Assembly: GCA_002215675.1 (NCBI GenBank)
Contig: NGFH01000009.1
Location: 485,501-549,500, forward strand
Source: Bacteroidetes bacterium 2013_40CM_41_45
GTDB taxonomy: Bacteria; Bacteroidota; Bacteroidia; AKYH767-A; 2013-40CM-41-45
Length of the DNA stretch: 64,000 nt
Direction of reading: 5' to 3'
The notes under the pieces are model-generated. The model saw only the letters and a program-made list of their open reading frames with translations, was not told the DNA's origin and did no database searches. Position 1 is the stretch's first letter. Each line of letters opens with the position of its first letter. Positions 1-64,000 of the stretch are shown here, piece by piece. A program made the translations under genes and the position numbers.

Positions 1-2019
1 ATCACCGAAGTAATCACTGCTGTAATTGCATACATTGATAATAAAGAAATCAGTATTGGCGAACTGATGAAAATAGTTACCGCTCCCGATTTTCCAACCG
101 GCGGAATCATTTACGGACATACGGGTGTAAAAGAAGCATACGAAACCGGCCGAGGAAGAATTGTAGTACGCGCAAAAGCTACGGTTGAAATGCAGAAGAA
201 CGGTAAAGAAACTATTATCGTAACTGAAATTCCATACCAGGTTAACAAAGCAGAACTGATTAGAAAAACGGCAGACCTGATAAACGATAAAAGAATCGAA
301 GGCATATCGGATATCCGCGATGAATCGGACCGTGACGGAATGCGTATTGTTTATGAATTGAAGAGAGATGCAATCCCCAACATCGTTCTTAATTCTCTTT
401 ACAAATACACCGAACTGCAGGATACATTTAATGTAAACAACATTGCGCTGGTGCATGGCAGGCCCATGTTACTGAATCTTAGAGACCTTGTCAAACATTA
501 TGTTGACCACAGGCACGATGTAGTAATTCGCAAAACAAAATTCGAGCTGCGCGAAGCAGAGGAAAGGGCACACATACTTCAAGGACTTTTAATTGCGCTC
601 GATAACCTTGACGCTGTCATTACTTTAATCCGTGCATCCAAAACTCCTGACGAAGCAAAGACGGGACTGATGGAAAATTTCGGGCTCACCGAAATCCAGG
701 CAAAAGCGATTCTGGATTTACGCCTTCAAAAGCTTACGGGGTTGGAGAGAGATAAAATCAAAGATGAATATAAGGAGCTGATGAACCTCATCGATTATTA
801 CCGCGATGTTCTTTCCAATGAAGATTTGCGGATGGACATTATCAAGGATGAAATGACGGAGATGCGCGAGAAATACGGAGACGCACGCAGAACAGAAATC
901 GTTTATGCTGCCGATGATTTATCCATTACAGATATTATTCCCGATGAAGATGTGGTCATCACCGTTTCGCATATGGGATACATTAAGCGCACCAACCTGA
1001 ATGAATACCGCAAGCAGGGAAGGGGTGGCAAGGGAGCCAAGGGCAGCAGCACGCGCGAAGAAGATTTTATAGAATACATATTTATTGCATCCACACATAA
1101 TTATTTATTGTTTTTCACCGAGCAGGGACAATGTTACTGGCTCAGAGTTTACGAAATTCCTGAGGGAACAAAAACATCGAAGGGAAGGGCCATACAAAAT
1201 ATCATCAGCATTCCGAATGGCGATAAAGTCAAGGCATTCATCAATGTAAAGAATCTTGAAGACGAGCAATACATCAACAATAATTATATCGTGATGTGCA
1301 CTCGCAAGGGCACCATTAAGAAAACGATGCTCGAAGCATATTCACGGCCGCGTGCAAATGGAATACGTGCTATCAATATTGACCAGGGCGACCAGTTGCT
1401 CGAAGCAAAAATGACCAACGGAACCAATGAGATTCTGCTGGCATCAAGAAAAGGAAAAGTAGTTCGCTTCAATGAAAAAGATGTGCGCGATATGGGAAGA
1501 ACAGCTTACGGAGTGCGCGGAATTACGCTTGATGGTGAGGATGATGAGGTCATCGGCATGGTTTCTGTAACAGACGTGCAGAATGAAACGGTGCTTGTAG
1601 TTTCGGAAAAGGGATTTGGAAAGCGTTCTGACCTGGAAGACTATCGGATTACATACCGCGGTGGAAAAGGAGTGAAGACCATTAACATAACAGACAAAAC
1701 CGGGATGCTGATTGCCATTAAAACGGTGAGAGAAAAAGATGACTTGATGATCATTAATAAATCGGGAATCATTATCCGTATGCCGGTTGAAGAGCTTCGC
1801 GTAATGGGACGTGCAACGCAGGGTGTGCGGCTTATCCGTCTTGAAGAAGGAGACAGCATTGCATCGGTGGCTAAGGTGGAAGTGGATGATGAGCCGGAAG
1901 TAGTTGAAGCAAAGGAAAATCCTGTCGTGAATGGAGAAGCTGGCATTAATAATGACGCTCCACAAAATGAGCAACCCGGCACGGATGAAAATGAACCTGA
2001 CAGTGAGCCTAAAATTTAA
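1..2019 (+). CDS. gyrA: DNA gyrase subunit A, 3' part (5' end outside window)
   Basis: The frame is open from base 1, so the listed ATG at 67 is internal and the gene enters from the left. The 672 residues seen cover the end of the breakage-reunion domain (LMK..APDFPTGG motif), the coiled-coil tower and the six-bladed DNA-wrapping C-terminal domain. The GyrA box QGRGGKG near residue 340 separates gyrase from ParC of topoisomerase IV. A Glu/Pro/Asn-rich acidic tail of about 45 residues follows the last blade, as in many gyrases where the tail tunes wrapping. The catalytic Tyr region lies upstream and cannot be checked. A TPR gene follows after 4 bases, probably on the same transcript. Confidence 0.97.
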   Translation: MTEVITAVIAYIDNKEISIGELMKIVTAPDFPTGGIIYGHTGVKEAYETGRGRIVVRAKATVEMQKNGKETIIVTEIPYQVNKAELIRKTADLINDKRIEGISDIRDESDRDGMRIVYELKRDAIPNIVLNSLYKYTELQDTFNVNNIALVHGRPMLLNLRDLVKHYVDHRHDVVIRKTKFELREAEERAHILQGLLIALDNLDAVITLIRASKTPDEAKTGLMENFGLTEIQAKAILDLRLQKLTGLERDKIKDEYKELMNLIDYYRDVLSNEDLRMDIIKDEMTEMREKYGDARRTEIVYAADDLSITDIIPDEDVVITVSHMGYIKRTNLNEYRKQGRGGKGAKGSSTREEDFIEYIFIASTHNYLLFFTEQGQCYWLRVYEIPEGTKTSKGRAIQNIISIPNGDKVKAFINVKNLEDEQYINNNYIVMCTRKGTIKKTMLEAYSRPRANGIRAINIDQGDQLLEAKMTNGTNEILLASRKGKVVRFNEKDVRDMGRTAYGVRGITLDGEDDEVIGMVSVTDVQNETVLVVSEKGFGKRSDLEDYRITYRGGKGVKTINITDKTGMLIAIKTVREKDDLMIINKSGIIIRMPVEELRVMGRATQGVRLIRLEEGDSIASVAKVEVDDEPEVVEAKENPVVNGEAGINNDAPQNEQPGTDENEPDSEPKI

Positions 2020-2023
2020 AAGT

Positions 2024-3193
2024 ATGAAAAGGTTAGCAATATTATTTCTGTGTTTGTCTGCTACATTTGGATATGCACAGAAGGCCAATATTCAGTCGGC
2101 ATATAATTACCTGAAGTACGACCAGCTTGATAAAGCAAAAGAAGCCATTGACGCTGCCGTTACAACAGAGTCAACGATGAATAGCGACAAAGCATGGTAT
2201 TACCGCGGGTTGGTTTACGAGAAGTTGTATAAGCACGAAAAGTTTGGCAAGCTGGACCCGAATCCGCTCAAAGTCGCTTTCGATTCATATTCCAAGGCGC
2301 TTGCGCTTGCACCAAAAGGAGATTTTACTGATGACATTAATGCGCGGCTCAAAGCTGTTGCGGTTTCGTACATGAGCAAGGGCATCGAAGATTTCAACGC
2401 AAAAAATTATTCAGAGGCGGTGGCTTCTTTTGAAACGTCTCTTAAAATAATTCCTAATGACACGAATATATTATTCAATGCCGGCCTTGCAGCCGACAAG
2501 GGAGGCAATTATGAGAAAGCTGTTTCGTATTACACAAAAGTAAATGAATGGAACCCGAAAGACCAGAAAGTGTATGCGCTGCTGGTAAATGTTCTTAAAG
2601 CAAAAGGAGATACTGCAAAAGCGATTGAAGTAATACACACGGGCCGGAAAAATTTTCCGGATGATTTAAACCTGTTGTTGTCCGAAATCAATATTTATTT
2701 AATGCAGGGAAAAAGCAAAGAGGTTATAGATTTATTAAAAGAAGCCATCACCAAAGACCCGAAGAACGAGAGTCTGCATTTTGCCCTTGGAACAACGTAT
2801 GATAACCTGGGCGGCTCAAAAAATGCAGTCCGCACTGCAGAGACGGATGATTATTTAGCCCTGGCAGAAACCGCGTACAAAAAAGCCATAGAGCTGAAGC
2901 CCGATTATTTTGAAGCCAACTATAATTTAGGAGCGTTGTATTTTAACCAGGGCGCAGAGATTGCCAACAAAGCAAACAAGCTGCCGATAAGCGCTCAAAA
3001 GGAATTTAGCGAGGCGCAGAAAAAATTTAAAGAGAAATTCGGGCAGGCGCAGCCGTATTTTGAAAAAGCGTTAGAGATAAACCCGAACGATTCCGGAACA
3101 CTGCTAAGCTTGCGCGAGCTGTATGCCAAAACAGGACAGTTGGAAAAGTCGGCCGAAATGAAGAAGCGGTACCAAGCGCTGGAGAAGAAGTAG
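2024..3193 (+). CDS. Exported TPR-repeat protein
   Basis: A 389-residue protein with a Sec signal peptide (MKRLAILFLCLSATFGYAQ) followed by tetratricopeptide repeats to the C-terminus (for example KAWYYRGLVYEKL, NILFNAGLAADKGGNYEKA, FEANYNLGALYFNQGA). I start it at 2024 rather than the tracked 1931, because 2024 gives a proper signal peptide and avoids a 90-base overlap with gyrA. TPR arrays act as protein-binding scaffolds; the periplasm or outer membrane is the likely location. It sits 4 bases after gyrA and converges with the next gene. The specific partner is unknown. Confidence 0.85.
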   Translation: MKRLAILFLCLSATFGYAQKANIQSAYNYLKYDQLDKAKEAIDAAVTTESTMNSDKAWYYRGLVYEKLYKHEKFGKLDPNPLKVAFDSYSKALALAPKGDFTDDINARLKAVAVSYMSKGIEDFNAKNYSEAVASFETSLKIIPNDTNILFNAGLAADKGGNYEKAVSYYTKVNEWNPKDQKVYALLVNVLKAKGDTAKAIEVIHTGRKNFPDDLNLLLSEINIYLMQGKSKEVIDLLKEAITKDPKNESLHFALGTTYDNLGGSKNAVRTAETDDYLALAETAYKKAIELKPDYFEANYNLGALYFNQGAEIANKANKLPISAQKEFSEAQKKFKEKFGQAQPYFEKALEINPNDSGTLLSLRELYAKTGQLEKSAEMKKRYQALEKK

Positions 3194-3205
3194 ATTAATG
3201 CTATT

Positions 3206-3787
3206 TTAATTTCTAACCAGCTTAAAGCCGCCACCGGGGAACAATGCATGTCCTCCATCAAGTGTGCGGACGTACACTTCGTCCGCAGCATTCAGATTAA
3301 GTGATTGCTGCAGTGATACTGTTCCTCCGAAAACCGGGCCGGTATCGAAAATCATACTGCCATTTACGAACAGCATAAGGTTTGATGCCTCAGCAGGTAT
3401 GTCGCGAAGTGCAGTTACATCTACATCATAATTACCCGAAACATTTACTGTGAACCCTCCTGTAATTGTATTGTGCGTTGCAAATGTTCCGGTAATATAC
3501 TGCAGCTGCAAAAACATAATGGTGTCAGATGCTAAAGGAGGATATATAATAAATGGTTGAACCGCTAATGCACTGTCTTGTGAAGTCGGGCCGTTGCCAA
3601 AATGATTGCCATTATTCCCATTACCATGATTTCCATTATTCCCATGATTTCCATTGTTACGGATTCCTTTATAATCACTCTGTTGAGCGGATTCACAATT
3701 TGCACTAACCGAAGGTTGAGTTTCCTTTTCGCAGGACACCCAAAGCAACGCAGCCAGCGTGTACAGAAGTTTTACAATTGTCTTCAT
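3206..3787 (-). CDS. Putative lipoprotein with Asn-Gly-His repeats
   Basis: Starting at the internal ATG at 3787 gives 193 residues with a lipoprotein signal: MKTIVKLLYTLAALLWVSC, with Cys at position 19. A low-complexity stretch follows, rich in N, G and H (NNGNHGNNGNHGNGNNGNH, about residues 42-64), encoded by a slippage-prone CCATTATTCCCAT-like DNA repeat. His-rich runs can bind metal, but that is only a possibility. The remainder looks like a beta-rich extracellular domain (VSGNYDVDVTALRDIPAEASNLMLFVNG) similar in feel to TNF/C1q-like or phage-collar beta domains. I do not recognise a family. It converges with the TPR gene (12-base gap) and lies downstream of the FnIII/DUF2793 gene on the same strand. 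Confidence 0.7.
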   Translation of the reverse strand: MKTIVKLLYTLAALLWVSCEKETQPSVSANCESAQQSDYKGIRNNGNHGNNGNHGNGNNGNHFGNGPTSQDSALAVQPFIIYPPLASDTIMFLQLQYITGTFATHNTITGGFTVNVSGNYDVDVTALRDIPAEASNLMLFVNGSMIFDTGPVFGGTVSLQQSLNLNAADEVYVRTLDGGHALFPGGGFKLVRN

Positions 3788-3900
3788 GGTGGAGGAATTG
3801 GTAATGCAATGATAATAAATATTCTTCTCATGCATATAGCACCCCTCTACAACAGCTTGCGTGAGCCGGGTTTCAGGTCAACTCTATATAATACTATGTT

Positions 3901-5283
3901 TTATGGAGTTGTGAAGAGCTGAATAGGTGTGGGGGCACATTGCGCACCATCAGTATCAACATTGACCACTTGCCATTCATAGTTGCTTCCGGGTGTAAGT
4001 CCGAAAATGTCAACAAAGTTTACCAGGGTAAATACGTTCCAGGTGGTTCCGTTAAAGAAATATCTTGTTGATGTACTTGTTGCAAAAACTCCCTGGTTAA
4101 GCGATGGAGGAATAAAAAACCACATGGTACCGGTCCACTGAGCTACACTGTTGTCTTGTCCCGTCCATGCACCCGTGGCAAAAGGACCCACAATGTACCG
4201 GTCATTTATCAATGGACTTCCCGGAGGTGTGCTTTGCACATCAATTACATTAGGTATGCGATTGTACAGTGTGCCTACAGTGATGGTAGTCCAATTCGGA
4301 TTGCCAACAATGCGGTATCTTATCTGGTTTACAAACGATACAACATTTCCTCCTGCGCAACCATTCCAGTTAAGCCGTGCTGATGTTGGCTGCAGGTTGG
4401 TAACCGCTAAATCAATACAGCCGGCACATTCAAATGGTGTTCCACCTTCGCCGTCATGATACCCAATAAAAGCTGCGCCCTCAAGGTTGGTAAAATTACC
4501 GCTTGCGTGAGTGAAATTTAATGTAAAGGATACAGCATTAAGGGGCAGCAGCGGTGCCAGGTTACTTAAAGCGTCAGCACAAGCCATGGGAGTGTTTACG
4601 TTATTGCCAAGTAACGCAGTGAACGTATTGTCATAATATAAATGAGCACCAAGCGGACCACCGCATGTTCCGAAACTTGAGTGATGGCCACCGATAGTTC
4701 CGAGCAGAGAACTATTTACGAATACTCTCGTCCAATCATTAGTACAGTCACAAACATATCCGCACATTAAACCTAAAGCCACCGGAAATGCCGTATTAAC
4801 AGGAAACAGGGGAGGTGACAAATTTATTTGCCATGTGGGGCTTGATGGCTGAATGTTGAATTGATTCAACTCTATACGGACATTGATGAATGAACTGGTT
4901 AGACGGTCAAATGAGCGATAAAGCACAAAGTCACTGTACCTATTACTTGGGCCGGGCTGCACAGGAATATTCAGCACAAAATTGTTTATATTAATATTGA
5001 ATATACCTGTGACCTCAATGACATGCATACCGGAAATGCCTCCATATGTAGGATCATTATAGGAAGTGATTTGATTTGCCGCACTGAACGTAAACGGCTG
5101 ACCTTGTAAAGTAAGAGTCAAATTAGGAGCAGCACCGTGACGCGATGCAATCAGGAAACTTCTTCTTTCCGTTGAACCGGAAGGCACATTCATGAAAAAG
5201 GATTGTGTACCGCCTGCATTGTATGCCGGTGACCAGCCATTAACAATATAGCCGCCACGAAATCTTTCAGAATAATAATTCAT
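3901..5283 (-). CDS. Unknown protein: FnIII domain with DUF2793-like insert
   Basis: 460 residues, no visible signal peptide and no T9SS C-terminal domain. Residues 1-285 are beta-rich and unrecognised, with several Cys (CGYVCDCTND, TCGG, ECAGC). Residues 290-458 look like a fibronectin III domain (DLAVTNLQPTSARLNWNG and LTPGSNYEWQVVNVDTDG). It is interrupted at about 345-422 by a segment matching the hallmark of DUF2793: NDRYIVGPFATGAWTGQ, then AQWTGTMWFFIPP, then FFNGTTW. DUF2793 is known from phage tail and gene-transfer-agent proteins. The gene follows 5285-5665 with a TAACATG junction (1-base gap), so the pair is an operon. Surface or tail-fibre-like structural role is inference. Confidence 0.7.
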   Translation of the reverse strand: MNYYSERFRGGYIVNGWSPAYNAGGTQSFFMNVPSGSTERRSFLIASRHGAAPNLTLTLQGQPFTFSAANQITSYNDPTYGGISGMHVIEVTGIFNININNFVLNIPVQPGPSNRYSDFVLYRSFDRLTSSFINVRIELNQFNIQPSSPTWQINLSPPLFPVNTAFPVALGLMCGYVCDCTNDWTRVFVNSSLLGTIGGHHSSFGTCGGPLGAHLYYDNTFTALLGNNVNTPMACADALSNLAPLLPLNAVSFTLNFTHASGNFTNLEGAAFIGYHDGEGGTPFECAGCIDLAVTNLQPTSARLNWNGCAGGNVVSFVNQIRYRIVGNPNWTTITVGTLYNRIPNVIDVQSTPPGSPLINDRYIVGPFATGAWTGQDNSVAQWTGTMWFFIPPSLNQGVFATSTSTRYFFNGTTWNVFTLVNFVDIFGLTPGSNYEWQVVNVDTDGAQCAPTPIQLFTTP

Positions 5284-5284
5284 G

Positions 5285-5665
5285 TTAGTAGGTTTGTTCT
5301 TGCATAGTGATGGTAATTGTTTTGCCGGCTTCCCCTTTGAAGTGAACGTGCCCTGTATTGTTTGTCATAGTAAAATCAATTCCAAAAGAAGTTAATCCTT
5401 TAGTGTAAGGAATTCCTAATTCCTGCGCAGTTCCCACAGGTACAATTGCACCCGGTGGATTACCCGCAATGCCTTTTACAGTTCTCCTGATAACATGTGA
5501 ATATGTTTCGCCTGAATCTGCAACTGCTTTTATTTCTGTGACAATATTCGCTACATGATCTTCCGCTAATACGATACAAAAAGGCAATGCCTTCGTTGTG
5601 CCATCATCAATAGTGATTGTAGCGGGAGGGGAGTTGACTGTGGAAGAGAACATAGTGCTTATCAT
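5285..5665 (-). CDS. Small beta-rich protein, operon partner of FnIII/DUF2793 gene
   Basis: 126 residues, acidic and beta-rich, without signal peptide or Cys-rich motif; ends HVHFKGEAGKTITITMQEQTY. A second ATG at 5653 (MFSSTVNSPP) is an alternative start. No family recognised. The stop codon is one base from the start of the 460-residue protein, so the two are very likely co-transcribed and may form one assembly. The absence of an export signal on both is odd for a beta-rich FnIII pair and would fit cytoplasmic assembly of a particle or an unrecognised secretion route. Confidence 0.65.
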   Translation of the reverse strand: MISTMFSSTVNSPPATITIDDGTTKALPFCIVLAEDHVANIVTEIKAVADSGETYSHVIRRTVKGIAGNPPGAIVPVGTAQELGIPYTKGLTSFGIDFTMTNNTGHVHFKGEAGKTITITMQEQTY

Positions 5666-5883
5666 TTTTTCGATTTATTATAACTTTTAGTATTCAGGTT
5701 CAAATGGGAAGTGTGCTAAAGCAGAAAAATACTATTTAACATAATATTAATTATAGGACAGAAGGATCAATTAATTTTGACCAGGAATCAACTTTTGACT
5801 GAAAAACAGCTTTATACATGTAGTACAGGAACCCTAACCCCTGGTACCATTAAGTACTATATTTTTTGATTTTGGACAACAAG

Positions 5884-5902
5884 AAACTCCGGCCAGGAGT
5901 TT
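5884..5902 (-). terminator. Intrinsic terminator after DinB-like gene
   Basis: On the minus strand AAACTCC-TGGCC-GGAGTTT forms a 7-bp stem with a 5-base loop directly after the DinB stop codon, followed by CTTGTTG, a weak U-tract. Confidence 0.6.
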
Positions 5903-6415
5903 TTACCACTTCCCCGCATACCCTAAGTCCTGGCCGGATTGGATTTGAAGGAAGCCGTATTTGAGCGACAGGATTTGACGGAAATGAAGATAGTCATGAG
6001 CCAGCCAGTTGCTTAGAAAAAGCTTACCGCTGTGCGGCCCTAATTTGGGATGCACCACAGCATTATCCCAGTTAGGTTCTTTTAATTGCCGCAGCCATTT
6101 TATGGACTCTCCCCTTTCGGTGAGAAATTGCGAAAGCATGTATTCAAAATCCTGCTCCATGTATTTGCGCTCTGTAACCCATTCCACAGGATTTATCGGC
6201 ACCAACGGTTTTTCCGGATGTTCTAAGACGTGTTTTAACCGCGCGCGAAAATCTTCGCGTTCCTCATCATGAAGATGACAAACCACTTCGAGCAAACACC
6301 ATTTCTCAGGCAATGGTTTCCAAGTGTATTCTTCTTTTGTCAATCCTGAAAGCGCCTGCTGAAACTGTCGGCGGTTGCTTTCTAATTTGTCGATGATGAA
6401 TTGAGGGTCGAACAT
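5903..6415 (-). CDS. DinB-superfamily protein
   Basis: 170 residues, the usual size for a DinB/YfiT-like four-helix bundle. The expected metal-binding His are visible: CHLHDEE near residue 48 and HDYLHFRQ near residues 140-144. Members include metal-dependent thiol transferases (bacillithiol or mycothiol type) and many uncharacterised stress proteins; the substrate cannot be read from sequence. An exact -7 box (TACCTTTG on the minus strand) ends only 4 bases before the ATG, so the mRNA is likely nearly leaderless. A hairpin follows the stop codon. It appears to be a single-gene unit. Confidence 0.85.
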   Translation of the reverse strand: MFDPQFIIDKLESNRRQFQQALSGLTKEEYTWKPLPEKWCLLEVVCHLHDEEREDFRARLKHVLEHPEKPLVPINPVEWVTERKYMEQDFEYMLSQFLTERGESIKWLRQLKEPNWDNAVVHPKLGPHSGKLFLSNWLAHDYLHFRQILSLKYGFLQIQSGQDLGYAGKW

Positions 6416-6419
6416 CCTT

Positions 6420-6427
6420 CAAAGGTA
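6420..6427 (-). promoter_or_regulatory. -7 promoter box (TACCTTTG) of DinB gene
   Basis: Exact match to the Bacteroidota -7 consensus TAnnTTTG; no good -33 TTTG at normal spacing. Four bases separate it from the start codon. Confidence 0.5.
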
Positions 6428-6487
6428 TATTTCTCTTTGAAAAAAAATATTCGCATTTTTGTGAGTGAAATTTAAAATTCAAATATC

Positions 6488-6832
6488 ATGAACATCAAAG
6501 ATTCAAACATTACCATCATGGTAGAAGACATCGACAAATCGGTTGCCTTTTATGAGTCCATCGGATTCACAACAAAAAACCGCTGGGGAAATAATTATGC
6601 GCAGCTTGCAGCGCCCGGAGTAACTATTGGGCTACATCCCGTTGAGAAAAGTACCGCTAAAGGTTCCGGCAATACTTCCATTGGTTTTACAACAGACAAT
6701 TTTGAAGATGCAATAACTATGTTGAGCAAGCACTCCATTAAAGCGGAACCAAGAAGCGAAGAAGGCGGGCAATTCCTTCACTTCACCGACCCCGACGGTA
6801 CGCAGCTTTATTTTATAAAACCGAAGTGGTAA
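6488..6832 (+). CDS. VOC-family protein (glyoxalase/bleomycin-resistance fold)
   Basis: 114 residues with the paired beta-alpha-beta-beta-beta pattern of a vicinal oxygen chelate domain: ITIMVEDIDKSVAFYESIGF at the start of module one and FLHFTDPDGTQLYFIKPKW at the end of module two. The length fits a single-domain member that dimerises. The first usual metal ligand (His/Gln in strand one) appears to be replaced (NITIMVED), so it may bind a ligand without catalysis. Divergent from DinB and convergent with the SRPBCC gene. Confidence 0.88.
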   Translation: MNIKDSNITIMVEDIDKSVAFYESIGFTTKNRWGNNYAQLAAPGVTIGLHPVEKSTAKGSGNTSIGFTTDNFEDAITMLSKHSIKAEPRSEEGGQFLHFTDPDGTQLYFIKPKW

Positions 6833-6885
6833 AAACACAGCCGGACATTTGCCCGGCCGTTTAGTTATTACTCTTCTCTTAGTCT

Positions 6886-7905
6886 CTACTTCACTAAATA
6901 ATAAATATTGGTCTGCCATTTGGCAGTATCTTTTTCTGTCTTCGGGCCGCTAATATATTCTTCTATTACCAGTTCATTCAAAGTAAGATTTTTCTCTTTC
7001 ATGTAATCGTCCATTGCATCGTGCGCAGCTCCCACTTTTTCATATGCGCCATAGTAAATAATCTGCAATGCTTTGCCCGAAGCTTTCACCTGCTCAGTTC
7101 CTTTAATTATAGGAATTGCAGGTCCTGCAGCAAACGGTATAGCAGCAGCCATATCTGTCTGCTGCTTTTCAGGTTCCCAATTAAAATAAATTCCGCTGGG
7201 CGCACCTGCGGGCTGTAGTCCTGCTTTTCCTGTGGCTTCAATGAGCATGGGAAGATTCTTCATGAAGAACGGACCGATATCATTAAACTTTACCGTGGCA
7301 CGCTTAGCAACATAGACACGCGGAGTTAAACCTATTTCTTTTATTTCATAGCCGCGATAGGTTTTATGAGCAGCAGCTTCTTCGGCCATTGTCTTTAAAC
7401 CGGCAAGGCCTTTATTAAAATCATTACCAATCATTTTATCCATATTCATGAACAAGCCGAAGACATTGAACGGAAACGGCATTTTACCTTTCATCGTCCA
7501 GGTAACTTTAGATGCATCTGCGGAATCATTAACCGTAAAGTTTACATCCGACACTGTTTGCCATGGCTCAAGGAATGTAAGTTTAAAGTCAACTGAGTTA
7601 TCAGTAACAGCAGTTACTTCCTGCTTGCCTTTGCCCACATCTTTATTGCCTTCCCATTTACTCCATGAACCAACCTCGCCATCGTTGCCTCCGAATTCCT
7701 GTTTTATATTGGGGTCCTTCTTTGACCAGGGCGACCATTTATCCATGGTCTTTAAATTTTTTACGTGCTCCAGCACAATCTGCCTGGGTGCTTTTATAAC
7801 TGTGGAACGCGCTACGGTATATTCTTTTGGTAGAATTAATCCGAGCGGGCAGATAACAACTACAAGGCATATAATGCCGATGAGGAGGTACTTTAAGATT
7901 TTCAT
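6886..7905 (-). CDS. SRPBCC domain fused to GyrI-like domain, membrane-anchored
   Basis: 339 residues. Residues 1-25 are a signal anchor (MKILKYLLIGIICLVVVICPLG). Residues 30-190 are a START/SRPBCC ligand-binding fold (VIKAPRQIVLEHVKNLKTMDKWSPW is the typical polyketide-cyclase opening). Residues 200-339 are a GyrI-like/AraC effector-binding domain (YEIKEIGLTPRVYVAKRATV; FNWEPEKQQTDMAAAIPF). Both are small-molecule binding folds. The fusion recurs in Bacteroidota, so the architecture is known, but the ligand is not. The anchor suggests binding on the periplasmic side. No operon partner is close. Confidence 0.85.
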   Translation of the reverse strand: MKILKYLLIGIICLVVVICPLGLILPKEYTVARSTVIKAPRQIVLEHVKNLKTMDKWSPWSKKDPNIKQEFGGNDGEVGSWSKWEGNKDVGKGKQEVTAVTDNSVDFKLTFLEPWQTVSDVNFTVNDSADASKVTWTMKGKMPFPFNVFGLFMNMDKMIGNDFNKGLAGLKTMAEEAAAHKTYRGYEIKEIGLTPRVYVAKRATVKFNDIGPFFMKNLPMLIEATGKAGLQPAGAPSGIYFNWEPEKQQTDMAAAIPFAAGPAIPIIKGTEQVKASGKALQIIYYGAYEKVGAAHDAMDDYMKEKNLTLNELVIEEYISGPKTEKDTAKWQTNIYYLVK

Positions 7906-8212
7906 ATAAGTAGATTTTAGTTAGAGGCGAAAATAAAAAATAAATAACTTTGATTTTATAATCCGTAACGTTTAACAAAAAAAATAATCACTGGAAAACC
8001 AAGCTATAACATGCTCGATATTAATAATTTCCGGTTATTTGCTTTAGCAACACTTTGACTAATTCTCTGTCCTCGTTTTGATTTTGCCGGGACTAAAAAT
8101 TGCTATGGAGAAAAAATGATGTCTTTGTTACCCTCTACAGAATATTGGTCCCCCTTTAGGGGTCAGGGGTGAGCGCAGGAAAATGAAAGTGAAATATTGG
8201 GCAGACGGAAAA
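7906..8212. other. Intergenic region, no gene seen
   Basis: About 307 bases. AT-rich upstream region of the SRPBCC-GyrI gene on the right of that gene, including TATTTTCG (7/8 to the -7 consensus, minus strand). Near 8151-8162 the palindrome CCCCTTTAGGGG is followed by TCAGGGGT; it has no U-tract. No convincing small ORF or RNA gene. Confidence 0.5.
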
Positions 8213-8599
8213 CTAATTTAGCTCCTGTACCATCGAAGCAATTTTTTCAAAAGCCGTTTTGTCTTTTACAACATACTGCTCTGCTCCCTTCTGAATGGTT
8301 TGCATGGCAACAGCATATCGCTCCTGGCTCGATAACATAATCACAGGAATTTTTGGGTAGTGTTTTTTAATCGCCTGTAGAATTTCCATTCCTGTAGCTG
8401 CTTCTTTTGATTGTGAATTAAGAAAGTAATCAAGAATTACAATGTCGGGCTTTTCGACAATATGTTTCAGGCATTCTTCTCCCGTGCTGAAAACAGATAT
8501 TTGATGCGCCACATCGCGCGTTAAATAATCTTTCAGCGATTCGCGCATGAATGCGTCATCGTCAACAACAAATATTCTTTTGGCTTTTCCAAATTTCAT
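8213..8599 (-). CDS. Stand-alone response regulator receiver (CheY-like)
   Basis: 128 residues from the ATG at 8599; the tracked 11-residue extension lacks homology, and the KRIFVVDDD strand should lie near the N-terminus. Acidic pocket VVDDD (12-15), phospho-acceptor Asp57 in DIVILDYF, Ser90/91 switch (VIMLSS), Lys112 (YVVKDK) are all present. No output domain, so it acts by protein contact or as phosphorelay intermediate. No kinase is adjacent; the sensor kinase at the right edge is 54 kb away. Confidence 0.9.
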   Translation of the reverse strand: MKFGKAKRIFVVDDDAFMRESLKDYLTRDVAHQISVFSTGEECLKHIVEKPDIVILDYFLNSQSKEAATGMEILQAIKKHYPKIPVIMLSSQERYAVAMQTIQKGAEQYVVKDKTAFEKIASMVQELN

Positions 8600-8911
8600 A
8601 AATATAGCTCTGAAGGGCGGTAAATGTAGCAATATTAAGCCGTTTAGACGGTAATGAGCCGCAACAATGAATTAATATGCCCCGATTTGCTCATAATATA
8701 AATCTTTCCTAACATTGTACCCGGATACACATTACCATTCCAACCCACAGACTAATTTTTCTTCAGCATATATCATTCAGCAGGGATAGTTGCCTGGCTG
8801 GTGACTGATTCAAACACAATATTATTTTATTTTTTATTTTATTTTATCGAAGATATTCCCCGGTATTTTTAATGATGCAAGTCATTTAACCGCTAATGAT
8901 TTATTTTATTA
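8600..8911. other. Intergenic region: divergent promoters and rho leader
   Basis: About 312 bases between the divergent response regulator and rho. It contains TACATTTA (7/8 to the -7 box, minus strand, near 8619) for the regulator and a T/A-rich tract (TTTATTTTTTATTTTATTTTATC) upstream of rho. Rho genes are often autoregulated through a long leader; nothing here proves it. Confidence 0.4.
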
Positions 8912-10513
8912 ATGCTTGATATTTCTATATTGAATGAAAAAAGCCACCAGGAGCTTAAAGAAATTGCAAAAGAACTCAACATTGGCGACTATAATTCTCT
9001 TAAGAAACAAGAGCTTGTTTACAAGATTCTTGACGTACAGGCATCACAGCCACAATTAATTCCAAAAGAAAAAAACAATCAACCCACTATGCACGATTCC
9101 GATAAATCCATGCGCCCCAGGCGTAAACGAATCAGCCCGACAAAAAAAGAAGAAGAAGAAGGCGAGAAAGAAATTATTAACGACACGGAGGAGGAAACTT
9201 CTTCTGAAAGCAATGGAGGAGAAAGCACCATTGCTGAACCTGTTGAAGAAAATAATGAAGCAGCCCTCTCCCCTGCTCCACCTGAAATAAAAACTCCCGG
9301 CACGGCTCCGGCACCCGATTGGGCGCCGCCTGCCAATGATGCAAACAGGCAGTTCAAGCCCTATGTAGGGAACCGCCCACAGGAAATAATTTATGATTTT
9401 AATGGAGACATAGTAAGTGAAGGTGTTTTGGAAACTGTTCCCGAAGGTTATGGATTTCTCCGGTCTTCCGATTACAATTATCTGCCCAGCCCCGATGATA
9501 TTTATGTTTCGCAATCGCAGGTAAAACTTTTCGGATTGAAAACAGGCGATACCGTAAAGGGCAGCATCCGGCCGCCACGCGAGGGTGAAAAGTATTTTCC
9601 GTTGGTTCAGGTGGAAAAAATAAACGGACGTGACCCTGCCGAAGTGCGCGACCGCGTTCCTTTCGATTACCTCACGCCATTGTTCCCGCATGAAAAGCTT
9701 AACATCTCAGGAAAGGGAAGCACCACTTCAACGCGAGTCATCGATATGTTTACTCCTATCGGAAAAGGTCAGCGCGGTTTGATTGTGGCACAGCCCAAAA
9801 CCGGTAAAACTGTTTTGCTTAAGGAAATTGCCAATGCCATTGCAGCAAATCACCCGGAAGTTTATCTCATCATTCTTTTGATTGATGAGCGCCCCGAAGA
9901 AGTAACCGACATGGCGCGCAGTGTAAAAGCAGAAGTCGTGTCATCTACATTTGATGAGCCGGCAGAACGGCACGTAAAAATTTCCAATATCATTCTTGAA
10001 AAATCGAAGCGCCTTGTGGAATGCGGTCACGATGTGGTAATTCTTCTTGACTCCATTACACGTTTGGCTCGCGGATATAATACTGTTTCTCCTGCATCAG
10101 GAAAAGTTTTGTCGGGCGGTGTGGAAGCTAATGCACTTCAAAAACCAAAAAGATTTTTTGGTGCGGCACGTAAAATTGAAAAGGGCGGCTCGCTCACTAT
10201 AATTGCAACAGCGTTAATTGACACCGGCTCCAAAATGGATGAAGTAATTTTTGAAGAGTTCAAAGGAACCGGTAACATGGAATTGCAGCTCGACCGCAAG
10301 CTATCGAACAAGCGCGTTTATCCCGCTATTGATTTGGTTGCATCCAGCACGCGCAGGGAAGATTTGCTGCTTGATAGAGAAATGCTTCAGAAAATGTGGA
10401 TACTCCGTAATCACCTTGCCGACATGAACCCGCTCGAGGCCATGGACTTTCTGCTTGACCGTATGAAAGGAACAAAATCCAACGAAGAATTTTTGGTTTC
10501 GATGAATGGGTAG
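8912..10513 (+). CDS. rho: Transcription termination factor Rho
   Basis: 533 residues, longer than the E. coli protein (419). Rho_N SAP-like domain at 1-45; a low-complexity Glu/Pro/Lys-rich insert at about 50-145, typical of Bacteroidota Rho; cold-shock-type RNA-binding domain ([19 protein letters not shown]) at 160-240; RecA-type ATPase with Walker A PKTGKT (295-300), [12 protein letters not shown], and Walker B DVVILLD (374-380) followed by SITRLAR. It is the hexameric RNA helicase that ends transcription of unstructured RNA. A small exported protein gene follows after 13 bases. Confidence 0.97.
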
Positions 10514-10526
10514 GTGAATAAACGAT

Positions 10527-11027
10527 ATGAGAAAATTCGTTGGTTTGATTTTAATTTTCTCATCTTTTATTTCTTCAGCACAACCACCTGCAAAGTTTAA
10601 ATTTTTTTTATCTGAAAGGACGGGAAAAATTCCCAGCACTTACAGCAGCGCAGATAATCTTTACCTGAGGGATATGGTTGTCGACCCTCCTCAAAAAATA
10701 ATAATCAAGCTAACTAAAAAAGAAAGGGAAGAGATTTTAAAAAAGGTTCAATCCATAAATTTTTTCAGCTATCCCGATGTATACAAATTTGAAAGCGCTG
10801 ACACATCGAAATTAATTGGCTTAAAGCAACCGTGCGCACAATTTAATCTAACTGTGTTTGTTGACGGAAAAATGAAATACGTGTCCTGGAATGATTGTCA
10901 TTCAGGAACTCCTTCAAAAAATAATATGTCTGAGAACCTCGAAGATCTAAGAAGATTGATAGATAATTTTTTGTACTCGAAGAAAAGCTATAAAAAGTCA
11001 AAGCCTCTAAGGGCAATGTATTTGTAA
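10527..11027 (+). CDS. Small exported protein of unknown function
   Basis: 166 residues with a signal peptide (MRKFVGLILIFSSFISSAQ). The mature part has a lysine-rich amphipathic helix (LTKKEREEILKKVQSINFFSYPD), a beta section with two Cys (KQPCAQFNLTVFVDGK, WNDCHSG) that could form a disulfide, and a basic end. This arrangement resembles small Bacteroidota proteins annotated only as hypothetical. Thirteen bases after rho, so read-through co-transcription is likely, though a functional link to termination is not implied. Confidence 0.75.
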   Translation: MRKFVGLILIFSSFISSAQPPAKFKFFLSERTGKIPSTYSSADNLYLRDMVVDPPQKIIIKLTKKEREEILKKVQSINFFSYPDVYKFESADTSKLIGLKQPCAQFNLTVFVDGKMKYVSWNDCHSGTPSKNNMSENLEDLRRLIDNFLYSKKSYKKSKPLRAMYL

Positions 11028-11031
11028 TTTT

Positions 11032-11063
11032 TTTGTCAGTCCGTTGAAAGCGCAATAACTTTA
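11032..11063 (+). promoter_or_regulatory. Promoter of TMEM175-like gene
   Basis: TTTG at 11032-11035, 20-base spacer, then TAACTTTA (7/8 to TAnnTTTG) at 11056-11063; ATG follows 14 bases later. Confidence 0.5.
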
Positions 11064-11077
11064 GTTTCGCCGAAAGA

Positions 11078-11698
11078 ATGGAAAAGCAAAAGGTCCCTAT
11101 CCCAGTCAACCGTCTTGAAGCATTCAGCGATGGTGTGATCGCAATTATCATCACGCTGATGATTCTTGAAATAAAAATTCCTGAAGTTGCGGACGATGCG
11201 TCAGGCATAGAAACCTGGCAGCAGTGGTTTAATATTCTTCCTTCTTTTATTTCTTACATACTAAGCTTTATCATAATTGGAGTGCTTTGGGTTAATCATC
11301 ACCAGTTTTTTCACCAGCTCAAACATCTTGATAAAAAACTTCTCTGGTATAACCTTCATCTGCTTTTCTGGATGTGTATTCTGCCTGTCTCTACTGCCTT
11401 TTTAGGGCGGCATATTCACATGCCGGAAGCCACAGCGGTTTATGGGTTTAATATGTTTATGGTGGCGCTGGCATTTGCAATTATGCGCGAATACGTCCAC
11501 AGGAGCGAGCATCTCCTCATCGAAAATCTATCGCACGCAATGAGAAAAAAGCTGCGCTCAAAAATTATGATGACGGTAGGGCTTTATTTCCTATCCATTT
11601 TTGCCGGGTATATTTCAATTTACATTTCTCTCGCCATCTTTGTACTTATTATCATTATCTATTTTATGCCTCAGGATATTGTGCTGGAGAAGAAGTAA
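11078..11698 (+). CDS. TMEM175-family (DUF1211) potassium channel-like protein
   Basis: 206 residues. The signature of TM1, [R/E]-x-FSDGV-x-A-I-x-x-T, is seen as EAFSDGVIAIIITLMILEIKIP. About six hydrophobic segments follow (residues 13-33, 55-75, 88-108, 115-135, 158-178, 180-200). Bacterial members are single six-helix units forming tetrameric K+-selective leak channels. Own promoter upstream; converges with mpl. Confidence 0.9.
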   Translation: MEKQKVPIPVNRLEAFSDGVIAIIITLMILEIKIPEVADDASGIETWQQWFNILPSFISYILSFIIIGVLWVNHHQFFHQLKHLDKKLLWYNLHLLFWMCILPVSTAFLGRHIHMPEATAVYGFNMFMVALAFAIMREYVHRSEHLLIENLSHAMRKKLRSKIMMTVGLYFLSIFAGYISIYISLAIFVLIIIIYFMPQDIVLEKK

Positions 11699-11752
11699 TC
11701 TAAACTATGATTAAACGGATTTATCAATTAATCAAGAAAATAAATCCAAGGT

Positions 11753-13105
11753 TCAGACAATTTCTTCCGCCAGCTTTTCCAGCGAAAGCCCGTCAAAGTT
11801 TCCGGAGCTCATCATCAAAAGATTGCTTCCCTCCCACTCCTGCTCGGCCAGGTAATTTCTTAACTCGGCAGAATCAGTGAAAACTTTTATCCGCTTATCA
11901 GCAAAAAATTCAGCAATTAAATTTTTATTGAGCGCTTCTAATTTTTTATGCTCTACGGTGTGAGGATTAAAATATACGATAGGAACATCAGCGGATGCCA
12001 TCGTGCCTTTGTATTCGCTAAGAAAATTTTTATTCAGCGAGCTGAACGTATGTAGTTCAATACATGCAAAAAGTTTTCTTTCAGGAAATTGTTTTTTCAA
12101 CGCATCAATGGTGGCAATAAGTTTTGAGGGGGAATGAGCAAAATCTTTATAAACAGCTGTTGAATTATTCCTGGCTACAAGCTGCAGCCGTTTAGCCGCA
12201 CCTGCAAAGCTGCCGATACTCCTGTTAAAATCATAATCGCTTACACCAAGCAGCTTGCAAATTTTTCTTGCTCCTTCAATGTTGCGCAAGTTATGTTCTC
12301 CGAAAACACCAAGTGGAATTTTTTCCTTGTAGATTAAATAAGTAACCCCGTCCTTGATTTCATATTTCGGAATGGAATAAAAATTTTTTTTACAGCGTAC
12401 ATTCGTGTCCTCCGCAATTTTTTTTACTTCTGCGTCATCCAAACAATAAACCAGCGTTCCGCTTTCAGGAATCTGCTGTGCAAAAATCCTGAACTGTTCA
12501 ACATAATTCTCAAAAGTCGGGAACACATTGATATGGTCCCATGCAATGCCGCTTATCAGGCCAATGTCAGCTTTGTAAAGATGAAACTTCGGCCTCCTGT
12601 CGAGCGGGGAAGACAAATATTCATCGCCTTCAAGAATAATAAAAGGCGCTTTCTCAGTAAGCCGCACCATGTTATCGAAACCCGGAAGCGCAGCTCCGGC
12701 CATGAAATCAAAATTGTAATTCTTGCTTTTAAGTACGTGAAGTATCATGGCGGTAATAGTCGTCTTGCCATGACTTCCGCCAATAACAATGCGCTTCTTG
12801 CTTTTACTTTGCTCGTAAATAAATTCGGGGAACGAATAAATTTTTAACCCCAATTGTTGTGCCTTCAGCAATTCAATGTTATCTGCACGCGCATGCATGC
12901 CAAGGATAACGGCATCAAGCTTTTCATGAATGTTGTCTTCGTCCCATCCATAATATTGTCCAATCAGTCCGCGCTCACGCAAACGCGAAAGTGACGGCTC
13001 AACAATTTCATCATCGCTTCCTGTAACGGTGTACCCTTTTTCCTTCAGCGCAATAGCAATACCGTGCATGGCTGCTCCTCCGATGGCGATAAAGTGAACT
13101 CGCAT
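11753..13105 (-). CDS. mpl: UDP-MurNAc:L-Ala-gamma-D-Glu-meso-DAP ligase (murein recycling)
   Basis: 450 residues. N-terminal Rossmann part with the MurC/Mpl opening HFIAIGGAAMHGIA, ATP loop GGSHGKTT at 109-116, central EGDEYLSSPLDRRPKF, and HSPSKLIATIDALKKQFP in the C-terminal domain. Mpl re-attaches the recycled tripeptide to UDP-MurNAc; the AAMHG instead of MSG in the first loop distinguishes it from MurC. Cytoplasmic. First gene of a minus-strand cell-envelope block continuing to the right. The upstream spacer carries a copy of the dispersed AT-rich repeat. Confidence 0.93.
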   Translation of the reverse strand: MRVHFIAIGGAAMHGIAIALKEKGYTVTGSDDEIVEPSLSRLRERGLIGQYYGWDEDNIHEKLDAVILGMHARADNIELLKAQQLGLKIYSFPEFIYEQSKSKKRIVIGGSHGKTTITAMILHVLKSKNYNFDFMAGAALPGFDNMVRLTEKAPFIILEGDEYLSSPLDRRPKFHLYKADIGLISGIAWDHINVFPTFENYVEQFRIFAQQIPESGTLVYCLDDAEVKKIAEDTNVRCKKNFYSIPKYEIKDGVTYLIYKEKIPLGVFGEHNLRNIEGARKICKLLGVSDYDFNRSIGSFAGAAKRLQLVARNNSTAVYKDFAHSPSKLIATIDALKKQFPERKLFACIELHTFSSLNKNFLSEYKGTMASADVPIVYFNPHTVEHKKLEALNKNLIAEFFADKRIKVFTDSAELRNYLAEQEWEGSNLLMMSSGNFDGLSLEKLAEEIV

Positions 13106-13188
13106 AGTAAATAAGTTATATGTTATTAGTTATACGGAAATAACGATAAACTATACACATAATCATAAATCGTAAATCTAAAATCGTA
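13106..13188. repeat. Dispersed AT-rich spacer repeat
   Basis: Spacer between two minus-strand genes. Bases 13111-13145 (ATAAGTTATATGTTATTAG, then TTATACGGAAATAACG) match 53161-53187 with one small indel. Bases 13169-13188 (ATCGTAAATCTAAAATCGTA) are the exact reverse complement of 37428-37447. The last nine bases of the metallo-hydrolase reading frame lie within the repeat. Confidence 0.7.
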
Positions 13189-14023
13189 CATCAGCCAGCG
13201 GCATCACTTTATCTTCTCGCACTCCCCTCTCCGTCATTTTCAGAGTGCAGCTGTCATTGATTCTGTCGTGCTCAAAAAATAAAATATAATTTTCTTTGAC
13301 AGCATGTTCAAGAAATAACTTTTTTTCCTCGAGAGTTACCAGCGGGCGCATGTCATACGCCATCACGAAAGGAACGGGAATGTGACCGACTGACGGAATC
13401 AGGTCAGCCATATAGACAAGTGTTTTTCCATTGAAAGAAATATGCGGAAGCATCATCGCTTCCGTATGCCCGTAAACGCAAAACACCTTGAAGCCGGGAA
13501 ATAATTCTTCCCCGTCATCAATAAATTTCAGATGCCCGCTTTCTTCAATGGGCAAAATATTTTCTTTCAGGAACGATGCCTTTTCTCTCGCATTCGGATT
13601 CACCGCGCTCCTCCAGTGCTTTTCGTTGCTCCAGTAGGTTGCATTGGGAAAAGTAAGCTCATAACCGGTTTTGTCTTTGTTCCACTTCACACTTCCACCG
13701 CAATGGTCGAAATGAAGATGCGTAAGAAATACATCGGTGATATCTTCAGGGGCAAAGCCATTTTTCTTCAACGACTTTTCAAGCGTATCATCACCATGGA
13801 GATAATAATAGCTCAGAAATTTTTTATCCTGCTTCTCACCTATTCCATTATCAATCAGCACCAGCCGGTTTCCTTCCTGCACAAGCAGACAACGCATCGC
13901 CCATGTGCACATATTATTTTCATCGGCAGGATTCAGTTTGTTCCAAATGCTTTTTGGAACTACGCCAAACATAGCTCCGCCATCAAGCTTAAAAAATCCC
14001 GTATCAATTGTAAATAATTTCAT
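13178..14023 (-). CDS. MBL-fold metallo-hydrolase
   Basis: 281 residues. Zinc motif HLHFDHCGG at 102-110, later His/Asp ligands in YGHTEAMMLP and YMADLIP, His in LFFEHD near the end. The order fits the lactonase/glyoxalase II-like branch of the metallo-beta-lactamase superfamily; AHL-lactonase-like proteins share GxMFGVVPKxxWNK near the N-terminus. Substrate not predictable. The -7 box TAACTTTG lies 4 bases before the ATG, pointing to a leaderless mRNA. The final codons (V-R-F-stop) come from a spacer repeat, so the true C-terminus in relatives may differ. Confidence 0.9.
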   Translation of the reverse strand: MKLFTIDTGFFKLDGGAMFGVVPKSIWNKLNPADENNMCTWAMRCLLVQEGNRLVLIDNGIGEKQDKKFLSYYYLHGDDTLEKSLKKNGFAPEDITDVFLTHLHFDHCGGSVKWNKDKTGYELTFPNATYWSNEKHWRSAVNPNAREKASFLKENILPIEESGHLKFIDDGEELFPGFKVFCVYGHTEAMMLPHISFNGKTLVYMADLIPSVGHIPVPFVMAYDMRPLVTLEEKKLFLEHAVKENYILFFEHDRINDSCTLKMTERGVREDKVMPLADVRF

Positions 14024-14027
14024 GGTG

Positions 14028-14035
14028 CAAAGTTA
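14028..14035 (-). promoter_or_regulatory. -7 promoter box (TAACTTTG) of metallo-hydrolase gene
   Basis: Exact TAnnTTTG match on the minus strand, 4 bases from the start codon; -33 element not recognisable. Confidence 0.5.
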
Positions 14036-14058
14036 TAAAGCAATGCGAGAGGATTTAT

Positions 14059-15114
14059 TTAATTCAATTCTTTTCTTGCCACCACATATTTTCTCCACTT
14101 TTCAATCACCACTTTCATGTCTTGCGGAAGCTCGCTATCGAATAAAACTTTTTTTCTCCCAACGGGATGAATAAATCCAAGTGTCTTTGCATGCAACGCC
14201 TGCCTCGGCAAAAGAGTAAAACAATTTTCTATAAACTGCTTGTACTTTGTAAACGTTGTTCCCTTCAGAATTTTATTTCCTCCGTAACTTTCGTCATTAA
14301 ATAACGGGTGACCGATATATTTAAAGTGAGCGCGTATCTGGTGTGTTCGCCCGGTTTCCAGCTTACATTCAACCAGCGTAACATAACCAAACCTTTCGGC
14401 TACTTTATAATGAGTAACAGCCGGCTTGCCATGCTCGCCTTCGGGAAACACATCCATTACCTGCCGGTTTTTCAGGCTTCGTCCTATGTGCCCGGTGATT
14501 GTGCCTTTGTCTTCCTTTAAGTCGCCCCATACCAAAGCAAGATATTTCCGTTCAATGGTGTGGTCAAAAAATTGTTTCGCAAGCGAAATCTGCGCGGGCT
14601 CAGTTTTGGCAATCACCATAAGCCCCGATGTATTTTTATCAATGCGATGAACCAACCCCGGAACAGCCAAAAGATTTTTTTCCTTATGCCTTATGGTTTC
14701 AAAATGAAACAGCAGCGCATTCATCAGCGTACCCGAAAGATTACCATGTGCCGGATGCACCACCATTCCCGCACGTTTGTTAATGATAAGAAGTTCAGAA
14801 TCTTCGTAAACGATATCGAATGGAATTTTTTCGGGAGTTAATTCGTAATACCGTACCGGCTCAGGAAGAACAATGCTGATAATGTTTCCCGGCTTTACTT
14901 TATAATTTGGTTTTACCGCTTTGCCATCTACCAGAATAGCCCCGCTTGCTGCAGCATTCTGAATCCTGCTTCGCGAAGCATTTTCAATCTTGTTGACAAG
15001 ATACTTGTCTATACGCAGCAGCGATTGTCCCGGGTCAACTGTAAAACGAAAATGTTCATACAGTTCTTCGCTCTCTCCCTGCGATGGTTCAGGAATTTTT
15101 TCTTTTTCAATCAT
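14059..15114 (-). CDS. rluD: RluA/RluD-family 23S rRNA pseudouridine synthase
   Basis: 351 residues. S4 RNA-binding domain at about 33-85 (RIDKYLVNKIENASRSRIQ), catalytic domain with HRIDKNTSGL at 156-165 in which Asp159 is the nucleophile, and the late motif GRTHQIRAHFKYIGHPLFND. The S4 domain and length fit RluD, which modifies helix 69 of 23S rRNA; RluC cannot be fully excluded. It starts 7 bases after the T9SS protein gene and is the last gene of the ddl-PASTA-T9SS-rlu operon. Confidence 0.92.
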   Translation of the reverse strand: MIEKEKIPEPSQGESEELYEHFRFTVDPGQSLLRIDKYLVNKIENASRSRIQNAAASGAILVDGKAVKPNYKVKPGNIISIVLPEPVRYYELTPEKIPFDIVYEDSELLIINKRAGMVVHPAHGNLSGTLMNALLFHFETIRHKEKNLLAVPGLVHRIDKNTSGLMVIAKTEPAQISLAKQFFDHTIERKYLALVWGDLKEDKGTITGHIGRSLKNRQVMDVFPEGEHGKPAVTHYKVAERFGYVTLVECKLETGRTHQIRAHFKYIGHPLFNDESYGGNKILKGTTFTKYKQFIENCFTLLPRQALHAKTLGFIHPVGRKKVLFDSELPQDMKVVIEKWRKYVVARKELN

Positions 15115-15121
15115 GCGTGCG

Positions 15122-16951
15122 TCAGCGGGATATTAGAATCCTGCGGGTGGCAACCGGAATCATCTTTTCATCCTTTAAAACAAGGTGATACAATCCCGGT
15201 ATAATATTGGCTGTGTAAATCTGCCTGTCGGAAACTTCACCGCTCGAAATTATTCTTCCGTTCACATCGTAAATTGTATAGAAAAGTTTTTGAAGTGTCT
15301 TCAGATTGTGATGCACGGTTATCACGTCCGAAGCGGGGTTAGGAAAAACAGAAACACCCGCAGAAGCATTTAATTCATTTATAAAATTAGCTGGGTTGCG
15401 AGCTTCTTTTCTGAACACCGGTCGCATGAGCCATGAGCCGGGTATGGTTGAATTTTGCCATGTGCCCGTTGCGTTGTAAAGCATATTTGGATTTGAATTG
15501 ATGTTCCGGTCAAACCCAAGGCGCAGGAGTGTATTGTTGAATTGAAACCATCCTATGTAAAAATTTCCCTGCGGGATCACCACGGGGTTATCGAGCTGAT
15601 AATAATAAAACCCATTGATGCTGTCAGTGTACTGCGGATGTTGGTTGTATTTAATGGCAAGCGTATCCTGGAGAGCGCCATCCCATACCATGATGTGAAA
15701 CAACTGCAAGCTCACGTCGTCATCAATATGAACAAAATTCATTTCCACTCCTGCCAAAGTATCTGTCATCAAGTTGTTAAAACGATATGCGATTCTTCCA
15801 AGCGCTGCGGAAATTCCATAGCCGTTTTCTGCCGTGCCGTCATCATACGCATAATAATTAAACATCTCCTGCACTTCGTGAAGCGTATCGTTGCTCGTAT
15901 TGCTGTCAGACGTAAGGTTTACATTGAGTATATTATATATTAAACTGTTTCCGGGAAACGATGGAAATTGAAATGGCGGGGAAATATTTTGCGTACTCGC
16001 GCTGCTCTCGTTTGCATTGAGCGGGATGCTGTTTACTCCAGTTGAGTAATCCAGGGAGAAATCTTCCCGCAGGAAATTCATCTGGTGAAGAAATGTTGTT
16101 GAAGAATTGGCGAGGTTCCTGATTGAAATGGTTTTTTGTGCAGACATGTTTGCACCGGGATTCACTTTGTAATGATTGTATGGAATGGATTGGTAAGTGT
16201 TCAGGACAGACAAACCTCTTTTTACAAAAGCTGCATCGTTTACAATAACTGTATCTATTGCAGAACGGCCATTGTTCAAACGCACGTAATCAACATTCCA
16301 TTGGTCGAGCATTCCGCAAAGCGATGCATAGTTGCGGAATCTGAATTGGAATCCCCGATACAAATACAGCGAGTTGTTGATATGAATCATCTGCTGTTTG
16401 AAAGGAGTATTCCCCGAACCGGGTTTGCTCCATACGCGATGCCACGTGCTATCATTACCCAAAAATTCAAGAACAAGAGAATCTTTTCCCGCGGGACTGT
16501 ACCCGATTCCCTGCGGCTGGTAAAAAAAACTCAGCCATACTGTTGTATCTCCGGGAAGATAAAGGTCAATCGGTTTGGAAGTAAGTGCATCAGCAAGGCC
16601 GTAGGAAGTGGGAGAAGGGGAATACGGATTACCTTCCTTGTCTACTCCGTCAAATGTTGCAACGCCAATGGTTGGAGGATTAACCGGGAAATCATCGTTG
16701 ATGAATGCATCGCTGTCCGTCCAGAAACACTCGTAAGGGTAAATTCCCCCGCGCGAGAAATCATCAACAAAAGGAAGCACAAGGGTGTCGCAAACCACCG
16801 TTCGTTCTGCATTTGTGTTATCATGTGTTTTAAGATATTGTTTTATAACAGCATTATACTGCAGCGGCACCAGCACTTCCTGCGCGTACGCTTTCCGGAA
16901 AAACAAACAAAGCATTCCGGCAAAAGCGACACAAATTATTCTTCGACTCAT
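15122..16951 (-). CDS. Secreted protein with type A T9SS sorting domain
   Basis: 609 residues. Signal peptide to AYAQ (about 1-24). The middle is beta-sandwich-rich (TTVWLSFFYQPQGIGYSP, a jelly-roll/MAM-like style often seen in Bacteroidota adhesins). The last 75 residues are a type A C-terminal sorting domain: VSVFPNPASDVITV, FYTIYDVNGRII, PGLYHLVL. These domains direct passage through the type IX secretion system with removal of the CTD. It sits between the PASTA gene (27 bases upstream) and rluD. That position, inside a wall/ribosome operon, suggests an insertion into an otherwise conserved ddl-PASTA-rluD order. Confidence 0.88.
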   Translation of the reverse strand: MSRRIICVAFAGMLCLFFRKAYAQEVLVPLQYNAVIKQYLKTHDNTNAERTVVCDTLVLPFVDDFSRGGIYPYECFWTDSDAFINDDFPVNPPTIGVATFDGVDKEGNPYSPSPTSYGLADALTSKPIDLYLPGDTTVWLSFFYQPQGIGYSPAGKDSLVLEFLGNDSTWHRVWSKPGSGNTPFKQQMIHINNSLYLYRGFQFRFRNYASLCGMLDQWNVDYVRLNNGRSAIDTVIVNDAAFVKRGLSVLNTYQSIPYNHYKVNPGANMSAQKTISIRNLANSSTTFLHQMNFLREDFSLDYSTGVNSIPLNANESSASTQNISPPFQFPSFPGNSLIYNILNVNLTSDSNTSNDTLHEVQEMFNYYAYDDGTAENGYGISAALGRIAYRFNNLMTDTLAGVEMNFVHIDDDVSLQLFHIMVWDGALQDTLAIKYNQHPQYTDSINGFYYYQLDNPVVIPQGNFYIGWFQFNNTLLRLGFDRNINSNPNMLYNATGTWQNSTIPGSWLMRPVFRKEARNPANFINELNASAGVSVFPNPASDVITVHHNLKTLQKLFYTIYDVNGRIISSGEVSDRQIYTANIIPGLYHLVLKDEKMIPVATRRILISR

Positions 16952-16978
16952 AGAACCAATTTCATTATTGAATATAAA

Positions 16979-17740
16979 TTATTTTCTCAGGTAGATGTCA
17001 ACCGGCTCGCCCTGGCTTATCCGCAAACTGTCCGAGGGCAAAGGAAATTGTTTATAGACCACAGCCGACAAAGAATCTTTAATATTTTCATCGTAAATAA
17101 TGGCTCCAACAGAAAGATTTGCAACATTAAGGACTGCCAATGCCTCTGCCTTGGTAAGGCCCATCAAATCAGGAACAGAAGCTCTTTCACTTCCTATGCC
17201 GTCACCCACAACAAGGTCAATTACGCTTCCTTTGTTTACAGATGTACCCGCCTTTATGGGTTTGCCATGATATCTTGTTTCGAGCACCGCATTTTTTGCC
17301 AGGTCATGTTTGTAAGAAAGTGCACCGGCTTTTAAACCAAAAGTTTCAAGTATTGCTTCGGCTTGACGAAGGGAAACATCGGTGAGGTCGGGCATTTTAA
17401 CTTTTGGAGGAATACCGGAATTGATGGTGAGATAAATGGTCCGGTCTTCTTTCACTTTCGCCGTAGGCGCCGGGTCCTGCTCAAGAATTGTTCCCTGCAT
17501 TTTTTCAAGCTGGTATATTGAATCTACTACAGCATAGCGCAGATGCAAACGTTCAAGAAGAACCGTTACCTGGGCAATATTTAATCCTTTAAGCTCAGGC
17601 ACTTCAATGCTCTGGCCATGGTTGGTGTATTTATTCAGCCATTTGTATGTAAAGCCGAAAACTGAAGCCACAACCACTGCAGCAAGAATTACATTGAGCA
17701 GAAAAATTTTGCTTCGCAGAAAATTTAAAACGTCTTTCAT
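16979..17740 (-). CDS. Membrane-anchored protein with three PASTA domains
   Basis: 253 residues: a short cytoplasmic N-terminus, one transmembrane helix (IFLLNVILAAVVVASVFGF, about 12-30), then three PASTA repeats at about 45-110, 113-183 and 187-253 (VPELKGLNIAQVTVLLE; MPDLTDVSLRQAEAILE; VPDLMGLTKAEALAVLN). There is no kinase domain. PASTA domains bind muropeptides or unlinked peptidoglycan, so a periplasmic wall-sensing or enzyme-recruiting role fits. Its ATG directly follows the ddl TGA with no gap, indicating translational coupling. Kinase-less PASTA proteins next to ddl are usual in Bacteroidota. Confidence 0.9.
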   Translation of the reverse strand: MKDVLNFLRSKIFLLNVILAAVVVASVFGFTYKWLNKYTNHGQSIEVPELKGLNIAQVTVLLERLHLRYAVVDSIYQLEKMQGTILEQDPAPTAKVKEDRTIYLTINSGIPPKVKMPDLTDVSLRQAEAILETFGLKAGALSYKHDLAKNAVLETRYHGKPIKAGTSVNKGSVIDLVVGDGIGSERASVPDLMGLTKAEALAVLNVANLSVGAIIYDENIKDSLSAVVYKQFPLPSDSLRISQGEPVDIYLRK

Positions 17741-20464
17741 TCAGTTTACTTTTTCTTCTGCGTGTTTTTTTCTTCCGCTTGTTTTACCGTAATCAAGAAT
17801 GCTGTCTATGAAGTCGTATGGCTTATATCCGTTGATAGCCGCCTGGTGAAATATACACGTAGCGGGAGTCATGCCCGGCAAAGAATTTACTTCAATGAAA
17901 ATCACTTCGGGTTTTTTATCAGGGTAAATTCTCACGAAAGCATCGATGCGCGCATATCCTTCAATATTAAGCGCCATCGCGGCGCGCAAGAGTTCTTCCT
18001 TAACGAAGGATGATATCTTTTTATTTTCAGCAGGGTCGGCAGAGAATCGCGCCGGTGTGATGTTCTGCCCTTCGCCAGCCAGGAATTTTTCTTCAAGCGA
18101 TAATACATCGCCCCCTGACAGCGCTTCTGACGGTTCAAAAATTTCATACTCACATTTACCATCATCTGTAAAGTGAGTGAGCAGTCCTCCTGTAATTTCT
18201 AGGAAACGTCCCGCATCTTTTTTCTCAATCAGCTTTTCAACAAGGAAGAATTCTTTTTTCCCGGGAAATTCTTCGTTAGGTTTCAGGTTAAGGATTTTTA
18301 AAGCCGAGGCGGGAATTTTTTCTTCGCTCCTGAATATGGTATCGGCAAAAGAAACCAGCTCTTCAGCGGATGTTATTCTTTTTACGGCAGAGCTGCACCC
18401 GTCATCAACGGGCTTGGCGATAAATGGAAATGGAAACCTGTTCCGAATGCTTTCCATCACTTTTTCCTGATTCGAAATCCATTGCTCATGTTCGACCAAT
18501 GCATGCCCTGAAACCAAAAACCCTTTCGATGCTAAAAATTCATTGGTGCGGTATTTATCGATTGTCAGCGAAGCAACAGCAGGGCTGGAACCATTATAAG
18601 TGAGGCCGATTTTTTCCAGCTGCTTCTGTACTGTTCCATCCTCTCCCGGCCTTCCATGCAATGCAATAAAAACCTCATCCACCAATTCAGCAAGCTGGGC
18701 ATACGAAATTTCTTCGGGTTCAAAAATATTTTTCAGGCCTGCATATTTCTTTGTAATCTCTTCACATTGTTTTTTAATACGCTCGGTTACGGGGTGAGCA
18801 GCAAAGTGAAGTATTTTATCACTGATATCATCAGCATTATCTTTCAGCAAAAGATTTACGGGAATAATAAAAAGCCGGTGTGCGTTTTTATCGCCGGTAA
18901 GAAAAACCGGAACGGGCTGGTATTTTTCTGACGAGGATAATTTCTCATAAACATTCCTGCCGCTTTCCACAGAAATATGCCTTTCCGATGAATACCCTCC
19001 CAGCAGAACGGCTATTTTTATTTTTTTTCTCTCTGCTTCCGAAGAATTTTTTATATCTGCATCAATCTTACCCAGTAAGGCAGGGAGCGAAACTATATTT
19101 TTTTGAAGTGAAATTTGCTCCTTGACGGAAGTGCGTATGATGTATGTGAGAAACTGCGAAGGATTCAAACCGATTTCTGCTGCCTGATGAAAAAAGAAAG
19201 ATGACGGCATCATACCTGAAGTAGTGTTAGGGTCATTCAGGAGAATGGTTCCGTTGCCGGTAATAAACCCGTCTATTCTTGCATACACATTAAATCCAAA
19301 TTCATTGAAGAGCCGTTCGCATTCGCTCCTTATATTTTCAATATCTCTTTCCGGCAGGTCGATGGGTGTTATTTTTCGTGATAACCCGGGCAAATATTTA
19401 GAACGGTAATCATAATATGAATTTCCTTTCCTTATTTCAGTTGGTGGTAACGCAACTGCTTCACCGTTTACATTTCTTATCACGATGCATGAAAATTCCC
19501 GGCCGGTAACAAACTGCTCAATAAGAACTTCACTTTCCGAATCAACTCCTTCAATCCAAAGAGGGTTTTTATTTTTTGAAAAATAATTATTTATGAATGA
19601 AAATAAATTTTCAGGATGCAGAATATGAATGCCTTTTTCAGCTTCACTTGAAACCATGACCGGCATTCCGATTCCTTCGCGGATATCAGACAACCTGCGT
19701 AAATAATCCGCTCGTTCGGAATCTTGTATTGAATTCCATTGTTCAAACGTCAGTTCAACAATAAAAAAACCTTTGAGCAGAGCATCTTTTATAATATCGG
19801 CACTTTGCTCTTGAAGTATAGACACCCCCACAGACGAGCCCTGGTTAGCCGGTTTAACTACACAAGGAAACCCAACCTGTGATTTAATTTCTGCAATAAC
19901 ATCGTTGAAAAAATTCTTTTCAAAAACATTTTCTCTTCTTAATGTAAGATATTTCGGGCTTTGAAATTCTGCCGCAGCCATCAGCTTTTTCTGCATGGCT
20001 TTGTTCATACCGAATGCAGAAGAAAAAATTCCGGAGCCGCTGTAGGGAATTCCATAATACTCCAGCAAACCCTGGATGCGGCCGTCTTCTCCATTAGACC
20101 CATGAAGGCACAAGAATGCAAAATCAATATGATTTTTCAGTTCCCCGGGTGTAATTATTTTTCCGAGGTTGTGAAGCATTTCGAAAGATAAACCGGAATT
20201 TTTTTCTGTTACCGATTCGGCATAAACCTGGAATTCATTTTTTGATTCGGGAATAAACTCGACCGGGGGATAAAAGTCCCGGATACTTCCCTTATAAATA
20301 TATTTCCATTCAAGAAGTATAATATTTCCAAAGCTGTCAATAAACAGCGGAACCGGCTCAAAGAGAGATTTATTGAGATTGTCGTAAACCGTTCTTCCGC
20401 CGGCAAAAGAAATTTCACGCTCGCGCGATGAGCCGCCAAACAGGATTCCTATGCGTGTTTTCAC
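17741..20464 (-). CDS. ddl: Tandem-fused D-alanine-D-alanine ligase (two Ddl units)
   Basis: 907 residues against about 310-370 for a usual Ddl. Two complete ATP-grasp ligase copies. Copy 1 (about 1-460): GGSSREREIS, LHGSNGEDGRIQG, KPANQGSSVGVS, YDYRSKYLPG, ARIDGF, and metal motif DPNTTSGMMP. Copy 2 (about 485-895): GGYSSERHIS, LHGRPGEDGTVQ, KPVDDGCSSAV, LEEKFLAGEGQ, ARIDAF, EVNSLPGMTP. Copy 1 has Asp in place of the metal-binding Glu; copy 2 has Phe at the position of E. coli DdlB Tyr216. Starts with GTG; no in-frame ATG upstream gives a better N-terminus. It makes the D-Ala-D-Ala end of the murein stem peptide in the cytoplasm. Followed without gap by the PASTA gene. Confidence 0.9.
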   Translation of the reverse strand: MKTRIGILFGGSSREREISFAGGRTVYDNLNKSLFEPVPLFIDSFGNIILLEWKYIYKGSIRDFYPPVEFIPESKNEFQVYAESVTEKNSGLSFEMLHNLGKIITPGELKNHIDFAFLCLHGSNGEDGRIQGLLEYYGIPYSGSGIFSSAFGMNKAMQKKLMAAAEFQSPKYLTLRRENVFEKNFFNDVIAEIKSQVGFPCVVKPANQGSSVGVSILQEQSADIIKDALLKGFFIVELTFEQWNSIQDSERADYLRRLSDIREGIGMPVMVSSEAEKGIHILHPENLFSFINNYFSKNKNPLWIEGVDSESEVLIEQFVTGREFSCIVIRNVNGEAVALPPTEIRKGNSYYDYRSKYLPGLSRKITPIDLPERDIENIRSECERLFNEFGFNVYARIDGFITGNGTILLNDPNTTSGMMPSSFFFHQAAEIGLNPSQFLTYIIRTSVKEQISLQKNIVSLPALLGKIDADIKNSSEAERKKIKIAVLLGGYSSERHISVESGRNVYEKLSSSEKYQPVPVFLTGDKNAHRLFIIPVNLLLKDNADDISDKILHFAAHPVTERIKKQCEEITKKYAGLKNIFEPEEISYAQLAELVDEVFIALHGRPGEDGTVQKQLEKIGLTYNGSSPAVASLTIDKYRTNEFLASKGFLVSGHALVEHEQWISNQEKVMESIRNRFPFPFIAKPVDDGCSSAVKRITSAEELVSFADTIFRSEEKIPASALKILNLKPNEEFPGKKEFFLVEKLIEKKDAGRFLEITGGLLTHFTDDGKCEYEIFEPSEALSGGDVLSLEEKFLAGEGQNITPARFSADPAENKKISSFVKEELLRAAMALNIEGYARIDAFVRIYPDKKPEVIFIEVNSLPGMTPATCIFHQAAINGYKPYDFIDSILDYGKTSGRKKHAEEKVN

Positions 20465-20481
20465 CTTATGAATTTGAAGTG

Positions 20482-20489
20482 CAAAAGTA
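20482..20489 (-). promoter_or_regulatory. -7 promoter box (TACTTTTG) of ddl operon
   Basis: Exact TAnnTTTG on the minus strand, 17 bases before the GTG start; no -33 TTTG at normal spacing. Confidence 0.45.
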
Positions 20490-20542
20490 GTGAATCGGGC
20501 AGGGACTTTTTCTTTATCCCGGGCAAATTATGAACGATGAAA

Positions 20543-21919
20543 TTAAGCGACTGCACCTGTAAAATGTTCCACTTTTTCTTCCGTTTCTTCCTCCTTTTTC
20601 GTTTCAACCAGCAGTTTTCTTGCTATAATAAGTGAGGCAACATAAAAAGGCATGGCAGGAATTTTATATCGCACCATGCTTCCAAAATTTGACGTAGTTA
20701 GCCCTATACAGAAAGCAAAAAACAAACTAAACGTGAGCGAAAATACCAGCAAGTGATGCCTCAGCACCAGCCGGAAGAGATAAATAACTCGTACTTTGAT
20801 TAAGAGGTATATAGAAAAAGCAAGAAGCAGAAAATTTTCAAGTGCAGAAACAAGCATTACAATATTACCCGCTTCCCAAAGAAAAGGCCGGAATAAGGCA
20901 GCGGTAATGGCAAGGTGCGCCTTGGATAACATACTTATGGGAGTAGCTTCAAAGTCACCGATATCAAATGAAGAGCCGCCATAATATTCCTGTTTAAGGT
21001 CTTGCTGCACATCCACCGCTCGATTCAAGACCGTTTCAATATTGTACTCTCCCAACTTGGCGCCCACCAGTTTAAGCGCTCCAAAGCCGGATAATAATGA
21101 AACGACCAATATGATAGGCCCCGTAGATCTGCGCACAAGCTTATTATCAATTCCGCCCAGCATAATTCCGGCAAGCCAGATAAAAGTTCCGGGCAGCAAT
21201 GCGAAAAATATGTATGGCTTAATAGATGTGAGTACGTAATAGCTGATTAACACCTGGAACGAATGCACCAGGTATTTTTCCCTTTTCACAAACATGCTGT
21301 AAATAGCATGTGTATATAAACAGACAGCCGCAAAGGTTATATTGTCCTTGAGCAAGCCGGAGCCCCAGAATGCAACAGAAGGAATAAAAAATACCGCAAT
21401 GGCAAATTCTTTGTGAAGTGTTGGAAATTCCCTGATAAAAACCTTATATAATTTCCATACAAACGGAAAGGTTATTACATTCAGAAGAATAGTGGCTCCT
21501 ATAAAAGAGTTGAATGCAAATATGGTCAGGAACCAGGTGCATTTTAATACAAAGAATGAATTGAAAGAGCGTGCATAAACCGGGTAAACCGATGCCTGGT
21601 AATCGTATATAAACCATTCGCGGTATGATATATCATCTCTGAAAAGTATATCGAGCATCTTATCAGGATTGTCGATAAACATTTTTGCAAGCAGTTTGCC
21701 ATTATCAAAATAAAGTACGGTATCTCCGCCGTTATAATATAACGTGTAAATGAGGCATACTCCTATGCCGCCCGCTATTTTGATGAATAACGCAGGAACA
21801 AAATATTTATAATATGGCTCCGCTTCTATTCTCCTGTCTTTTATTCTCTTGGCAAGAAGAAAAATAATAGCAAGGAAAATAGGCGTTACAATAAAGTCAA
21901 CAAGCGAATAATTATACAT
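20543..21919 (-). CDS. Multi-pass inner-membrane protein, unknown
   Basis: 458 residues with roughly ten hydrophobic segments, beginning FIVTPIFLAIIFLLAK and ending with a charged tail (KKEEETEEKVEHF). A periplasmic loop holds YNGGDTVLYFDNGKLLAKM and the conserved-looking SFNSFFVLKCTWFL. This layout resembles polyprenyl-phosphate-dependent glycosyltransferase or O-antigen-type membrane proteins, but no catalytic Asp/Glu motif can be assigned. It is followed by nothing close and preceded by aroQ (10-base gap), so aroQ and this gene are probably one transcript. Confidence 0.75.
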   Translation of the reverse strand: MYNYSLVDFIVTPIFLAIIFLLAKRIKDRRIEAEPYYKYFVPALFIKIAGGIGVCLIYTLYYNGGDTVLYFDNGKLLAKMFIDNPDKMLDILFRDDISYREWFIYDYQASVYPVYARSFNSFFVLKCTWFLTIFAFNSFIGATILLNVITFPFVWKLYKVFIREFPTLHKEFAIAVFFIPSVAFWGSGLLKDNITFAAVCLYTHAIYSMFVKREKYLVHSFQVLISYYVLTSIKPYIFFALLPGTFIWLAGIMLGGIDNKLVRRSTGPIILVVSLLSGFGALKLVGAKLGEYNIETVLNRAVDVQQDLKQEYYGGSSFDIGDFEATPISMLSKAHLAITAALFRPFLWEAGNIVMLVSALENFLLLAFSIYLLIKVRVIYLFRLVLRHHLLVFSLTFSLFFAFCIGLTTSNFGSMVRYKIPAMPFYVASLIIARKLLVETKKEEETEEKVEHFTGAVA

Positions 21920-21929
21920 CGTTTAATCT

Positions 21930-22358
21930 TCAGTGCCTGGTGTTCCCTGATAGTTGTATGATGGCCAGCCGGTACGATTCAAGTCCTAAACCTGCTATCA
22001 CTCCTTTCACAGAAGTTGCCGTTACCAGGTTGTGCCGAAACTGTTCACGAGCAAAGATATTGCTGATGTGAACTTCAATTACGGGGGTTGTAACAGCAGC
22101 AATTGCATCTGCTATTGCAATAGAGGTATGTGAAAAACCTGCAGCGTTGATAATTATTCCGTCATAGGTAAATCCTTTCTCCTGGATTTTGTTTATGATT
22201 TCGCCTTCAATATTGCTCTGGTAGTATTCTAATGTCACATTAAAAAATTCCGCCTTAAGCTTTTCAAAATAGCTTTCAAAATTTTCCAAACCATATATAT
22301 CAGTTTCGCGCTTGCCCAAAAGATTCAGGTTAGGTCCGTTGATGATTATGATTTTCAT
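21930..22358 (-). CDS. aroQ: Type II 3-dehydroquinate dehydratase
   Basis: 142 residues, standard for the dodecameric type II enzyme. INGPNLNLLGKRETDIYG at the N-terminus carries the catalytic Tyr-loop Arg; YQSNIEGEIINKIQ; IINAAGFSHTSIAI (GFSHTS in place of GAYTHTS); EVHISNIFAREQFRH with the catalytic His. Third step of the shikimate pathway, cytoplasmic. Ten bases upstream of the membrane protein gene. Confidence 0.96.
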   Translation of the reverse strand: MKIIIINGPNLNLLGKRETDIYGLENFESYFEKLKAEFFNVTLEYYQSNIEGEIINKIQEKGFTYDGIIINAAGFSHTSIAIADAIAAVTTPVIEVHISNIFAREQFRHNLVTATSVKGVIAGLGLESYRLAIIQLSGNTRH

Positions 22359-22430
22359 TTCTTAACGATGAATACAGTTGGTTATTATGATTCCCAAAAT
22401 AGAAAATATATTTCTTTTAGAGGAAACAGG

Positions 22431-23306
22431 CTATTTTTTACTTATTAGATATACACCCGAAAGTATCAGGAGCATTCCGGCAATCAGTCCTATACCCAAC
22501 ACTTCACCATCGAGCAAACCCCAGATAACAGCCACTATGGGAATAAGGTACGTTACCGATGTGCTGAATAATGCACCCGATATTTTGATGAGGTAATTAA
22601 ACAGCACTATGGAAACAGCGGTGCCGAAAATTGCCAGCAGGCATATGTACATAAAACTAATCAGAACCGAAGTACCTCCTGTAATGCGATGGGGAAAATC
22701 GGTTGTGAAAAGATAGATTAAGGAAGGAGGCCCGGCAAATGTTAAAGCAAAGCCGGCAATAAGCTTTGATCTGATATCCGGTAATTTATGACGGATGGTG
22801 TTGACGCTTAATCCATAACAAAGAGTGGCGATAACTATTAAAGATGCGTGATAAGCATCTCCTGAAAAATTTCCTCCCGTGTGCATCGTAATCAAAGTTA
22901 CCGCTCCTAACAAACCAATGAATACTCCTAAAATCCGGAGTCCCGAAAAAGTTGATTTGAAAAGAAGATACCCTGTTATAACGGTAAATACTGGTGTGAG
23001 AGAATTTAATACTCCGGCAGCAGAGCTTGAGACTGTTGTTTGCGCTTCGGTGAAAAGAAATGCAGGAATACCGTTTCCTAAAAAACCACTGATGGCAATA
23101 AATTTCCACCGGCTTGGTTCTATATCTCTAAAATGCCTGGCGACAAACGGGAAAAGACAAATAAAAGCAACGGACAAGCGTATGGCTGCTACCTGTGATG
23201 GAGGAAAATGCTCCAGCCCACGTTTCATAAGAATAAAAGAGCTGCCCCAGATAACGGCAAGGATAAAAAGTAATAGGAAAGCAAATGGTTTTTTGTCGGG
23301 TTGCAT
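22431..23306 (-). CDS. EamA-family (drug/metabolite) transporter
   Basis: 291 residues with ten predicted helices in two EamA halves; AVIWGSSFILMKRGLEHFPPSQVAAIRL is the typical first half, and VTYLIPIVAVIWGLLDGEVLG the typical end of the second. Substrate unknown; relatives export amino acids or metabolites. A near-match -7 box (TTCCTTTG) lies 6 bases before the ATG. Divergent from ctaA. Confidence 0.92.
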   Translation of the reverse strand: MQPDKKPFAFLLLFILAVIWGSSFILMKRGLEHFPPSQVAAIRLSVAFICLFPFVARHFRDIEPSRWKFIAISGFLGNGIPAFLFTEAQTTVSSSAAGVLNSLTPVFTVITGYLLFKSTFSGLRILGVFIGLLGAVTLITMHTGGNFSGDAYHASLIVIATLCYGLSVNTIRHKLPDIRSKLIAGFALTFAGPPSLIYLFTTDFPHRITGGTSVLISFMYICLLAIFGTAVSIVLFNYLIKISGALFSTSVTYLIPIVAVIWGLLDGEVLGIGLIAGMLLILSGVYLISKK

Positions 23307-23394
23307 GAATTACAAAGGAATAAATATGCTTTAACATTTCAGGTGTTATCGTTAAATCTTTTCACACTTTTGCGAACGAATTTTTTATCCATTA

Positions 23395-24501
23395 ATGTTC
23401 GTGCCGCAATTCAACAAATCAGTTTACTACTGGCTCCTTACAGGTTCCTTCCTGGTATTTGCCATGGTTATGGTAGGCGGTATTACCCGCCTCACCGGTT
23501 CGGGCTTGTCTATCGTTAAGTGGGATTTGTGGCATGGAACGATTCCTCCAACAAACGATACGGACTGGAACCATGTGTTTGAGCTATATAAACAAAGCCC
23601 CCAGTACAAGATCGTAAATTATGATTTTACGCTCGCTGACTTTAAGAATATTTTCTGGTGGGAATACATCCATCGTCTGTTGGGCAGGTTGACAGGAATT
23701 GTTTTTATAGTTCCGTTTTTATTTTTCTGGTTGACCAAAAAGCTTGACCCTGTTTTAATGCGCAGGCTGTTTATTATTTTCCTGTTGGGCGGTTTGCAGG
23801 GAGCATTGGGATGGTTCATGGTGAAGAGCGGGCTGGTAGATAACCCGCATGTCAGTCATTACCGGCTTGCCGCGCATCTGCTTGCTGCATTCACCGTATT
23901 CGGTTATATTTTTTGGACAGCTCTGGAATACAAACAAGCCAACACTCCTTCAGGTAAAATTTCTCCGGCGGAAAGAGACTTTAAAATTTTCCGCTTCAGC
24001 ATTTTAACGTTTGTCTTTCTTGTTCTGCAAATAATGTACGGGGCATTTGTTGCAGGGTTAAAAGCAGGGCGTGTTTATAACACCTTTCCGCTTATGGAAG
24101 GAAAATTTTTTCCTGATGCGTTATCCCTCAACGGCATAACAGACGATATCACTACAGTTCAATTTATGCATCGCATGCTGGCCTACACCGTTACGCTTTG
24201 CGTTATTTATTTATGGTGGAGATGCCGGAAAGAGTTATGGCTGAAACAAAGCGCCACAACTTTACTGGTGATTATTCTTCTTCAGTTTTTGCTCGGAGTA
24301 ATTACTTTATTAAGCGCTGTAAATATTTATGCAGCGCTGCTGCATCAAACAGGAGCATTCCTTCTCTTTGCAGGTTTTATCAGGCACCTGCATGTAATGA
24401 AAGTTGGTTTTGAAAAAGCGCAGCCTGCCTATTCAGCGACAGGTGATTCCGCAACAGGAGATTCAGCAGCGGGTGCTACTGTTTCAGGAACATTCAAATA
24501 A
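23395..24501 (+). CDS. ctaA: Heme A synthase (COX15/CtaA)
   Basis: 368 residues, eight transmembrane helices. Opening VMVGGITRLTGSGLSIVKWD is diagnostic; heme-ligand His are in EYIHRLLGRLTG, HVSHYRLAAH, QFMHRMLAY and ALLHQTGAF. It oxidises the C8 methyl of heme O to give heme A for cytochrome aa3-type oxidase. Length fits the COX15 type. The C-terminus is unusual: an added tail of three five-residue repeats (SATGD-SATGD-SAAGA) that overlaps a gene on the other strand. Confidence 0.95.
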   Translation: MFVPQFNKSVYYWLLTGSFLVFAMVMVGGITRLTGSGLSIVKWDLWHGTIPPTNDTDWNHVFELYKQSPQYKIVNYDFTLADFKNIFWWEYIHRLLGRLTGIVFIVPFLFFWLTKKLDPVLMRRLFIIFLLGGLQGALGWFMVKSGLVDNPHVSHYRLAAHLLAAFTVFGYIFWTALEYKQANTPSGKISPAERDFKIFRFSILTFVFLVLQIMYGAFVAGLKAGRVYNTFPLMEGKFFPDALSLNGITDDITTVQFMHRMLAYTVTLCVIYLWWRCRKELWLKQSATTLLVIILLQFLLGVITLLSAVNIYAALLHQTGAFLLFAGFIRHLHVMKVGFEKAQPAYSATGDSATGDSAAGATVSGTFK

Positions 24502-24821
24502 ATGTTCAAAATAAATTTACTGTCAAGATTAAACTTGAAATTGCGTGTGCGGATAATTTCTTTGGTGACTTCGTAATCGTTCAAAGCGCGGGCAAAATCG
24601 TGAGCGATAGCAGATGTTTGTTTACTTTTTAAGGTACGGCCTTCGTTAAGCTCAAGGTCGAACTGGTATTTACGGTTTTTGCTGGTGCTGGCTTTTTCAA
24701 AATCCAAACGGTCCATTGCCACTTGCTGCTTCTCCCCTTTTTTTACCGCTGACTTTATCTTGATTGCGATAACAGGCAGAAATTTTTTCCAGACGGGTTG
24801 ATAAACATTTAAGTCACTCAT
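24429..24821 (-). CDS. Small basic protein, unknown; 3' end overlaps ctaA
   Basis: 130 residues, basic, no signal peptide. Contains LPVIAIKIKSAVKKGEKQQVAMDRLDFEKA and a conserved-looking TSAIAHDFARALNDYEVTKEIIRTRNFKFNL. No family recognised. The C-terminus reads PAAESPVAESPVAE, encoded by the antisense of the 15-bp repeat that forms the ctaA tail, so 73 bases are coding on both strands. Convergent with ctaA. Confidence 0.65.
   Translation of the reverse strand: MSDLNVYQPVWKKFLPVIAIKIKSAVKKGEKQQVAMDRLDFEKASTSKNRKYQFDLELNEGRTLKSKQTSAIAHDFARALNDYEVTKEIIRTRNFKFNLDSKFILNIYLNVPETVAPAAESPVAESPVAE
24433..24477. repeat. Three 15-bp direct repeats in a double-coding overlap
   Basis: Units TCAGCGACAGGTGAT, TCCGCAACAGGAGAT and TCAGCAGCGGGTGCT. 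Because 15 is divisible by 3, copy number changes keep both opposite reading frames: SATGD on plus, SPVAE on minus. Confidence 0.85.
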
Positions 24822-24876
24822 TGCTGCTTTGTTTTATAGTGAATTAACCAGGTTTTCTTAGTTTATTCTCAATGGA

Positions 24877-25011
24877 TTACGCACGTTTTTGAAAGAAGTA
24901 GTATACGTTAACGGCTGCTGCTTTCATCTTTCTATAGGTAAGGAAACGCGGAAACGCCAAATATGCCAAACCCACACTGAAAATTGTCAAAATTACTATT
25001 GCTTGTATCAT
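24877..25011 (-). CDS. Candidate 44-residue single-helix membrane protein
   Basis: Too short for the ORF track. ATG at 25011, TAA at 24877. The first 20 residues form a membrane helix (MIQAIVILTIFSVGLAYLAF) followed by a basic, aromatic tail (PRFLTYRKMKAAAVNVYYFF). The architecture resembles small Bacteroidota proteins of the FeoB-associated type but lacks their Cys. A TATGTTTA box (7/8 to -7) sits upstream. Real expression is unproven. Confidence 0.5.
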   Translation of the reverse strand: MIQAIVILTIFSVGLAYLAFPRFLTYRKMKAAAVNVYYFFQKRA

Positions 25012-25156
25012 TTTTTATATTTTGGTAAACATAGGGAAACTTTTCGACATACGAGCTAAAATTAACCCCTAAATACGAATTATTTCACATTGAGAGTCTT
25101 AGCAATCATTTAATGCCTATCTTGCGCTCAAATAATTTTAAAAAACAATAAATTAA

Positions 25157-25351
25157 ATGAAAAAAGGTAAAGTAAAATTTTACAATTACACCAAAGGATT
25201 TGGTTTTATTAATGACAATGAAACTGGACAAGATATTTTTGTTCACTCTAGCGGTTTAAAAGACCAGATTCGCGATGGCGATGAGGTGACTTTTGAAGTA
25301 ACCGAAGGTAAAAAAGGTTTAAATGCAGTGGATGTAAGAACATCCGCATAA
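25157..25351 (+). CDS. Cold-shock domain protein (CspA family)
   Basis: 64 residues, a single cold-shock OB fold. RNP1-like KGFGFI (13-18) and RNP2 DIFVHSS (27-33) are intact. Binds single-stranded RNA/DNA as an RNA chaperone. A leader of some 130 bases without other genes precedes it, which would allow thermal or structural control, as in other csp genes. A strong terminator follows. Confidence 0.95.
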   Translation: MKKGKVKFYNYTKGFGFINDNETGQDIFVHSSGLKDQIRDGDEVTFEVTEGKKGLNAVDVRTSA

Positions 25352-25372
25352 ACATACTTTTATCATCAGTGC

Positions 25373-25404
25373 AAAATCCGTCCTAACAAGACGGATTTTT
25401 TTTT
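25373..25404 (+). terminator. Intrinsic terminator of the cold-shock gene
   Basis: AAAATCCGTC / GACGGATTTT gives a 10-bp perfect stem with loop CTAACAA and a run of nine T (25396-25404). A short T run on the other side gives partial function for rpoD, which converges here. Confidence 0.9.
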
Positions 25405-25420
25405 GAGAGAAAGTATATCG

Positions 25421-26284
25421 TTATCCCAGGTAAGACCTGAGCAAACCGCTGCGCGATTTATGCCGTAACCTGCGGATAGCTTTTTCCTTGATTTGCCGAA
25501 CACGCTCGCGGGTAAGGTCAAACTTCACTGCTATTTCCTGCAGCGTTAGTGGATGGTTGACTCCTATTCCGAAAAATAATTTCAGAACATCTCTTTCCTT
25601 TTCGGGCAATGTGCTGAGCGAACGGGCAATTTCCTGCTGCAGCGATTCTGACATCAGTCCGTTGTCTGCTCTTGGAGAATCGGGATTGATAAGCACTTCG
25701 AGCAAACCGTTTTCTTCTCCCTGAACGAAAGGTGCATCGAAAGAAACGTGCTTGCTGCTTACTTTAAGTGAATCGGCAATGCGCTCTTCAGGAACTTCGA
25801 GCAACGTTGCAAGCTCTCTGGGTGTAGGTTCACGGTGGAATTCCTGCTCAAGCTGCGCAGCTGCTTTGGAAATTTTATTCATCGCTCCCACCTGGTTCAG
25901 CGGAAGGCGAACCATCCTGCTTTGCTCTGCTGTTGCCTGTAAAATACTTTGGCGAATCCACCATACGGCGTAGGAAATAAATTTGAAGCCGCGCGTTTCA
26001 TCAAAACGTTTTGCCGCTTTAATGAGTCCCACGTTGCCTTCATTAATAAGGTCTTGCAAACCCAGTCCTTTGTTTTGGTATTGCTTGGCAACGGAAACAA
26101 CAAACCGCAGGTTTGCTTTGGTTAATTTATCGAGAGCTGCCTGGTCACCCTGGCGGATTCGTATGGCCAGCTTTACTTCTTCTTCTGCGGTTATTAATCC
26201 TTCTTTTCCTATTTCCTGCAGGTATTTTTCGAGTGATTCTGTGTCCCGTGTGGTAATGGATTTGGTTATCTTTAGCTGGCGCAT
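25421..26284 (-). CDS. rpoD: Primary RNA polymerase sigma factor (Bacteroidota type)
   Basis: 287 residues, the short form found across Bacteroidota with no region 1.1. Region 1.2 [17 protein letters not shown]; region 2 [37 protein letters not shown]; region 3 [17 protein letters not shown]; region 4.2 [29 protein letters not shown]. This sigma recognises TTTG / TAnnTTTG promoters, several of which occur in this window, including one for rpoD itself. Confidence 0.96.
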
Positions 26285-26312
26285 GTATCGTATTTTCTTA
26301 TTATTATGGATT

Positions 26313-26343
26313 AAAAAGTAAAGACCGGAACAATTGCGGCAAA
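26313..26343 (-). promoter_or_regulatory. Promoter of rpoD
   Basis: On the minus strand TTTG, 19-base spacer, TACTTTTT (7/8 to TAnnTTTG), with a leader of about 25 bases. Suggests autoregulation by the housekeeping sigma. Confidence 0.65.
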
Positions 26344-26406
26344 CGTACGGCTTTAAACGATGCGGTTTACTTTATCAAAGTAATAATCACGGAATAATTA
26401 TGTTTG

Positions 26407-26435
26407 AAAAAATAAAAGCGTCTTTCAGCGCTTTT
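26407..26435 (-). terminator. Intrinsic terminator upstream of rpoD
   Basis: Minus strand AAAAGCG-CTGAAAGA-CGCTTTT followed by ATTTTTTC; ends the transcript from the Cys-rich exported protein gene before rpoD. Confidence 0.75.
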
Positions 26436-26524
26436 ATAAAATCATAATCACCATATACTCATTGAATTCCGACTGACAGCAGAACCACGAAACAGGTTCC
26501 GGGCAACTTCACCAAAGGGAGAAA

Positions 26525-27274
26525 TTATTTTTTTTTGCAACAATCTTTTTTCTTGTCGTCTTTATCACAACAGGATTTTTTGTCAGGCTGCTCACATTGT
26601 TTAGCCATTCGTTTCTCATTTACATAATCAGCTATTTTCTTCCCCCGTTCTTTGCCTACATGCGAAACAAGGATATCAAAAGCATCTTGCTGCCACTTGT
26701 CCTGTGTTTCTGCGCTCTCTAAATTATCGTGTGTTCTCACTTTTACTAATTCAGTTTTAAAGTATGCTTCTACATCGGTTTTTACTTCCGCTAATTCATC
26801 CGCTGTCATTAAGCCGCTTTCTCCTGCCATTTGAGTAAGTGTACCTGCAATTGTTCCTGCTTCGTGCAAACTCAAACTGTCAACTGCCATTCCCTGATAC
26901 CATGTTTGCTTTCCGTGCATACCCGCGGTGAGTTCATTGATTTGTTTTTCGTCAGTGATGGGCGAACTTTCAATGTCGAATTGTTTGAAAAGCTTTTGAG
27001 CAAGGTCATTGCTTGGTTTGTTGTCTGCCCATGCAAAAGCAATTACTGTTCCTTCTCTGTTCACCCATGATTCTTTAATCTCTTTTTGTTTTGCAGCTTC
27101 AATGAACAGCGGCTTTATCCTGCTTCCACAACCGATAGTAGGGTCAGCGCCACAAACCAACGGCACATCATAAAAGGAAATATTTGCCGCTGCTGCGTTG
27201 CCGTTAATTGAATTGCAACGGTCGAATAAGAATGTTGCCAGGATAATGCTAACAGCAAAAATTATTTTTTTCAT
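26525..27274 (-). CDS. Exported protein with Cys/Lys-rich C-terminal tail
   Basis: 249 residues from the ATG at 27274. N-terminal signal MKKIIFAVSIILATFLFDRC; Cys22 could be lipidated, but FDRC is a poor lipobox. The body is helical (TIAGTLTQMAGESGLMTADELAEVKTDVEAYF), and the N-terminal part has VCGADPTIGCGS. The last 25 residues hold five Cys amid Lys and Asp, including two CC pairs (SCCDKD, DCCKKK), a pattern suited to metal binding. No family recognised. Preceded by TATCTTTG (27293-27300), an exact -7 box, and followed by a terminator, so a single-gene unit. Confidence 0.75.
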   Translation of the reverse strand: MKKIIFAVSIILATFLFDRCNSINGNAAAANISFYDVPLVCGADPTIGCGSRIKPLFIEAAKQKEIKESWVNREGTVIAFAWADNKPSNDLAQKLFKQFDIESSPITDEKQINELTAGMHGKQTWYQGMAVDSLSLHEAGTIAGTLTQMAGESGLMTADELAEVKTDVEAYFKTELVKVRTHDNLESAETQDKWQQDAFDILVSHVGKERGKKIADYVNEKRMAKQCEQPDKKSCCDKDDKKKDCCKKK

Positions 27275-27292
27275 TACGTAAAATTTGAATCT

Positions 27293-27300
27293 CAAAGATA
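27293..27300 (-). promoter_or_regulatory. -7 promoter box (TATCTTTG)
   Basis: Exact TAnnTTTG on the minus strand, with CTTG 21 bases upstream as a possible -33; belongs to the Cys-tail protein gene. Confidence 0.5.
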
Positions 27301-27346
27301 CGGTTTGACAGATGTAAATTCCAAGCCTGGAACCTCGCCTATCGGG

Positions 27347-28228
27347 TTATTTTTTTTCCGCCAATCCTTTTGCAATAGCTGCTTTCACCGTTTTATATTT
27401 TTCAGCGTCCCATTTGGGGCTGGGATGCCGGTAAACCATTAGCCCGTCAGCATTTTGAATAGCTGATTGAATGACATTAGAAATATATTCCGTTGTGGGG
27501 TTACCATATTCGCCGTGTCCTGAGGAATATACACTAAGAAAGATCGGGAGCTTGCCAAGATAACCTCTGAGTGTACTAATTTCATCAGCCACATGCGAGT
27601 CGTCAACCAGGTCGGCCTTAACAGATTCATTCCGGTAAGGAAACCAAATGCCATCAATGATTGAACCATAACCAACAGCAAAATTTTTACCGATGGATAC
27701 ATAATAACAAACGGGGTAGAATTTAAAATCAGGGTTAATCTTTTTAGCCACAGTTTGAAATTCCTTAACGTATTGAGGTGTATAGAGTTTTATATTATGC
27801 ACAAAATCGTCAATTGACCAGGCTTTAAAATTAGAGTTAGTGAGACTTAACGTAGCCAGGTCAGCAGCCCATTTATGCATGTCGTTTGTAGGATATTGGT
27901 CGGGCTTACCGGCAAGTTCGGTGGGCGGAATAAGCATAGCCCACACTTCAATGTTGTTTTTCTTTGCTATGGGTAAAAATTCTTTTAATTGTTCAAAGCT
28001 TTTTTTATCTGGCATAATCAGCCAGGTATATGCATTGCAATGCAAATCTTTTAATTGACTGATTAAGGAGTCGTACAATATTGTCGTTTTATCAGGTGCA
28101 TATGGCGGTGAAGCATACGTGCCGATAATAAAAGGTTTCGGAGATGCTCCTTGTTCAGAGGTTGTAACTTTTAAAGCACAACTAACAACAAGCAATAAGA
28201 GAATGAAAATTAAATTTATGTTTTTCAT
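27347..28228 (-). CDS. Lipoprotein with TIM-barrel-like (glycosidase-type) fold
   Basis: 293 residues. Lipoprotein signal MKNINLIFILLLLVVSC (Cys17). The mature part alternates strands and helices in the way of a (beta/alpha)8 barrel: FIIGTYASPPY, NAYTWLIMP, IEVWAMLIPP, FKAWSIDDF, FYPVCYYVS, IDGIWFPYRN, LPIFLSVYSSG, DGLMVYRHPSP. The paired acids in WSIDDF at the end of a strand and the Tyr/Trp-rich strand ends fit a glycoside hydrolase-like active site. The exact GH family is not recognised. Confidence 0.7.
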   Translation of the reverse strand: MKNINLIFILLLLVVSCALKVTTSEQGASPKPFIIGTYASPPYAPDKTTILYDSLISQLKDLHCNAYTWLIMPDKKSFEQLKEFLPIAKKNNIEVWAMLIPPTELAGKPDQYPTNDMHKWAADLATLSLTNSNFKAWSIDDFVHNIKLYTPQYVKEFQTVAKKINPDFKFYPVCYYVSIGKNFAVGYGSIIDGIWFPYRNESVKADLVDDSHVADEISTLRGYLGKLPIFLSVYSSGHGEYGNPTTEYISNVIQSAIQNADGLMVYRHPSPKWDAEKYKTVKAAIAKGLAEKK

Positions 28229-28277
28229 GAATGATATTTTGCTATAGCGAAATTAACTTTTGAGCCAAGGAATGCCA

Positions 28278-28955
28278 TCATATTACTTTCAAAATGTTAT
28301 CTAGCGGTCTTTTATCGACATAATCCTGTTGCATTAAATATTCCTCAGATTTCTGTTTGAGTTGTGCTGCTACTTTCTTTTGCTCTTCTGTCATCATGTC
28401 GAGTTTCCACATTTCACGAAGTCCTTTACCTGTATAATAAACAACATCAAAATTTTTTTCAATCCGCATTACTCCCATATTTATTGTTTCTGTTTGGTGG
28501 CTCTCCGTCATTATCTCAACTGTTAATGCTTTATTTTCAGCAAGTTTATCAAGTACGAGAGACTTTACTAAAAGTGCATAGTCAATCCTTACCCCACTAA
28601 TAAGAATTTCATTTACCTCAATTAGTTCCTGTCTAATTCCAAAAAGAAATTTCAAGTTTTTTACGAAAGGGTCTTCAGAATGAATAATATTCAGGCGTGA
28701 GATAGAATTGTAGTCTTCAAATTTTAAAACTTCTTTAAAATCATTAAGTAGTTCTCGGATCACATCCTTCTGATAAAAATTATTTAAACTCTTCGCACTT
28801 ATTATTAGTGAATACTTCACATCAGAAAGATATTTATCGGTAGGCACAAACAAAATCAAATCATAAGTATCTCCAAGCAGATGGTAATGATTTATTTTTA
28901 TTAGATACCTCTCAAGTCGCTTGAGAATTGTATGGATGAATTGAGTTTCTACCAT
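28278..28955 (-). CDS. Unknown partner of HEPN protein
   Basis: 225 residues, no signal peptide. N-terminal ILKRLERYLIKINHYHLLGDTYDLILFVPTDKYLSDVKYSLIISAKSL reads as an alpha/beta domain; the second half contains GVRIDYALLVKSLVLDKLAEN. I see no nucleotidyltransferase GSxxxGxxxxxSDxD motif. The start overlaps the HEPN stop by 7 bases, so the two are translationally coupled and likely work together. Possible toxin-antitoxin or nucleic-acid-defence partner; function unproven. Confidence 0.65.
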   Translation of the reverse strand: MVETQFIHTILKRLERYLIKINHYHLLGDTYDLILFVPTDKYLSDVKYSLIISAKSLNNFYQKDVIRELLNDFKEVLKFEDYNSISRLNIIHSEDPFVKNLKFLFGIRQELIEVNEILISGVRIDYALLVKSLVLDKLAENKALTVEIMTESHQTETINMGVMRIEKNFDVVYYTGKGLREMWKLDMMTEEQKKVAAQLKQKSEEYLMQQDYVDKRPLDNILKVI

Positions 28956-29374
28956 CGTCTTTTTATCCAGGTGAAAATACCATCGTTTATGTCTAGCAAA
29001 GCGCTGATAATGTCTTCAACATCCCTCTGTGAGCTTGTTCCGATTGGTTTGTATCGGAACTCTTCTGTCCAACTTGTAACTAATGACCAATTTGTTTTGA
29101 AGTTCACATTTGAGTTTAATTCACTGTCTAGAGTTTTTTGTAATCCTCCAAGTTTTACTAATGTATCAAATTTATGCGTAAGAAATGACTTTGAAATTTC
29201 TCCAGTTTCGGGATAGTTAGAGTTAAGAATTCTACAAACTCTTGCTTTTAAGGCTGTCTCTATGACATAACCCGACAAGTATTTTGCTCCATCGTATAGT
29301 CGGTGACGGTAAAGGACTTCTACTTCCCTAAACCTTGTCTTCGAGATCATTTTTAGTTCGCCCCTGCTTGGCAT
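28949..29374 (-). CDS. HEPN-domain protein
   Basis: 141 residues, helical. Hallmarks of the small HEPN family: YRHRLYDGAKYLSGYVIETALKARVC in the central helix, LTHKFDTLVKLGGL, and NWSLVTSWTEEFRYKP with the typical W..E.RY. A classical catalytic Rx4-6H is not evident, so it may be an RNA-binding or inactive HEPN. Many small HEPNs are toxins or antitoxins. An exact -7 box TATATTTG is 17 bases upstream. First gene of a two-gene unit. Confidence 0.75.
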   Translation of the reverse strand: MPSRGELKMISKTRFREVEVLYRHRLYDGAKYLSGYVIETALKARVCRILNSNYPETGEISKSFLTHKFDTLVKLGGLQKTLDSELNSNVNFKTNWSLVTSWTEEFRYKPIGTSSQRDVEDIISALLDINDGIFTWIKRRW

Positions 29375-29391
29375 TACTTATGTTTATTTTT

Positions 29392-29399
29392 CAAATATA
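29392..29399 (-). promoter_or_regulatory. -7 promoter box (TATATTTG) of HEPN operon
   Basis: Exact TAnnTTTG, minus strand, 17 bases before ATG; no clear -33. Confidence 0.45.
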
Positions 29400-29463
29400 C
29401 CGTTTCCAATTAATCTCATTTTATGATGTTCTTTTATCAGATGGCAAGATTAGCTTCCAGTCG

Positions 29464-29527
29464 CTCACAGCTAGCCCCGATTGAACCGGAGCGTAGCGCA
29501 GGTGAAAGCGGGACGGTCAATAGTGAG
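29464..29527 (+). ncRNA. Possible structured intergenic RNA element
   Basis: Nested pairing: outer CTCAC/GTGAG, then CCCG/CGGG, then an inner GCG-TAG-CGC hairpin flanked by CC/GG. The text AGCCCCGATTGAA...GAAAGCGGGAC resembles an element I recall as common in Bacteroidota intergenic regions; it may belong to a known motif such as Flavo-1, but I cannot confirm this. Strand is a guess from that memory. Confidence 0.35.
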
Positions 29528-29573
29528 AACCCTAATGGTTGGCTTCAAAAACTAATCCCACTAATCTACAAAT

Positions 29574-29616
29574 CCCTGCCTGCCAACGTGTGAGCTCCGC
29601 AACAGGCAGGCAGGCA
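29574..29616. repeat. GGCAGGCAGG inverted repeat
   Basis: CCTGCCTGCC and GGCAGGCAGG form a 10-bp stem around a 20-base loop, in the 368-base gap before hppA. A second inverted pair, TAATCCTG / CAGGATTA (29619-29626 / 29671-29678), follows. No gene seen in the gap. Confidence 0.6.
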
Positions 29617-29698
29617 TTTAATCCTGGTTCAGACATCCTTGTTAACATCCTCCTTCGCATAACTCTTATTCAGGATTAGGAAACAAACATTTGTTTTC

Positions 29699-29706
29699 TA
29701 TTTTTG
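29699..29706 (+). promoter_or_regulatory. -7 promoter box (TATTTTTG) of hppA
   Basis: Exact TAnnTTTG; implies a leader of about 30 bases. No TTTG at -33. Confidence 0.5.
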
Positions 29707-29742
29707 CGCGCGCTAAGAAATCCCTCACAAAACCCTAAAAAC

Positions 29743-32229
29743 ATGTTAAAAAGAATCTTTTTTTCTTTAATTACCCTATTATTAACCCTTCCCGCGGCTG
29801 TCTTTGCCAGTGAAGCACAACTTAAATTACCCAACCTAAACGACTCATCCATAGCCAGTTTCCTTGGCGGAATGACGGGGCATAACCTGCTTATATGGGG
29901 TATTCTTATTTGCGTCCTCGGTTTGCTGTTCGGGCTTATGATTTACCGTAATGTAAAGAATATGCCAGTGCATAAATCTATGCTCGAAATGAGTGAGCTG
30001 ATTTATGAAACCTGCAAAACCTACCTCTTTAACCAAGGCAAATTCCTGCTGATTCTAGAACTGTTTATTGGCGCTATCATGGTGATTTACTTTGGATTTA
30101 TAGCCAAATTTACTGACCCGGCTACCGGTGTTACTGCCAGCGGTTATCCTGCCTACATGGTGGCAATTATTTTGCTATTCAGCTTAGTCGGCATCGCGGG
30201 CAGTTACGGAGTGGCCTGGTTCGGAATCCGCATTAATACGTTTGCCAACAGCCGCACTGCCTTTTCAAGCTTAAAGGGAAAAGGATACCCGTGCTACGCA
30301 ATTCCGCTGCAAGCGGGGATGTCTATCGGCACGCTGCTCATCAGCACCGAGCTTATCATTATGCTTATTATATTGCTGTTCCTACCGTCTGATTTGGCTG
30401 GCCCGTGCTTCATCGGCTTCGCCATTGGTGAATCGCTGGGCGCTTCTGCACTTCGTATTGCCGGGGGTATTTTCACCAAGATTGCCGACATAGGTTCTGA
30501 CCTGATGAAAATTGTTTTCAAAATCAAAGAAGACGATGCCCGCAACCCGGGAGTTATTGCGGATTGCACGGGCGATAATGCCGGTGATTCTGTAGGCCCT
30601 ACGGCAGACGGTTTTGAAACATACGGTGTAACGGGAGTAGCTCTTATCACTTTCATCATGCTTGCCATTACCGAACCGGCACTTCAGGTTTCTCTTCTGG
30701 TCTGGATTTTCGCGATGCGCATTATGATGATTCTTACTTCTATCGGCAGCTACTGGCTTAATGAATATCTTTTCGCAAAACCCCGCTACCAAAACAAAGT
30801 GAAGTTCAATTACGAGCACCCGCTTACTTCGCTGGTTGTAGTGACATCTATAGTTTCTATTATTCTCACCTTCGTAATTTCAAACTTACTTATTCCAAAC
30901 CTTGGTGGCGGCACATTATGGTGGAAACTTTCCGCAATTATTTCGTGCGGTACAGCTGCCGGGGCAATCATTCCCGAGCTGGTTAAAGTATTTACTTCAA
31001 CAAAATCAAGACACGTGAGCGAAGTAGTTACCGCTTCAAACGAAGGTGGCGCATCACTCAACATTCTTTCGGGTCTTACCGCCGGAAACTTCAGCGCATA
31101 CTGGATCGGGATGATGATTGTAGGCTTAATGTCAATCGCTTATTTCATCAGCGGCATGGGTGTTGGCGCTGTGATGAATGCTGACCCGAATATTGCTGCC
31201 ACGATGGGAGCTGTGTTTGCATTCGGCTTGGTGGCATTTGGTTTTCTTGGAATGGGTCCTGTAACGATTGCCGTTGACAGCTATGGCCCGGTAACGGATA
31301 ATGCGCAATCTATTTATGAGCTTTCAACTATTGAAACGATTCCCGGAATTAAAGAAGAGCTCAAGAGAGATTATAATATTGAGAATGTAGATTTCGGTTT
31401 AGCTAAAGAGCTTCTCGAAGAAAATGATGGTGCCGGAAATACATTTAAGGCAACCGCCAAGCCCGTGCTGATTGGTACAGCGGTTGTGGGAGCTACCACC
31501 ATGATTTTCTCCATCATCATGGAGCTTACGCACGGCTTATCTCTCCCCGCAGAAATGACAAAGTTGTCTTTAACATACGCTCCCTTCCTGCTTGGATTGA
31601 TCAGCGGGGGCGCTGTGATTTATTGGTTCACCGGTGCATCCACGCAGGCGGTAATTGCCGGCGCATACAGTGCAGTGGAATTCATCAAGAAAAATATCCG
31701 GCTCGATAGTGTGGAGAAAGCATCTGTTTCCGACAGTAAAAAGGTAGTTGAGATTTGCACCAAGTATGCTCAGAAAGGAATGTGGAATATCTTCCTTGCC
31801 GTATTCTTCGGAACGCTTGGCTTTGCATGCGTTGAACCCTACTTCTTTATCGGTTATCTCATTTCAATCGCGCTCTTCGGCTTATACCAGGCCGTGTTTA
31901 TGGCTAATGCAGGCGGCGCCTGGGACAATGCAAAGAAGGTTGTGGAGACAGAGCTACGCATGAAGAACACCCCTATCCACGAAGCAACCATTGTGGGCGA
32001 TACCGTTGGAGACCCATTCAAAGACACTTCTTCCGTTGCTATGAACCCTATTATCAAGTTCACCACGCTGTTTGGCTTGCTTGCAGTAAGTATGGCAGTG
32101 GGAATGCGCGCTGATGGAAACGGTTCGACAGCAACGGCACTGGCAGTAATCTTTGTGCTTATTTCTATGTTCTTTGTATGGCGTTCGTTCTACAGAATGA
32201 GAATTCCGGCAGACGCAGTTCAGAGGTAA
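29743..32229 (+). CDS. hppA: Membrane-bound ion-translocating pyrophosphatase
   Basis: 828 residues from the ATG at 29743, which gives a signal-like first helix (MLKRIFFSLITLLLTLPAAVFA). About 16 transmembrane helices. Hydrolytic centre motifs: DIGSDLMKIVFKIKEDDARNPGVIADCTGDNAGD and, near the C-terminus, GGAWDNAKK and VGDTVGDPFKDTS. The sequence GNTFKATAK has Lys at the position that is Ala in K+-dependent enzymes, so K+ independence is predicted. The enzyme couples PPi hydrolysis to H+ (or Na+) export at the inner membrane; the ion cannot be settled by eye. A terminator follows. Confidence 0.95.
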   Translation: MLKRIFFSLITLLLTLPAAVFASEAQLKLPNLNDSSIASFLGGMTGHNLLIWGILICVLGLLFGLMIYRNVKNMPVHKSMLEMSELIYETCKTYLFNQGKFLLILELFIGAIMVIYFGFIAKFTDPATGVTASGYPAYMVAIILLFSLVGIAGSYGVAWFGIRINTFANSRTAFSSLKGKGYPCYAIPLQAGMSIGTLLISTELIIMLIILLFLPSDLAGPCFIGFAIGESLGASALRIAGGIFTKIADIGSDLMKIVFKIKEDDARNPGVIADCTGDNAGDSVGPTADGFETYGVTGVALITFIMLAITEPALQVSLLVWIFAMRIMMILTSIGSYWLNEYLFAKPRYQNKVKFNYEHPLTSLVVVTSIVSIILTFVISNLLIPNLGGGTLWWKLSAIISCGTAAGAIIPELVKVFTSTKSRHVSEVVTASNEGGASLNILSGLTAGNFSAYWIGMMIVGLMSIAYFISGMGVGAVMNADPNIAATMGAVFAFGLVAFGFLGMGPVTIAVDSYGPVTDNAQSIYELSTIETIPGIKEELKRDYNIENVDFGLAKELLEENDGAGNTFKATAKPVLIGTAVVGATTMIFSIIMELTHGLSLPAEMTKLSLTYAPFLLGLISGGAVIYWFTGASTQAVIAGAYSAVEFIKKNIRLDSVEKASVSDSKKVVEICTKYAQKGMWNIFLAVFFGTLGFACVEPYFFIGYLISIALFGLYQAVFMANAGGAWDNAKKVVETELRMKNTPIHEATIVGDTVGDPFKDTSSVAMNPIIKFTTLFGLLAVSMAVGMRADGNGSTATALAVIFVLISMFFVWRSFYRMRIPADAVQR

Positions 32230-32250
32230 AACTCAAAATATTAAACTAAG

Positions 32251-32280
32251 AAAGCCCACCGTTTAATCGATGGGCTTTTT
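32251..32280. terminator. Bidirectional terminator between hppA and tRNA-Val
   Basis: AAAGCCCA / TGGGCTTT stem with a 12-base loop and T5 on the plus side; on the minus side the stem is followed by CTTAG, and it lies directly after the tRNA. It can serve both genes. Confidence 0.8.
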
Positions 32281-32286
32281 GCTTTG

Positions 32287-32361
32287 TGGGAGCAACAGGG
32301 TTCGAACCTGTGACCCTCTGCTTGTAAGGCAGATGCTCTGAACCAGCTGAGCTATGCTCCC
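32287..32361 (-). tRNA. tRNA-Val (anticodon TAC)
   Basis: 75 bases. Acceptor GGGAGCA/TGCTCCC, D arm GCTC...GAGC, anticodon stem TCTGC/GCAGA with loop CTTACAA (anticodon TAC), T arm ACAGG-TTCGAAC-CCTGT, discriminator A. CCA is not encoded. Confidence 0.95.
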
Positions 32362-32392
32362 ATGAATATGCGTAAAGAACTATTTTCCTTCC

Positions 32393-32459
32393 CAACCTGT
32401 GAACCCTCTGATGTATCAGAGCGCTCTGAACCATTCGTCAGCTGACGGATATGCTCCCA
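32393..32459 (-). pseudogene. Decayed tRNA copy next to tRNA-Val
   Basis: Minus strand GGGAGCATA, then GTCAGCTGAC with added bases, GGTTCAGAGC, a rearranged anticodon arm CTCTGATACATCAGAG, and GGGTTCACAGGTT. The 5' acceptor half, D-arm end and T-arm start match tRNA-Val, but the anticodon loop is one base short and the 3' acceptor strand TGCTCCC is missing. Not a functional tRNA. Confidence 0.75.
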
Positions 32460-32523
32460 AATTTTTTATGAGCGCGCAAAGATAAATACTTTTAGATGCC
32501 GATAAAATCATTCGCATATTGTT

Positions 32524-32531
32524 TACTTTTG
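32524..32531 (+). promoter_or_regulatory. -7 promoter box (TACTTTTG)
   Basis: Exact TAnnTTTG, 5 bases before the ATG of the next gene; implies a leaderless mRNA. Confidence 0.5.
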
Positions 32532-32536
32532 AATTA

Positions 32537-34027
32537 ATGAAGATAATTCTAGCAATAATTGCCTGCTTTTACCTGCTGGCTCCATGGCCAGTAATGGCTC
32601 AGAAAGTCAACTGGTCTCCCCCTCTTAGCGAGTCGTCAAAAACAGATTATATTAAAGTCATCGGCCAGAATGACAATGGTTTTTACGTTCTGCGCAGCAA
32701 TCATCCCATCAGCAGCAGGCATGAGTATTACTCCTACCGCAACAGCCGGTTCCTTGTTTCTTTTTATAGTTATGACATGCACTTGTTGTGGGAGAAAACT
32801 CCGGATGTATTAAAAAGGGATGCGAGGATTCTGACCTTCATTCCCGTTGCAGATAAACTTGCCGAAATTTCTCTTGAATGGAGTAAACCGGAAAGTAAAT
32901 TTCACATCTTATGGCGTTATTATAATTCATACGGGGTTGCAGACACCTTGTATAATCTACTGGCCGAAGACGATATTTCAGCTGTGGATGACGATGCAGC
33001 CTTTACAATTACATCCTCTAAAGACGCGAATAGTTTTTTAATCGCTTATGAAAATAAATATGAGCGTTCGGCGCAGCGTTTTACATCTCTTATTTGTAAT
33101 GCCGAATTTGCGCTGGTAAAAAAAAGTTCATTTACGATTCCGCTTTCTAAAAAATATTTTAATGCTTCGCAGTTCCTGCTCACCAATGACCACCATATTC
33201 TCTTGTTCGGGGTTAAAACCGATGAAGAAAAAAAAAGCCGCGACCCCGACAGGAATTATTTTACGCTTTTCATCAACAACGGAACGGAACAATGGAAAGA
33301 ATACATGGTTCGGACCCCGGAAAAATTTCTCACCGATGCCGGAATTGCAGCGGATGAAATGAATCAAAAAATTGTGGTGGCCGGGTTTTACTCTGATAAA
33401 ACATCGTATTCAACAGCAGGCGTATTTTACTATGATATAAGTCTGGCTACGGGCAGTGCCGACACTATCAGCTATTCGTCCTTTGCACCTTCTTTTCTCT
33501 ATAATTTTTTGGGCGAACAGAAAGAAAATTATAACCGCGAGCTGATTAACTATTCCATTGACAGAATTATTCTGAGAAATGACGGAGGCGCTGTAATTAT
33601 TGCCGAAGCAGTTTACACCACCGAATATTCTTACTATGATTATTACCTGCGCACATTTATCAATAGAAGATACTACCACAACGATAACATTATCCAGCTC
33701 TCTGTAAATAAAGACGGCACCATGACCTGGTCTGATGTTATTAAAAAGGAACAGACTTCAGAGAACAGCGATGATGCGTATGTGTCTTATGCTTTTGCGA
33801 CCGGAAAAGGAAAGCTTCGTTGCGTATTTAACCGTTACCTGAAAAGAAAAACACAAGTGATGCTTGCTGGTACTGATGCCATGGGTAATGAAAAAATATC
33901 AGAGCTCTTCAATGAGGCGCAGGATATTTTTATTCTGCCATCTGCTGCAAAGCAGGTAGATGAAAATTTACTGGTGATTCCGGCTTACAAAGGAAAAGAA
34001 TTCCACCTGGCAGGAATTGCGTTCTGA
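32537..34027 (+). CDS. Secreted protein of unknown function
   Basis: 496 residues from ATG 32537, chosen over the tracked 32519 because it gives a signal peptide (MKIILAIIACFYLLAPWPVMAQ) and because 32519 would lie inside the promoter box. The mature protein is rich in Tyr and Asp with repeated strand patterns (FYVLRSNHPISSRHEYYSY, VSFYSYDMHLLWEK, LLFGVKTDEEKK), suggestive of a beta-propeller-like surface or periplasmic protein. No sorting domain. No family recognised. Converges with carA with a 4-base gap. Confidence 0.8.
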   Translation: MKIILAIIACFYLLAPWPVMAQKVNWSPPLSESSKTDYIKVIGQNDNGFYVLRSNHPISSRHEYYSYRNSRFLVSFYSYDMHLLWEKTPDVLKRDARILTFIPVADKLAEISLEWSKPESKFHILWRYYNSYGVADTLYNLLAEDDISAVDDDAAFTITSSKDANSFLIAYENKYERSAQRFTSLICNAEFALVKKSSFTIPLSKKYFNASQFLLTNDHHILLFGVKTDEEKKSRDPDRNYFTLFINNGTEQWKEYMVRTPEKFLTDAGIAADEMNQKIVVAGFYSDKTSYSTAGVFYYDISLATGSADTISYSSFAPSFLYNFLGEQKENYNRELINYSIDRIILRNDGGAVIIAEAVYTTEYSYYDYYLRTFINRRYYHNDNIIQLSVNKDGTMTWSDVIKKEQTSENSDDAYVSYAFATGKGKLRCVFNRYLKRKTQVMLAGTDAMGNEKISELFNEAQDIFILPSAAKQVDENLLVIPAYKGKEFHLAGIAF

Positions 34028-34031
34028 AAAA

Positions 34032-35147
34032 TCACGCTGTCACTTTTTCGCGCTTCAGCAATCCTATAAATTCATCAAAAAGGTAACGAGCGTCATGTGG
34101 CCCCGGGCTTGCTTCGGGATGATACTGTACAGAAAAAGCCGCTTTATTTTTTACTCTGAAACCTTCAATGGTCCCATCATTCAGGTTAACATGGGTAACT
34201 TCTACACCTTTGTCCTTGCGAATAACTTCTTCACTCACAGAGAAGCCATGATTCTGAGAAGTTATTTCGCATTTCCCTGTCAAAATATTTTTTACAGGAT
34301 GATTGATTCCCCTATGGCCGTTGAACATTTTATAGGTAGGAATTCCGCACGCAAGCGCAAGGATTTGATGACCGAGACAAATTCCGAAGAGCGGAATATT
34401 ATCATTTAAAATCTGCTTCACGGTTTCAACAACGCCCGGCATGGCTGCAGGGTCGCCCGGCCCGTTGGAAATCATGTAACCGTCCGGCTCCCACTTTTTC
34501 ATTTCAGCATAAGGTGTTGCCATAGGATATACATGCACCAGGCATCCGCGTTCCACCAGTGAACGGATGATATTTTTTTTGGCGCCAATGTCAAGCAAGG
34601 CAATTCTGAATCTTGCATTTTTATCTCCAACGGTATACGCTTTCCTGGTTGTTACTTTTGACGAGAGTTCCAACCCTTGCATGGAAGGCGTTCCGGAAAG
34701 AATCTCCCGCAGCTCTTTTAAATCCTGTATCTCTGTTGATACGACAGCGTTCATTGCTCCTTTATCTCTGATATGTCTTACTACTGCGCGCGTATCAATA
34801 TCAGTGATGGCAGGAATGTTCTGCTCTATAAAATATTCTTCAATAGATTGCAGTGCCTTTTTCCTTGAGTAATTCACATTAAAATTTCTGCAAACAAGCG
34901 AAGAAATTTTTATTGAATCTGATTCAACTTCTTCGGGATGCACTCCGTAATTACCTATGTGCACGTGAGTAGCGACAAGAATCTGCCCGTAATAAGACGG
35001 GTCGGTGAAAATTTCCTGATAGCCTGTCATGCCCGTATTAAAGCAAATCTCCCCGGTTGATGTGCCAACTTTTCCTGCCGACTTACCATAAAAAACAGTT
35101 CCGTCTTCGAGGAGAAGTATGGCGGGAGAACGTTCTATCTGCTTCAC
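34032..35147 (-). CDS. carA: Carbamoyl-phosphate synthase small subunit
   Basis: 371 residues. N-terminal CPSase domain (ILLLEDGTVFYGKSAGKVGTSTGEICFNTGMTGYQEI) and a class I glutamine amidotransferase domain with nucleophile Cys in LFGICLGHQILALA, and His/Glu in SVQYHPEASPGP. Supplies ammonia to CarB for arginine and pyrimidine synthesis. The start codon is GTG. It follows rplQ but is separated by an intrinsic terminator; carB is not in the window. Confidence 0.96.
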   Translation of the reverse strand: MKQIERSPAILLLEDGTVFYGKSAGKVGTSTGEICFNTGMTGYQEIFTDPSYYGQILVATHVHIGNYGVHPEEVESDSIKISSLVCRNFNVNYSRKKALQSIEEYFIEQNIPAITDIDTRAVVRHIRDKGAMNAVVSTEIQDLKELREILSGTPSMQGLELSSKVTTRKAYTVGDKNARFRIALLDIGAKKNIIRSLVERGCLVHVYPMATPYAEMKKWEPDGYMISNGPGDPAAMPGVVETVKQILNDNIPLFGICLGHQILALACGIPTYKMFNGHRGINHPVKNILTGKCEITSQNHGFSVSEEVIRKDKGVEVTHVNLNDGTIEGFRVKNKAAFSVQYHPEASPGPHDARYLFDEFIGLLKREKVTA

Positions 35148-35181
35148 GGTTTGGTGTTTAATTTACATCACAAAGAAAAAT

Positions 35182-35218
35182 AAAAAAGGGATAAAAGCAT
35201 GATAGATTTTATCCCTTT
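35182..35218 (-). terminator. Intrinsic terminator of the ribosomal supercluster
   Basis: Minus strand AAAGGGATAAAA / TTTTATCCCTTT, 12-bp perfect stem, 10-base loop, followed by TTTATTTTTC. Confidence 0.9.
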
Positions 35219-35239
35219 GTAAAATAAGTTATTCACGAT

Positions 35240-35740
35240 TTATTCCTTTTTGTCTTCTGCTGAATCGCTTTCCTTTTTTGTTTCAACTTCTGCTGCCGGC
35301 GCGCCTTCTGCTTTTGCCTTTGGCCTTCTTCCTCTTCTCGTAGTTTTTGCCTTTGCAACTTCTCCTGTCTTCATCATATTGGCATTGTAATCCACCAACT
35401 CGATAAAGCACATGTCAGCAACGTCTCCCCTGCGTGTTCCTGTTTTAAGAATGCGGGTGTATCCCCCGTTGCGTTCAGCAATCTTTGCAGATATTTCACG
35501 GAATAATTCCGTTACCGCATATTTATTCTGAAGGTACCTGAATACCATTCTGCGGTTGTGCGTAGTGTCCTTCTTTGCCCTGTTAATGATGGGCTCAACG
35601 TAGACGCGCAATGCCTTTGCCTTTGCAACGGTTGTATTGATTCGTTTATGCATGATCAGCGAAGCAGCCATGTTCGACATAAGTGCCGCGCGATGGCTGT
35701 GCGTTCTGCTCAGGTGATTTATTTTCCTTCCGTGTCTCAT
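35240..35740 (-). CDS. rplQ: Ribosomal protein L17
   Basis: 166 residues; the L17 core ([28 protein letters not shown]) ends near residue 118. A charged Ala/Lys/Glu extension of about 45 residues ([26 protein letters not shown]) follows. Lines the peptide exit tunnel. Last gene before the terminator, 28 bases after rpoA. Confidence 0.97.
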
Positions 35741-35768
35741 TTTCGTATTCGGTTAATAGTTCGGAGAA

Positions 35769-36764
35769 TTATACTTTTTTCTCCTCAAGATATTTTGAAA
35801 CGTTCATTCCAAAAGTAAGATTCTTGGAACGAACGAGCTCTTCAAGTTCGGTGAGTGACTTCTTTCCGAAGTTGCGAAACTTCAACAGGTCATGCTTCTG
35901 AAAACTCACTAAGTCTGCGAGCGTTTCTACTTCTGCCGCCTTAAGACAATTTAAGGCACGTACAGAAAGGTCCATGTCAACCAATTTAGTTTTCAGAAGC
36001 TGGCGCATGTGCAATGTGTTTTCATCGAGTTCCTCAGTAGGAGTTTTATCTCTGAATTCGAGTGAAATCCTTTCGTCAGAGAAAAGCATGAAGTGATGAA
36101 TAAGAATACTTGCTGCTTCTTTTAATGCTTCTTTGGGATGAATGGAACCGTCAGTCGTTACTTCAATCACTAATTTCTCGTAGTCGGTTTTCTGCTCGAC
36201 GCGGAAATTCTCTATATGAAATTTTACGTTTCGTATCGGGGTGAAAATGGAATCAATGGCGATGGTACCAACTGGTGCCGAAAGCGGTTTGTTTTCCTCG
36301 GAAGGAACATATCCGCGTCCTTTATTAATGCTAAGTTCCATCTGGAGCTTTACATTTCCCTCGAGACTGCATATTACATGTTCCGGGTTCAATACCTGGA
36401 ATGCATTAGTGAACTTGCTGATATCTCCTGCCGTAAATTGACTCTTGCCCGAAAAGTTTACATTTACTTTTTCGCTGTCTGTGTTTTCAATTTGTCTTTT
36501 GAAACGAACCTGCTTGAGATTTAAAACAATTTCGGTTACGTCTTCTACAACTCCTTTGATGGCAGAGAATTCGTGGTCAACGCCCTGTATTTTTACAGTG
36601 GTGATTGCGTGTCCCTCGAGCGATGAAAGAAGTATCCTGCGTAACGCATTACCTATTGTGATGCCATAACCGGGTTCAAGAGGACGGAATTCAAATAGTC
36701 CCACCCGGTCATTAGCGTTTACCATTATTACTTTATCCGGTTTCTGAAATGCTAATATTGCCAT
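35769..36764 (-). CDS. rpoA: RNA polymerase alpha subunit
   Basis: 331 residues. N-terminal dimerisation domain ([35 protein letters not shown]) and C-terminal helix-hairpin-helix domain (LDMDL-like [24 protein letters not shown]). Contacts UP elements and regulators. Positioned between rpsD and rplQ as usual. Confidence 0.98.
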
Positions 36765-36804
36765 GTGTGTTTATGTTTAGAATTTAGGGTTTATGATTAA
36801 TTTT

Positions 36805-37410
36805 TTACTTAGAATATAATTCGACAATGAGGTGTTCTCTTATATTTTCTGAAATCTGGTCGCGTGCGGGAACGCTGATAAATTTTCCGGTCAGCGTTGC
36901 TTTATCAAATTCAAGCCACGAACTTTTTGTTGAACGTGAAAGAACAGTGTTTACAATAACTTCAAGTGATTTCGAACGCTCTCTCACGGCAATAATATCT
37001 CCCGGTCTCAATGTGTAAGAAGAAATATTCACCACTTTTCCGTTCACCGTAATGTGCCTGTGCCCTACAAGTTGACGGGCTGCCATACGTGTAGGGGCAA
37101 TTCCTAAACGGTACACCACATTATCCAGCCGCGATTCAATTAATTGCAAAAGGGTTTCTCCCGTTATACCCGTCTTTCTGGAAGCGCGGTCAAATATTTT
37201 TGCAAACTGCCTTTCCAAAATTCCATAGGTATATTTTACTTTCTGCTTTTCCATTAGCTGAACTGCATACTCGCTTTGCTTGCCTTTCTTTTTCGAAATG
37301 CCGTGTTGTCCCGGAGGATAGCTTTTCTTTTCAAAGCTCTTATCGGCTCCGAAAATCGGTTCTCGGAATCTGCGCGCTATGCGTGAACGGGGTCCTGTAT
37401 ATCTTGCCAT
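36805..37410 (-). CDS. rpsD: Ribosomal protein S4
   Basis: 201 residues, zinc-free form (no N-terminal Cys cluster). S4 domain [31 protein letters not shown]. Primary 16S rRNA binder; in other bacteria S4 represses the alpha operon, and rpsM-rpsK-rpsD-rpoA order is kept here. Confidence 0.98.
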
Positions 37411-37420
37411 TTTTATTACT

Positions 37421-37450
37421 TACGATTTACGATTTTAGATTTACGATTTG
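37421..37450. repeat. ATTTACG-type spacer repeat
   Basis: TACGATTTACGATTTTAGAT then TTACGATTTG in the rpsK-rpsD spacer. Bases 37428-37447 are the exact reverse complement of 13169-13188. Confidence 0.75.
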
Positions 37451-37867
37451 TTAAACGCGTCTCTTTTTAGGAGGACGACAACCATTATGAGGTATTGGAG
37501 TTATGTCTATGATTTCAGAAACCTCAATCCCTGCCTGGCTGATAGTCCGTATTGCTGATTCTCTTCCGCCACCGGGTCCCTTAACATATACTTTTACCTT
37601 GCGCAATCCCAAATCAAATGCTGCCTTTGCGCAATCACCTGCTGCCATCTGCGCTGCATAAGGCGTATTCTTTTTTGAACCGCGGAAACCCATCTTGCCT
37701 GCCGATGACCAGCTTATAACCTGCCCTGCCTCGTTCGTCAAGGTGACGATAATGTTATTGAACGTAGCAGACAGGTATGCTATTCCGGTTGCGTCAACTT
37801 TCACAGTGCGCTTGCGGGCTGCCTTTACTTTTTTTTCCTGTGCTGTTTGCTGTTGTTGCTGTGCCAT
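37451..37867 (-). CDS. rpsK: Ribosomal protein S11
   Basis: 138 residues. Core [21 protein letters not shown] and C-terminal [18 protein letters not shown] are characteristic. An N-terminal Gln run (AQQQQQTAQ) is a small lineage feature. Platform protein of the 30S subunit. Preceded by a spacer with ACTGATTACTGATTACTTG reiteration. Confidence 0.98.
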
Positions 37868-37943
37868 TTTTTTAAGTATTCAGTTTTCAGCTTTCCGTTC
37901 GGTCTTAAACTGGTTACTCCGAACTGATTACTGATTACTTGTT

Positions 37944-38324
37944 TTACATTTTAGTTGCTTTCTTTTTATTCGCTACTGTCTTGCGTTTTCCTTTACGGGT
38001 GCGGCTATTATTTTTTGTGCGTTGTCCTCTTACCGGCAGCCCCAGTCTGTGACGTGAGCCACGGTAACAATTAATGTCGATAAGCCGCTTGATGTTAAGC
38101 TGAACTTCAGAACGAAGCGCTCCCTCCACTTTTACTTTTTCAGTAATGATAGAGCGGATTTTAGTAAGCTGGTCATCGTTCCAGTTTTCCACTTTGGTAT
38201 CCTGGTCGACTCCTGCTTCGTCAAGAATTTCTTTTGCGGTAGAGGGGCCTATACCGAATATGTACGTAAGGCCTACTACTCCTCTTTTATGCCTGGGAAG
38301 GTCTACTCCTGCTATGCGTGCCAT
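37944..38324 (-). CDS. rpsM: Ribosomal protein S13
   Basis: 126 residues; [24 protein letters not shown] start and [27 protein letters not shown] end. Head protein contacting the P-site tRNA and the 50S bridge. Confidence 0.98.
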
Positions 38325-38356
38325 TGTTTAAGTTATGTGTTTTTTATAATTATAGT

Positions 38357-38473
38357 TCAACCCTGGCGCTGCTTAAAGCGTGGGTTCTTTTTATTGATGA
38401 CGTAAAGCACTCCTCTTCTGCGGACAATTTTGCACTCAGGACTGCGTTTTTTTATAGATGGTTTTACTTTCAT
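38357..38473 (-). CDS. rpmJ: Ribosomal protein L36
   Basis: 38 residues, too short for the track: [20 protein letters not shown] opening and [14 protein letters not shown] end. Only one Cys remains, so it is the zinc-free form. Lies between infA and rpsM, its usual place. Confidence 0.96.
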
Positions 38474-38482
38474 TTCTCAAAT

Positions 38483-38701
38483 CTATTTGTACCTGTATAT
38501 TATTCTTCCTTTTGTTAAATCATAAGGCGACATTTCAATCTTAACTTTATCTCCCGGCAAAATTCTTATGTAGTGCATCCTCATCTTTCCCGAAATGTGC
38601 GCAATAATCTGGTGCCCGTTTTCAAGTTCCACCCTGAACATGGCATTCGACAATGCTTCGGTAATGGTTCCGTCCTGCTCTATGTTTGCCTGTTTCGCCA
38701 A
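38483..38701 (-). CDS. infA: Translation initiation factor IF-1 (TTG start)
   Basis: 72 residues, single S1-type OB fold: [49 protein letters not shown]. The start codon is TTG, encoding the conserved MAKQ...IEQDG N-terminus; no in-frame ATG lies upstream before the spacer. Rare start codons on initiation factor genes can give feedback control, as known for infC (AUU); whether that applies here is untested. Confidence 0.96.
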
Positions 38702-38759
38702 CTGGTTGTTTTAAGTTATTTAATATTTAGTCTCCCAACTCCGAACCCCTTACTCCCTA

Positions 38760-39551
38760 CTATATTGTTACTTCTTTATTTTTTTGTAATACTTCCTCAA
38801 TAAATTGAAACGTTGATAAAATCTCTGCCCCCTCTTTTCTCACCGCAACAGTATGCTCAAAATGCGCTGAAGGCATTCCGTCTGAAGTACGAATCGTCCA
38901 TCCGTCTTTATCTTGCGTCACATTTCTTTTCCCCATATTTATCATCGGCTCAATGGCGATAGTCATATTTTCCAGCAGCGTTTTTCCCGAACCGGGCTTA
39001 CCATAATTCGGTATTTCCGGTTTCTCATGCAATTGCTTTCCTATTCCGTGCCCCACTAATTCTCGCACTACAGAGAACCCATTGCTTTCTGCATGCTCCT
39101 GCACAGCATGACTGATGTCGCCTATCCTTTTCCCCGCTACTGCATTTTCAATCCCCCGGTACAAGCATTCTTTCGTTACCTTCAAAAGCCGTTTCACTTT
39201 TTCGTCTGCTTCCCCGATGATAAACGTATATGCCGAGTCACCGAAATACGCATTCATCACAACCCCGCAGTCAACTGAAACAACATCTCCTTCCCGCAGC
39301 ACATAATTTCCCGGTATTCCATGCACCACCTGTGAATTAACAGATACACAAATAGATGCAGGGTAATTTTTAAAACCCTTGAAGGCAGGAATCCCGCCGT
39401 GGCTACGGATGAATTCGTCTGCAATCACATCCATACTTGCCGTTGTTATTCCCGGTCTAAGTATCTGGGCTACCGCTGCAATTGTTTTTCCAACAAGTAA
39501 AGAACTTTGTTTTATTAACTCTATCTCCTCGTCACTCTTATATTTTGTCAT
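38760..39551 (-). CDS. map: Methionine aminopeptidase type I
   Basis: 263 residues from ATG 39551 (MTKYKSDEEIELIKQSS); the tracked start five codons upstream is TTG. Metal ligands: Asp in VSVDCGVV, Asp in YFGDSAYTF, His in GHGIGKQLHEKPEIPNYG, Glu in AIEPMINMG, and the last Glu in SAHFEHTVAV. Removes the initiator Met from nascent proteins, in keeping with its place between secY and infA. Confidence 0.97.
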   Translation of the reverse strand: MTKYKSDEEIELIKQSSLLVGKTIAAVAQILRPGITTASMDVIADEFIRSHGGIPAFKGFKNYPASICVSVNSQVVHGIPGNYVLREGDVVSVDCGVVMNAYFGDSAYTFIIGEADEKVKRLLKVTKECLYRGIENAVAGKRIGDISHAVQEHAESNGFSVVRELVGHGIGKQLHEKPEIPNYGKPGSGKTLLENMTIAIEPMINMGKRNVTQDKDGWTIRTSDGMPSAHFEHTVAVRKEGAEILSTFQFIEEVLQKNKEVTI

Positions 39552-39599
39552 CTCATGCTGAACCAAAGAGCGTTTAATTTAATTCTGCAACTGTAGAAA

Positions 39600-40958
39600 T
39601 TATGAAGCAACAGCAGCAGGCGTACTTCTTCCCTTTATTCGTCCTGATTTGAGCAATCCATCGTAATGGCGCATCAGCAGGTGACTTTCTATCTGCTGCA
39701 ACGTATCCAGAACCACACCTACAAGAATCAGCAGTGATGTTCCGCCATAGAAGCGCGCAAAATTATTGGTGACTCCTGCCATGATAGCGAATGCGGGAAG
39801 TATAGCAATAGCTGCAAGGAAGAATGAACCCGGCAGCGTAATTCTTGAAATTACATTATCAATAAAATCATGCGTTTTGCGTCCGGGTTTAACTCCGGGA
39901 ATATATCCTCCATTGCGCTTCATATCCTCTGCCATCTGGGTTGGATTAACAGAGATTGCTGTATAGAAATACGTGAAGATGATGATGAGAAATGCAAACG
40001 TGAAGTTATAACCGAACGAAGTAATGTTTCCAAACGTGGTGATGATTCCCTGCGAAGCGTACGCGTCGGGGAAAAATTGGGCAATCGTTGCCGGAATAAA
40101 CATGATAGCTTGTGCAAAAATGATAGGCATAACACCGGCAGCATTCACCTTGAGCGGAACATATTGCCGCACTCCGCCATATTGCTTGTTGCCTATAATC
40201 TTTTTAGCAAACTGAACGGGTATCCTTCGGGTTCCCTGCACCATCATAATCACTCCCGCAATGATGGCACCGAGTAATAATATCTCAACTAAGAACACAA
40301 CCATACCACCTGAATCGAGTCGTGAAAGAAATTCGTCACGCAACGCATGCGGAAGGCGAGCAATGATTCCCACCATGATGATGAGAGAAATTCCATTACC
40401 GATTCCTTTTTCCGTTATTCGTTCACCCAGCCACATCACGAAGATGGTGCCTGCGATAAGAATAACGATGGACGTAAACCAGAAGGTGAACGGGGAAACT
40501 AACTCGGGATTTGTGACGGAGATAATTGCATTGGGAACCTGCGCGCGTAAATTCACAATATACCCGGGCGCCTGGCCGGCACAAATAAGCACGGTGAGGT
40601 AACGGGTAAACTGGTTGATTTTTTTTCTGCCGCTCTCCCCTTCCTTCTGCAACTTTTGAAAATAAGGGATAGCAATTCCTAAAAGCTGAACAACAATAGA
40701 AGCGGAGATGTACGGCATAATTCCAAGCGCAAAAATGGATGCGTTTGAAAACGCTCCTCCTGCAAACATATCGAGGAGGCCGAGGATTCCTTCGGAAGTT
40801 TGCCTGTGCAGCTGACCTAATTTTTCAGGGTCTACTCCGGGCAAAACAATATGGCTTCCAAGACGGTAAATAACAAGGAAGCCCAGCGTTGCCAATATCC
40901 TGAAACGCAGGTCTTCGATCTTGAAGATATTCCGAATTGTATTTATAAGATTCTTCAT
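39600..40958 (-). CDS. secY: Protein translocase subunit SecY
   Basis: 452 residues, ten transmembrane helices. LATLGFLVIYRLGSHIVLPGVDPEKL start, plug-region GGAFSNASIFALGIMPYISASIVVQLL, and GERITEKGIGNGISLIIMVGI. Forms the Sec channel with SecE and SecG. 3 bases downstream of rplO (ATG at 40958 overlaps the rplO stop region at 40955, a 4-base overlap). Confidence 0.98.
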   Translation of the reverse strand: MKNLINTIRNIFKIEDLRFRILATLGFLVIYRLGSHIVLPGVDPEKLGQLHRQTSEGILGLLDMFAGGAFSNASIFALGIMPYISASIVVQLLGIAIPYFQKLQKEGESGRKKINQFTRYLTVLICAGQAPGYIVNLRAQVPNAIISVTNPELVSPFTFWFTSIVILIAGTIFVMWLGERITEKGIGNGISLIIMVGIIARLPHALRDEFLSRLDSGGMVVFLVEILLLGAIIAGVIMMVQGTRRIPVQFAKKIIGNKQYGGVRQYVPLKVNAAGVMPIIFAQAIMFIPATIAQFFPDAYASQGIITTFGNITSFGYNFTFAFLIIIFTYFYTAISVNPTQMAEDMKRNGGYIPGVKPGRKTHDFIDNVISRITLPGSFFLAAIAILPAFAIMAGVTNNFARFYGGTSLLILVGVVLDTLQQIESHLLMRHYDGLLKSGRIKGRSTPAAVAS

Positions 40959-41404
40959 TTGATTATTTCTGCTTTGCCTCCCTTAGCTTCAATTGCTGTT
41001 TTTGCAGATTGAGAAAATGCGTGTGCTTTAACATTGAACGCTGAAGTAAGCTCGCCTCTGCCCAATATTTTTATCCGTTGTTTTTTTCTTGCCAACCCGT
41101 GCTTCACCAGCAATTCAATATCTATATCTTTTAATTTATGAGTGTCGGCAAGCTTTTGCAGAGTATCTAAATTGATTCCGCTGAACTCGACACGGAAAGG
41201 ATTTTTGAATCCGAACTTGGGAACCCTGCGCTGCAAGGGCATCTGGCCGCCTTCGAAGCCGCGCTTAATGGTTGTACCCGAACGTGACCCGGCACCTTTA
41301 TGCCCGCGGGTGGAAGTTCCACCGTGACCGGAACCTTCGCCCCTTGCGATACGTTTTTCTTTTTTAACCGAGCCCTTTGCCGGCTTTAAACTATGCAGAT
41401 TCAT
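40955..41404 (-). CDS. rplO: Ribosomal protein L15
   Basis: 149 residues: MNLHSLKPAKGSVKKEKRIARGEGSGHGGTS (Gly-rich N-terminal extension reaching the 23S core) and GRGELTSAFNVKAHAFSQSA. Overlaps secY by four bases. Confidence 0.98.
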   Translation of the reverse strand: MNLHSLKPAKGSVKKEKRIARGEGSGHGGTSTRGHKGAGSRSGTTIKRGFEGGQMPLQRRVPKFGFKNPFRVEFSGINLDTLQKLADTHKLKDIDIELLVKHGLARKKQRIKILGRGELTSAFNVKAHAFSQSAKTAIEAKGGKAEIIK

Positions 41405-41405
41405 T

Positions 41406-41594
41406 TTAATTGCTCTTAGTGTTTTCTATTGTAACCAGGTGCCTGACAATTGAAATCATCCCGTTGATTTGAGGTGTCTCTTTATGTTCAACCGTTTTAT
41501 ACAGATGAGTTAACCCCAGTGCATGAAGGGTTTTCTTTTGCCTGACAGGGCAATGAATTCCACTCTTGGTCAACGTGATTTTAATCGTGCTCAT
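41406..41594 (-). CDS. rpmD: Ribosomal protein L30
   Basis: 62 residues, normal size: KITLTKSGIHCPVRQKKTLHALGLTHL followed by MISIVRHLVTIE. One base from rplO. Confidence 0.97.
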   Translation of the reverse strand: MSTIKITLTKSGIHCPVRQKKTLHALGLTHLYKTVEHKETPQINGMISIVRHLVTIENTKSN

Positions 41595-41607
41595 TTCAAA
41601 ATATATT

Positions 41608-42126
41608 TCAACCGTTAAAAACTCTTTCCATTTTTACTCCGCGCTGTTGTGCAACTCCTATTGCATCGCGCATCTTCAACAATGCATCAATAGTTGCCTT
41701 CACCACATTGTGCGGGTTCGATGAACCTTTTGATTTTGCAAGCACGTCTGTAACTCCAACACTTTCCAACACTGCGCGCATAGCGCCACCTGCAATAACA
41801 CCGGTTCCGGGAGCCGCCGGTTTAAGATATACTAATGCTCCTCCAAACTTTCCATATTGCTCATGAGGAACCGTTCCCTTAAGTACAGGTACGCGTACAA
41901 GGTTCTTCTTGGCGTCATCAATTCCTTTCGAAACCGCATCTGCAACTTCTTTTGATTTTCCCAAACCGTGTCCTACTACACCGTGCTCATCACCCACAAC
42001 AACAATGGCGGAAAAACTAAATGCTCTTCCTCCTTTGGTTACTTTGGTAACGCGCTGTACGCTCACCAAACGGTCTTTCAATTCAATCTCGCTTGACCTG
42101 ACTCGTTTTATATTTATCATTGACAT
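41608..42126 (-). CDS. rpsE: Ribosomal protein S5
   Basis: 172 residues. Double-stranded-RNA-binding N-terminal part ([31 protein letters not shown]) and C-terminal [31 protein letters not shown]. Involved in mRNA entry and decoding fidelity. Confidence 0.98.
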
Positions 42127-42142
42127 ACCTTATCTTTTTAAA

Positions 42143-42496
42143 TCAGAATTTTAATCCACCTTCGCGCGCACCGTCTGCCAGCGCTTTAACGCGGCCATGA
42201 TACAAGTATCCTCCCCTGTCGAACACAACGGATGTGATTCCTGCACCGATGGCTTTTTCTGCCAATTGCTTTCCCACTTTAGTTGATATCTCAACTTTTT
42301 TTCCTTTTGTTTTAAATCCTTTTTCGCGCGAAGATGCAGCAACCAGTGTGGTTCCGCTTGCATCATCTATAATCTGTGCATAGATGTCTTTATTGCTTCT
42401 GTAAACTGCAAGGCGCGGCCTTTCGGGAGTGCCTTTAAGTTTCATGCGAATCCTGAAACGGATTTTATTTCTGCGTAATGATTTTTTTGCTTTCAT
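42143..42496 (-). CDS. rplR: Ribosomal protein L18
   Basis: 117 residues from ATG 42496; a GTG one codon upstream is the tracked start. [38 protein letters not shown] and [26 protein letters not shown]. Binds 5S rRNA with L5. Confidence 0.97.
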
Positions 42497-42500
42497 CACT

Positions 42501-43058
42501 TTATTGTTTTGCTGCCGACTTTCCGGCTTTTCTTCTCAACACTTCGTTTACAAACTTTATTCCTTTTCCTTTGTATGGCTCGGGCTCGCGCAGCGAACGG
42601 ATTTTCGATGCTACCTGTCCAAGCAATTGCTTATCTGCACTCTCGAGAATAATCATTGGGTTTTGTCCCTTGTCCTGCTTGGTCACTAATTTAATTTCTG
42701 CCGGAAGCTCAAACACTATATGGTGTGCATAACCAAGAACTAGGTCAAGTGTTTGTCCCTGGCTCGATGCGCGGTAACCAACGCCCACAAGTTCCTGCTC
42801 AATTTTAAATCCTTTCGAAACACCGCTCACCATATTATTGAACAGAGCGCGGTACAATCCATGCAGCGCTTTGGTTCTCTTATCATCTCCACCGCGCGAT
42901 ACTTTAATATTTCCGTCAGCAATTTCAACTTTAATAGATGGGTCTACTTTCTGCGTAAGATTTCCTTTCGGCCCCTTTACAGTGACCGTATTATTTCCAT
43001 CCACAGATACTTCAACCTTGGGCGGAATTGCTACGGGAAGATTTCCTATTCGTGACAT
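42501..43058 (-). CDS. rplF: Ribosomal protein L6
   Basis: 185 residues with the two repeated L6 domains: [34 protein letters not shown] and [30 protein letters not shown]. The upstream spacer carries the GTTTAGA repeat. Confidence 0.98.
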
Positions 43059-43070
43059 TTTAAATTCTGA

Positions 43071-43105
43071 GTTTAGTGTTTAGAGTTTAGAGTTTAGAGT
43101 TTAAT
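43071..43105. repeat. GTTTAGA heptamer reiteration in rpsH-rplF spacer
   Basis: Five units: GTTTAGT, GTTTAGA three times, GTTTAAT. The rest of the spacer continues with TGATACTCTATACCTTGTAC-type words. Confidence 0.85.
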
Positions 43106-43145
43106 GCTCTTTTCTTAAGACTTGATACTCTATACCTTGTACTTT

Positions 43146-43544
43146 TTAATACACATAACAAATTACTTCACCCCCCACATTCTGTCTCTTCGCTTCTTTG
43201 TTCGTCATAACTCCTTTTGAAGTCGACAGGATAGCAATTCCCAAGCCATTCAAAACTCGTGGCAGATTGTCAGCATCTGCATACTTTCTCAAGCCCGGCC
43301 TGCTTATTCTTGACAGTTGCCTCATAGATGGCATCTTGGTAACGGGGTTATATTTCAATGCAATCTTAATCATGCCCTGGGGGTGTCCCTCTTCTTCAAA
43401 GCGGTAATCGTGAATGAATCCCTGCTCTTTCAGGATTCGTGTAATCTCTTTCTTTAATCCTGAAGCCGGAATTTCAACAACACGGTGATTTGCCCGCACT
43501 GCGTTGCGTACTCGTGTTAAATAATCTGCTATTGGGTCAGTCAT
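43146..43544 (-). CDS. rpsH: Ribosomal protein S8
   Basis: 132 residues: [33 protein letters not shown] and [31 protein letters not shown]. In E. coli S8 represses the spc operon; no target helix was identified here. Confidence 0.98.
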
Positions 43545-43571
43545 CTTTTTTTTTCGGTTTACAATTTTTTA

Positions 43572-43841
43572 TTACCAGCTTGCTTTGGTTATTCCGGGAA
43601 TCTTTCCTTCCAGGGCCATGAGGCGGAAGAAGTTTCTTGATACTCCAAACTGGCGGATATAGCCACGCGGCCTGCCCGATAATTTGCAGCGGTTGTGCAC
43701 GCGCACCGGTGATGCATTGCGCGGAAGTTTCATTAACCCGGCATAGTCGCCTGCCGCCTTTAGAGCAGCGCGTTTAGTGGCGTACTTTGCAACAGTCCTG
43801 ATGCGTTTCAGTTCTCTTGCTTTGATTGATTCTTTAGCCAT
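43572..43841 (-). CDS. rpsN: Ribosomal protein S14
   Basis: 89 residues, the long zinc-independent form: [28 protein letters not shown] and [33 protein letters not shown]. Only one Cys. Confidence 0.98.
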
Positions 43842-43863
43842 TATTAATTCTTAATTTTTAATT

Positions 43864-44415
43864 TTAATTTTTTCTGAATGGAATTCCAAATTCTTTCATC
43901 AATTCCATCGCTTCCTCATCTGTTTTTGCTGTGGTAACAAATGTTATATCCAAACCGGTAATCTTTGGTACTTTATCAATATCAATTTCAGGAAAAATAA
44001 TTTGCTCATTGATGCCGAGCGTATAATTGCCTCTTCCGTCAAATCCTTTTTCACTGATGCCTCTGAAGTCACGGATGCGGGGTAATGCAACGGCAATAAG
44101 GCGGTCAAGAAATTCGTACATCATTTTGTCGCGCAGCGTTACGCGGACTCCAATCGGCACATGTGCACGCAGCTTGAAATTCGAAATATCTTTTTTCGAT
44201 TTCGTTGTAACCGGTTTCTGTCCCGTGATAACCGTAATTTCCAGTAGTGCTGACTCAATAAGTTTTTTATCGGCAGTTGCTCCACCTACTCCCTGGTTAA
44301 TGCAGATTTTTTCAAGACGCGGAACCTGCATTACGCTTTTATATTTAAAGCGATTTTTAAGAGCAGGAACAATTTCGTCCTTGTATTTTGATTTTAATCT
44401 TGGCGTGTAGCTCAT
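43864..44415 (-). CDS. rplE: Ribosomal protein L5
   Basis: 183 residues: [35 protein letters not shown] and [31 protein letters not shown]. 5S rRNA binder. The start overlaps the rplX stop by 4 bases (ATGA type). Confidence 0.98.
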
Positions 44416-44750
44416 GACTTAATTACCTCCCCTGATTTTTTTGAATAACGTACCAGTTTATCGTCTTCCAGTCTTCTTCCAACGCGGGTAGCATTTCCTT
44501 TCGCATCAATCAGCATAAGATTCGAGATATGGATTGCAGCTTCTTTTTTTACAATTCCTCCCTGTGTATTCTGCGAGGTAGGACGGGTATGCTTTGTAGC
44601 AACATTCACTCCTTCAACAAATGCCCTTCTCTCTGCCGGTACAACAGAAAGAACTCTTCCTTGCTGCCCGCGATAGTCACCTGCAATTACCCTTACAATA
44701 TCTCCCTTGCGGATATTTAATTTCGGTTGTTTATTTTTTCTTCTTTCCAT
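44412..44750 (-). CDS. rplX: Ribosomal protein L24
   Basis: 112 residues. KOW motif [24 protein letters not shown], then [34 protein letters not shown]. Early assembly initiator of the 50S subunit. Confidence 0.97.
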
Positions 44751-44808
44751 CTTACGGATAACGAATTTTCTTTTAATTTTTAATTCTGCATTCTTAATTC
44801 TTAATTTC

Positions 44809-45177
44809 TTATAACACTTCGGGTGCGAGAGAAATAATTTTCATGAATTGTTTTTCACGAAGCTCCCTTGCAACCGGTCCGAAAATACGTGTGCCTCTCA
44901 ACTCATCATTTGCCTGCAGAAGCACTACGGCATTATCATCGAAGCGGATATACGAACCGTCATTCCTGCGCACTTCTTTTTTTACTCTCACCACCACGGC
45001 TTTGGTAACGGTTCCCTTCTTTATGCTTCCCGAGGGAATAGCATGCTTTACGGTGACAACTATTTTATCTCCCAAAGAAGCATAGCGTCTTTTGGTTCCT
45101 CCCAAAACACGGATACACAGCACTTCCTTGGCTCCGCTGTTGTCGGCTACTGTTAATCTCGATTCCTGTTGTATCAT
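44809..45177 (-). CDS. rplN: Ribosomal protein L14
   Basis: 122 residues, universal length: [27 protein letters not shown] and [29 protein letters not shown] spacer of 58 bases with TTAATTC/TTAATTTTTAA words separates it from rplX. Confidence 0.98.
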
Positions 45178-45216
45178 ATACTTGTGTAGAGTTATTGACT
45201 TTTTTAAACACTAACT

Positions 45217-45510
45217 TTATTTCACTTTTTCAATAACTTCAACCAGCCGCCAGTTTTTATTCTTGCTCATCGGGCGAGTTTCCATAATGCGTACACGGTC
45301 TCCGACAGAGCATTCATTTTTTTCATCGTGCGCCATAAATTTTTTAGTCCTCTTGATGAACTTGCCGTATTTGGCATGGCGCAGCTTTCTCTCTACAATA
45401 ACAACAATAGATTTCTGCATCTTGTTGCTCACCACAATCCCGATTCTTTCCTTGCGGAAGTTCCGTGACGGCTTTGTTTCTGCCTGGGTTATTTCAGCGG
45501 TTTCAGTCAT
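45217..45510 (-). CDS. rpsQ: Ribosomal protein S17
   Basis: 97 residues: [45 protein letters not shown] and [26 protein letters not shown]. An N-terminal stretch of about 18 residues ([18 protein letters not shown]) precedes the conserved core. Confidence 0.97.
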
Positions 45511-45522
45511 TGATAATTTTAA

Positions 45523-45717
45523 TTATTTATCTTTTCTTTTTGTCAGTTCTGTTTCCATCCGTGCAATCCCTTTGCGGACGCTGCGGATTTTTATAGGGTT
45601 CTCAACGGGCGAAACAGCATGGCTCATTCTTAATTTAATAAGCAGCGTACGCTCTTCTGCAAGGCGTGACTTGAGTTCACCAGTCGATAATTCCTTTATG
45701 TCGTCCTGTTTGATCAT
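45523..45717 (-). CDS. rpmC: Ribosomal protein L29
   Basis: 64 residues, two-helix protein: IKELSTGELKSRLAEERTLLIKLRMSHAV and NPIKIRSVRKGIARMETELTKR. Located near the tunnel exit. Confidence 0.96.
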   Translation of the reverse strand: MIKQDDIKELSTGELKSRLAEERTLLIKLRMSHAVSPVENPIKIRSVRKGIARMETELTKRKDK

Positions 45718-45745
45718 TGTTAATTTGATATTTGAAATTTGAGGT

Positions 45746-46168
45746 TTACTCTCCTCCGTAATCTCTCCTCACAATAAACTTAGTATTCACTCCCAGCTTT
45801 TGAGCTGCGAGCCGCAGGCCTTCACGAGCCATTGCTTTAGTTACACCTTCCGCTTCAAAAATTATCGTACCCGGTTTTACTACGGCAACAAAATATTCAG
45901 GAGCTCCTTTGCCTTTTCCCATACGTACTTCAAGCGGTTTTTTCGTTATCGGTTTGTCCGGAAAAATTCTACACCACAACATTCCATCGCGTTTCATGTA
46001 CCGCGTAACCGCAACGCGTGCTGCTTCAATCTGCTTTTCGGGAAGCCAGCCCGTTTCGAGAGATTTAATTCCAAACGAACCGAAAGCAAGTGTATTGCCG
46101 CGTGTTGCATTGCCCTTGGCAAGCATCTTATGCATCTTCCTGAACTTGGTTTTCTTCGGTTGTGCCAT
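45746..46168 (-). CDS. rplP: Ribosomal protein L16
   Basis: 140 residues: [37 protein letters not shown] and [15 protein letters not shown]-like [19 protein letters not shown]. Contacts the A-site tRNA elbow. Confidence 0.98.
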
Positions 46169-46173
46169 TGTTA

Positions 46174-46240
46174 TTTCGGATTTCGGATTCTGGATTTCGG
46201 ATTTATAATTCGCAATTTAAAATCCGCAATTCGCAATCCT
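46174..46240. repeat. GGATTTC reiteration in rpsC-rplP spacer
   Basis: TTTCGGATTTCGGATTCTGG then ATTTCGGATTTATAATTCGC, followed by ATCCGCAATTCGCAATCC. The word TTTCGGATTTCGGATT recurs in the rplB-rplW spacer (48897-48916). Confidence 0.8.
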
Positions 46241-46276
46241 TACATTTTATTTATTCTTCGTTCTACATTAAATTTA

Positions 46277-47083
46277 TTATGTTCTTTCTCTTCTGTCTGA
46301 TCGTCCCCCTCTGTCACCACCGCGTTCACCTCCTCTTCGGTCGCCTCTGTCACCGCGTCCCCCTCTGCGAGGTCTTTCATTTCCCTGTTCTTGCCCGAAT
46401 GCCGGCTTATTAAATCTTGCTGCACCGGTCATTCCAATATTCGGAGACAGGTCGCGTTTACCGTAAACTTCTCCCCTGCAAATCCATACTTTCACTCCTA
46501 TGAGCCCGTACGTTGTGAGCGCTTCTGATATTGCAAAATCTATATCAGCTCTGAACGTGTGAAGAGGAATTCTTCCTTCTTTATACTGCTCTCTCCGTGC
46601 TATTTCAGCTCCTCCCAATCGTCCTGAAGTCATGATACGCACGCCCTGTGCGCCCACTCTCATGGTAGATGCAATTGCAGTCTTGATAGCTCTGCGGAAT
46701 GAGATGCGCGCTTCAATCTGCCGTGCAACTCCGTCTGCAACCAATTTTGCATCCAGCTCCGGGCGTTTTATTTCGAATATGTTTATCTGTATATCTTTTC
46801 CTGTAATTTTTTTCAACTCCTCTTTAATCTTGTCAACTTCCTGCCCTCCTTTTCCAATCACAATTCCCGGGCGAGCGGTATTGATGGTTACCGTAATCAG
46901 CTTCAGGGTACGTTCAATAACTATTTTTGAAACACCGCCTTTTGCGAGACGTGCATTCAGGTACTTGCGGATTTTTTCGTCCTCAACAAGTTTGTCGGCA
47001 TAATTTCTTCCGCCATACCAGTTTGAATCCCATCCCCTGATGATACCGAGCCGGTTGCCTATTGGATTAGTTTTTTGTCCCAT
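46277..47083 (-). CDS. rpsC: Ribosomal protein S3 with RGG-rich C-terminal tail
   Basis: 268 residues; the usual S3 is about 210-240. KH domain [20 protein letters not shown] and C-terminal domain [30 protein letters not shown] are intact. From about residue 235 an Arg/Gly/Asp tail ([18 protein letters not shown]) of some 33 residues is added, an RGG-like sequence suited to RNA contact at the mRNA entry side of the 30S subunit. Confidence 0.97.
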
Positions 47084-47132
47084 TAATTTTTTTTAAGTTG
47101 ACTTTGATTTTTTCGTTTGACTTATAATTTTT

Positions 47133-47579
47133 TTACGCTGTAACTGCTTCTTTTTCTTCCTGCTCTACTTCCTGAACTTGTTCTTTCTTCTCGTATGAAT
47201 CAAGAATTAAAGTAACATGATTCGAGCGCTTACGGATGCGGTAACCTCTTCCTTGCGGTGCCGGCCTTAAACGTTTCAACTGTCTTCCTCCATCTACAAA
47301 AATGGTTTGCACAAATGCTTTGCCTTCGTCAATCTTAGCGCCCGATTTACTTTCCCAGTTTGAAATTGCAGAACGAAGAAGTTTCTCAAGCGGCCTTGCA
47401 GGAAGCTTATCAGAAAATTTCAGAATGTTCAATGCCTTAAAGACTTCTTTGCCGCGAATTAAATCCGCAATAAGGCGCATCTTTCTTGGTGATGACGGAT
47501 AATTTTTCAGCCGCGCAACGGCAACATTTTTCATTGCCTCCTTTCGTGCATCAGCCGAATTTCTTTTACGTGCTCCCAT
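47133..47579 (-). CDS. rplV: Ribosomal protein L22
   Basis: 148 residues: [35 protein letters not shown] and [25 protein letters not shown]; the hairpin loop narrows the exit tunnel. Glu-rich C-terminal end ([12 protein letters not shown]). Confidence 0.98.
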
Positions 47580-47599
47580 CGCTTATTATATTTTACTTC

Positions 47600-47637
47600 T
47601 ATTTTTCTCGTATAACTTATAACGAATAACTATTAAC
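47600..47637. repeat. CGTATAACTTATAAC-type spacer repeat
   Basis: rpsS-rplV spacer holds CGTATAACTTATAAC followed by GAATAACTATTAAC. The 15-mer recurs exactly at 53202-53216. Confidence 0.7.
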
Positions 47638-48015
47638 TTACTTAGCGGGAGGTGTTGAAGGCGCTGCTGCAGGGGCCGCTGCCGGAGCTGCTCCGGGCGA
47701 TTGCGGTACTCCTCCACCTGACGGTGCTGCGGCTGCCGCTGCTTCTTCCTCTTTCACTCTCGTGCTGTGTCCGCGGAAAATTCGTGTAGGTGAAAATTCT
47801 CCGAGCTTGTGCCCAACCATATTCTCGGTAACATAAACGGGAACATGCGTTTTACCGTTGTGAACTGCAATGGTGAGCCCTACAAAATCAGGAGAGATAA
47901 TACTTCTCCTTGACCAGGTTTTAATAACGGTCTTTTTCTTTGAGCCGCCCATCTTGAGAATTTTTGCCTCTAGTGATGCGTCAATGTAGGGACCTTTTTT
48001 AAGTGAACGTGCCAT
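47638..48015 (-). CDS. rpsS: Ribosomal protein S19 with Ala/Pro/Gly-rich tail
   Basis: 125 residues against about 88-92 normally. Residues 1-88 are a standard S19 ([43 protein letters not shown]). After [11 protein letters not shown] comes a 35-residue low-complexity tail of Ala, Pro and Gly ([16 protein letters not shown]). S19 sits in the 30S head near the A-site finger bridge, where its C-terminus contacts tRNA, so an extension is notable. Confidence 0.97.
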
Positions 48016-48063
48016 GTAAAATAGTTATCAGTTATCTGTTACTGGTTATTCGTTTAGTTCAGA

Positions 48064-48891
48064 TTATTTTTTTCTTCTTCTTTCTACAATAAATTTATCT
48101 GACTGTCTTTTTCCTCTTCTTGTCTTGTATCCCTTAGCAAGTAATCCTTTGCGCGAGCGCGGATGTCCTCCTGATGCTCTTCCTTCTCCTCCGCCCATGG
48201 GATGATCAACAGGATTCATGGCCACACCACGGTTTCTTGGCCTGCGGCCTATCCAGCGGCTGCGCCCTGCTTTACCTAAGCTTTCCTGGTTATGGTCAGG
48301 ATTTGAAACCGTACCGATGGTTGCGAGGCATGCCGTAAGCACCATTCTTGTTTCACCCGAAGGCAATTTCAGCGTAGCGTATTTTCCTTCACGAGCTAAA
48401 AGCTGCGCATAGCTTCCGGCTGACTTAGCCATCTTTCCGCCTTGTCCCGGACGTAATTCAATATTATGAATCAATGTTCCGAGGGGAATATCTTTTATGT
48501 AAAGCGCATTTCCGATTTCCGGTTCTGCATTGGTTCCCGACATAATTTTCTGCCCTACATTCAATCCGTTCGGAGCAATGATGTAGCGCTTCTCTCCGTC
48601 CTGGTAAAACACCAATGCAATACGCGATGTTCTGTTCGGGTCATATTCAACCGTCTTCACTATTCCTTCCACACCAAATTTCTCACGCTTAAAGTCAATA
48701 ATGCGGTACATCCTTTTGTGGCCTCCGCCAATGTAGCGCATGGTCATCTTCCCTGAAGCATTTCTTCCTCCGGTCCGTTTTATTTTGACCACCAAAGATT
48801 TCTCAGGACGATTAGTAGTAACATCGTTGTAATCGTCACGGATGATAAACCGCTGCGATGGTGTTATGGGTCTTAATTTATGTACTGCCAT
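48064..48891 (-). CDS. rplB: Ribosomal protein L2
   Basis: 275 residues: [23 protein letters not shown] start, peptidyl-transferase-proximal [25 protein letters not shown] with the conserved His, and [20 protein letters not shown] end. Confidence 0.98.
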
Positions 48892-48896
48892 TTCTT

Positions 48897-48989
48897 TATT
48901 TCGGATTTCGGATTTAAAATTTCGGATTTAAAATCCTTAATATGCAATCCAATTTTATTTTTTAATTCTCAATTTTCAATTCTCTACTT
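48897..48989. repeat. TTTCGGATT reiteration in rplB-rplW spacer
   Basis: ATTTCGGATTTCGGATTTAA, AATTTCGGATTTAAAATCC, then TTAATTCTCAATTTTCAATTC. Two word types in one 98-base spacer. Confidence 0.8.
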
Positions 48990-49280
48990 TTATATGCTGC
49001 TATAGAAATCTATCGTTTCTCCTTTTTTCAACTGCACGATTGCTTTTTTAAAATTATTTTTTCTTCCTGCTATAACACCTGACTTGGTAGAGCGTGACTT
49101 TCTTTTTCCTGAATAGCGCATGGTACGCACGTCTTCAACGGTAACGCTGTACATTTTTTCTACTGCCGATTTTATCTGCAGCTTGTTTGCAGAAACATCT
49201 ACAATAAAACCATAACGTCCCAGCTTTTCTGACTGAGCCGTCATTTTTTCGGTAACAACAGGCCTTCTAAGTATGTTCAT
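48990..49280 (-). CDS. rplW: Ribosomal protein L23
   Basis: 96 residues: [44 protein letters not shown] and [15 protein letters not shown]. Docking site for trigger factor and SRP. Overlaps rplD by 4 bases. Confidence 0.97.
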
Positions 49281-49924
49281 TTCAATAATGTTTTTTCAAT
49301 AACAGGTACTGCGCTTTCAACCAGAACCAAATCCTGTGCGTTCAGCACATCGTAGGTATTAAGGTCTGCCGCGCGGCTTACCTTATTCTTCTTAAGATTC
49401 CGCGATGACAACAGGAGGTTCCTGTTCAGCTCCGCAGTCAGCAATAAGACTTTTTTATCCTCAAGCTTCAGCCCTTTCATCACGTTTAAAAATTCCTTTG
49501 TCTTCGGTTGGTCAAGATTGAAATCTTCCACCACGTGAATCGATTTATCTTTTGCTTTGTATGTAAGTGCAGACAACCGTGCAAGCGTCTTAACTTTTTT
49601 ATTGAGTTTGAAACCGTAATCACGCGGCTGCGGTCCGAAAATTCTTCCGCCTCCTCTGAAGAGCGGATTTTTTATACTTCCCTTACGAGCGCCACCGGTT
49701 CCTTTTTGCCTGTGAAGTTTTCTTGTTGAGCCGGCAATTTCGTTTCTCTGTTTCGACTTGTGCGTTCCCTGCCTGCGGTTCGCCATGTGCTGTTTCACAT
49801 CAAGGTAAATGGCATGGTCATTCGGTTCGATGCCGAATATTTCCTTACTCAGCTTCACCTTTCTGCCGGTGTCTTTGCCGGTGATATCTACAACCGCTAC
49901 ACTTATGGTTTTACTTTCTGCCAT
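49277..49924 (-). CDS. rplD: Ribosomal protein L4
   Basis: 215 residues: [46 protein letters not shown] (tunnel loop) and [27 protein letters not shown]. In E. coli L4 autoregulates the S10 operon. Confidence 0.97.
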
Positions 49925-49932
49925 CGCCTTAA

Positions 49933-50550
49933 TTATTTTTCAATCAATACATATGAACCTTTTGCACCGGGAACCGCTCCTGATATCAAAAGAAGATTCT
50001 GCTCAGGTACAATTTTTACCACTTTAAGATTTTGTAACTTAACCCTGTCGCCACCCATTCTTCCTGCCATCCTCATTCCTTTAAGAACCCGTGACGGAAA
50101 AGAAGATGCACCAATAGAACCCGGTGCGCGCTGACGATCGTGCTGACCGTGTGTTTGCTTACCCACTCCACCAAAGCCGTGACGTTTTACTACGCCCTGG
50201 AATCCTTTTCCTTTCGATGTTCCGATCACGTCAACAAAATCTCCTTCTACAAACAAGGACACATCTAACACATCACCAAGATTATGTTCGGTTGCAAAAT
50301 CTCTGAACTCTGCGACTTTTCTTTTCGGTGTTGTTTTTGCTTTTGCAAAATGACCTTTCAATGCGCTGGTAGTTCTCTTTTCCTTCTTCTCATCAAAGGC
50401 AAGTTGCAGCGAAGAATATCCGTCAGAATCTTTTGTCTTGACTTGCGTAACCACACAAGGGCCGGCATGGATTACCGTACAGGCAACATTCTTGCCGTCT
50501 GCACTGTAAATGCTGGTCATTCCTATTTTCTTTCCTATTAATCCGGACAT
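49933..50550 (-). CDS. rplC: Ribosomal protein L3
   Basis: 205 residues: [34 protein letters not shown] and [40 protein letters not shown]. Its long loop reaches the peptidyl-transferase centre. Confidence 0.98.
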
Positions 50551-50639
50551 GTTATTGTGAGTATTGTGTCTTATCTATTAAGTATTATGATTCCTAATTT
50601 CTCATTGTACATCGTACTTCATACTTTGTACTTTCTCCA

Positions 50640-50945
50640 TCACACTTTTATTTCCACTTCCACTCCGCTCGGTAATTCCAGCTTCATCAACGCATCAACA
50701 GTTTTTGATGACGTACTGTATATATCAAGCAACCGTTTGTATGAACACAGTTGAAATTGTTCGCGCGCCTTTTTATTAGCATGGGGCGAACGAAGCACCG
50801 TGTAAATCCTTTTGTTGGTAGGCAATGGAATTGGTCCGCTAACCAATGCCCCGGTTGATTTTACCGTCTTAACAATTTTCTCAATCGACTTATCAACCAG
50901 GTTGTAGTCGTATGATTTTAATTTGATGCGTATTCGCTGGTTCAT
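50640..50945 (-). CDS. rpsJ: Ribosomal protein S10 (NusE)
   Basis: 101 residues: [51 protein letters not shown]. Also the NusE subunit of antitermination complexes. The spacer to rplC has TACTTCATACTTTGTACTTT words. Confidence 0.98.
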
Positions 50946-50972
50946 GGGAAGTATTTAAAGAACGTATGATTA

Positions 50973-53093
50973 TTATGATACTGCTTTTTCTTTTATGCCT
51001 TTTGCTTTTGCAATGACTTCGTCTGCAAGCGCGCGTGGAACTTCTGCATAATGCGAGAACTCCATCGTAGAACTTGCACGGCCCGAAGTAATTGTTCTCA
51101 ACGTGGTCACGTATCCGAACATCTGTGATAACGGAACTTTCGCTTTGATTACCTGTGCACCTGCACGTGTATCCATTCCTTCAAGATGGCCTCTTCGTTT
51201 ATTTAAATCTCCCATCACATCTCCCATATAAATATCAGGGGTTACAACTTCTACTTTCATAATCGGTTCAAGCAACACCGGTTTTGCCTTAGGTGCAGAT
51301 TCGCGAAATGCAATCTTGGCGCAAAGTTCAAACGAGAGCGAATCGGAGTCAACGCTGTGATACGAGCCGTCAAACAACTCAACTTTCATCGAGTCAACGG
51401 GGTAGCCGGCAAGCACTCCTGTATTCATAACCGAAGCAAATCCTTTTTCAACAGCAGGAATAAATTCTCTCGGAATATTTCCGCCCGTAACTTCATTCTC
51501 AAACTGGAGTCCGCCATGTTCTTTTGCAATCCATTCTGCATCGGCAGGGCCGATGTGAAACTGTATGTCCGCAAATTTTCCGCGACCACCCGTTTGCTTT
51601 TTATAAACCTCGCGATGCTTAACCGTGTGCGTGAGTGTTTCTTTATATGCAACCTGAGGAGCACCCTGGTTACATTCAACTTTAAATTCCCTCTTAAGGC
51701 GGTCAACAATAATTTCGAGGTGAAGCTCACCCATTCCTGAAATAACAGTTTGTCCTGTTTCCTGGTCGGTATGAACTCTGAATGTTGGGTCTTCTTCAGC
51801 CAGCTTTGCCAAAGCCATTCCAAGCTTGTCAACATCTGCCTGCGTTTTTGGTTCAACAGCCAAACCGATAACCGGCTTGGGAAAACTCATGGTCTCAAGA
51901 CGAATCGGATGATCCGGGTCGCACAATGTGTCTCCTGTTTTTATGTCTTTGAAACCAACGGCTGCTGAAAGGTCTCCCGCTTCAATACTGTCAACCGGGT
52001 TTTGCTTGTTAGCGTGCATGCGGATAATGCGCGATATGCGCTCGTTCTTCATTGTTCTCGTATTAAGAACATAAGAACCTGCATCCAGCTTTCCTGAATA
52101 CACTCTGAAAAATGCAAGACGGCCAACAAACGGGTCGGTCATTATTTTAAATGCAATCGCTGAGAACTTATCTTTCGGGTCGGGGCTTCTTGTTTCTTCT
52201 TTTCCTGTTTCAGGATTTACTCCTGTCACCGGTTCAAGGTCAAAGGGAGCGGGAAGATATTGTATTACCGCATCGAGCATGGCTTGCACTCCTTTATTCT
52301 TGAATGCTGAACCGCACAGGATAGGAGTAATCTTCAATGCAATAGTTGCCTTACGAATAGCGGTGCGCAATTCTTCGGCAGTGATGGAATCAGGATTTTC
52401 AAAAAACTTTTCCATCAGGTGGTCATCAAATTCCGCAACCGATTCAACAAGCTGCGCCCTCCAGTGAAGCACATCTGCTTTCATATCAATCGGCACAGGG
52501 ATTTCGGTAAAAGTCATTCCCTTCGTTGCTTCATCCCAGATGAACGCTTTATTCGAAATCAAATCAACCACGCCTTTAAACATTTCTTCAGAACCAATGG
52601 GAAGCTGAAGAGGTACGGGACGTGCATGCAAGCGCTCTTTTATCTGGTGAACTACACTGATAAAATTCGCTCCTGCCCTGTCCATTTTATTTACAAAACC
52701 AATGCGGGGAACTTTATATTTATTCGCCTGCCTCCAAACCGTTTCCGATTGTGGCTCCACTCCTCCTACTGCGCAAAACAAAGCGACAGCTCCATCAAGC
52801 ACGCGAAGCGAACGTTCCACTTCAACAGTAAAGTCAACGTGGCCGGGAGTATCTATAATGTTGATTTTATATTTATCGTTATCGTAACTCCAATACGTAG
52901 TTGTAGCAGCAGATGTAATTGTAATTCCGCGCTCCTGCTCCTGAACCATCCAATCCATCGTTGCAGCACCCTCATGCACCTCGCCCATTTTATGCGTAAT
53001 ACCGGTGTAATACAGGATGCGTTCGGTCGTAGTTGTCTTACCCGCATCTATATGCGCCATAATTCCTATATTTCTTGTATGCTTTAAATCCAT
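50973..53093 (-). CDS. fusA: Elongation factor G
   Basis: 706 residues. G1 [20 protein letters not shown]2 [12 protein letters not shown]3 DTPGHVDF, G4 [10 protein letters not shown]5 [10 protein letters not shown], then domains II-V (domain [21 protein letters not shown], domain [26 protein letters not shown]). GTPase driving translocation. Followed by rpsJ after 27 bases. Confidence 0.98.
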
Positions 53094-53150
53094 CTGTTGT
53101 TGCTCTCTTTCTATCTTATTCTATTTAATCTTTCTGAATTCTATTTTGCT

Positions 53151-53235
53151 GTTATACGTTATAAGTTATTTGTTATACGGAATAACGCTTTAGCAAACAG
53201 TCGTATAACTTATAACATGTAACATATAACTTGTC
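53151..53235. repeat. GTTATA-type spacer repeat with inverted 12-mer
   Basis: rpsG-fusA spacer. GTTATAAGTTAT (53158-53169) and its reverse complement ATAACTTATAAC (53205-53216) could fold. Bases 53161-53187 match 13111-13145 apart from a short indel. Confidence 0.75.
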
Positions 53236-53275
53236 GATTTCATTGATGATGTTGTTGTATATCTATTCCCGTTGT

Positions 53276-53743
53276 TTACACCCTAAAGTGCGAGAATGCT
53301 TTATTCGCTTCCGCCATTTTGTGTACATCTTCTTTTTTCTTCACTGCTGCGCCTTCACCTTTTGCCGCTGCTATAATTTCTGCTGCAAGCTTCTCCGCCA
53401 TAGATTTATCTTTTCTATCTCTCGAATACTGAATCAGCCATTTAATGCTCAGCGATATTTTCCTGTCGGGGCGCACCTCGGTAGGAATCTGGAACGTTGC
53501 TCCACCTACTCTGCGGCTGCGAACTTCCACACTCGGAGTTACATTGGTCAGCGCCTTCTTCCATGTATCAAGGCCCGGCTCTTTTATTTTCTCCTCGATA
53601 GATGCCATTGCATCGTAAAATATTTCGAGGGCAGTATTTTTTTTTCCGCTGTACATAAGGTTATTTACAAAACGGGTAACCAACGGGTCGTTGAATTTAG
53701 GATCCGGTGTTAACTCTGGTCTTTTTGCTCTTGATTTCCGCAT
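53276..53743 (-). CDS. rpsG: Ribosomal protein S7
   Basis: 155 residues: [33 protein letters not shown] and [23 protein letters not shown]. 30S head organiser; in E. coli it regulates the str operon. Confidence 0.98.
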
Positions 53744-53775
53744 TCTTAATTATCAATTTTCAATTATCAACTTAC

Positions 53776-54156
53776 TTATGCTTTCGCCTTTGGCCTTTTT
53801 GTTCCGTACTTGCTTCTCCTCTGGTTTCTTCCTTCCACTCCCGATGTATCCAAAGCGCCTCTTATAATATGGTACCTAACTCCCGGTAAATCCTTCACTC
53901 TGCCTCCGCGAATCAGCACGATTGAGTGCTCCTGCAGGTTGTGTCCTTCACCAGGTATGTAAGCAGTTACTTCATACTTATTCGTGAGGCGGACACGGGC
54001 TACCTTGCGCAATGCCGAATTCGGCTTTTTTGGCGTAGTGGTATATACCCTTGTGCATACTCCTCTTTTCTGAGGGCTTGCTACAAGCGCAGGCGATTTA
54101 CTCTTATACCTCAGCTTTTCGCGTCCTTTTCTTATTAACTGCTGTATTGTTGGCAT
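53776..54156 (-). CDS. rpsL: Ribosomal protein S12
   Basis: 126 residues: [23 protein letters not shown] start; [19 protein letters not shown] keeps the Lys that governs streptomycin sensitivity, and [20 protein letters not shown] the second decoding loop. First gene of the supercluster, so regulation of the operon acts just upstream. Confidence 0.98.
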
Positions 54157-54201
54157 TTATAAAAATTTTATTCTCCTGATTTTTAGACAATTATATAACA
54201 A

Positions 54202-54218
54202 CCCCCAAATTTGAGGGG
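54202..54218 (-). promoter_or_regulatory. 5' leader hairpin of the rpsL operon
   Basis: Minus strand CCCCTCAAATTTGGGGG: GC clamp around the palindrome CAAATTTG, beginning about at the predicted transcription start and about 45 bases before the rpsL ATG. Confidence 0.5.
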
Positions 54219-54221
54219 ACG

Positions 54222-54251
54222 CAAAGTTAATTTTATTTATCAATTTCCAAA
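54222..54251 (-). promoter_or_regulatory. Promoter of the rpsL (str-S10-spc-alpha) operon
   Basis: Minus strand TTTG, 18-base spacer, TAACTTTG: exact match at both Bacteroidota promoter elements. It is the best promoter in the window. Confidence 0.8.
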
Positions 54252-54423
54252 TGTTTCTAAAATTATTTTTTCAAACAGGTTTAGGGGTCTGTCTGCTCCC
54301 GAGGATTGAGGACGCCCCTGACTGAATTCCTCAAAGATTTTAAGAAACAGGGCTTTGACACAAGTGAAGAGCCGACTGGAAATTTACGGCTGAGTCACCT
54401 TGTGAGGTGCACGGTCGACAAGC

Positions 54424-54717
54424 TCATTCAACCACTGTGAAAATCTCGCGGTGCGAGCTTTCGATAAGCGGAACAAATTTCTGGTACCACTCGCGCCATC
54501 CTTCATCCATGCCGCCTTTCATCTCCGCTTCCCATGCGGTAAGATTTTCATGCGTCATTTCCCATACCATCGTGTACGAGGGGCCAACCAGGTCGAACAG
54601 CACGCGGCTTCTTCCAACTTCATCCTGCTTCAATAGTTTTTTTGCTTCCTGCATCAACGCCTTTGCGTCTTTTGCTTTGCCAAACTTGAGCCGAAAAATA
54701 TCTCTTACTAAAATCAT
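54424..54717 (-). CDS. NIPSNAP/dimeric alpha-beta barrel-like protein
   Basis: 97 residues: MILVRDIFRLKFGKAKDAKALMQEAKKLL, then SRVLFDLVGPSYTMVWEMTHENLTAWEAEM. Strand-helix-strand pattern and the final REIFTVVE fit ferredoxin-like dimeric barrel proteins of the NIPSNAP/ABM type. No catalytic role assigned. The 267 bases between it and rpsL hold the operon promoter and an unassigned stretch (54290-54423). Confidence 0.7.
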   Translation of the reverse strand: MILVRDIFRLKFGKAKDAKALMQEAKKLLKQDEVGRSRVLFDLVGPSYTMVWEMTHENLTAWEAEMKGGMDEGWREWYQKFVPLIESSHREIFTVVE

Positions 54718-54862
54718 GACTGAAAATTTTTTTGATTAAAATTGATAACTGTAAAAGTAGTTTTTTTGCCTGAGATTTAGGAGTTGAAAATTAAAAAACT
54801 TTGCAATCGGGGGCTAATGGTCAGCACTGGAATTCGGACTGAATTTTACAGTGGGGTCATTT

Positions 54863-56269
54863 TTAATTCCTCACTATCTTTTTCACTTCTCTACTTTGTG
54901 TTTTCAAAAAGAAGATATTCGGGAAACCGGAAACATCAACGCTGGTACGCTGAAGCGAAGAAGTTTTTATCGAAGTCAATTTCCTTCCGGCTACATCAAA
55001 AAATGAAATGACTTGTTCAGAATCATCAGCATCAACAGTTATGATAGAACCGGCCGGGTTCGGATACGCATTTAATCTGCCAGATGGATTGGCGCAGGAT
55101 ATAGAAGTTATTACCGGGGTAAGCACCGGCGTTTCAAGCAATTCAGCATCCGGAGCATTACCGGTAGTCAATCCCCAGAAGTCATGAATCTTGGTAAATG
55201 TGTTGGTCGCAATGTCGAACTTGAAAGCCACCCCCATAGCGTTTACTCCACCGCCCGTTGTTGTTCCGAACAACAATCCGCTGCTGCTCGCTGTAAGTCC
55301 CCGCCTTGGGTATTCGCCATTAATACTATCAAAATTTACAAGAGAGGTATACGTATTGGTTTGTATGTTGAAACTGAAAAGCACTCCCTTGTCGTAAGTT
55401 CCTCCGAAATATGTTGCTGCATACAACAAACCATTTGACGCCTGTGCAAAAGTTGCCTGCGGCTTTGAACCTGTAAGCCCATCAAAATGATGCAATGCAT
55501 CATAAGTCAATGTAGAGAGGTCGAAACTAAAAATAACCCCCTGATGGTATAGGCCACCTGCCGGAGTCATACCATATAACTTTCCGTTCGATGCCTGGAA
55601 TAAACTCCCATACACGGGGTGCCCGCCCGTAAGCGTATCGAATGAATATAGCATATTGTAATTAGAAGTCACAGGGTCGTAACTGAAAATAACTCCTGAA
55701 GAGTTGGCGCCTCCACCATATGTCATGCCATAAAGCTTTCCGTCACTTAATTGAACCAGGTGTCCCGATGGACTGCTGCCCGTGGAAGTTGATAAATCAT
55801 AAATCTTTGTGTATGTATCCGTCAAGGGGTTAACCTTATAAATGACACCGGCACTTCCCGTTCCTCCACTCCCGCCTAATCCATACAGCATACCATCCGT
55901 CCCTTTCACCATGCCGCCATAGTTACCGACACCGTTGGATGGATTGGTAAAGAAATCGTAAACCATGGTATAAACTCCTGTGTAAGGGTCGAAGCGAAAA
56001 ATCACACAACTGTCACTGGCACCTCCATGCAGGCATTCTCCATATAATGAATTGTTATCAGCAAGAACCATTATTCCCAAAGGTGTACTGCCCTCGGGCT
56101 CGTAAATGCTCGCGGCCTGTTGAAAATTATTTCCGGAACCATCTGCATAAAAAATAGTCCCGTGCCCGGATGCTCCGCCTGCCATTGCCGTGCCCCAAAG
56201 CTGGGTTTGCGCATGAACATATAGCCCAAAAAATGCAGAGATCAGAATAACGAGTAATTGTTTTTTCAT
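54863..56269 (-). CDS. GloVer-repeat secreted protein with T9SS sorting domain
   Basis: 468 residues. Signal peptide MKKQLLVILISAFFGLYVHAQ. Seven or so repeats of about 50 residues with the pattern LYGxTxxGGxxxxGVIFxFDxxTxxYxxLxxFD (for example LYGMTPAGGLYHQGVIFSFD, LLFGTTTGGGVNAMGVAFKFD): a beta-propeller-type array known as choice-of-anchor GloVer repeats. Residues about 395-468 are a type A sorting domain (LNAYPNPAGSIITVDADD, ISFFDVAGRKL, IFFLKTQSREVKKIV). Secreted by T9SS; role unknown. Confidence 0.9.
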   Translation of the reverse strand: MKKQLLVILISAFFGLYVHAQTQLWGTAMAGGASGHGTIFYADGSGNNFQQAASIYEPEGSTPLGIMVLADNNSLYGECLHGGASDSCVIFRFDPYTGVYTMVYDFFTNPSNGVGNYGGMVKGTDGMLYGLGGSGGTGSAGVIYKVNPLTDTYTKIYDLSTSTGSSPSGHLVQLSDGKLYGMTYGGGANSSGVIFSYDPVTSNYNMLYSFDTLTGGHPVYGSLFQASNGKLYGMTPAGGLYHQGVIFSFDLSTLTYDALHHFDGLTGSKPQATFAQASNGLLYAATYFGGTYDKGVLFSFNIQTNTYTSLVNFDSINGEYPRRGLTASSSGLLFGTTTGGGVNAMGVAFKFDIATNTFTKIHDFWGLTTGNAPDAELLETPVLTPVITSISCANPSGRLNAYPNPAGSIITVDADDSEQVISFFDVAGRKLTSIKTSSLQRTSVDVSGFPNIFFLKTQSREVKKIVRN

Positions 56270-56343
56270 GAGCCAGGAGTTTAGAGATACAATGTTAATA
56301 ATAAAATTGTTATTTCAAATCGGAAGTTTAAACACATCGCTTG

Positions 56344-56351
56344 TAACTTTG
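56344..56351 (+). promoter_or_regulatory. -7 promoter box (TAACTTTG)
   Basis: Exact TAnnTTTG, 7 bases before the next ATG; near-leaderless transcript predicted. Confidence 0.5.
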
Positions 56352-56358
56352 CCGTCCA

Positions 56359-56733
56359 ATGACCAATAAGCAAGTAGTAGAAAAATACATGGACGGGTTT
56401 AATGCCAGCGACCATGAAAAAATTTTATCCTGCCTTACCGATGATGTCACGTGGGACATGCCGGGATTTTTTCACCTCGAAGGGAAAGAACAGTTTGACA
56501 AAGAAATAGAGAGTGATGCTTCTGATGGCAAGCCCGTGATTACTACTATTCGGCTGGTTGAAGAAGGTAATATCATAGTGGCAGAGGGAGCAGTGAAATG
56601 CAAAATGAAAAATGGTGGAATGTTAGATGCTGTATTTTGTGATGTGTTTCATTTTGAAAAAGGAAAAATCAAACACCTTACATCATACCTGATGCATAAC
56701 AAGCAAACGATGCCTCAAACTTTTACCGGCTGA
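56359..56733 (+). CDS. NTF2-like (SnoaL-type) protein
   Basis: 124 residues: VVEKYMDGFNASDHEKILSCLTDDVTWDMPGFFHLEGKEQFDKEI is the classic SnoaL/NTF2 opening, and DVFHFEKGKIKHLTSYL its last strands. Cone-shaped fold binding small ligands. The stop TGA is followed at once by the ATG of an SRPBCC gene, so both ligand-binding folds are translationally coupled. Confidence 0.88.
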   Translation: MTNKQVVEKYMDGFNASDHEKILSCLTDDVTWDMPGFFHLEGKEQFDKEIESDASDGKPVITTIRLVEEGNIIVAEGAVKCKMKNGGMLDAVFCDVFHFEKGKIKHLTSYLMHNKQTMPQTFTG

Positions 56734-57180
56734 ATGAAAGAAAATTCCATCACCATTAAGCACTCCGTTTTTATAAGCAAGCCCAGGGAATTGGTCTGGG
56801 ATTACACTCAAAATTATGACCACCGCACAAAGTGGGACGATGCAGTTCTGGAAGCAACCGTTTTGCAGGAAGCACCGAACAGAATAGTAAAACTCCGAAC
56901 CAAAGGAAACACTACCATGACGTTCGTTTATAAGCAGGACGAGCGCCCGTATAAAACATCTTTGGTTGTAAAGGAAATTTCCTCGCCACTTATTGAATCG
57001 GCAGGCGGCTCATGGATTTACGAAGAACAAAATGGAAAAACACTGTGGCAACAAACTAATTCCATTATTTTCAAAAGAACTTTTGCGGTGAAACTTACAT
57101 TGCCAATTCTCAAAATGCTTTTTAGTATGCAAACAAAGAAAGCAATGAAAAAAGCAAAACGAGAAATTGAAAAAATTTAA
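56734..57180 (+). CDS. SRPBCC-family protein
   Basis: 148 residues: SVFISKPRELVWDYTQNYDHRTKWDDAVLEATVLQEAPNRIV matches the start of polyketide-cyclase/START-like proteins; ends with a basic helix (KMLFSMQTKKAMKKAKREIEKI). Directly coupled to the NTF2-like gene. Hydrophobic ligand likely but unknown. Converges with the TonB receptor gene. Confidence 0.85.
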   Translation: MKENSITIKHSVFISKPRELVWDYTQNYDHRTKWDDAVLEATVLQEAPNRIVKLRTKGNTTMTFVYKQDERPYKTSLVVKEISSPLIESAGGSWIYEEQNGKTLWQQTNSIIFKRTFAVKLTLPILKMLFSMQTKKAMKKAKREIEKI

Positions 57181-57186
57181 AACAAA

Positions 57187-59712
57187 TTAAAATTTAAACG
57201 AAAGCCGCCCGTTGATTTGACGAGAAGTGAGGTAGTTGGGCACGGCATAGAGGCGGTCGGATATATCGCGCACCCAGATATATGAAACGGTATTGTTTAC
57301 CTGGAGCAGATTATATATTTCTATATTTATCCATACTTCTGAAAACTTGCGGAGCAATTTTTTTTTAGGCGGGCGCTTCACGTCTTCGCCAATAATTTGT
57401 TTTGCAAAACCTATGTCTACCCTGCGGTACGGGGGAATGCGCAGCACATCTTTGTAACGGTCTTTGCCGGGAGGGCCGAACGGTAATCCCGTTCCGAAGA
57501 GAAAATTCAGATGCACTTTGTATGCGGGAAACTTCGGAAGATAATCCTGGAAGAACATGCCGAAGGTTACCCTCTGGTCTGTAGGGCGAGGGATATATCC
57601 GGGCTCATGGCGCACACTGTCAACCGGGATATCGTTGACAGAATAACCGGGAATAATTTTTTGCCCGTCAGAATTATAGTAATCGTAGTAGAAATCATTT
57701 TTTATATCTTCCTGTGTTGTAAGCACCGACAAGCTTGCCCATGATTCTGTGCCGGGAACAAATTCTCCGTTGAGGCGGAAATCAATGCCGGCCGCATATC
57801 CTCTTGCAGTCTGGTCAGCTAGATAGCGGATGCGTACATTGTCAATTTTATAAGGAATAAGATTGTCGAGATACTTATAGTAAAGCTCTGTGACGAGCTT
57901 GAACTCTCTGCCGAGGGCAAGAAAATTATAATCGCTTCCCAGCACAACATGAATAGATTGCTGCGCCTTGACATCGGTATGAACAATTCCGTCCAGGTCC
58001 CGCAGCTCGCGGTAGAAAGGCGGCTGGTAATATACTCCCGTTGCAAAACGGAAATTCACATTGCGTTTCCATTGCGGCTTATAGGTTATCGATGCGCGCG
58101 GGCTGATAATCAGCTGCTGGTTTAAATCCCAGTACTGTGCGCGAACTCCTGTTGCGAGAATAATCCGAGTGGTGTCAGTTATCGTCCATGTATTCTGTAA
58201 GTACCCGCTGTAACGGTTTGATGAGATATTGATTTTTGTATTGGTGAAACTTTTCAGGCCGAGCACAGGATTTGCAGAATCGCGCACGGTAGGAACTGAA
58301 AACCCGGCAGAGTCAAGGTACTGCCATTCGCGTAATTGGTCTGCGATAGTTTCGCTTTGATATTTAAGTCCCCAGCGCAACAATATTTTATTGTTTACAT
58401 AATCGCCTTTATGTTCTACATTCCATACGGTTGCTTCGAGGCGCGTTCGGGCATGGTCAAGAAATGAACCGATTCCTAAATTAAACACGGAGTTGCCGAA
58501 ATTCTCTGAGCCAATATCGCTTTCGAGCTGGTCCAGAAAATATTGTCCCAGTATATCGAACCGTTCTTCTTCAAATGTTCTAAAGCCCGAGGCGATAAAT
58601 TTGAGCTTTACTTTCTGGCTTGGCCTATGCGTTAATGAAACGGCTCCCAACCCGGTTTCGAACAAATCATTTTCCTGTCCTTCAAAAAATATTTTCAGCT
58701 TGTATGCCTGCTTCACCGTTCCGAATTCTGTTTCGCGGTTTGCCGGAATTACGAGGTAATTATTGCGTGAATAATTAGCAAAGACTTCCATATCCGTTTT
58801 CTTGCTGATGCTGTAACCGGATAAAACCTGCACATCATAAAACGATGGTTTATAATCGCCTTTTGTATCGAGCCCGCGAAGGATATAGGAAGATGTTTTG
58901 TAACGGAATCCACCGGTGACATAAAGTTTTTTGTTTTTGTTTACCCCTTCAAGCTGAATGCCGCCACCGAGCAAGCTGAAATTAAATGAGCCGCCAAACT
59001 TTTTCGGTTTGCGGTATTGTATGTCGAGCACGGAAGACATCTTATCGCCATATACGGCATCAAACCCGCCTGCAGAAAAATAAATAGACGAAACCATATC
59101 GGTATTGGTAAAGCTCAATCCTTCCTGCTGCCCGGAGCGCACCAGGAACGGGCGATAGATTTCTATATCGTTTACATAAACGAGGTTCTCATCATAATTC
59201 CCGCCGCGAACGGAATACCCTGAGCTTAATTCATTTGAAGAAGAAACTCCCGGCAGCGTTTTAATTACATCTTCAACCGATTGATTGGGAGTGGGTATAT
59301 AGCTGATTAATTTAGGATTAACGGGAGTCATATTAACACGGGTAACTGAAGTTTCCTGGAAAGTAAATACAGGAAGTTGTGTAACAGAACTTCGCAGCGA
59401 GCGGTTAATGGTTCTCGATTCACCATTCTTCAGTTTCATATTTAAAGTATCCGCTTTTAATCCCGCAAAAGAGAAAACCACTTTAATTGCCTGTGTTGGA
59501 ACGGACAGAGAATATTTTCCTTCAGTATTGGTTACTGTTGCAACAGGTAAACCGAAAACAGAAACGCTTGCACCCTCCAGTGCCTTACCCGTGGAGTCGG
59601 TTACCGTTCCTGAAATAGTGGCTTGTTGCGATAATGCATTGAATGCTAAAAGCCAGAAGCCAAAAGCCAAAAGGAGTTTGTGGGAAGAGATGAAGATATT
59701 CCTTAAAACCAT
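57187..59712 (-). CDS. TonB-dependent receptor with carboxypeptidase-regulatory domain
   Basis: 841 residues from ATG 59712; the tracked GTG/ATG at 59760 would overlap the upstream gene by 35 bases and lengthen the signal peptide. Signal peptide to ALSQ, CarboxypepD_reg-like domain (ATISGTVTDSTGKALEGASVSVFG, about 30-105), plug (TPNQSVEDVIKTLPGVSSSNELSSGYSVRGGNYDENLVYVND, 140-260), then the 22-strand outer-membrane barrel ending NGRLSFKF with terminal Phe. No SusD follows, so it is not a typical polysaccharide locus. Thirteen bases downstream of the small carboxypeptidase-regulatory gene. Confidence 0.92.
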   Translation of the reverse strand: MVLRNIFISSHKLLLAFGFWLLAFNALSQQATISGTVTDSTGKALEGASVSVFGLPVATVTNTEGKYSLSVPTQAIKVVFSFAGLKADTLNMKLKNGESRTINRSLRSSVTQLPVFTFQETSVTRVNMTPVNPKLISYIPTPNQSVEDVIKTLPGVSSSNELSSGYSVRGGNYDENLVYVNDIEIYRPFLVRSGQQEGLSFTNTDMVSSIYFSAGGFDAVYGDKMSSVLDIQYRKPKKFGGSFNFSLLGGGIQLEGVNKNKKLYVTGGFRYKTSSYILRGLDTKGDYKPSFYDVQVLSGYSISKKTDMEVFANYSRNNYLVIPANRETEFGTVKQAYKLKIFFEGQENDLFETGLGAVSLTHRPSQKVKLKFIASGFRTFEEERFDILGQYFLDQLESDIGSENFGNSVFNLGIGSFLDHARTRLEATVWNVEHKGDYVNNKILLRWGLKYQSETIADQLREWQYLDSAGFSVPTVRDSANPVLGLKSFTNTKINISSNRYSGYLQNTWTITDTTRIILATGVRAQYWDLNQQLIISPRASITYKPQWKRNVNFRFATGVYYQPPFYRELRDLDGIVHTDVKAQQSIHVVLGSDYNFLALGREFKLVTELYYKYLDNLIPYKIDNVRIRYLADQTARGYAAGIDFRLNGEFVPGTESWASLSVLTTQEDIKNDFYYDYYNSDGQKIIPGYSVNDIPVDSVRHEPGYIPRPTDQRVTFGMFFQDYLPKFPAYKVHLNFLFGTGLPFGPPGKDRYKDVLRIPPYRRVDIGFAKQIIGEDVKRPPKKKLLRKFSEVWINIEIYNLLQVNNTVSYIWVRDISDRLYAVPNYLTSRQINGRLSFKF

Positions 59713-59725
59713 TGAGATTTTAGTT

Positions 59726-60367
59726 CTATTTCTTCTTATCTTTTCGCTTGAAGTCGCCATTTTGCCAGGCTTCTATGAATTTTGCCCACGCAATAGGATT
59801 AAGCAGGTTGTTAGGTGGAAGCTGTCCGGCATAGTACAGGCGGCTTGATTGCTGCTGCATCTGGTTACGAAAATTCATGCTGCCATCCATCGGCATATTT
59901 TCATACAAAGCTTGCAGGTCGGCTTGTGCCAGGTTTTTTCTTGCACGCTCGTAGTCATCATCAGGAATGCGAAGGTTCATAAAAGCATCTTTAAACTGCT
60001 CTTTGGTTGGCCACGGATAAATTACGGTTTCTCTAAGAAGAACAGTATCGCCATGCATCATTTGTATAAGTGAATAGCGATTGTTCCTTAAAGTATCGGG
60101 AATAACAAAGGTGGATTTTTTGAATCCCATAGAAGAAAATTCTATGGTATCATTCATCCGGGCTACAAAAGAGAAGAAACCGAAATAATCTGTAACAGTT
60201 CCCCGCCAGGTATTGCGAATGATGACATTAACATAAGGAATTGGCTTTAGCGAATCTCCCGTAACCACTACCCCTGAAAATTGAACCAGGTTAGTATGAT
60301 TTTCCTGTCCGTACAAGGAAAAGTATCCGAAAAAAAAGACAAGAGCGGGAAATAAAAATTTCTTCAT
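59726..60367 (-). CDS. Exported carboxypeptidase-regulatory-like domain protein
   Basis: 213 residues from ATG 60367 (signal peptide MKKFLFPALVFFFGYFSLYG); the tracked start adds 24 residues before it. VQFSGVVVTGDSLKPIPYVNVIIRNTWRGTVTDYFGFFSFVAR is the CarbopepD_reg beta-sandwich; residues 95-213 are helical and specific. Heads the operon with the TonB receptor and may be an accessory envelope protein for it. Confidence 0.85.
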   Translation of the reverse strand: MKKFLFPALVFFFGYFSLYGQENHTNLVQFSGVVVTGDSLKPIPYVNVIIRNTWRGTVTDYFGFFSFVARMNDTIEFSSMGFKKSTFVIPDTLRNNRYSLIQMMHGDTVLLRETVIYPWPTKEQFKDAFMNLRIPDDDYERARKNLAQADLQALYENMPMDGSMNFRNQMQQQSSRLYYAGQLPPNNLLNPIAWAKFIEAWQNGDFKRKDKKK

Positions 60368-60439
60368 GAGCCGACGGAAAGAGTTAAGCGCCACAGTCAA
60401 CGTCTTATTTATTAAAATATTATAAAAACTACTAAACAT

Positions 60440-60486
60440 AAAAAGCCGCCTTGTTCCGTGTTGGCAGAACGTAGCAGCTTTTTAAG
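60440..60486 (-). terminator. Terminator after histone H1-like gene
   Basis: Minus strand AAAAAGC ... GCTTTTT with inner GTTC/GAAC pairing (imperfect long hairpin) and following TTTATG; lies between the H1-like gene and the next operon. Confidence 0.6.
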
Positions 60487-60502
60487 CTTTTAAAAGAGAA
60501 TA

Positions 60503-60685
60503 TTAATTTCCCGGGCCTTTTTTCATATTTTGAATTTCAACGCGCATGTCATTAGCAGCGCGTTTAAGGTCCTGCAATTGCTTGCGGATACGAGTTCCGG
60601 CAGCATGATTTCCTTTTTCATAAAATTTAATAATATCCGGCTCCATACCAGCAAGGATATTTTTTAAGTCATCGTATTTACTCAT
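60503..60685 (-). CDS. Histone H1-like protein (Hc1 family)
   Basis: 60 residues: KYDDLKNILAGMEPDIIKFYEKGNHAAGTRIRKQLQDLKRAANDMRVEIQ. The FYEKGN.AAGTR.RK..Q.LK signature is common to short Bacteroidota proteins annotated as histone H1-like. Basic C-terminal half suits DNA binding; true function is little studied. Own terminator, single gene. Confidence 0.88.
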   Translation of the reverse strand: MSKYDDLKNILAGMEPDIIKFYEKGNHAAGTRIRKQLQDLKRAANDMRVEIQNMKKGPGN

Positions 60686-60772
60686 GTTCTTAAAATTTAT
60701 GGGTTTAAATATTTTAGTTCAACAAAGAAGTGAATAATTTTGATGTTTTGCAAGTATTACCTAAAAAAGTTA

Positions 60773-62014
60773 TTAAAAACTTGCTATCTTATCAGAGGCA
60801 TACTCTCCTGCCTTTAGTTTAACATATGCTTTTCTGAAGGCATCAATAGTGTAGTTAACGTCCTCAACAGTATGAACGGCAGTAGGTATAAGACGCAGCA
60901 AAATGATTCCTTTTGGCACTACCGGGTAAACTACCATAGAACAGAAAATGTTATAATTTTCCCTCATATCATAAATCAACTTGGTAGCTTCTCCTATAGT
61001 TCCGTTTAGAAATACGGGCGTAACAGGCGATTGCGTTTTACCTATATCGAACCCTGCTTCCTTTAATCCATTTTGAAGCGCATTGACAATTTTCCACAGA
61101 TTGTTTTTAAGTTCAGGTTGAGTGCGAAGCAGTTCAAGGCGTTTCAAAGCTCCCATTACCAAAGGCATAGGCATGCTCTTGGCAAAAATCTGTGAACGCA
61201 TATTATAACGAAGGTATTCAATCACCTGTGCTGTACTTGAAATAAAACCGCCAATGCTTGCCATAGATTTTGCAAACGTTCCGAAATAAATATCAACGCC
61301 ATCCATAACTCCCTGCTCTTCATGTGCGCCTGCCCCGGTTTTTCCCATAGTGCCAAATCCGTGTGCGTCATCAAGAAACAAACGGAATTGATATTTCTTT
61401 TTTAAAGCAACAATATCTGCAACGCGACCCATATCTCCGCTCATACCAAAAACGCCTTCGGTAATAAGAAGAATAGCTCCGCCCGTTTCATCAGTAAGGC
61501 GGGTGGCGCGCTCAAGCTGCTTTTCTAAATTTTCTATATCATTATGCGCATAAACAAACCGTTTGCCCATATGCAAACGAACACCATCAATAATGCAAGC
61601 ATGGCTTTCGCTGTCATAAACAATAACATCGCGCCTGTCAACCAGGCAATCAATTGCCGATACCATTCCCTGGTAGCCGTAATTGAGAAGAATAGTGTCT
61701 TCCTTTTTTTCGAAATCAGAAAGTTCGGCTTCCAGCTTTTCGTGCCAGTCGGTGTTGCCGCTCATCATACGTGCGCCCATGGGTGAGCCCATGCCATATT
61801 GGGCTGCGGCTTCTGCATCGGTTTTGCGCACTTCAGGGTGATTGGCAAGTCCCAGGTAATTATTAAGCGACCATACCAGGCATTGCTTCCCGCGAAATAT
61901 CATATGTGCCCCTATATCGCCTTCCAGCTTTGGAAATGTAAAATATCCGTGAGAATCCTTGGCATGCTGGCCTATAGGCCCGCGGTCTTGTAATAGTTTT
62001 TCGAAAAGGTCCAT
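60773..62014 (-). CDS. PLP-dependent alpha-oxoamine synthase family protein
   Basis: 413 residues. MIFRGKQCLVWSLNNYLGLANHPEV, YGMGSPMGARMMSGNTDWHEKLEAELSDF, YDSESHACIIDGVR, DDAHGFGTMGKTGAGAHEE, and PLP lysine in FGTFAKSMASIGGF. This is the fold of KBL, BioF, ALA synthase and serine palmitoyltransferase. Condenses an amino acid with an acyl-CoA; the Bacteroidota distribution makes a sphingolipid- or related lipid-type role possible, but substrate is not determined. Downstream of the toxin-antitoxin remnant by 7 bases. Confidence 0.88.
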   Translation of the reverse strand: MDLFEKLLQDRGPIGQHAKDSHGYFTFPKLEGDIGAHMIFRGKQCLVWSLNNYLGLANHPEVRKTDAEAAAQYGMGSPMGARMMSGNTDWHEKLEAELSDFEKKEDTILLNYGYQGMVSAIDCLVDRRDVIVYDSESHACIIDGVRLHMGKRFVYAHNDIENLEKQLERATRLTDETGGAILLITEGVFGMSGDMGRVADIVALKKKYQFRLFLDDAHGFGTMGKTGAGAHEEQGVMDGVDIYFGTFAKSMASIGGFISSTAQVIEYLRYNMRSQIFAKSMPMPLVMGALKRLELLRTQPELKNNLWKIVNALQNGLKEAGFDIGKTQSPVTPVFLNGTIGEATKLIYDMRENYNIFCSMVVYPVVPKGIILLRLIPTAVHTVEDVNYTIDAFRKAYVKLKAGEYASDKIASF

Positions 62015-62021
62015 CTAATTT

Positions 62022-62305
62022 TTATTTAATTTCCTTTGAAGAATGGTGAATTCTTAAAACAACTATTAACTCGTTTGAATATACTTTATAGAATATTCTG
62101 TAATTTCCTTCAATTAATTCTCTGATGGTCACATCTTCTTTTTCCGGAACCATCCTGCCTACCCTTGGATAACGAGCTAATATGTCAACTCTATCGTACA
62201 GAACTGCATTAAATGGTCTGCATAATAAACTGAATCCGATGAAATAAATTGATGCATATCACGGAGGTCTTTAAGTGCAGAGCGAGTCCAGATTATTTCC
62301 GCCAT
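62022..62305 (-). pseudogene. RelE/ParE-type toxin, frameshifted
   Basis: Frame 1 begins MAEIIWTRSALKDLRDMHQFISSDSVYYADH and stops soon after. From 2 bases on, another frame continues the family pattern: AVLYDRVDILARYPRVGRMV, IRELIEGNYRIFYKVYS, VLRIHHSS, ending at TAA 62022. One lost base around 62203-62208 would join them to a normal ~95-residue ParE. Overlaps the antitoxin end by 13 bases. Confidence 0.8.
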
Positions 62306-62472
62306 TTCGCAAGTTCCCGCTTCACTTTTGCGTGACTCACTGTTCGCTTTTCTTTCACATCCTGAAGCCCTTTATCTATTTTTTCAATAACAACCAAACG
62401 TTCCATCAGGTCGTCAAGAGGAAACTCACCCGGTAGTTCCTTCAAAGCATTTATTACAATTTGTCTTTTCAT
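62293..62472 (-). CDS. Antitoxin of the ParE-type pair
   Basis: 59 residues, below the track cutoff: MKRQIVINALKELPGEFPLD, ERLVVIEKIDKGLQDVKEKR, TVSHAKVKRELAKWRK. The N-terminal helical part and the C-terminal VSHAxxKxxLxKW tail are typical for antitoxins paired with ParE in Bacteroidota. The ATG of the toxin lies inside its last codons. Preceded by TATTTTTG (62489-62496), an exact -7 box. Appears intact although the toxin is not. Confidence 0.75.
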   Translation of the reverse strand: MKRQIVINALKELPGEFPLDDLMERLVVIEKIDKGLQDVKEKRTVSHAKVKRELAKWRK

Positions 62473-62488
62473 TTTGAATTTTATGTGG

Positions 62489-62496
62489 CAAAAATA
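62489..62496 (-). promoter_or_regulatory. -7 promoter box (TATTTTTG) of antitoxin
   Basis: Exact TAnnTTTG on the minus strand, 16 bases before the antitoxin ATG. Confidence 0.45.
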
Positions 62497-62608
62497 GGGA
62501 AAATGTTGGAGAGGGCAGATGGCCTGATTTTATTCATTAACAGTAAATGAACAAAAAGAAAGACAGTTTAAATTATTCTCTATTGAAATGCATCCTTGTT
62601 TCAAATCG

Positions 62609-62616
62609 TATTTTTG
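62609..62616 (+). promoter_or_regulatory. -7 promoter box (TATTTTTG) of sensor kinase
   Basis: Exact TAnnTTTG, 6 bases before the kinase ATG; near-leaderless transcript predicted. Confidence 0.5.
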
Positions 62617-62622
62617 CGGCAA

Positions 62623-64000
62623 ATGAATACCGGACCAAACTTTCCCCCTGCCACTATCGAGGAACTGAAAAAAGTAATAGCTCTTACGGGCCTGCCTGAT
62701 GAACACCTGCAGTGGATATTGGACCATACAGAATTATGGGAATACGAAGACGGTGCCGTGCTTTTCAGAACGGGCGACCCGGTAGATGTAATGTGGATTC
62801 TTCTTGCAGGAAGGGTTTCTTTTTACCTCGATGTCAATGGAAAGCTGGTGTACTATTTCAATTTCGAAAACGATACTCAAACCGGCGGCGTTGGCGGCCT
62901 TCTTCCCTACTCCCGCATGAAGACTGCCCCCGGATTTTCTTATGCCGTAGGGAAAGTGCGCGGGCTTGCGCTTCACAAAAAATATTTCCAGGAACTGGAG
63001 CATCTCAACCCCGATTTCATTCAGCGGCTGGTGGGGTATATGACAGAACGGGCAAGGCACTTTGCAACGCAGCAGCTTCAGCAGGAAAAAGTAAATGCTC
63101 TCGGCCAGCTTGCTGCCGGCATTGCGCATGAGCTTAACAACCCCGCTTCTGCCATCAACCGAATCTCTGCGGAGCTTATAAAGCGAATCAAACAAAATTA
63201 TGAGCTTACAGAAAAACTTCTTCAGCACAGCATTAGCCCGCTGCAGATAAAAGGAATACATAACGCAGTTCAAAAAAAAGAATCAGAAAAGAAAGCGAGG
63301 ATGAGCGCACTGGAGCGAATTGAAAAAGAAGACTCCTTATCAGATTGGCTGGAGAAAAATAATTTCAACACAAGCAAAGGAATCAGCGAAACATTTACCG
63401 AGGTAGGGTTTTCAACAGCCGACTTAGAAGCTATCCGCATTCATGCAGGCAATGATGCATTCGTTCACATCCTGAACTGGCTCGATAACTTATTAGGCAG
63501 CCAGCGAATTATTAAAGACCTTGATGATGCTTCGTGCCGCATCTCTAACCTGGTAGGAGCTATCAAAAGCCATGTTCACATGGACCGTACCAACGAGATG
63601 CAGGCAACTAATGTGCATAAAGATTTGGAGAACACGCTTACGCTGCTCGGTTACAAACTACGCGAGAAAAATATTACGGTGAAAAAGAAATACTGCGACA
63701 ACCTTCCTGATGTTCCGGCTTATGTAGGAGAACTGAACCAGGTGTGGACGAACCTTATTGACAATTCCATTTTTGCCGTACCAAAAAACGGGGAGATTTC
63801 GATTGCAACAGAGTGCGACAGTAAAAATCTTACCGTGCGCATTATTGATAACGGTCACGGAATTCCCAAAGAAATTATGTCGCGCATCTTCGACCCGTTT
63901 TTTACTACCAAGAAAGTTGGACAAGGAACCGGCATCGGGTTAGACCTTGTCAACAGGATTGTGAAACGTCACAACGGAGAAATAAAAGTAAACTCCGTTC
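62623..64000 (+). CDS. Sensor histidine kinase with cyclic-nucleotide-type N-terminal domain (partial)
   Basis: Open to the end of the window (459 codons seen), absent from the track because no stop is reached. Residues 1-150 have the cNMP-binding fold (YEDGAVLFRTGDPVDVMWILLAGRVSFYL) but lack the RxA phosphate-binding signature. Phospho-acceptor His near 169 in GIAHELNNPASA; N box NQVWTNLIDNS near 376; G1 DNGHGIP; F box FDPFFTTK; G2 GQGTGIGL. The gap of about 207 residues between H and N boxes is long, implying an insert of about 100 residues in the dimerisation region. No transmembrane helix: a cytosolic sensor. Partner regulator would be downstream. Confidence 0.92.
   Translation, partial: MNTGPNFPPATIEELKKVIALTGLPDEHLQWILDHTELWEYEDGAVLFRTGDPVDVMWILLAGRVSFYLDVNGKLVYYFNFENDTQTGGVGGLLPYSRMKTAPGFSYAVGKVRGLALHKKYFQELEHLNPDFIQRLVGYMTERARHFATQQLQQEKVNALGQLAAGIAHELNNPASAINRISAELIKRIKQNYELTEKLLQHSISPLQIKGIHNAVQKKESEKKARMSALERIEKEDSLSDWLEKNNFNTSKGISETFTEVGFSTADLEAIRIHAGNDAFVHILNWLDNLLGSQRIIKDLDDASCRISNLVGAIKSHVHMDRTNEMQATNVHKDLENTLTLLGYKLREKNITVKKKYCDNLPDVPAYVGELNQVWTNLIDNSIFAVPKNGEISIATECDSKNLTVRIIDNGHGIPKEIMSRIFDPFFTTKKVGQGTGIGLDLVNRIVKRHNGEIKVNSV

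Follow-up and report, generated by a model that had tools for sequence, protein, structure and literature searches.

Intergenic heptamers are the commonest short tandem DNA repeats of prokaryotic spacers, and their function is unexplained according to a global survey (PMC6344855). Among the systems described so far, the Xanthomonas heptamers GGGAATC, or more generally (GGGANTN)n, are intergenic and combine fixed and variable positions; four units are the commonest array size and each genome carries 70–75 inverted pairs (Rehm et al., 2015, PMC4692102). In Geobacter metallireducens, multicopy pairs lie on opposite strands at variable distance, each partner being an array of either four GTTGCTYN octamers or five MTYCTGA heptamers in tandem (PMC2700814). 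TAACTGA heptamers are found in Beggiatoaceae, Cyanobacteria and five Bacteroidetes, where they are intergenic and often stand immediately before start codons (PMC4679880). Tandem heptanucleotides (STRR) also occur in cyanobacteria, three of them in Calothrix, as cited in the Xanthomonas study (PMC4692102).

This work describes related arrays in a window of 64,000 nucleotides from the genome of Bacteroidetes bacterium 2013_40CM_41_45, in which a sequence-only reading had listed short AT-rich words common to distant spacers. These words are parts of small spacer elements whose arms consist mostly of four degenerate 7-bp units and are inverted when they lie close together; in other Bacteroidota the arms are built from units of 7 or 8 bp. 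The features of the window are as follows.

13106..13145, minus strand: GTATAAC-family arm adjoining the 11753-13105 gene immediately upstream of its start
13161..13192, minus strand: heptamer array of the AATCGTA family, which overlaps the final codons of the 13178-14023 ORF
35240..54156, minus strand: ribosomal protein cluster rpsL ... rplQ, with arrays in its spacers
37413..37449, minus strand: array of TTACGAT heptamers that fills the rpsK-rpsD spacer and contains the 20-mer matching 13169-13188
37872..37939, minus strand: rpsM-rpsK spacer with two short heptamer arrays (37872-37895; 37923-37939, ACTGATT)
43071..43103, minus strand: five-unit TAAACTC array upstream of rplF
43844..43863, minus strand: TTAATTC array in the rplE-rpsN spacer
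44771..44806, minus strand: AATTAAG/AATGCAG heptamer array in the rplN-rplX spacer
45723..45742, minus strand: TCAAATN array in the rplP-rpmC spacer
46173..46237, minus strand: rpsC-rplP spacer, in which a GATTGCG arm and an AAATCCG arm form a hairpin; contains TTTCGGATTTCGGATT
47609..47637, minus strand: lone four-unit arm immediately 3' of the rpsS stop, in the sense direction GTTAATA GTTATTC GTTATAA GTTATAC G
48023..48054, minus strand: GATAACT array in the rplB-rpsS spacer
48898..48929, minus strand: AAATCCG array in the rplW-rplB spacer
48953..48984, minus strand: AATTGAR array in the rplW-rplB spacer, a mixed-family pair with 48898-48929
50558..50634, minus strand: rpsJ-rplC spacer with an AAGTANN array (50605-50634) facing a weaker partner
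53151..53179, minus strand: first arm (in plus-strand order) of the rpsG-fusA element, (GTTATNN)4 on the plus strand, inverted partner of 53203-53230; NNATAAC when read in the sense of the operon
53180..53202, no strand: loop of the rpsG-fusA element (about 24 bases), with no relation to the remaining GTTAT-family loops
53203..53230, minus strand: second arm of the rpsG-fusA element, (NNATAAC)4 on the plus strand, inverted with respect to 53151-53179
53748..53770, minus strand: AATTGAW array in the rpsL-rpsG spacer

The individual matches reported earlier are present in the sequence. Positions 13169-13188 are the reverse complement of 37428-37447 over 20 bases (ATCGTAAATCTAAAATCGTA); ATAAGTTAT..TTATACGGAA(A)TAACG occurs at 13111-13145 and at about 53161-53187, the 15-mer CGTATAACTTATAAC at 47609-47623 and 53202-53216, and TTTCGGATTTCGGATT in both the rpsC-rplP and the rplW-rplB spacers. 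One copy had been said to supply the last codons of a gene, and this is the case for the array at 13161-13192, since the 13178-14023 ORF ends within it. The earlier listing of words missed the 7-base tandem structure and the inverted pairing of several arrays.

Autocorrelation reveals strong 7-base periodicity at 13 places of the window, versus none to three at the other periods from 3 to 15 (five at the harmonic, 14), and Tandem Repeats Finder independently reports numerous arrays of period 7 in these spacers, which identifies the listed words as pieces of degenerate heptamer arrays. Genome-wide counts were obtained from contig C1 together with a 357-kb part of contig C2, in all about 1.14 Mb or about one third of the 3.38-Mb genome; genes and starts were taken from a home-made caller based on a simple hexamer model, and spacers were compared with coding DNA. 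In this sample 110 arrays of period 7 lie in 119 kb of spacer, where dinucleotide shuffling yields 0.4, and 26 lie in the 1.02 Mb of coding DNA, which is 36 times fewer per base; unrelated periods from 2 to 20 give 0–6 arrays in spacers, the multiples of 7 being harmonics. Tandem 7-bp units confined to spacers are thus a property of this genome, and near-perfect repetition of one word is not found in it: the units are degenerate and several words coexist. The largest families are GTTATAC/GTTATAA/GTTATAT, followed by GTTAGAC, AAATCGT, the TTGGTCA-like GTCATTG, AAATCCG and others, and the same architecture is filled by GTTATNN, TTGGTCA and AAACTCT among further words. Of the earlier proposal of a dispersed repeat family, the dispersal and the confinement to spacers stand and the idea of one single family does not, as one architecture is written in many different words.

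The spacers of the genome have 34% G+C, and DNA of this composition will yield a certain number of short matches. Chance nevertheless accounts for very little here: besides the array counts, a 22-base GTTAT signature has 58 copies and its reversed control 0, the genome-wide search for CGTATAACTTATAAC returns 22 copies in 3.38 Mb versus 0 for the reversed control, and the window spacers have nine 15-mers in common versus a mean of 0.5 in dinucleotide shuffles (maximum 7 in 100). On these counts the claim that the matches exceed chance is borne out, and an origin from chance words in AT-rich spacers is rejected, with practically no probability left to it.

The main family is built as (GTTATNN)4-G-loop-C-(NNATAAC)4, and the rpsG-fusA spacer (53151..53230) holds a complete element of arm, loop and arm. 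All close GTTAT pairs (24 of 24) are inverted, with GTTAT first and ATAAC second, and four is the modal number of units per arm (GTTAT/ATAAC set, 35 of 58). For roughly half of the GTTAT arms a partner was not detected. Positional entropy, calculated from arrays detected by autocorrelation with no reference to the core, is 0.60–0.98 at positions 1–5 of the GTTAT-family unit versus 1.25 and 1.67 at positions 6 and 7, and the unit on the loop side, GTTATACG, is nearly fixed while the outer dinucleotides vary. The loops, mostly 19–28 bases long, are unrelated between copies of the GTTAT family. Among arms no more than 40 bases away from a gene boundary, read in the sense of the gene, ATAAC precedes starts and GTTAT follows stops in 60 cases, with 5 exceptions, a pattern to be expected when a symmetric element occupies the spacer; most full pairs between co-directional genes occupy spacers of 85–111 bases, 0–16 bases from the stop and 4–17 from the start. 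Arrays are also present in divergent and convergent spacers, at rates not very different. When neighbouring arrays of all families are considered, 19 of 29 pairs match in inverted and one in direct orientation, versus a mean of 10.6 inverted matches with shuffled partners, and some pairs mix word families.

Whole-element copying, one of the two explanations offered earlier, is not seen in the window genome, where the loops bear no relation to one another and copies agree in unit order no more than a pool model gives; descent of the elements from one copied sequence family is rejected for this genome on those grounds. A loop serving as a guide or a homologous segment is rejected as well, the longest second matches of the loops being like those of random spacers. 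In the window genome GTTAT arms whose partners are swapped between elements fold as well as with their own partners (-21.58 versus -21.60 kcal/mol, p=0.46), so that no selection on pairing is visible outside the shared core. The variable dinucleotides of facing units show no covariation in these arms, either at register 0 or at one-unit shifts; shift -2, one of five tried, lies above the shuffles. Divergent-gene spacers with arrays are not unusually structured in this genome.

Arrays are concentrated in the ribosomal cluster, where, among co-directional spacers 28 bases or longer, they occupy 12 of 22 versus 67 of 419 elsewhere (odds ratio 6.3, p=7e-5), and are thus placed within the best understood operon of the cell. 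In the comparison with sister genomes suggested by the sequence-only reading, the orthologous ribosomal spacers of relatives, the closest of which belong to other genera, are mostly short and array-free, and a few genomes carry many arrays in words of their own, with units of 7 or 8 bases, where relatives' spacers are short and plain. Among 95 Bacteroidota ribosomal loci there are 61 arrays of period 7 and 19 of period 8, and the remaining periods between 5 and 11 together account for 5. The arrays are concentrated in a small number of genomes, among them L033, the window genome, L006, L055, L179 and L180. The clear hairpins of L033 and L006 are built from 7-base as well as 8-base units; in L033 copying does occur, as two adjacent hairpins have arms and loop in common. 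The 22-base GTTAT signature is present in 4 and 1 copies in two of 41 other genomes of the same order and in 0 copies in the remaining 39.

The rpsN-rpsH spacer of Pedobacter carries hairpins of different word families ahead of a conserved leader. The 66 loci compared, nearly all from Pedobacter, comprise AGTATC (26), ACGTTAG (15), AAAGCT (12), GTTATA (3) and 10 others, mostly short hairpins. On a tree of the flanking sequences the AAAGCT label requires 9 changes, all 9 being forced by well supported branches, and trees from the upstream or the downstream flank only require 12 family changes each. Near-identical AAAGCT alleles are found in three distant species (L270, L283 and L285), and the genes that flank the hairpin follow the species. 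Such label changes and scattered alleles beside flanking genes that track the species indicate that whole hairpins are exchanged or replaced in short tracts, for which ordinary homologous recombination acting in the conserved ribosomal genes would be enough. Hairpins of unrelated wording have thus been swapped at this site at least nine times on the species tree with pairing kept, the heptamer alleles folding at -27 to -42 kcal/mol across unrelated word families. In the AGTATC family 3 of 320 cells over 16 pairs are broken and two pairs have two-sided changes, which amounts to modest covariation. Other spacers show the same kind of hairpin replacement in four Pedobacter species. Pedobacter species without heptamer arrays also have rpsN-rpsH hairpins, so this hairpin could be peculiar to the site, with arrays occupying it by accident; the genus represents another family of the phylum, and what is deduced from it may not carry over to the window genome. 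The presence of alternative hairpins at one site in dozens of species constitutes a natural experiment on the role of the hairpin.

The explanation that is tentatively preferred, at a probability somewhat below an even chance, is that the elements act as intercistronic mRNA stem-loops serving insulation or processing; the role in RNA processing or stability suggested earlier is plausible. This explanation is favoured by the period 7 of spacers, the inverted matching of neighbouring arrays, the four-unit arms, the closeness of elements to stops and starts, the ribosomal enrichment, the plain orthologous spacers of most relatives and, in Pedobacter, the pairing kept through family switches and the near-identical alleles of distant species. 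The unit that matters would be the stem-loop, transcribed between cistrons and mostly inside operons, and the hairpin would insulate adjacent cistrons by blocking 3'-5' decay or by setting an endonuclease cut. Selection would keep a stem of roughly 28–32 bp at the site and not any sequence, which would allow the arms to be rewritten through slippage in 7–8-base steps and whole cassettes to be exchanged between genomes through recombination. The lack of arm covariation and the occurrence of arrays in divergent and convergent spacers lower the probability of this RNA-hairpin reading and give room to a protein that recognizes tandem units or to a mutational origin. Further points against it are the many GTTAT arms with no detected partner, the modest covariation in Pedobacter, the ordinary structure of divergent-gene spacers with arrays and the hairpins of array-free Pedobacter species. 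Of the two readings proposed at the outset, a copied element class and a function that keeps the words in spacers, either may be correct.

A functionless mutational product, in which slippage in 7–8-base steps and hairpin template switching generate inverted degenerate arrays, is considered rather unlikely. Such arrays would be tolerated only in spacers, since repeats whose period is not divisible by 3 disrupt reading frames, and the observed arrays are indeed almost confined to spacers and differ in loops and unit order between copies. The SbcD complex cuts long palindromes, and a search of 15 genomes gave no SbcD above the cut-off in 14; it is also absent from array-poor relatives, however, and present in the array-rich genome G146. 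Period 7 dominates the long simple repeats of bacteria and slippage has been proposed as the reason (Mrazek, 2007, as cited in PMC4679880), yet the number of units peaks at four with no fall-off, the loop-side unit is nearly fixed beside variable outer dinucleotides, and words recur genome-wide, with the signature almost missing from sister genomes. Arrays could instead be DNA sites for a nucleoid or regulatory protein that binds tandem 7–8-bp units cooperatively, as ribbon-helix-helix repressors do with heptads, the inversion looping or bridging spacers. A conserved core with variable last positions, four units per arm, arms without covariation and an orientation rule independent of gene direction all agree with this, and HU/IHF binding has been proposed for the similar Geobacter pairs (PMC2700814). 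The many unrelated words in one genome would nonetheless need many binding proteins, and words are replaced wholesale at one Pedobacter site; protein binding is held to be unlikely.

Still less probable is a spread of REP/MITE-like mobile elements by a transposase (e.g., the REP-associated Y1), with arrays as their ends. The expansion is specific to the genome, the arrays are insertions relative to the spacers of relatives, and the adjacent hairpins of L033 with common arms and loop fit mobility. Against it, the sole Y1_Tnp match in the window genome has an internal stop (TAA) and Y1 copy numbers do not follow arrays over 15 genomes; target-site duplication is not detectable, flank sharing equals that of shuffles, and loops are unrelated. 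No mobility gene tracking the arrays was found. Y1 transposase and SbcD loss are both rejected as causes, as neither separates array-rich from array-poor genomes, and carriage by phages or plasmids is rejected as well, the signature occurring in only 3 of 2.9 million viral contigs and matching no plasmid. Searches with Rfam covariance models gave only a tRNA in the window and no match at the Pedobacter site.

When compared with the known systems, the elements are an AT-rich, multi-word version of intergenic heptamer arrays. They appear to be new, although an earlier description in Bacteroidota is possible within the subscription literature, which lay mostly outside the search. REP/BIME and MITE sequences are likewise dispersed spacer palindromes in operons, but a conserved element sequence, target duplication or linked transposase is lacking here. 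With the TAACTGA repeats the elements have in common heptamer arrays in spacers and an occurrence in Bacteroidetes; the TAACTGA repeats differ in having one fixed word, with related words rarely in tandem, and in being nearly all direct, with one inverted case (PMC4679880). Several heptamer families within one genome are a trait common to these elements and the cyanobacterial STRR. One of the Calothrix heptanucleotides, TTGGTCA, forms arrays in the window genome too. Inverted pairing is common here, in contrast to Nostoc, where it is rare (PMC4692102).

The Geobacter metallireducens pairs resemble the present elements as multicopy inverted arrays of four or five short units; they differ in words and phylum and have been proposed as HU/IHF sites, the accessible text of that description reporting no bias towards ribosomal operons (PMC2700814). 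It is conceivable, if doubtful, that inverted pairs of about four degenerate 7–8-bp units form one general class across phyla (Bacteroidota, Xanthomonas, Geobacter), in which a dedicated activity would keep the build while words are rewritten and exchanged as cassettes. The similarity with the Xanthomonas GGGANTN repeats lies in the modal four units per array and in the inverted arrangement of close arrays. The Xanthomonas repeats are G-rich and have been studied as G-quadruplex formers, whereas the GTTATNN arms contain no GGG runs and, for want of G runs, cannot form quadruplexes, so that four units in inverted pairs need a non-quadruplex explanation here. AT-rich arms with the four-unit inverted build of the G-rich Xanthomonas repeats speak against G-quadruplexes as the general reason for that build.

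The window's own genome carries several kinds of dispersed or multicopy palindromic or inverted elements, which are listed here together with two features of the window (C1, one contig of this genome; C2, the 357 kb taken from a second contig).

C1 ~270538 and ~573444: scattered elements whose inverted arms are octamer-like, ACCACAGAGACACGGAGACACAG ... CTCTGTGCCTCTGTGGT
C1 27215, 76328 and 95043, C2 71797 and 158756: multicopy palindrome element CTAGGGTTTTCCCTAATTCGTACTAGGGTTTTCCCTAG, in spacers
C1 44179, 47714 and 703732, C2 90486 and 214455: multicopy mosaic palindromes TCCCGCTTTC..CGCTCCGG.TCAATCGGG
Window 59648-59673: array of AAAAGCC heptamers where genes 57187-59760 and 59726-60439 meet
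Window 32287-32361, minus strand: tRNA gene

The 8-base units are arranged in the same inverted build as the heptamer elements, and the mosaic palindromes are G+C-rich and REP-like. The AAAAGCC array lies outside the ribosomal cluster.

SbcD, whose complex cuts long palindromes, was not found over the cut-off in 14 of the 15 genomes tested (from this genome, the genomes G001-G022 and others), while the control set, Bacteroides included, gave a match; lack of this protein may permit long palindromes in the order to which the window's genome belongs.

In the rpsN-rpsH spacer of Pedobacter (ribosomal loci L021, L022 and L236-L295) a conserved leader, TTTTAACCGATAGCAGGTC...GGAAACCACTATC, with a variable apical hairpin precedes rpsH. 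An Rfam scan of this leader at five loci returned no matches; it is possibly an autoregulatory site of the S8 type.
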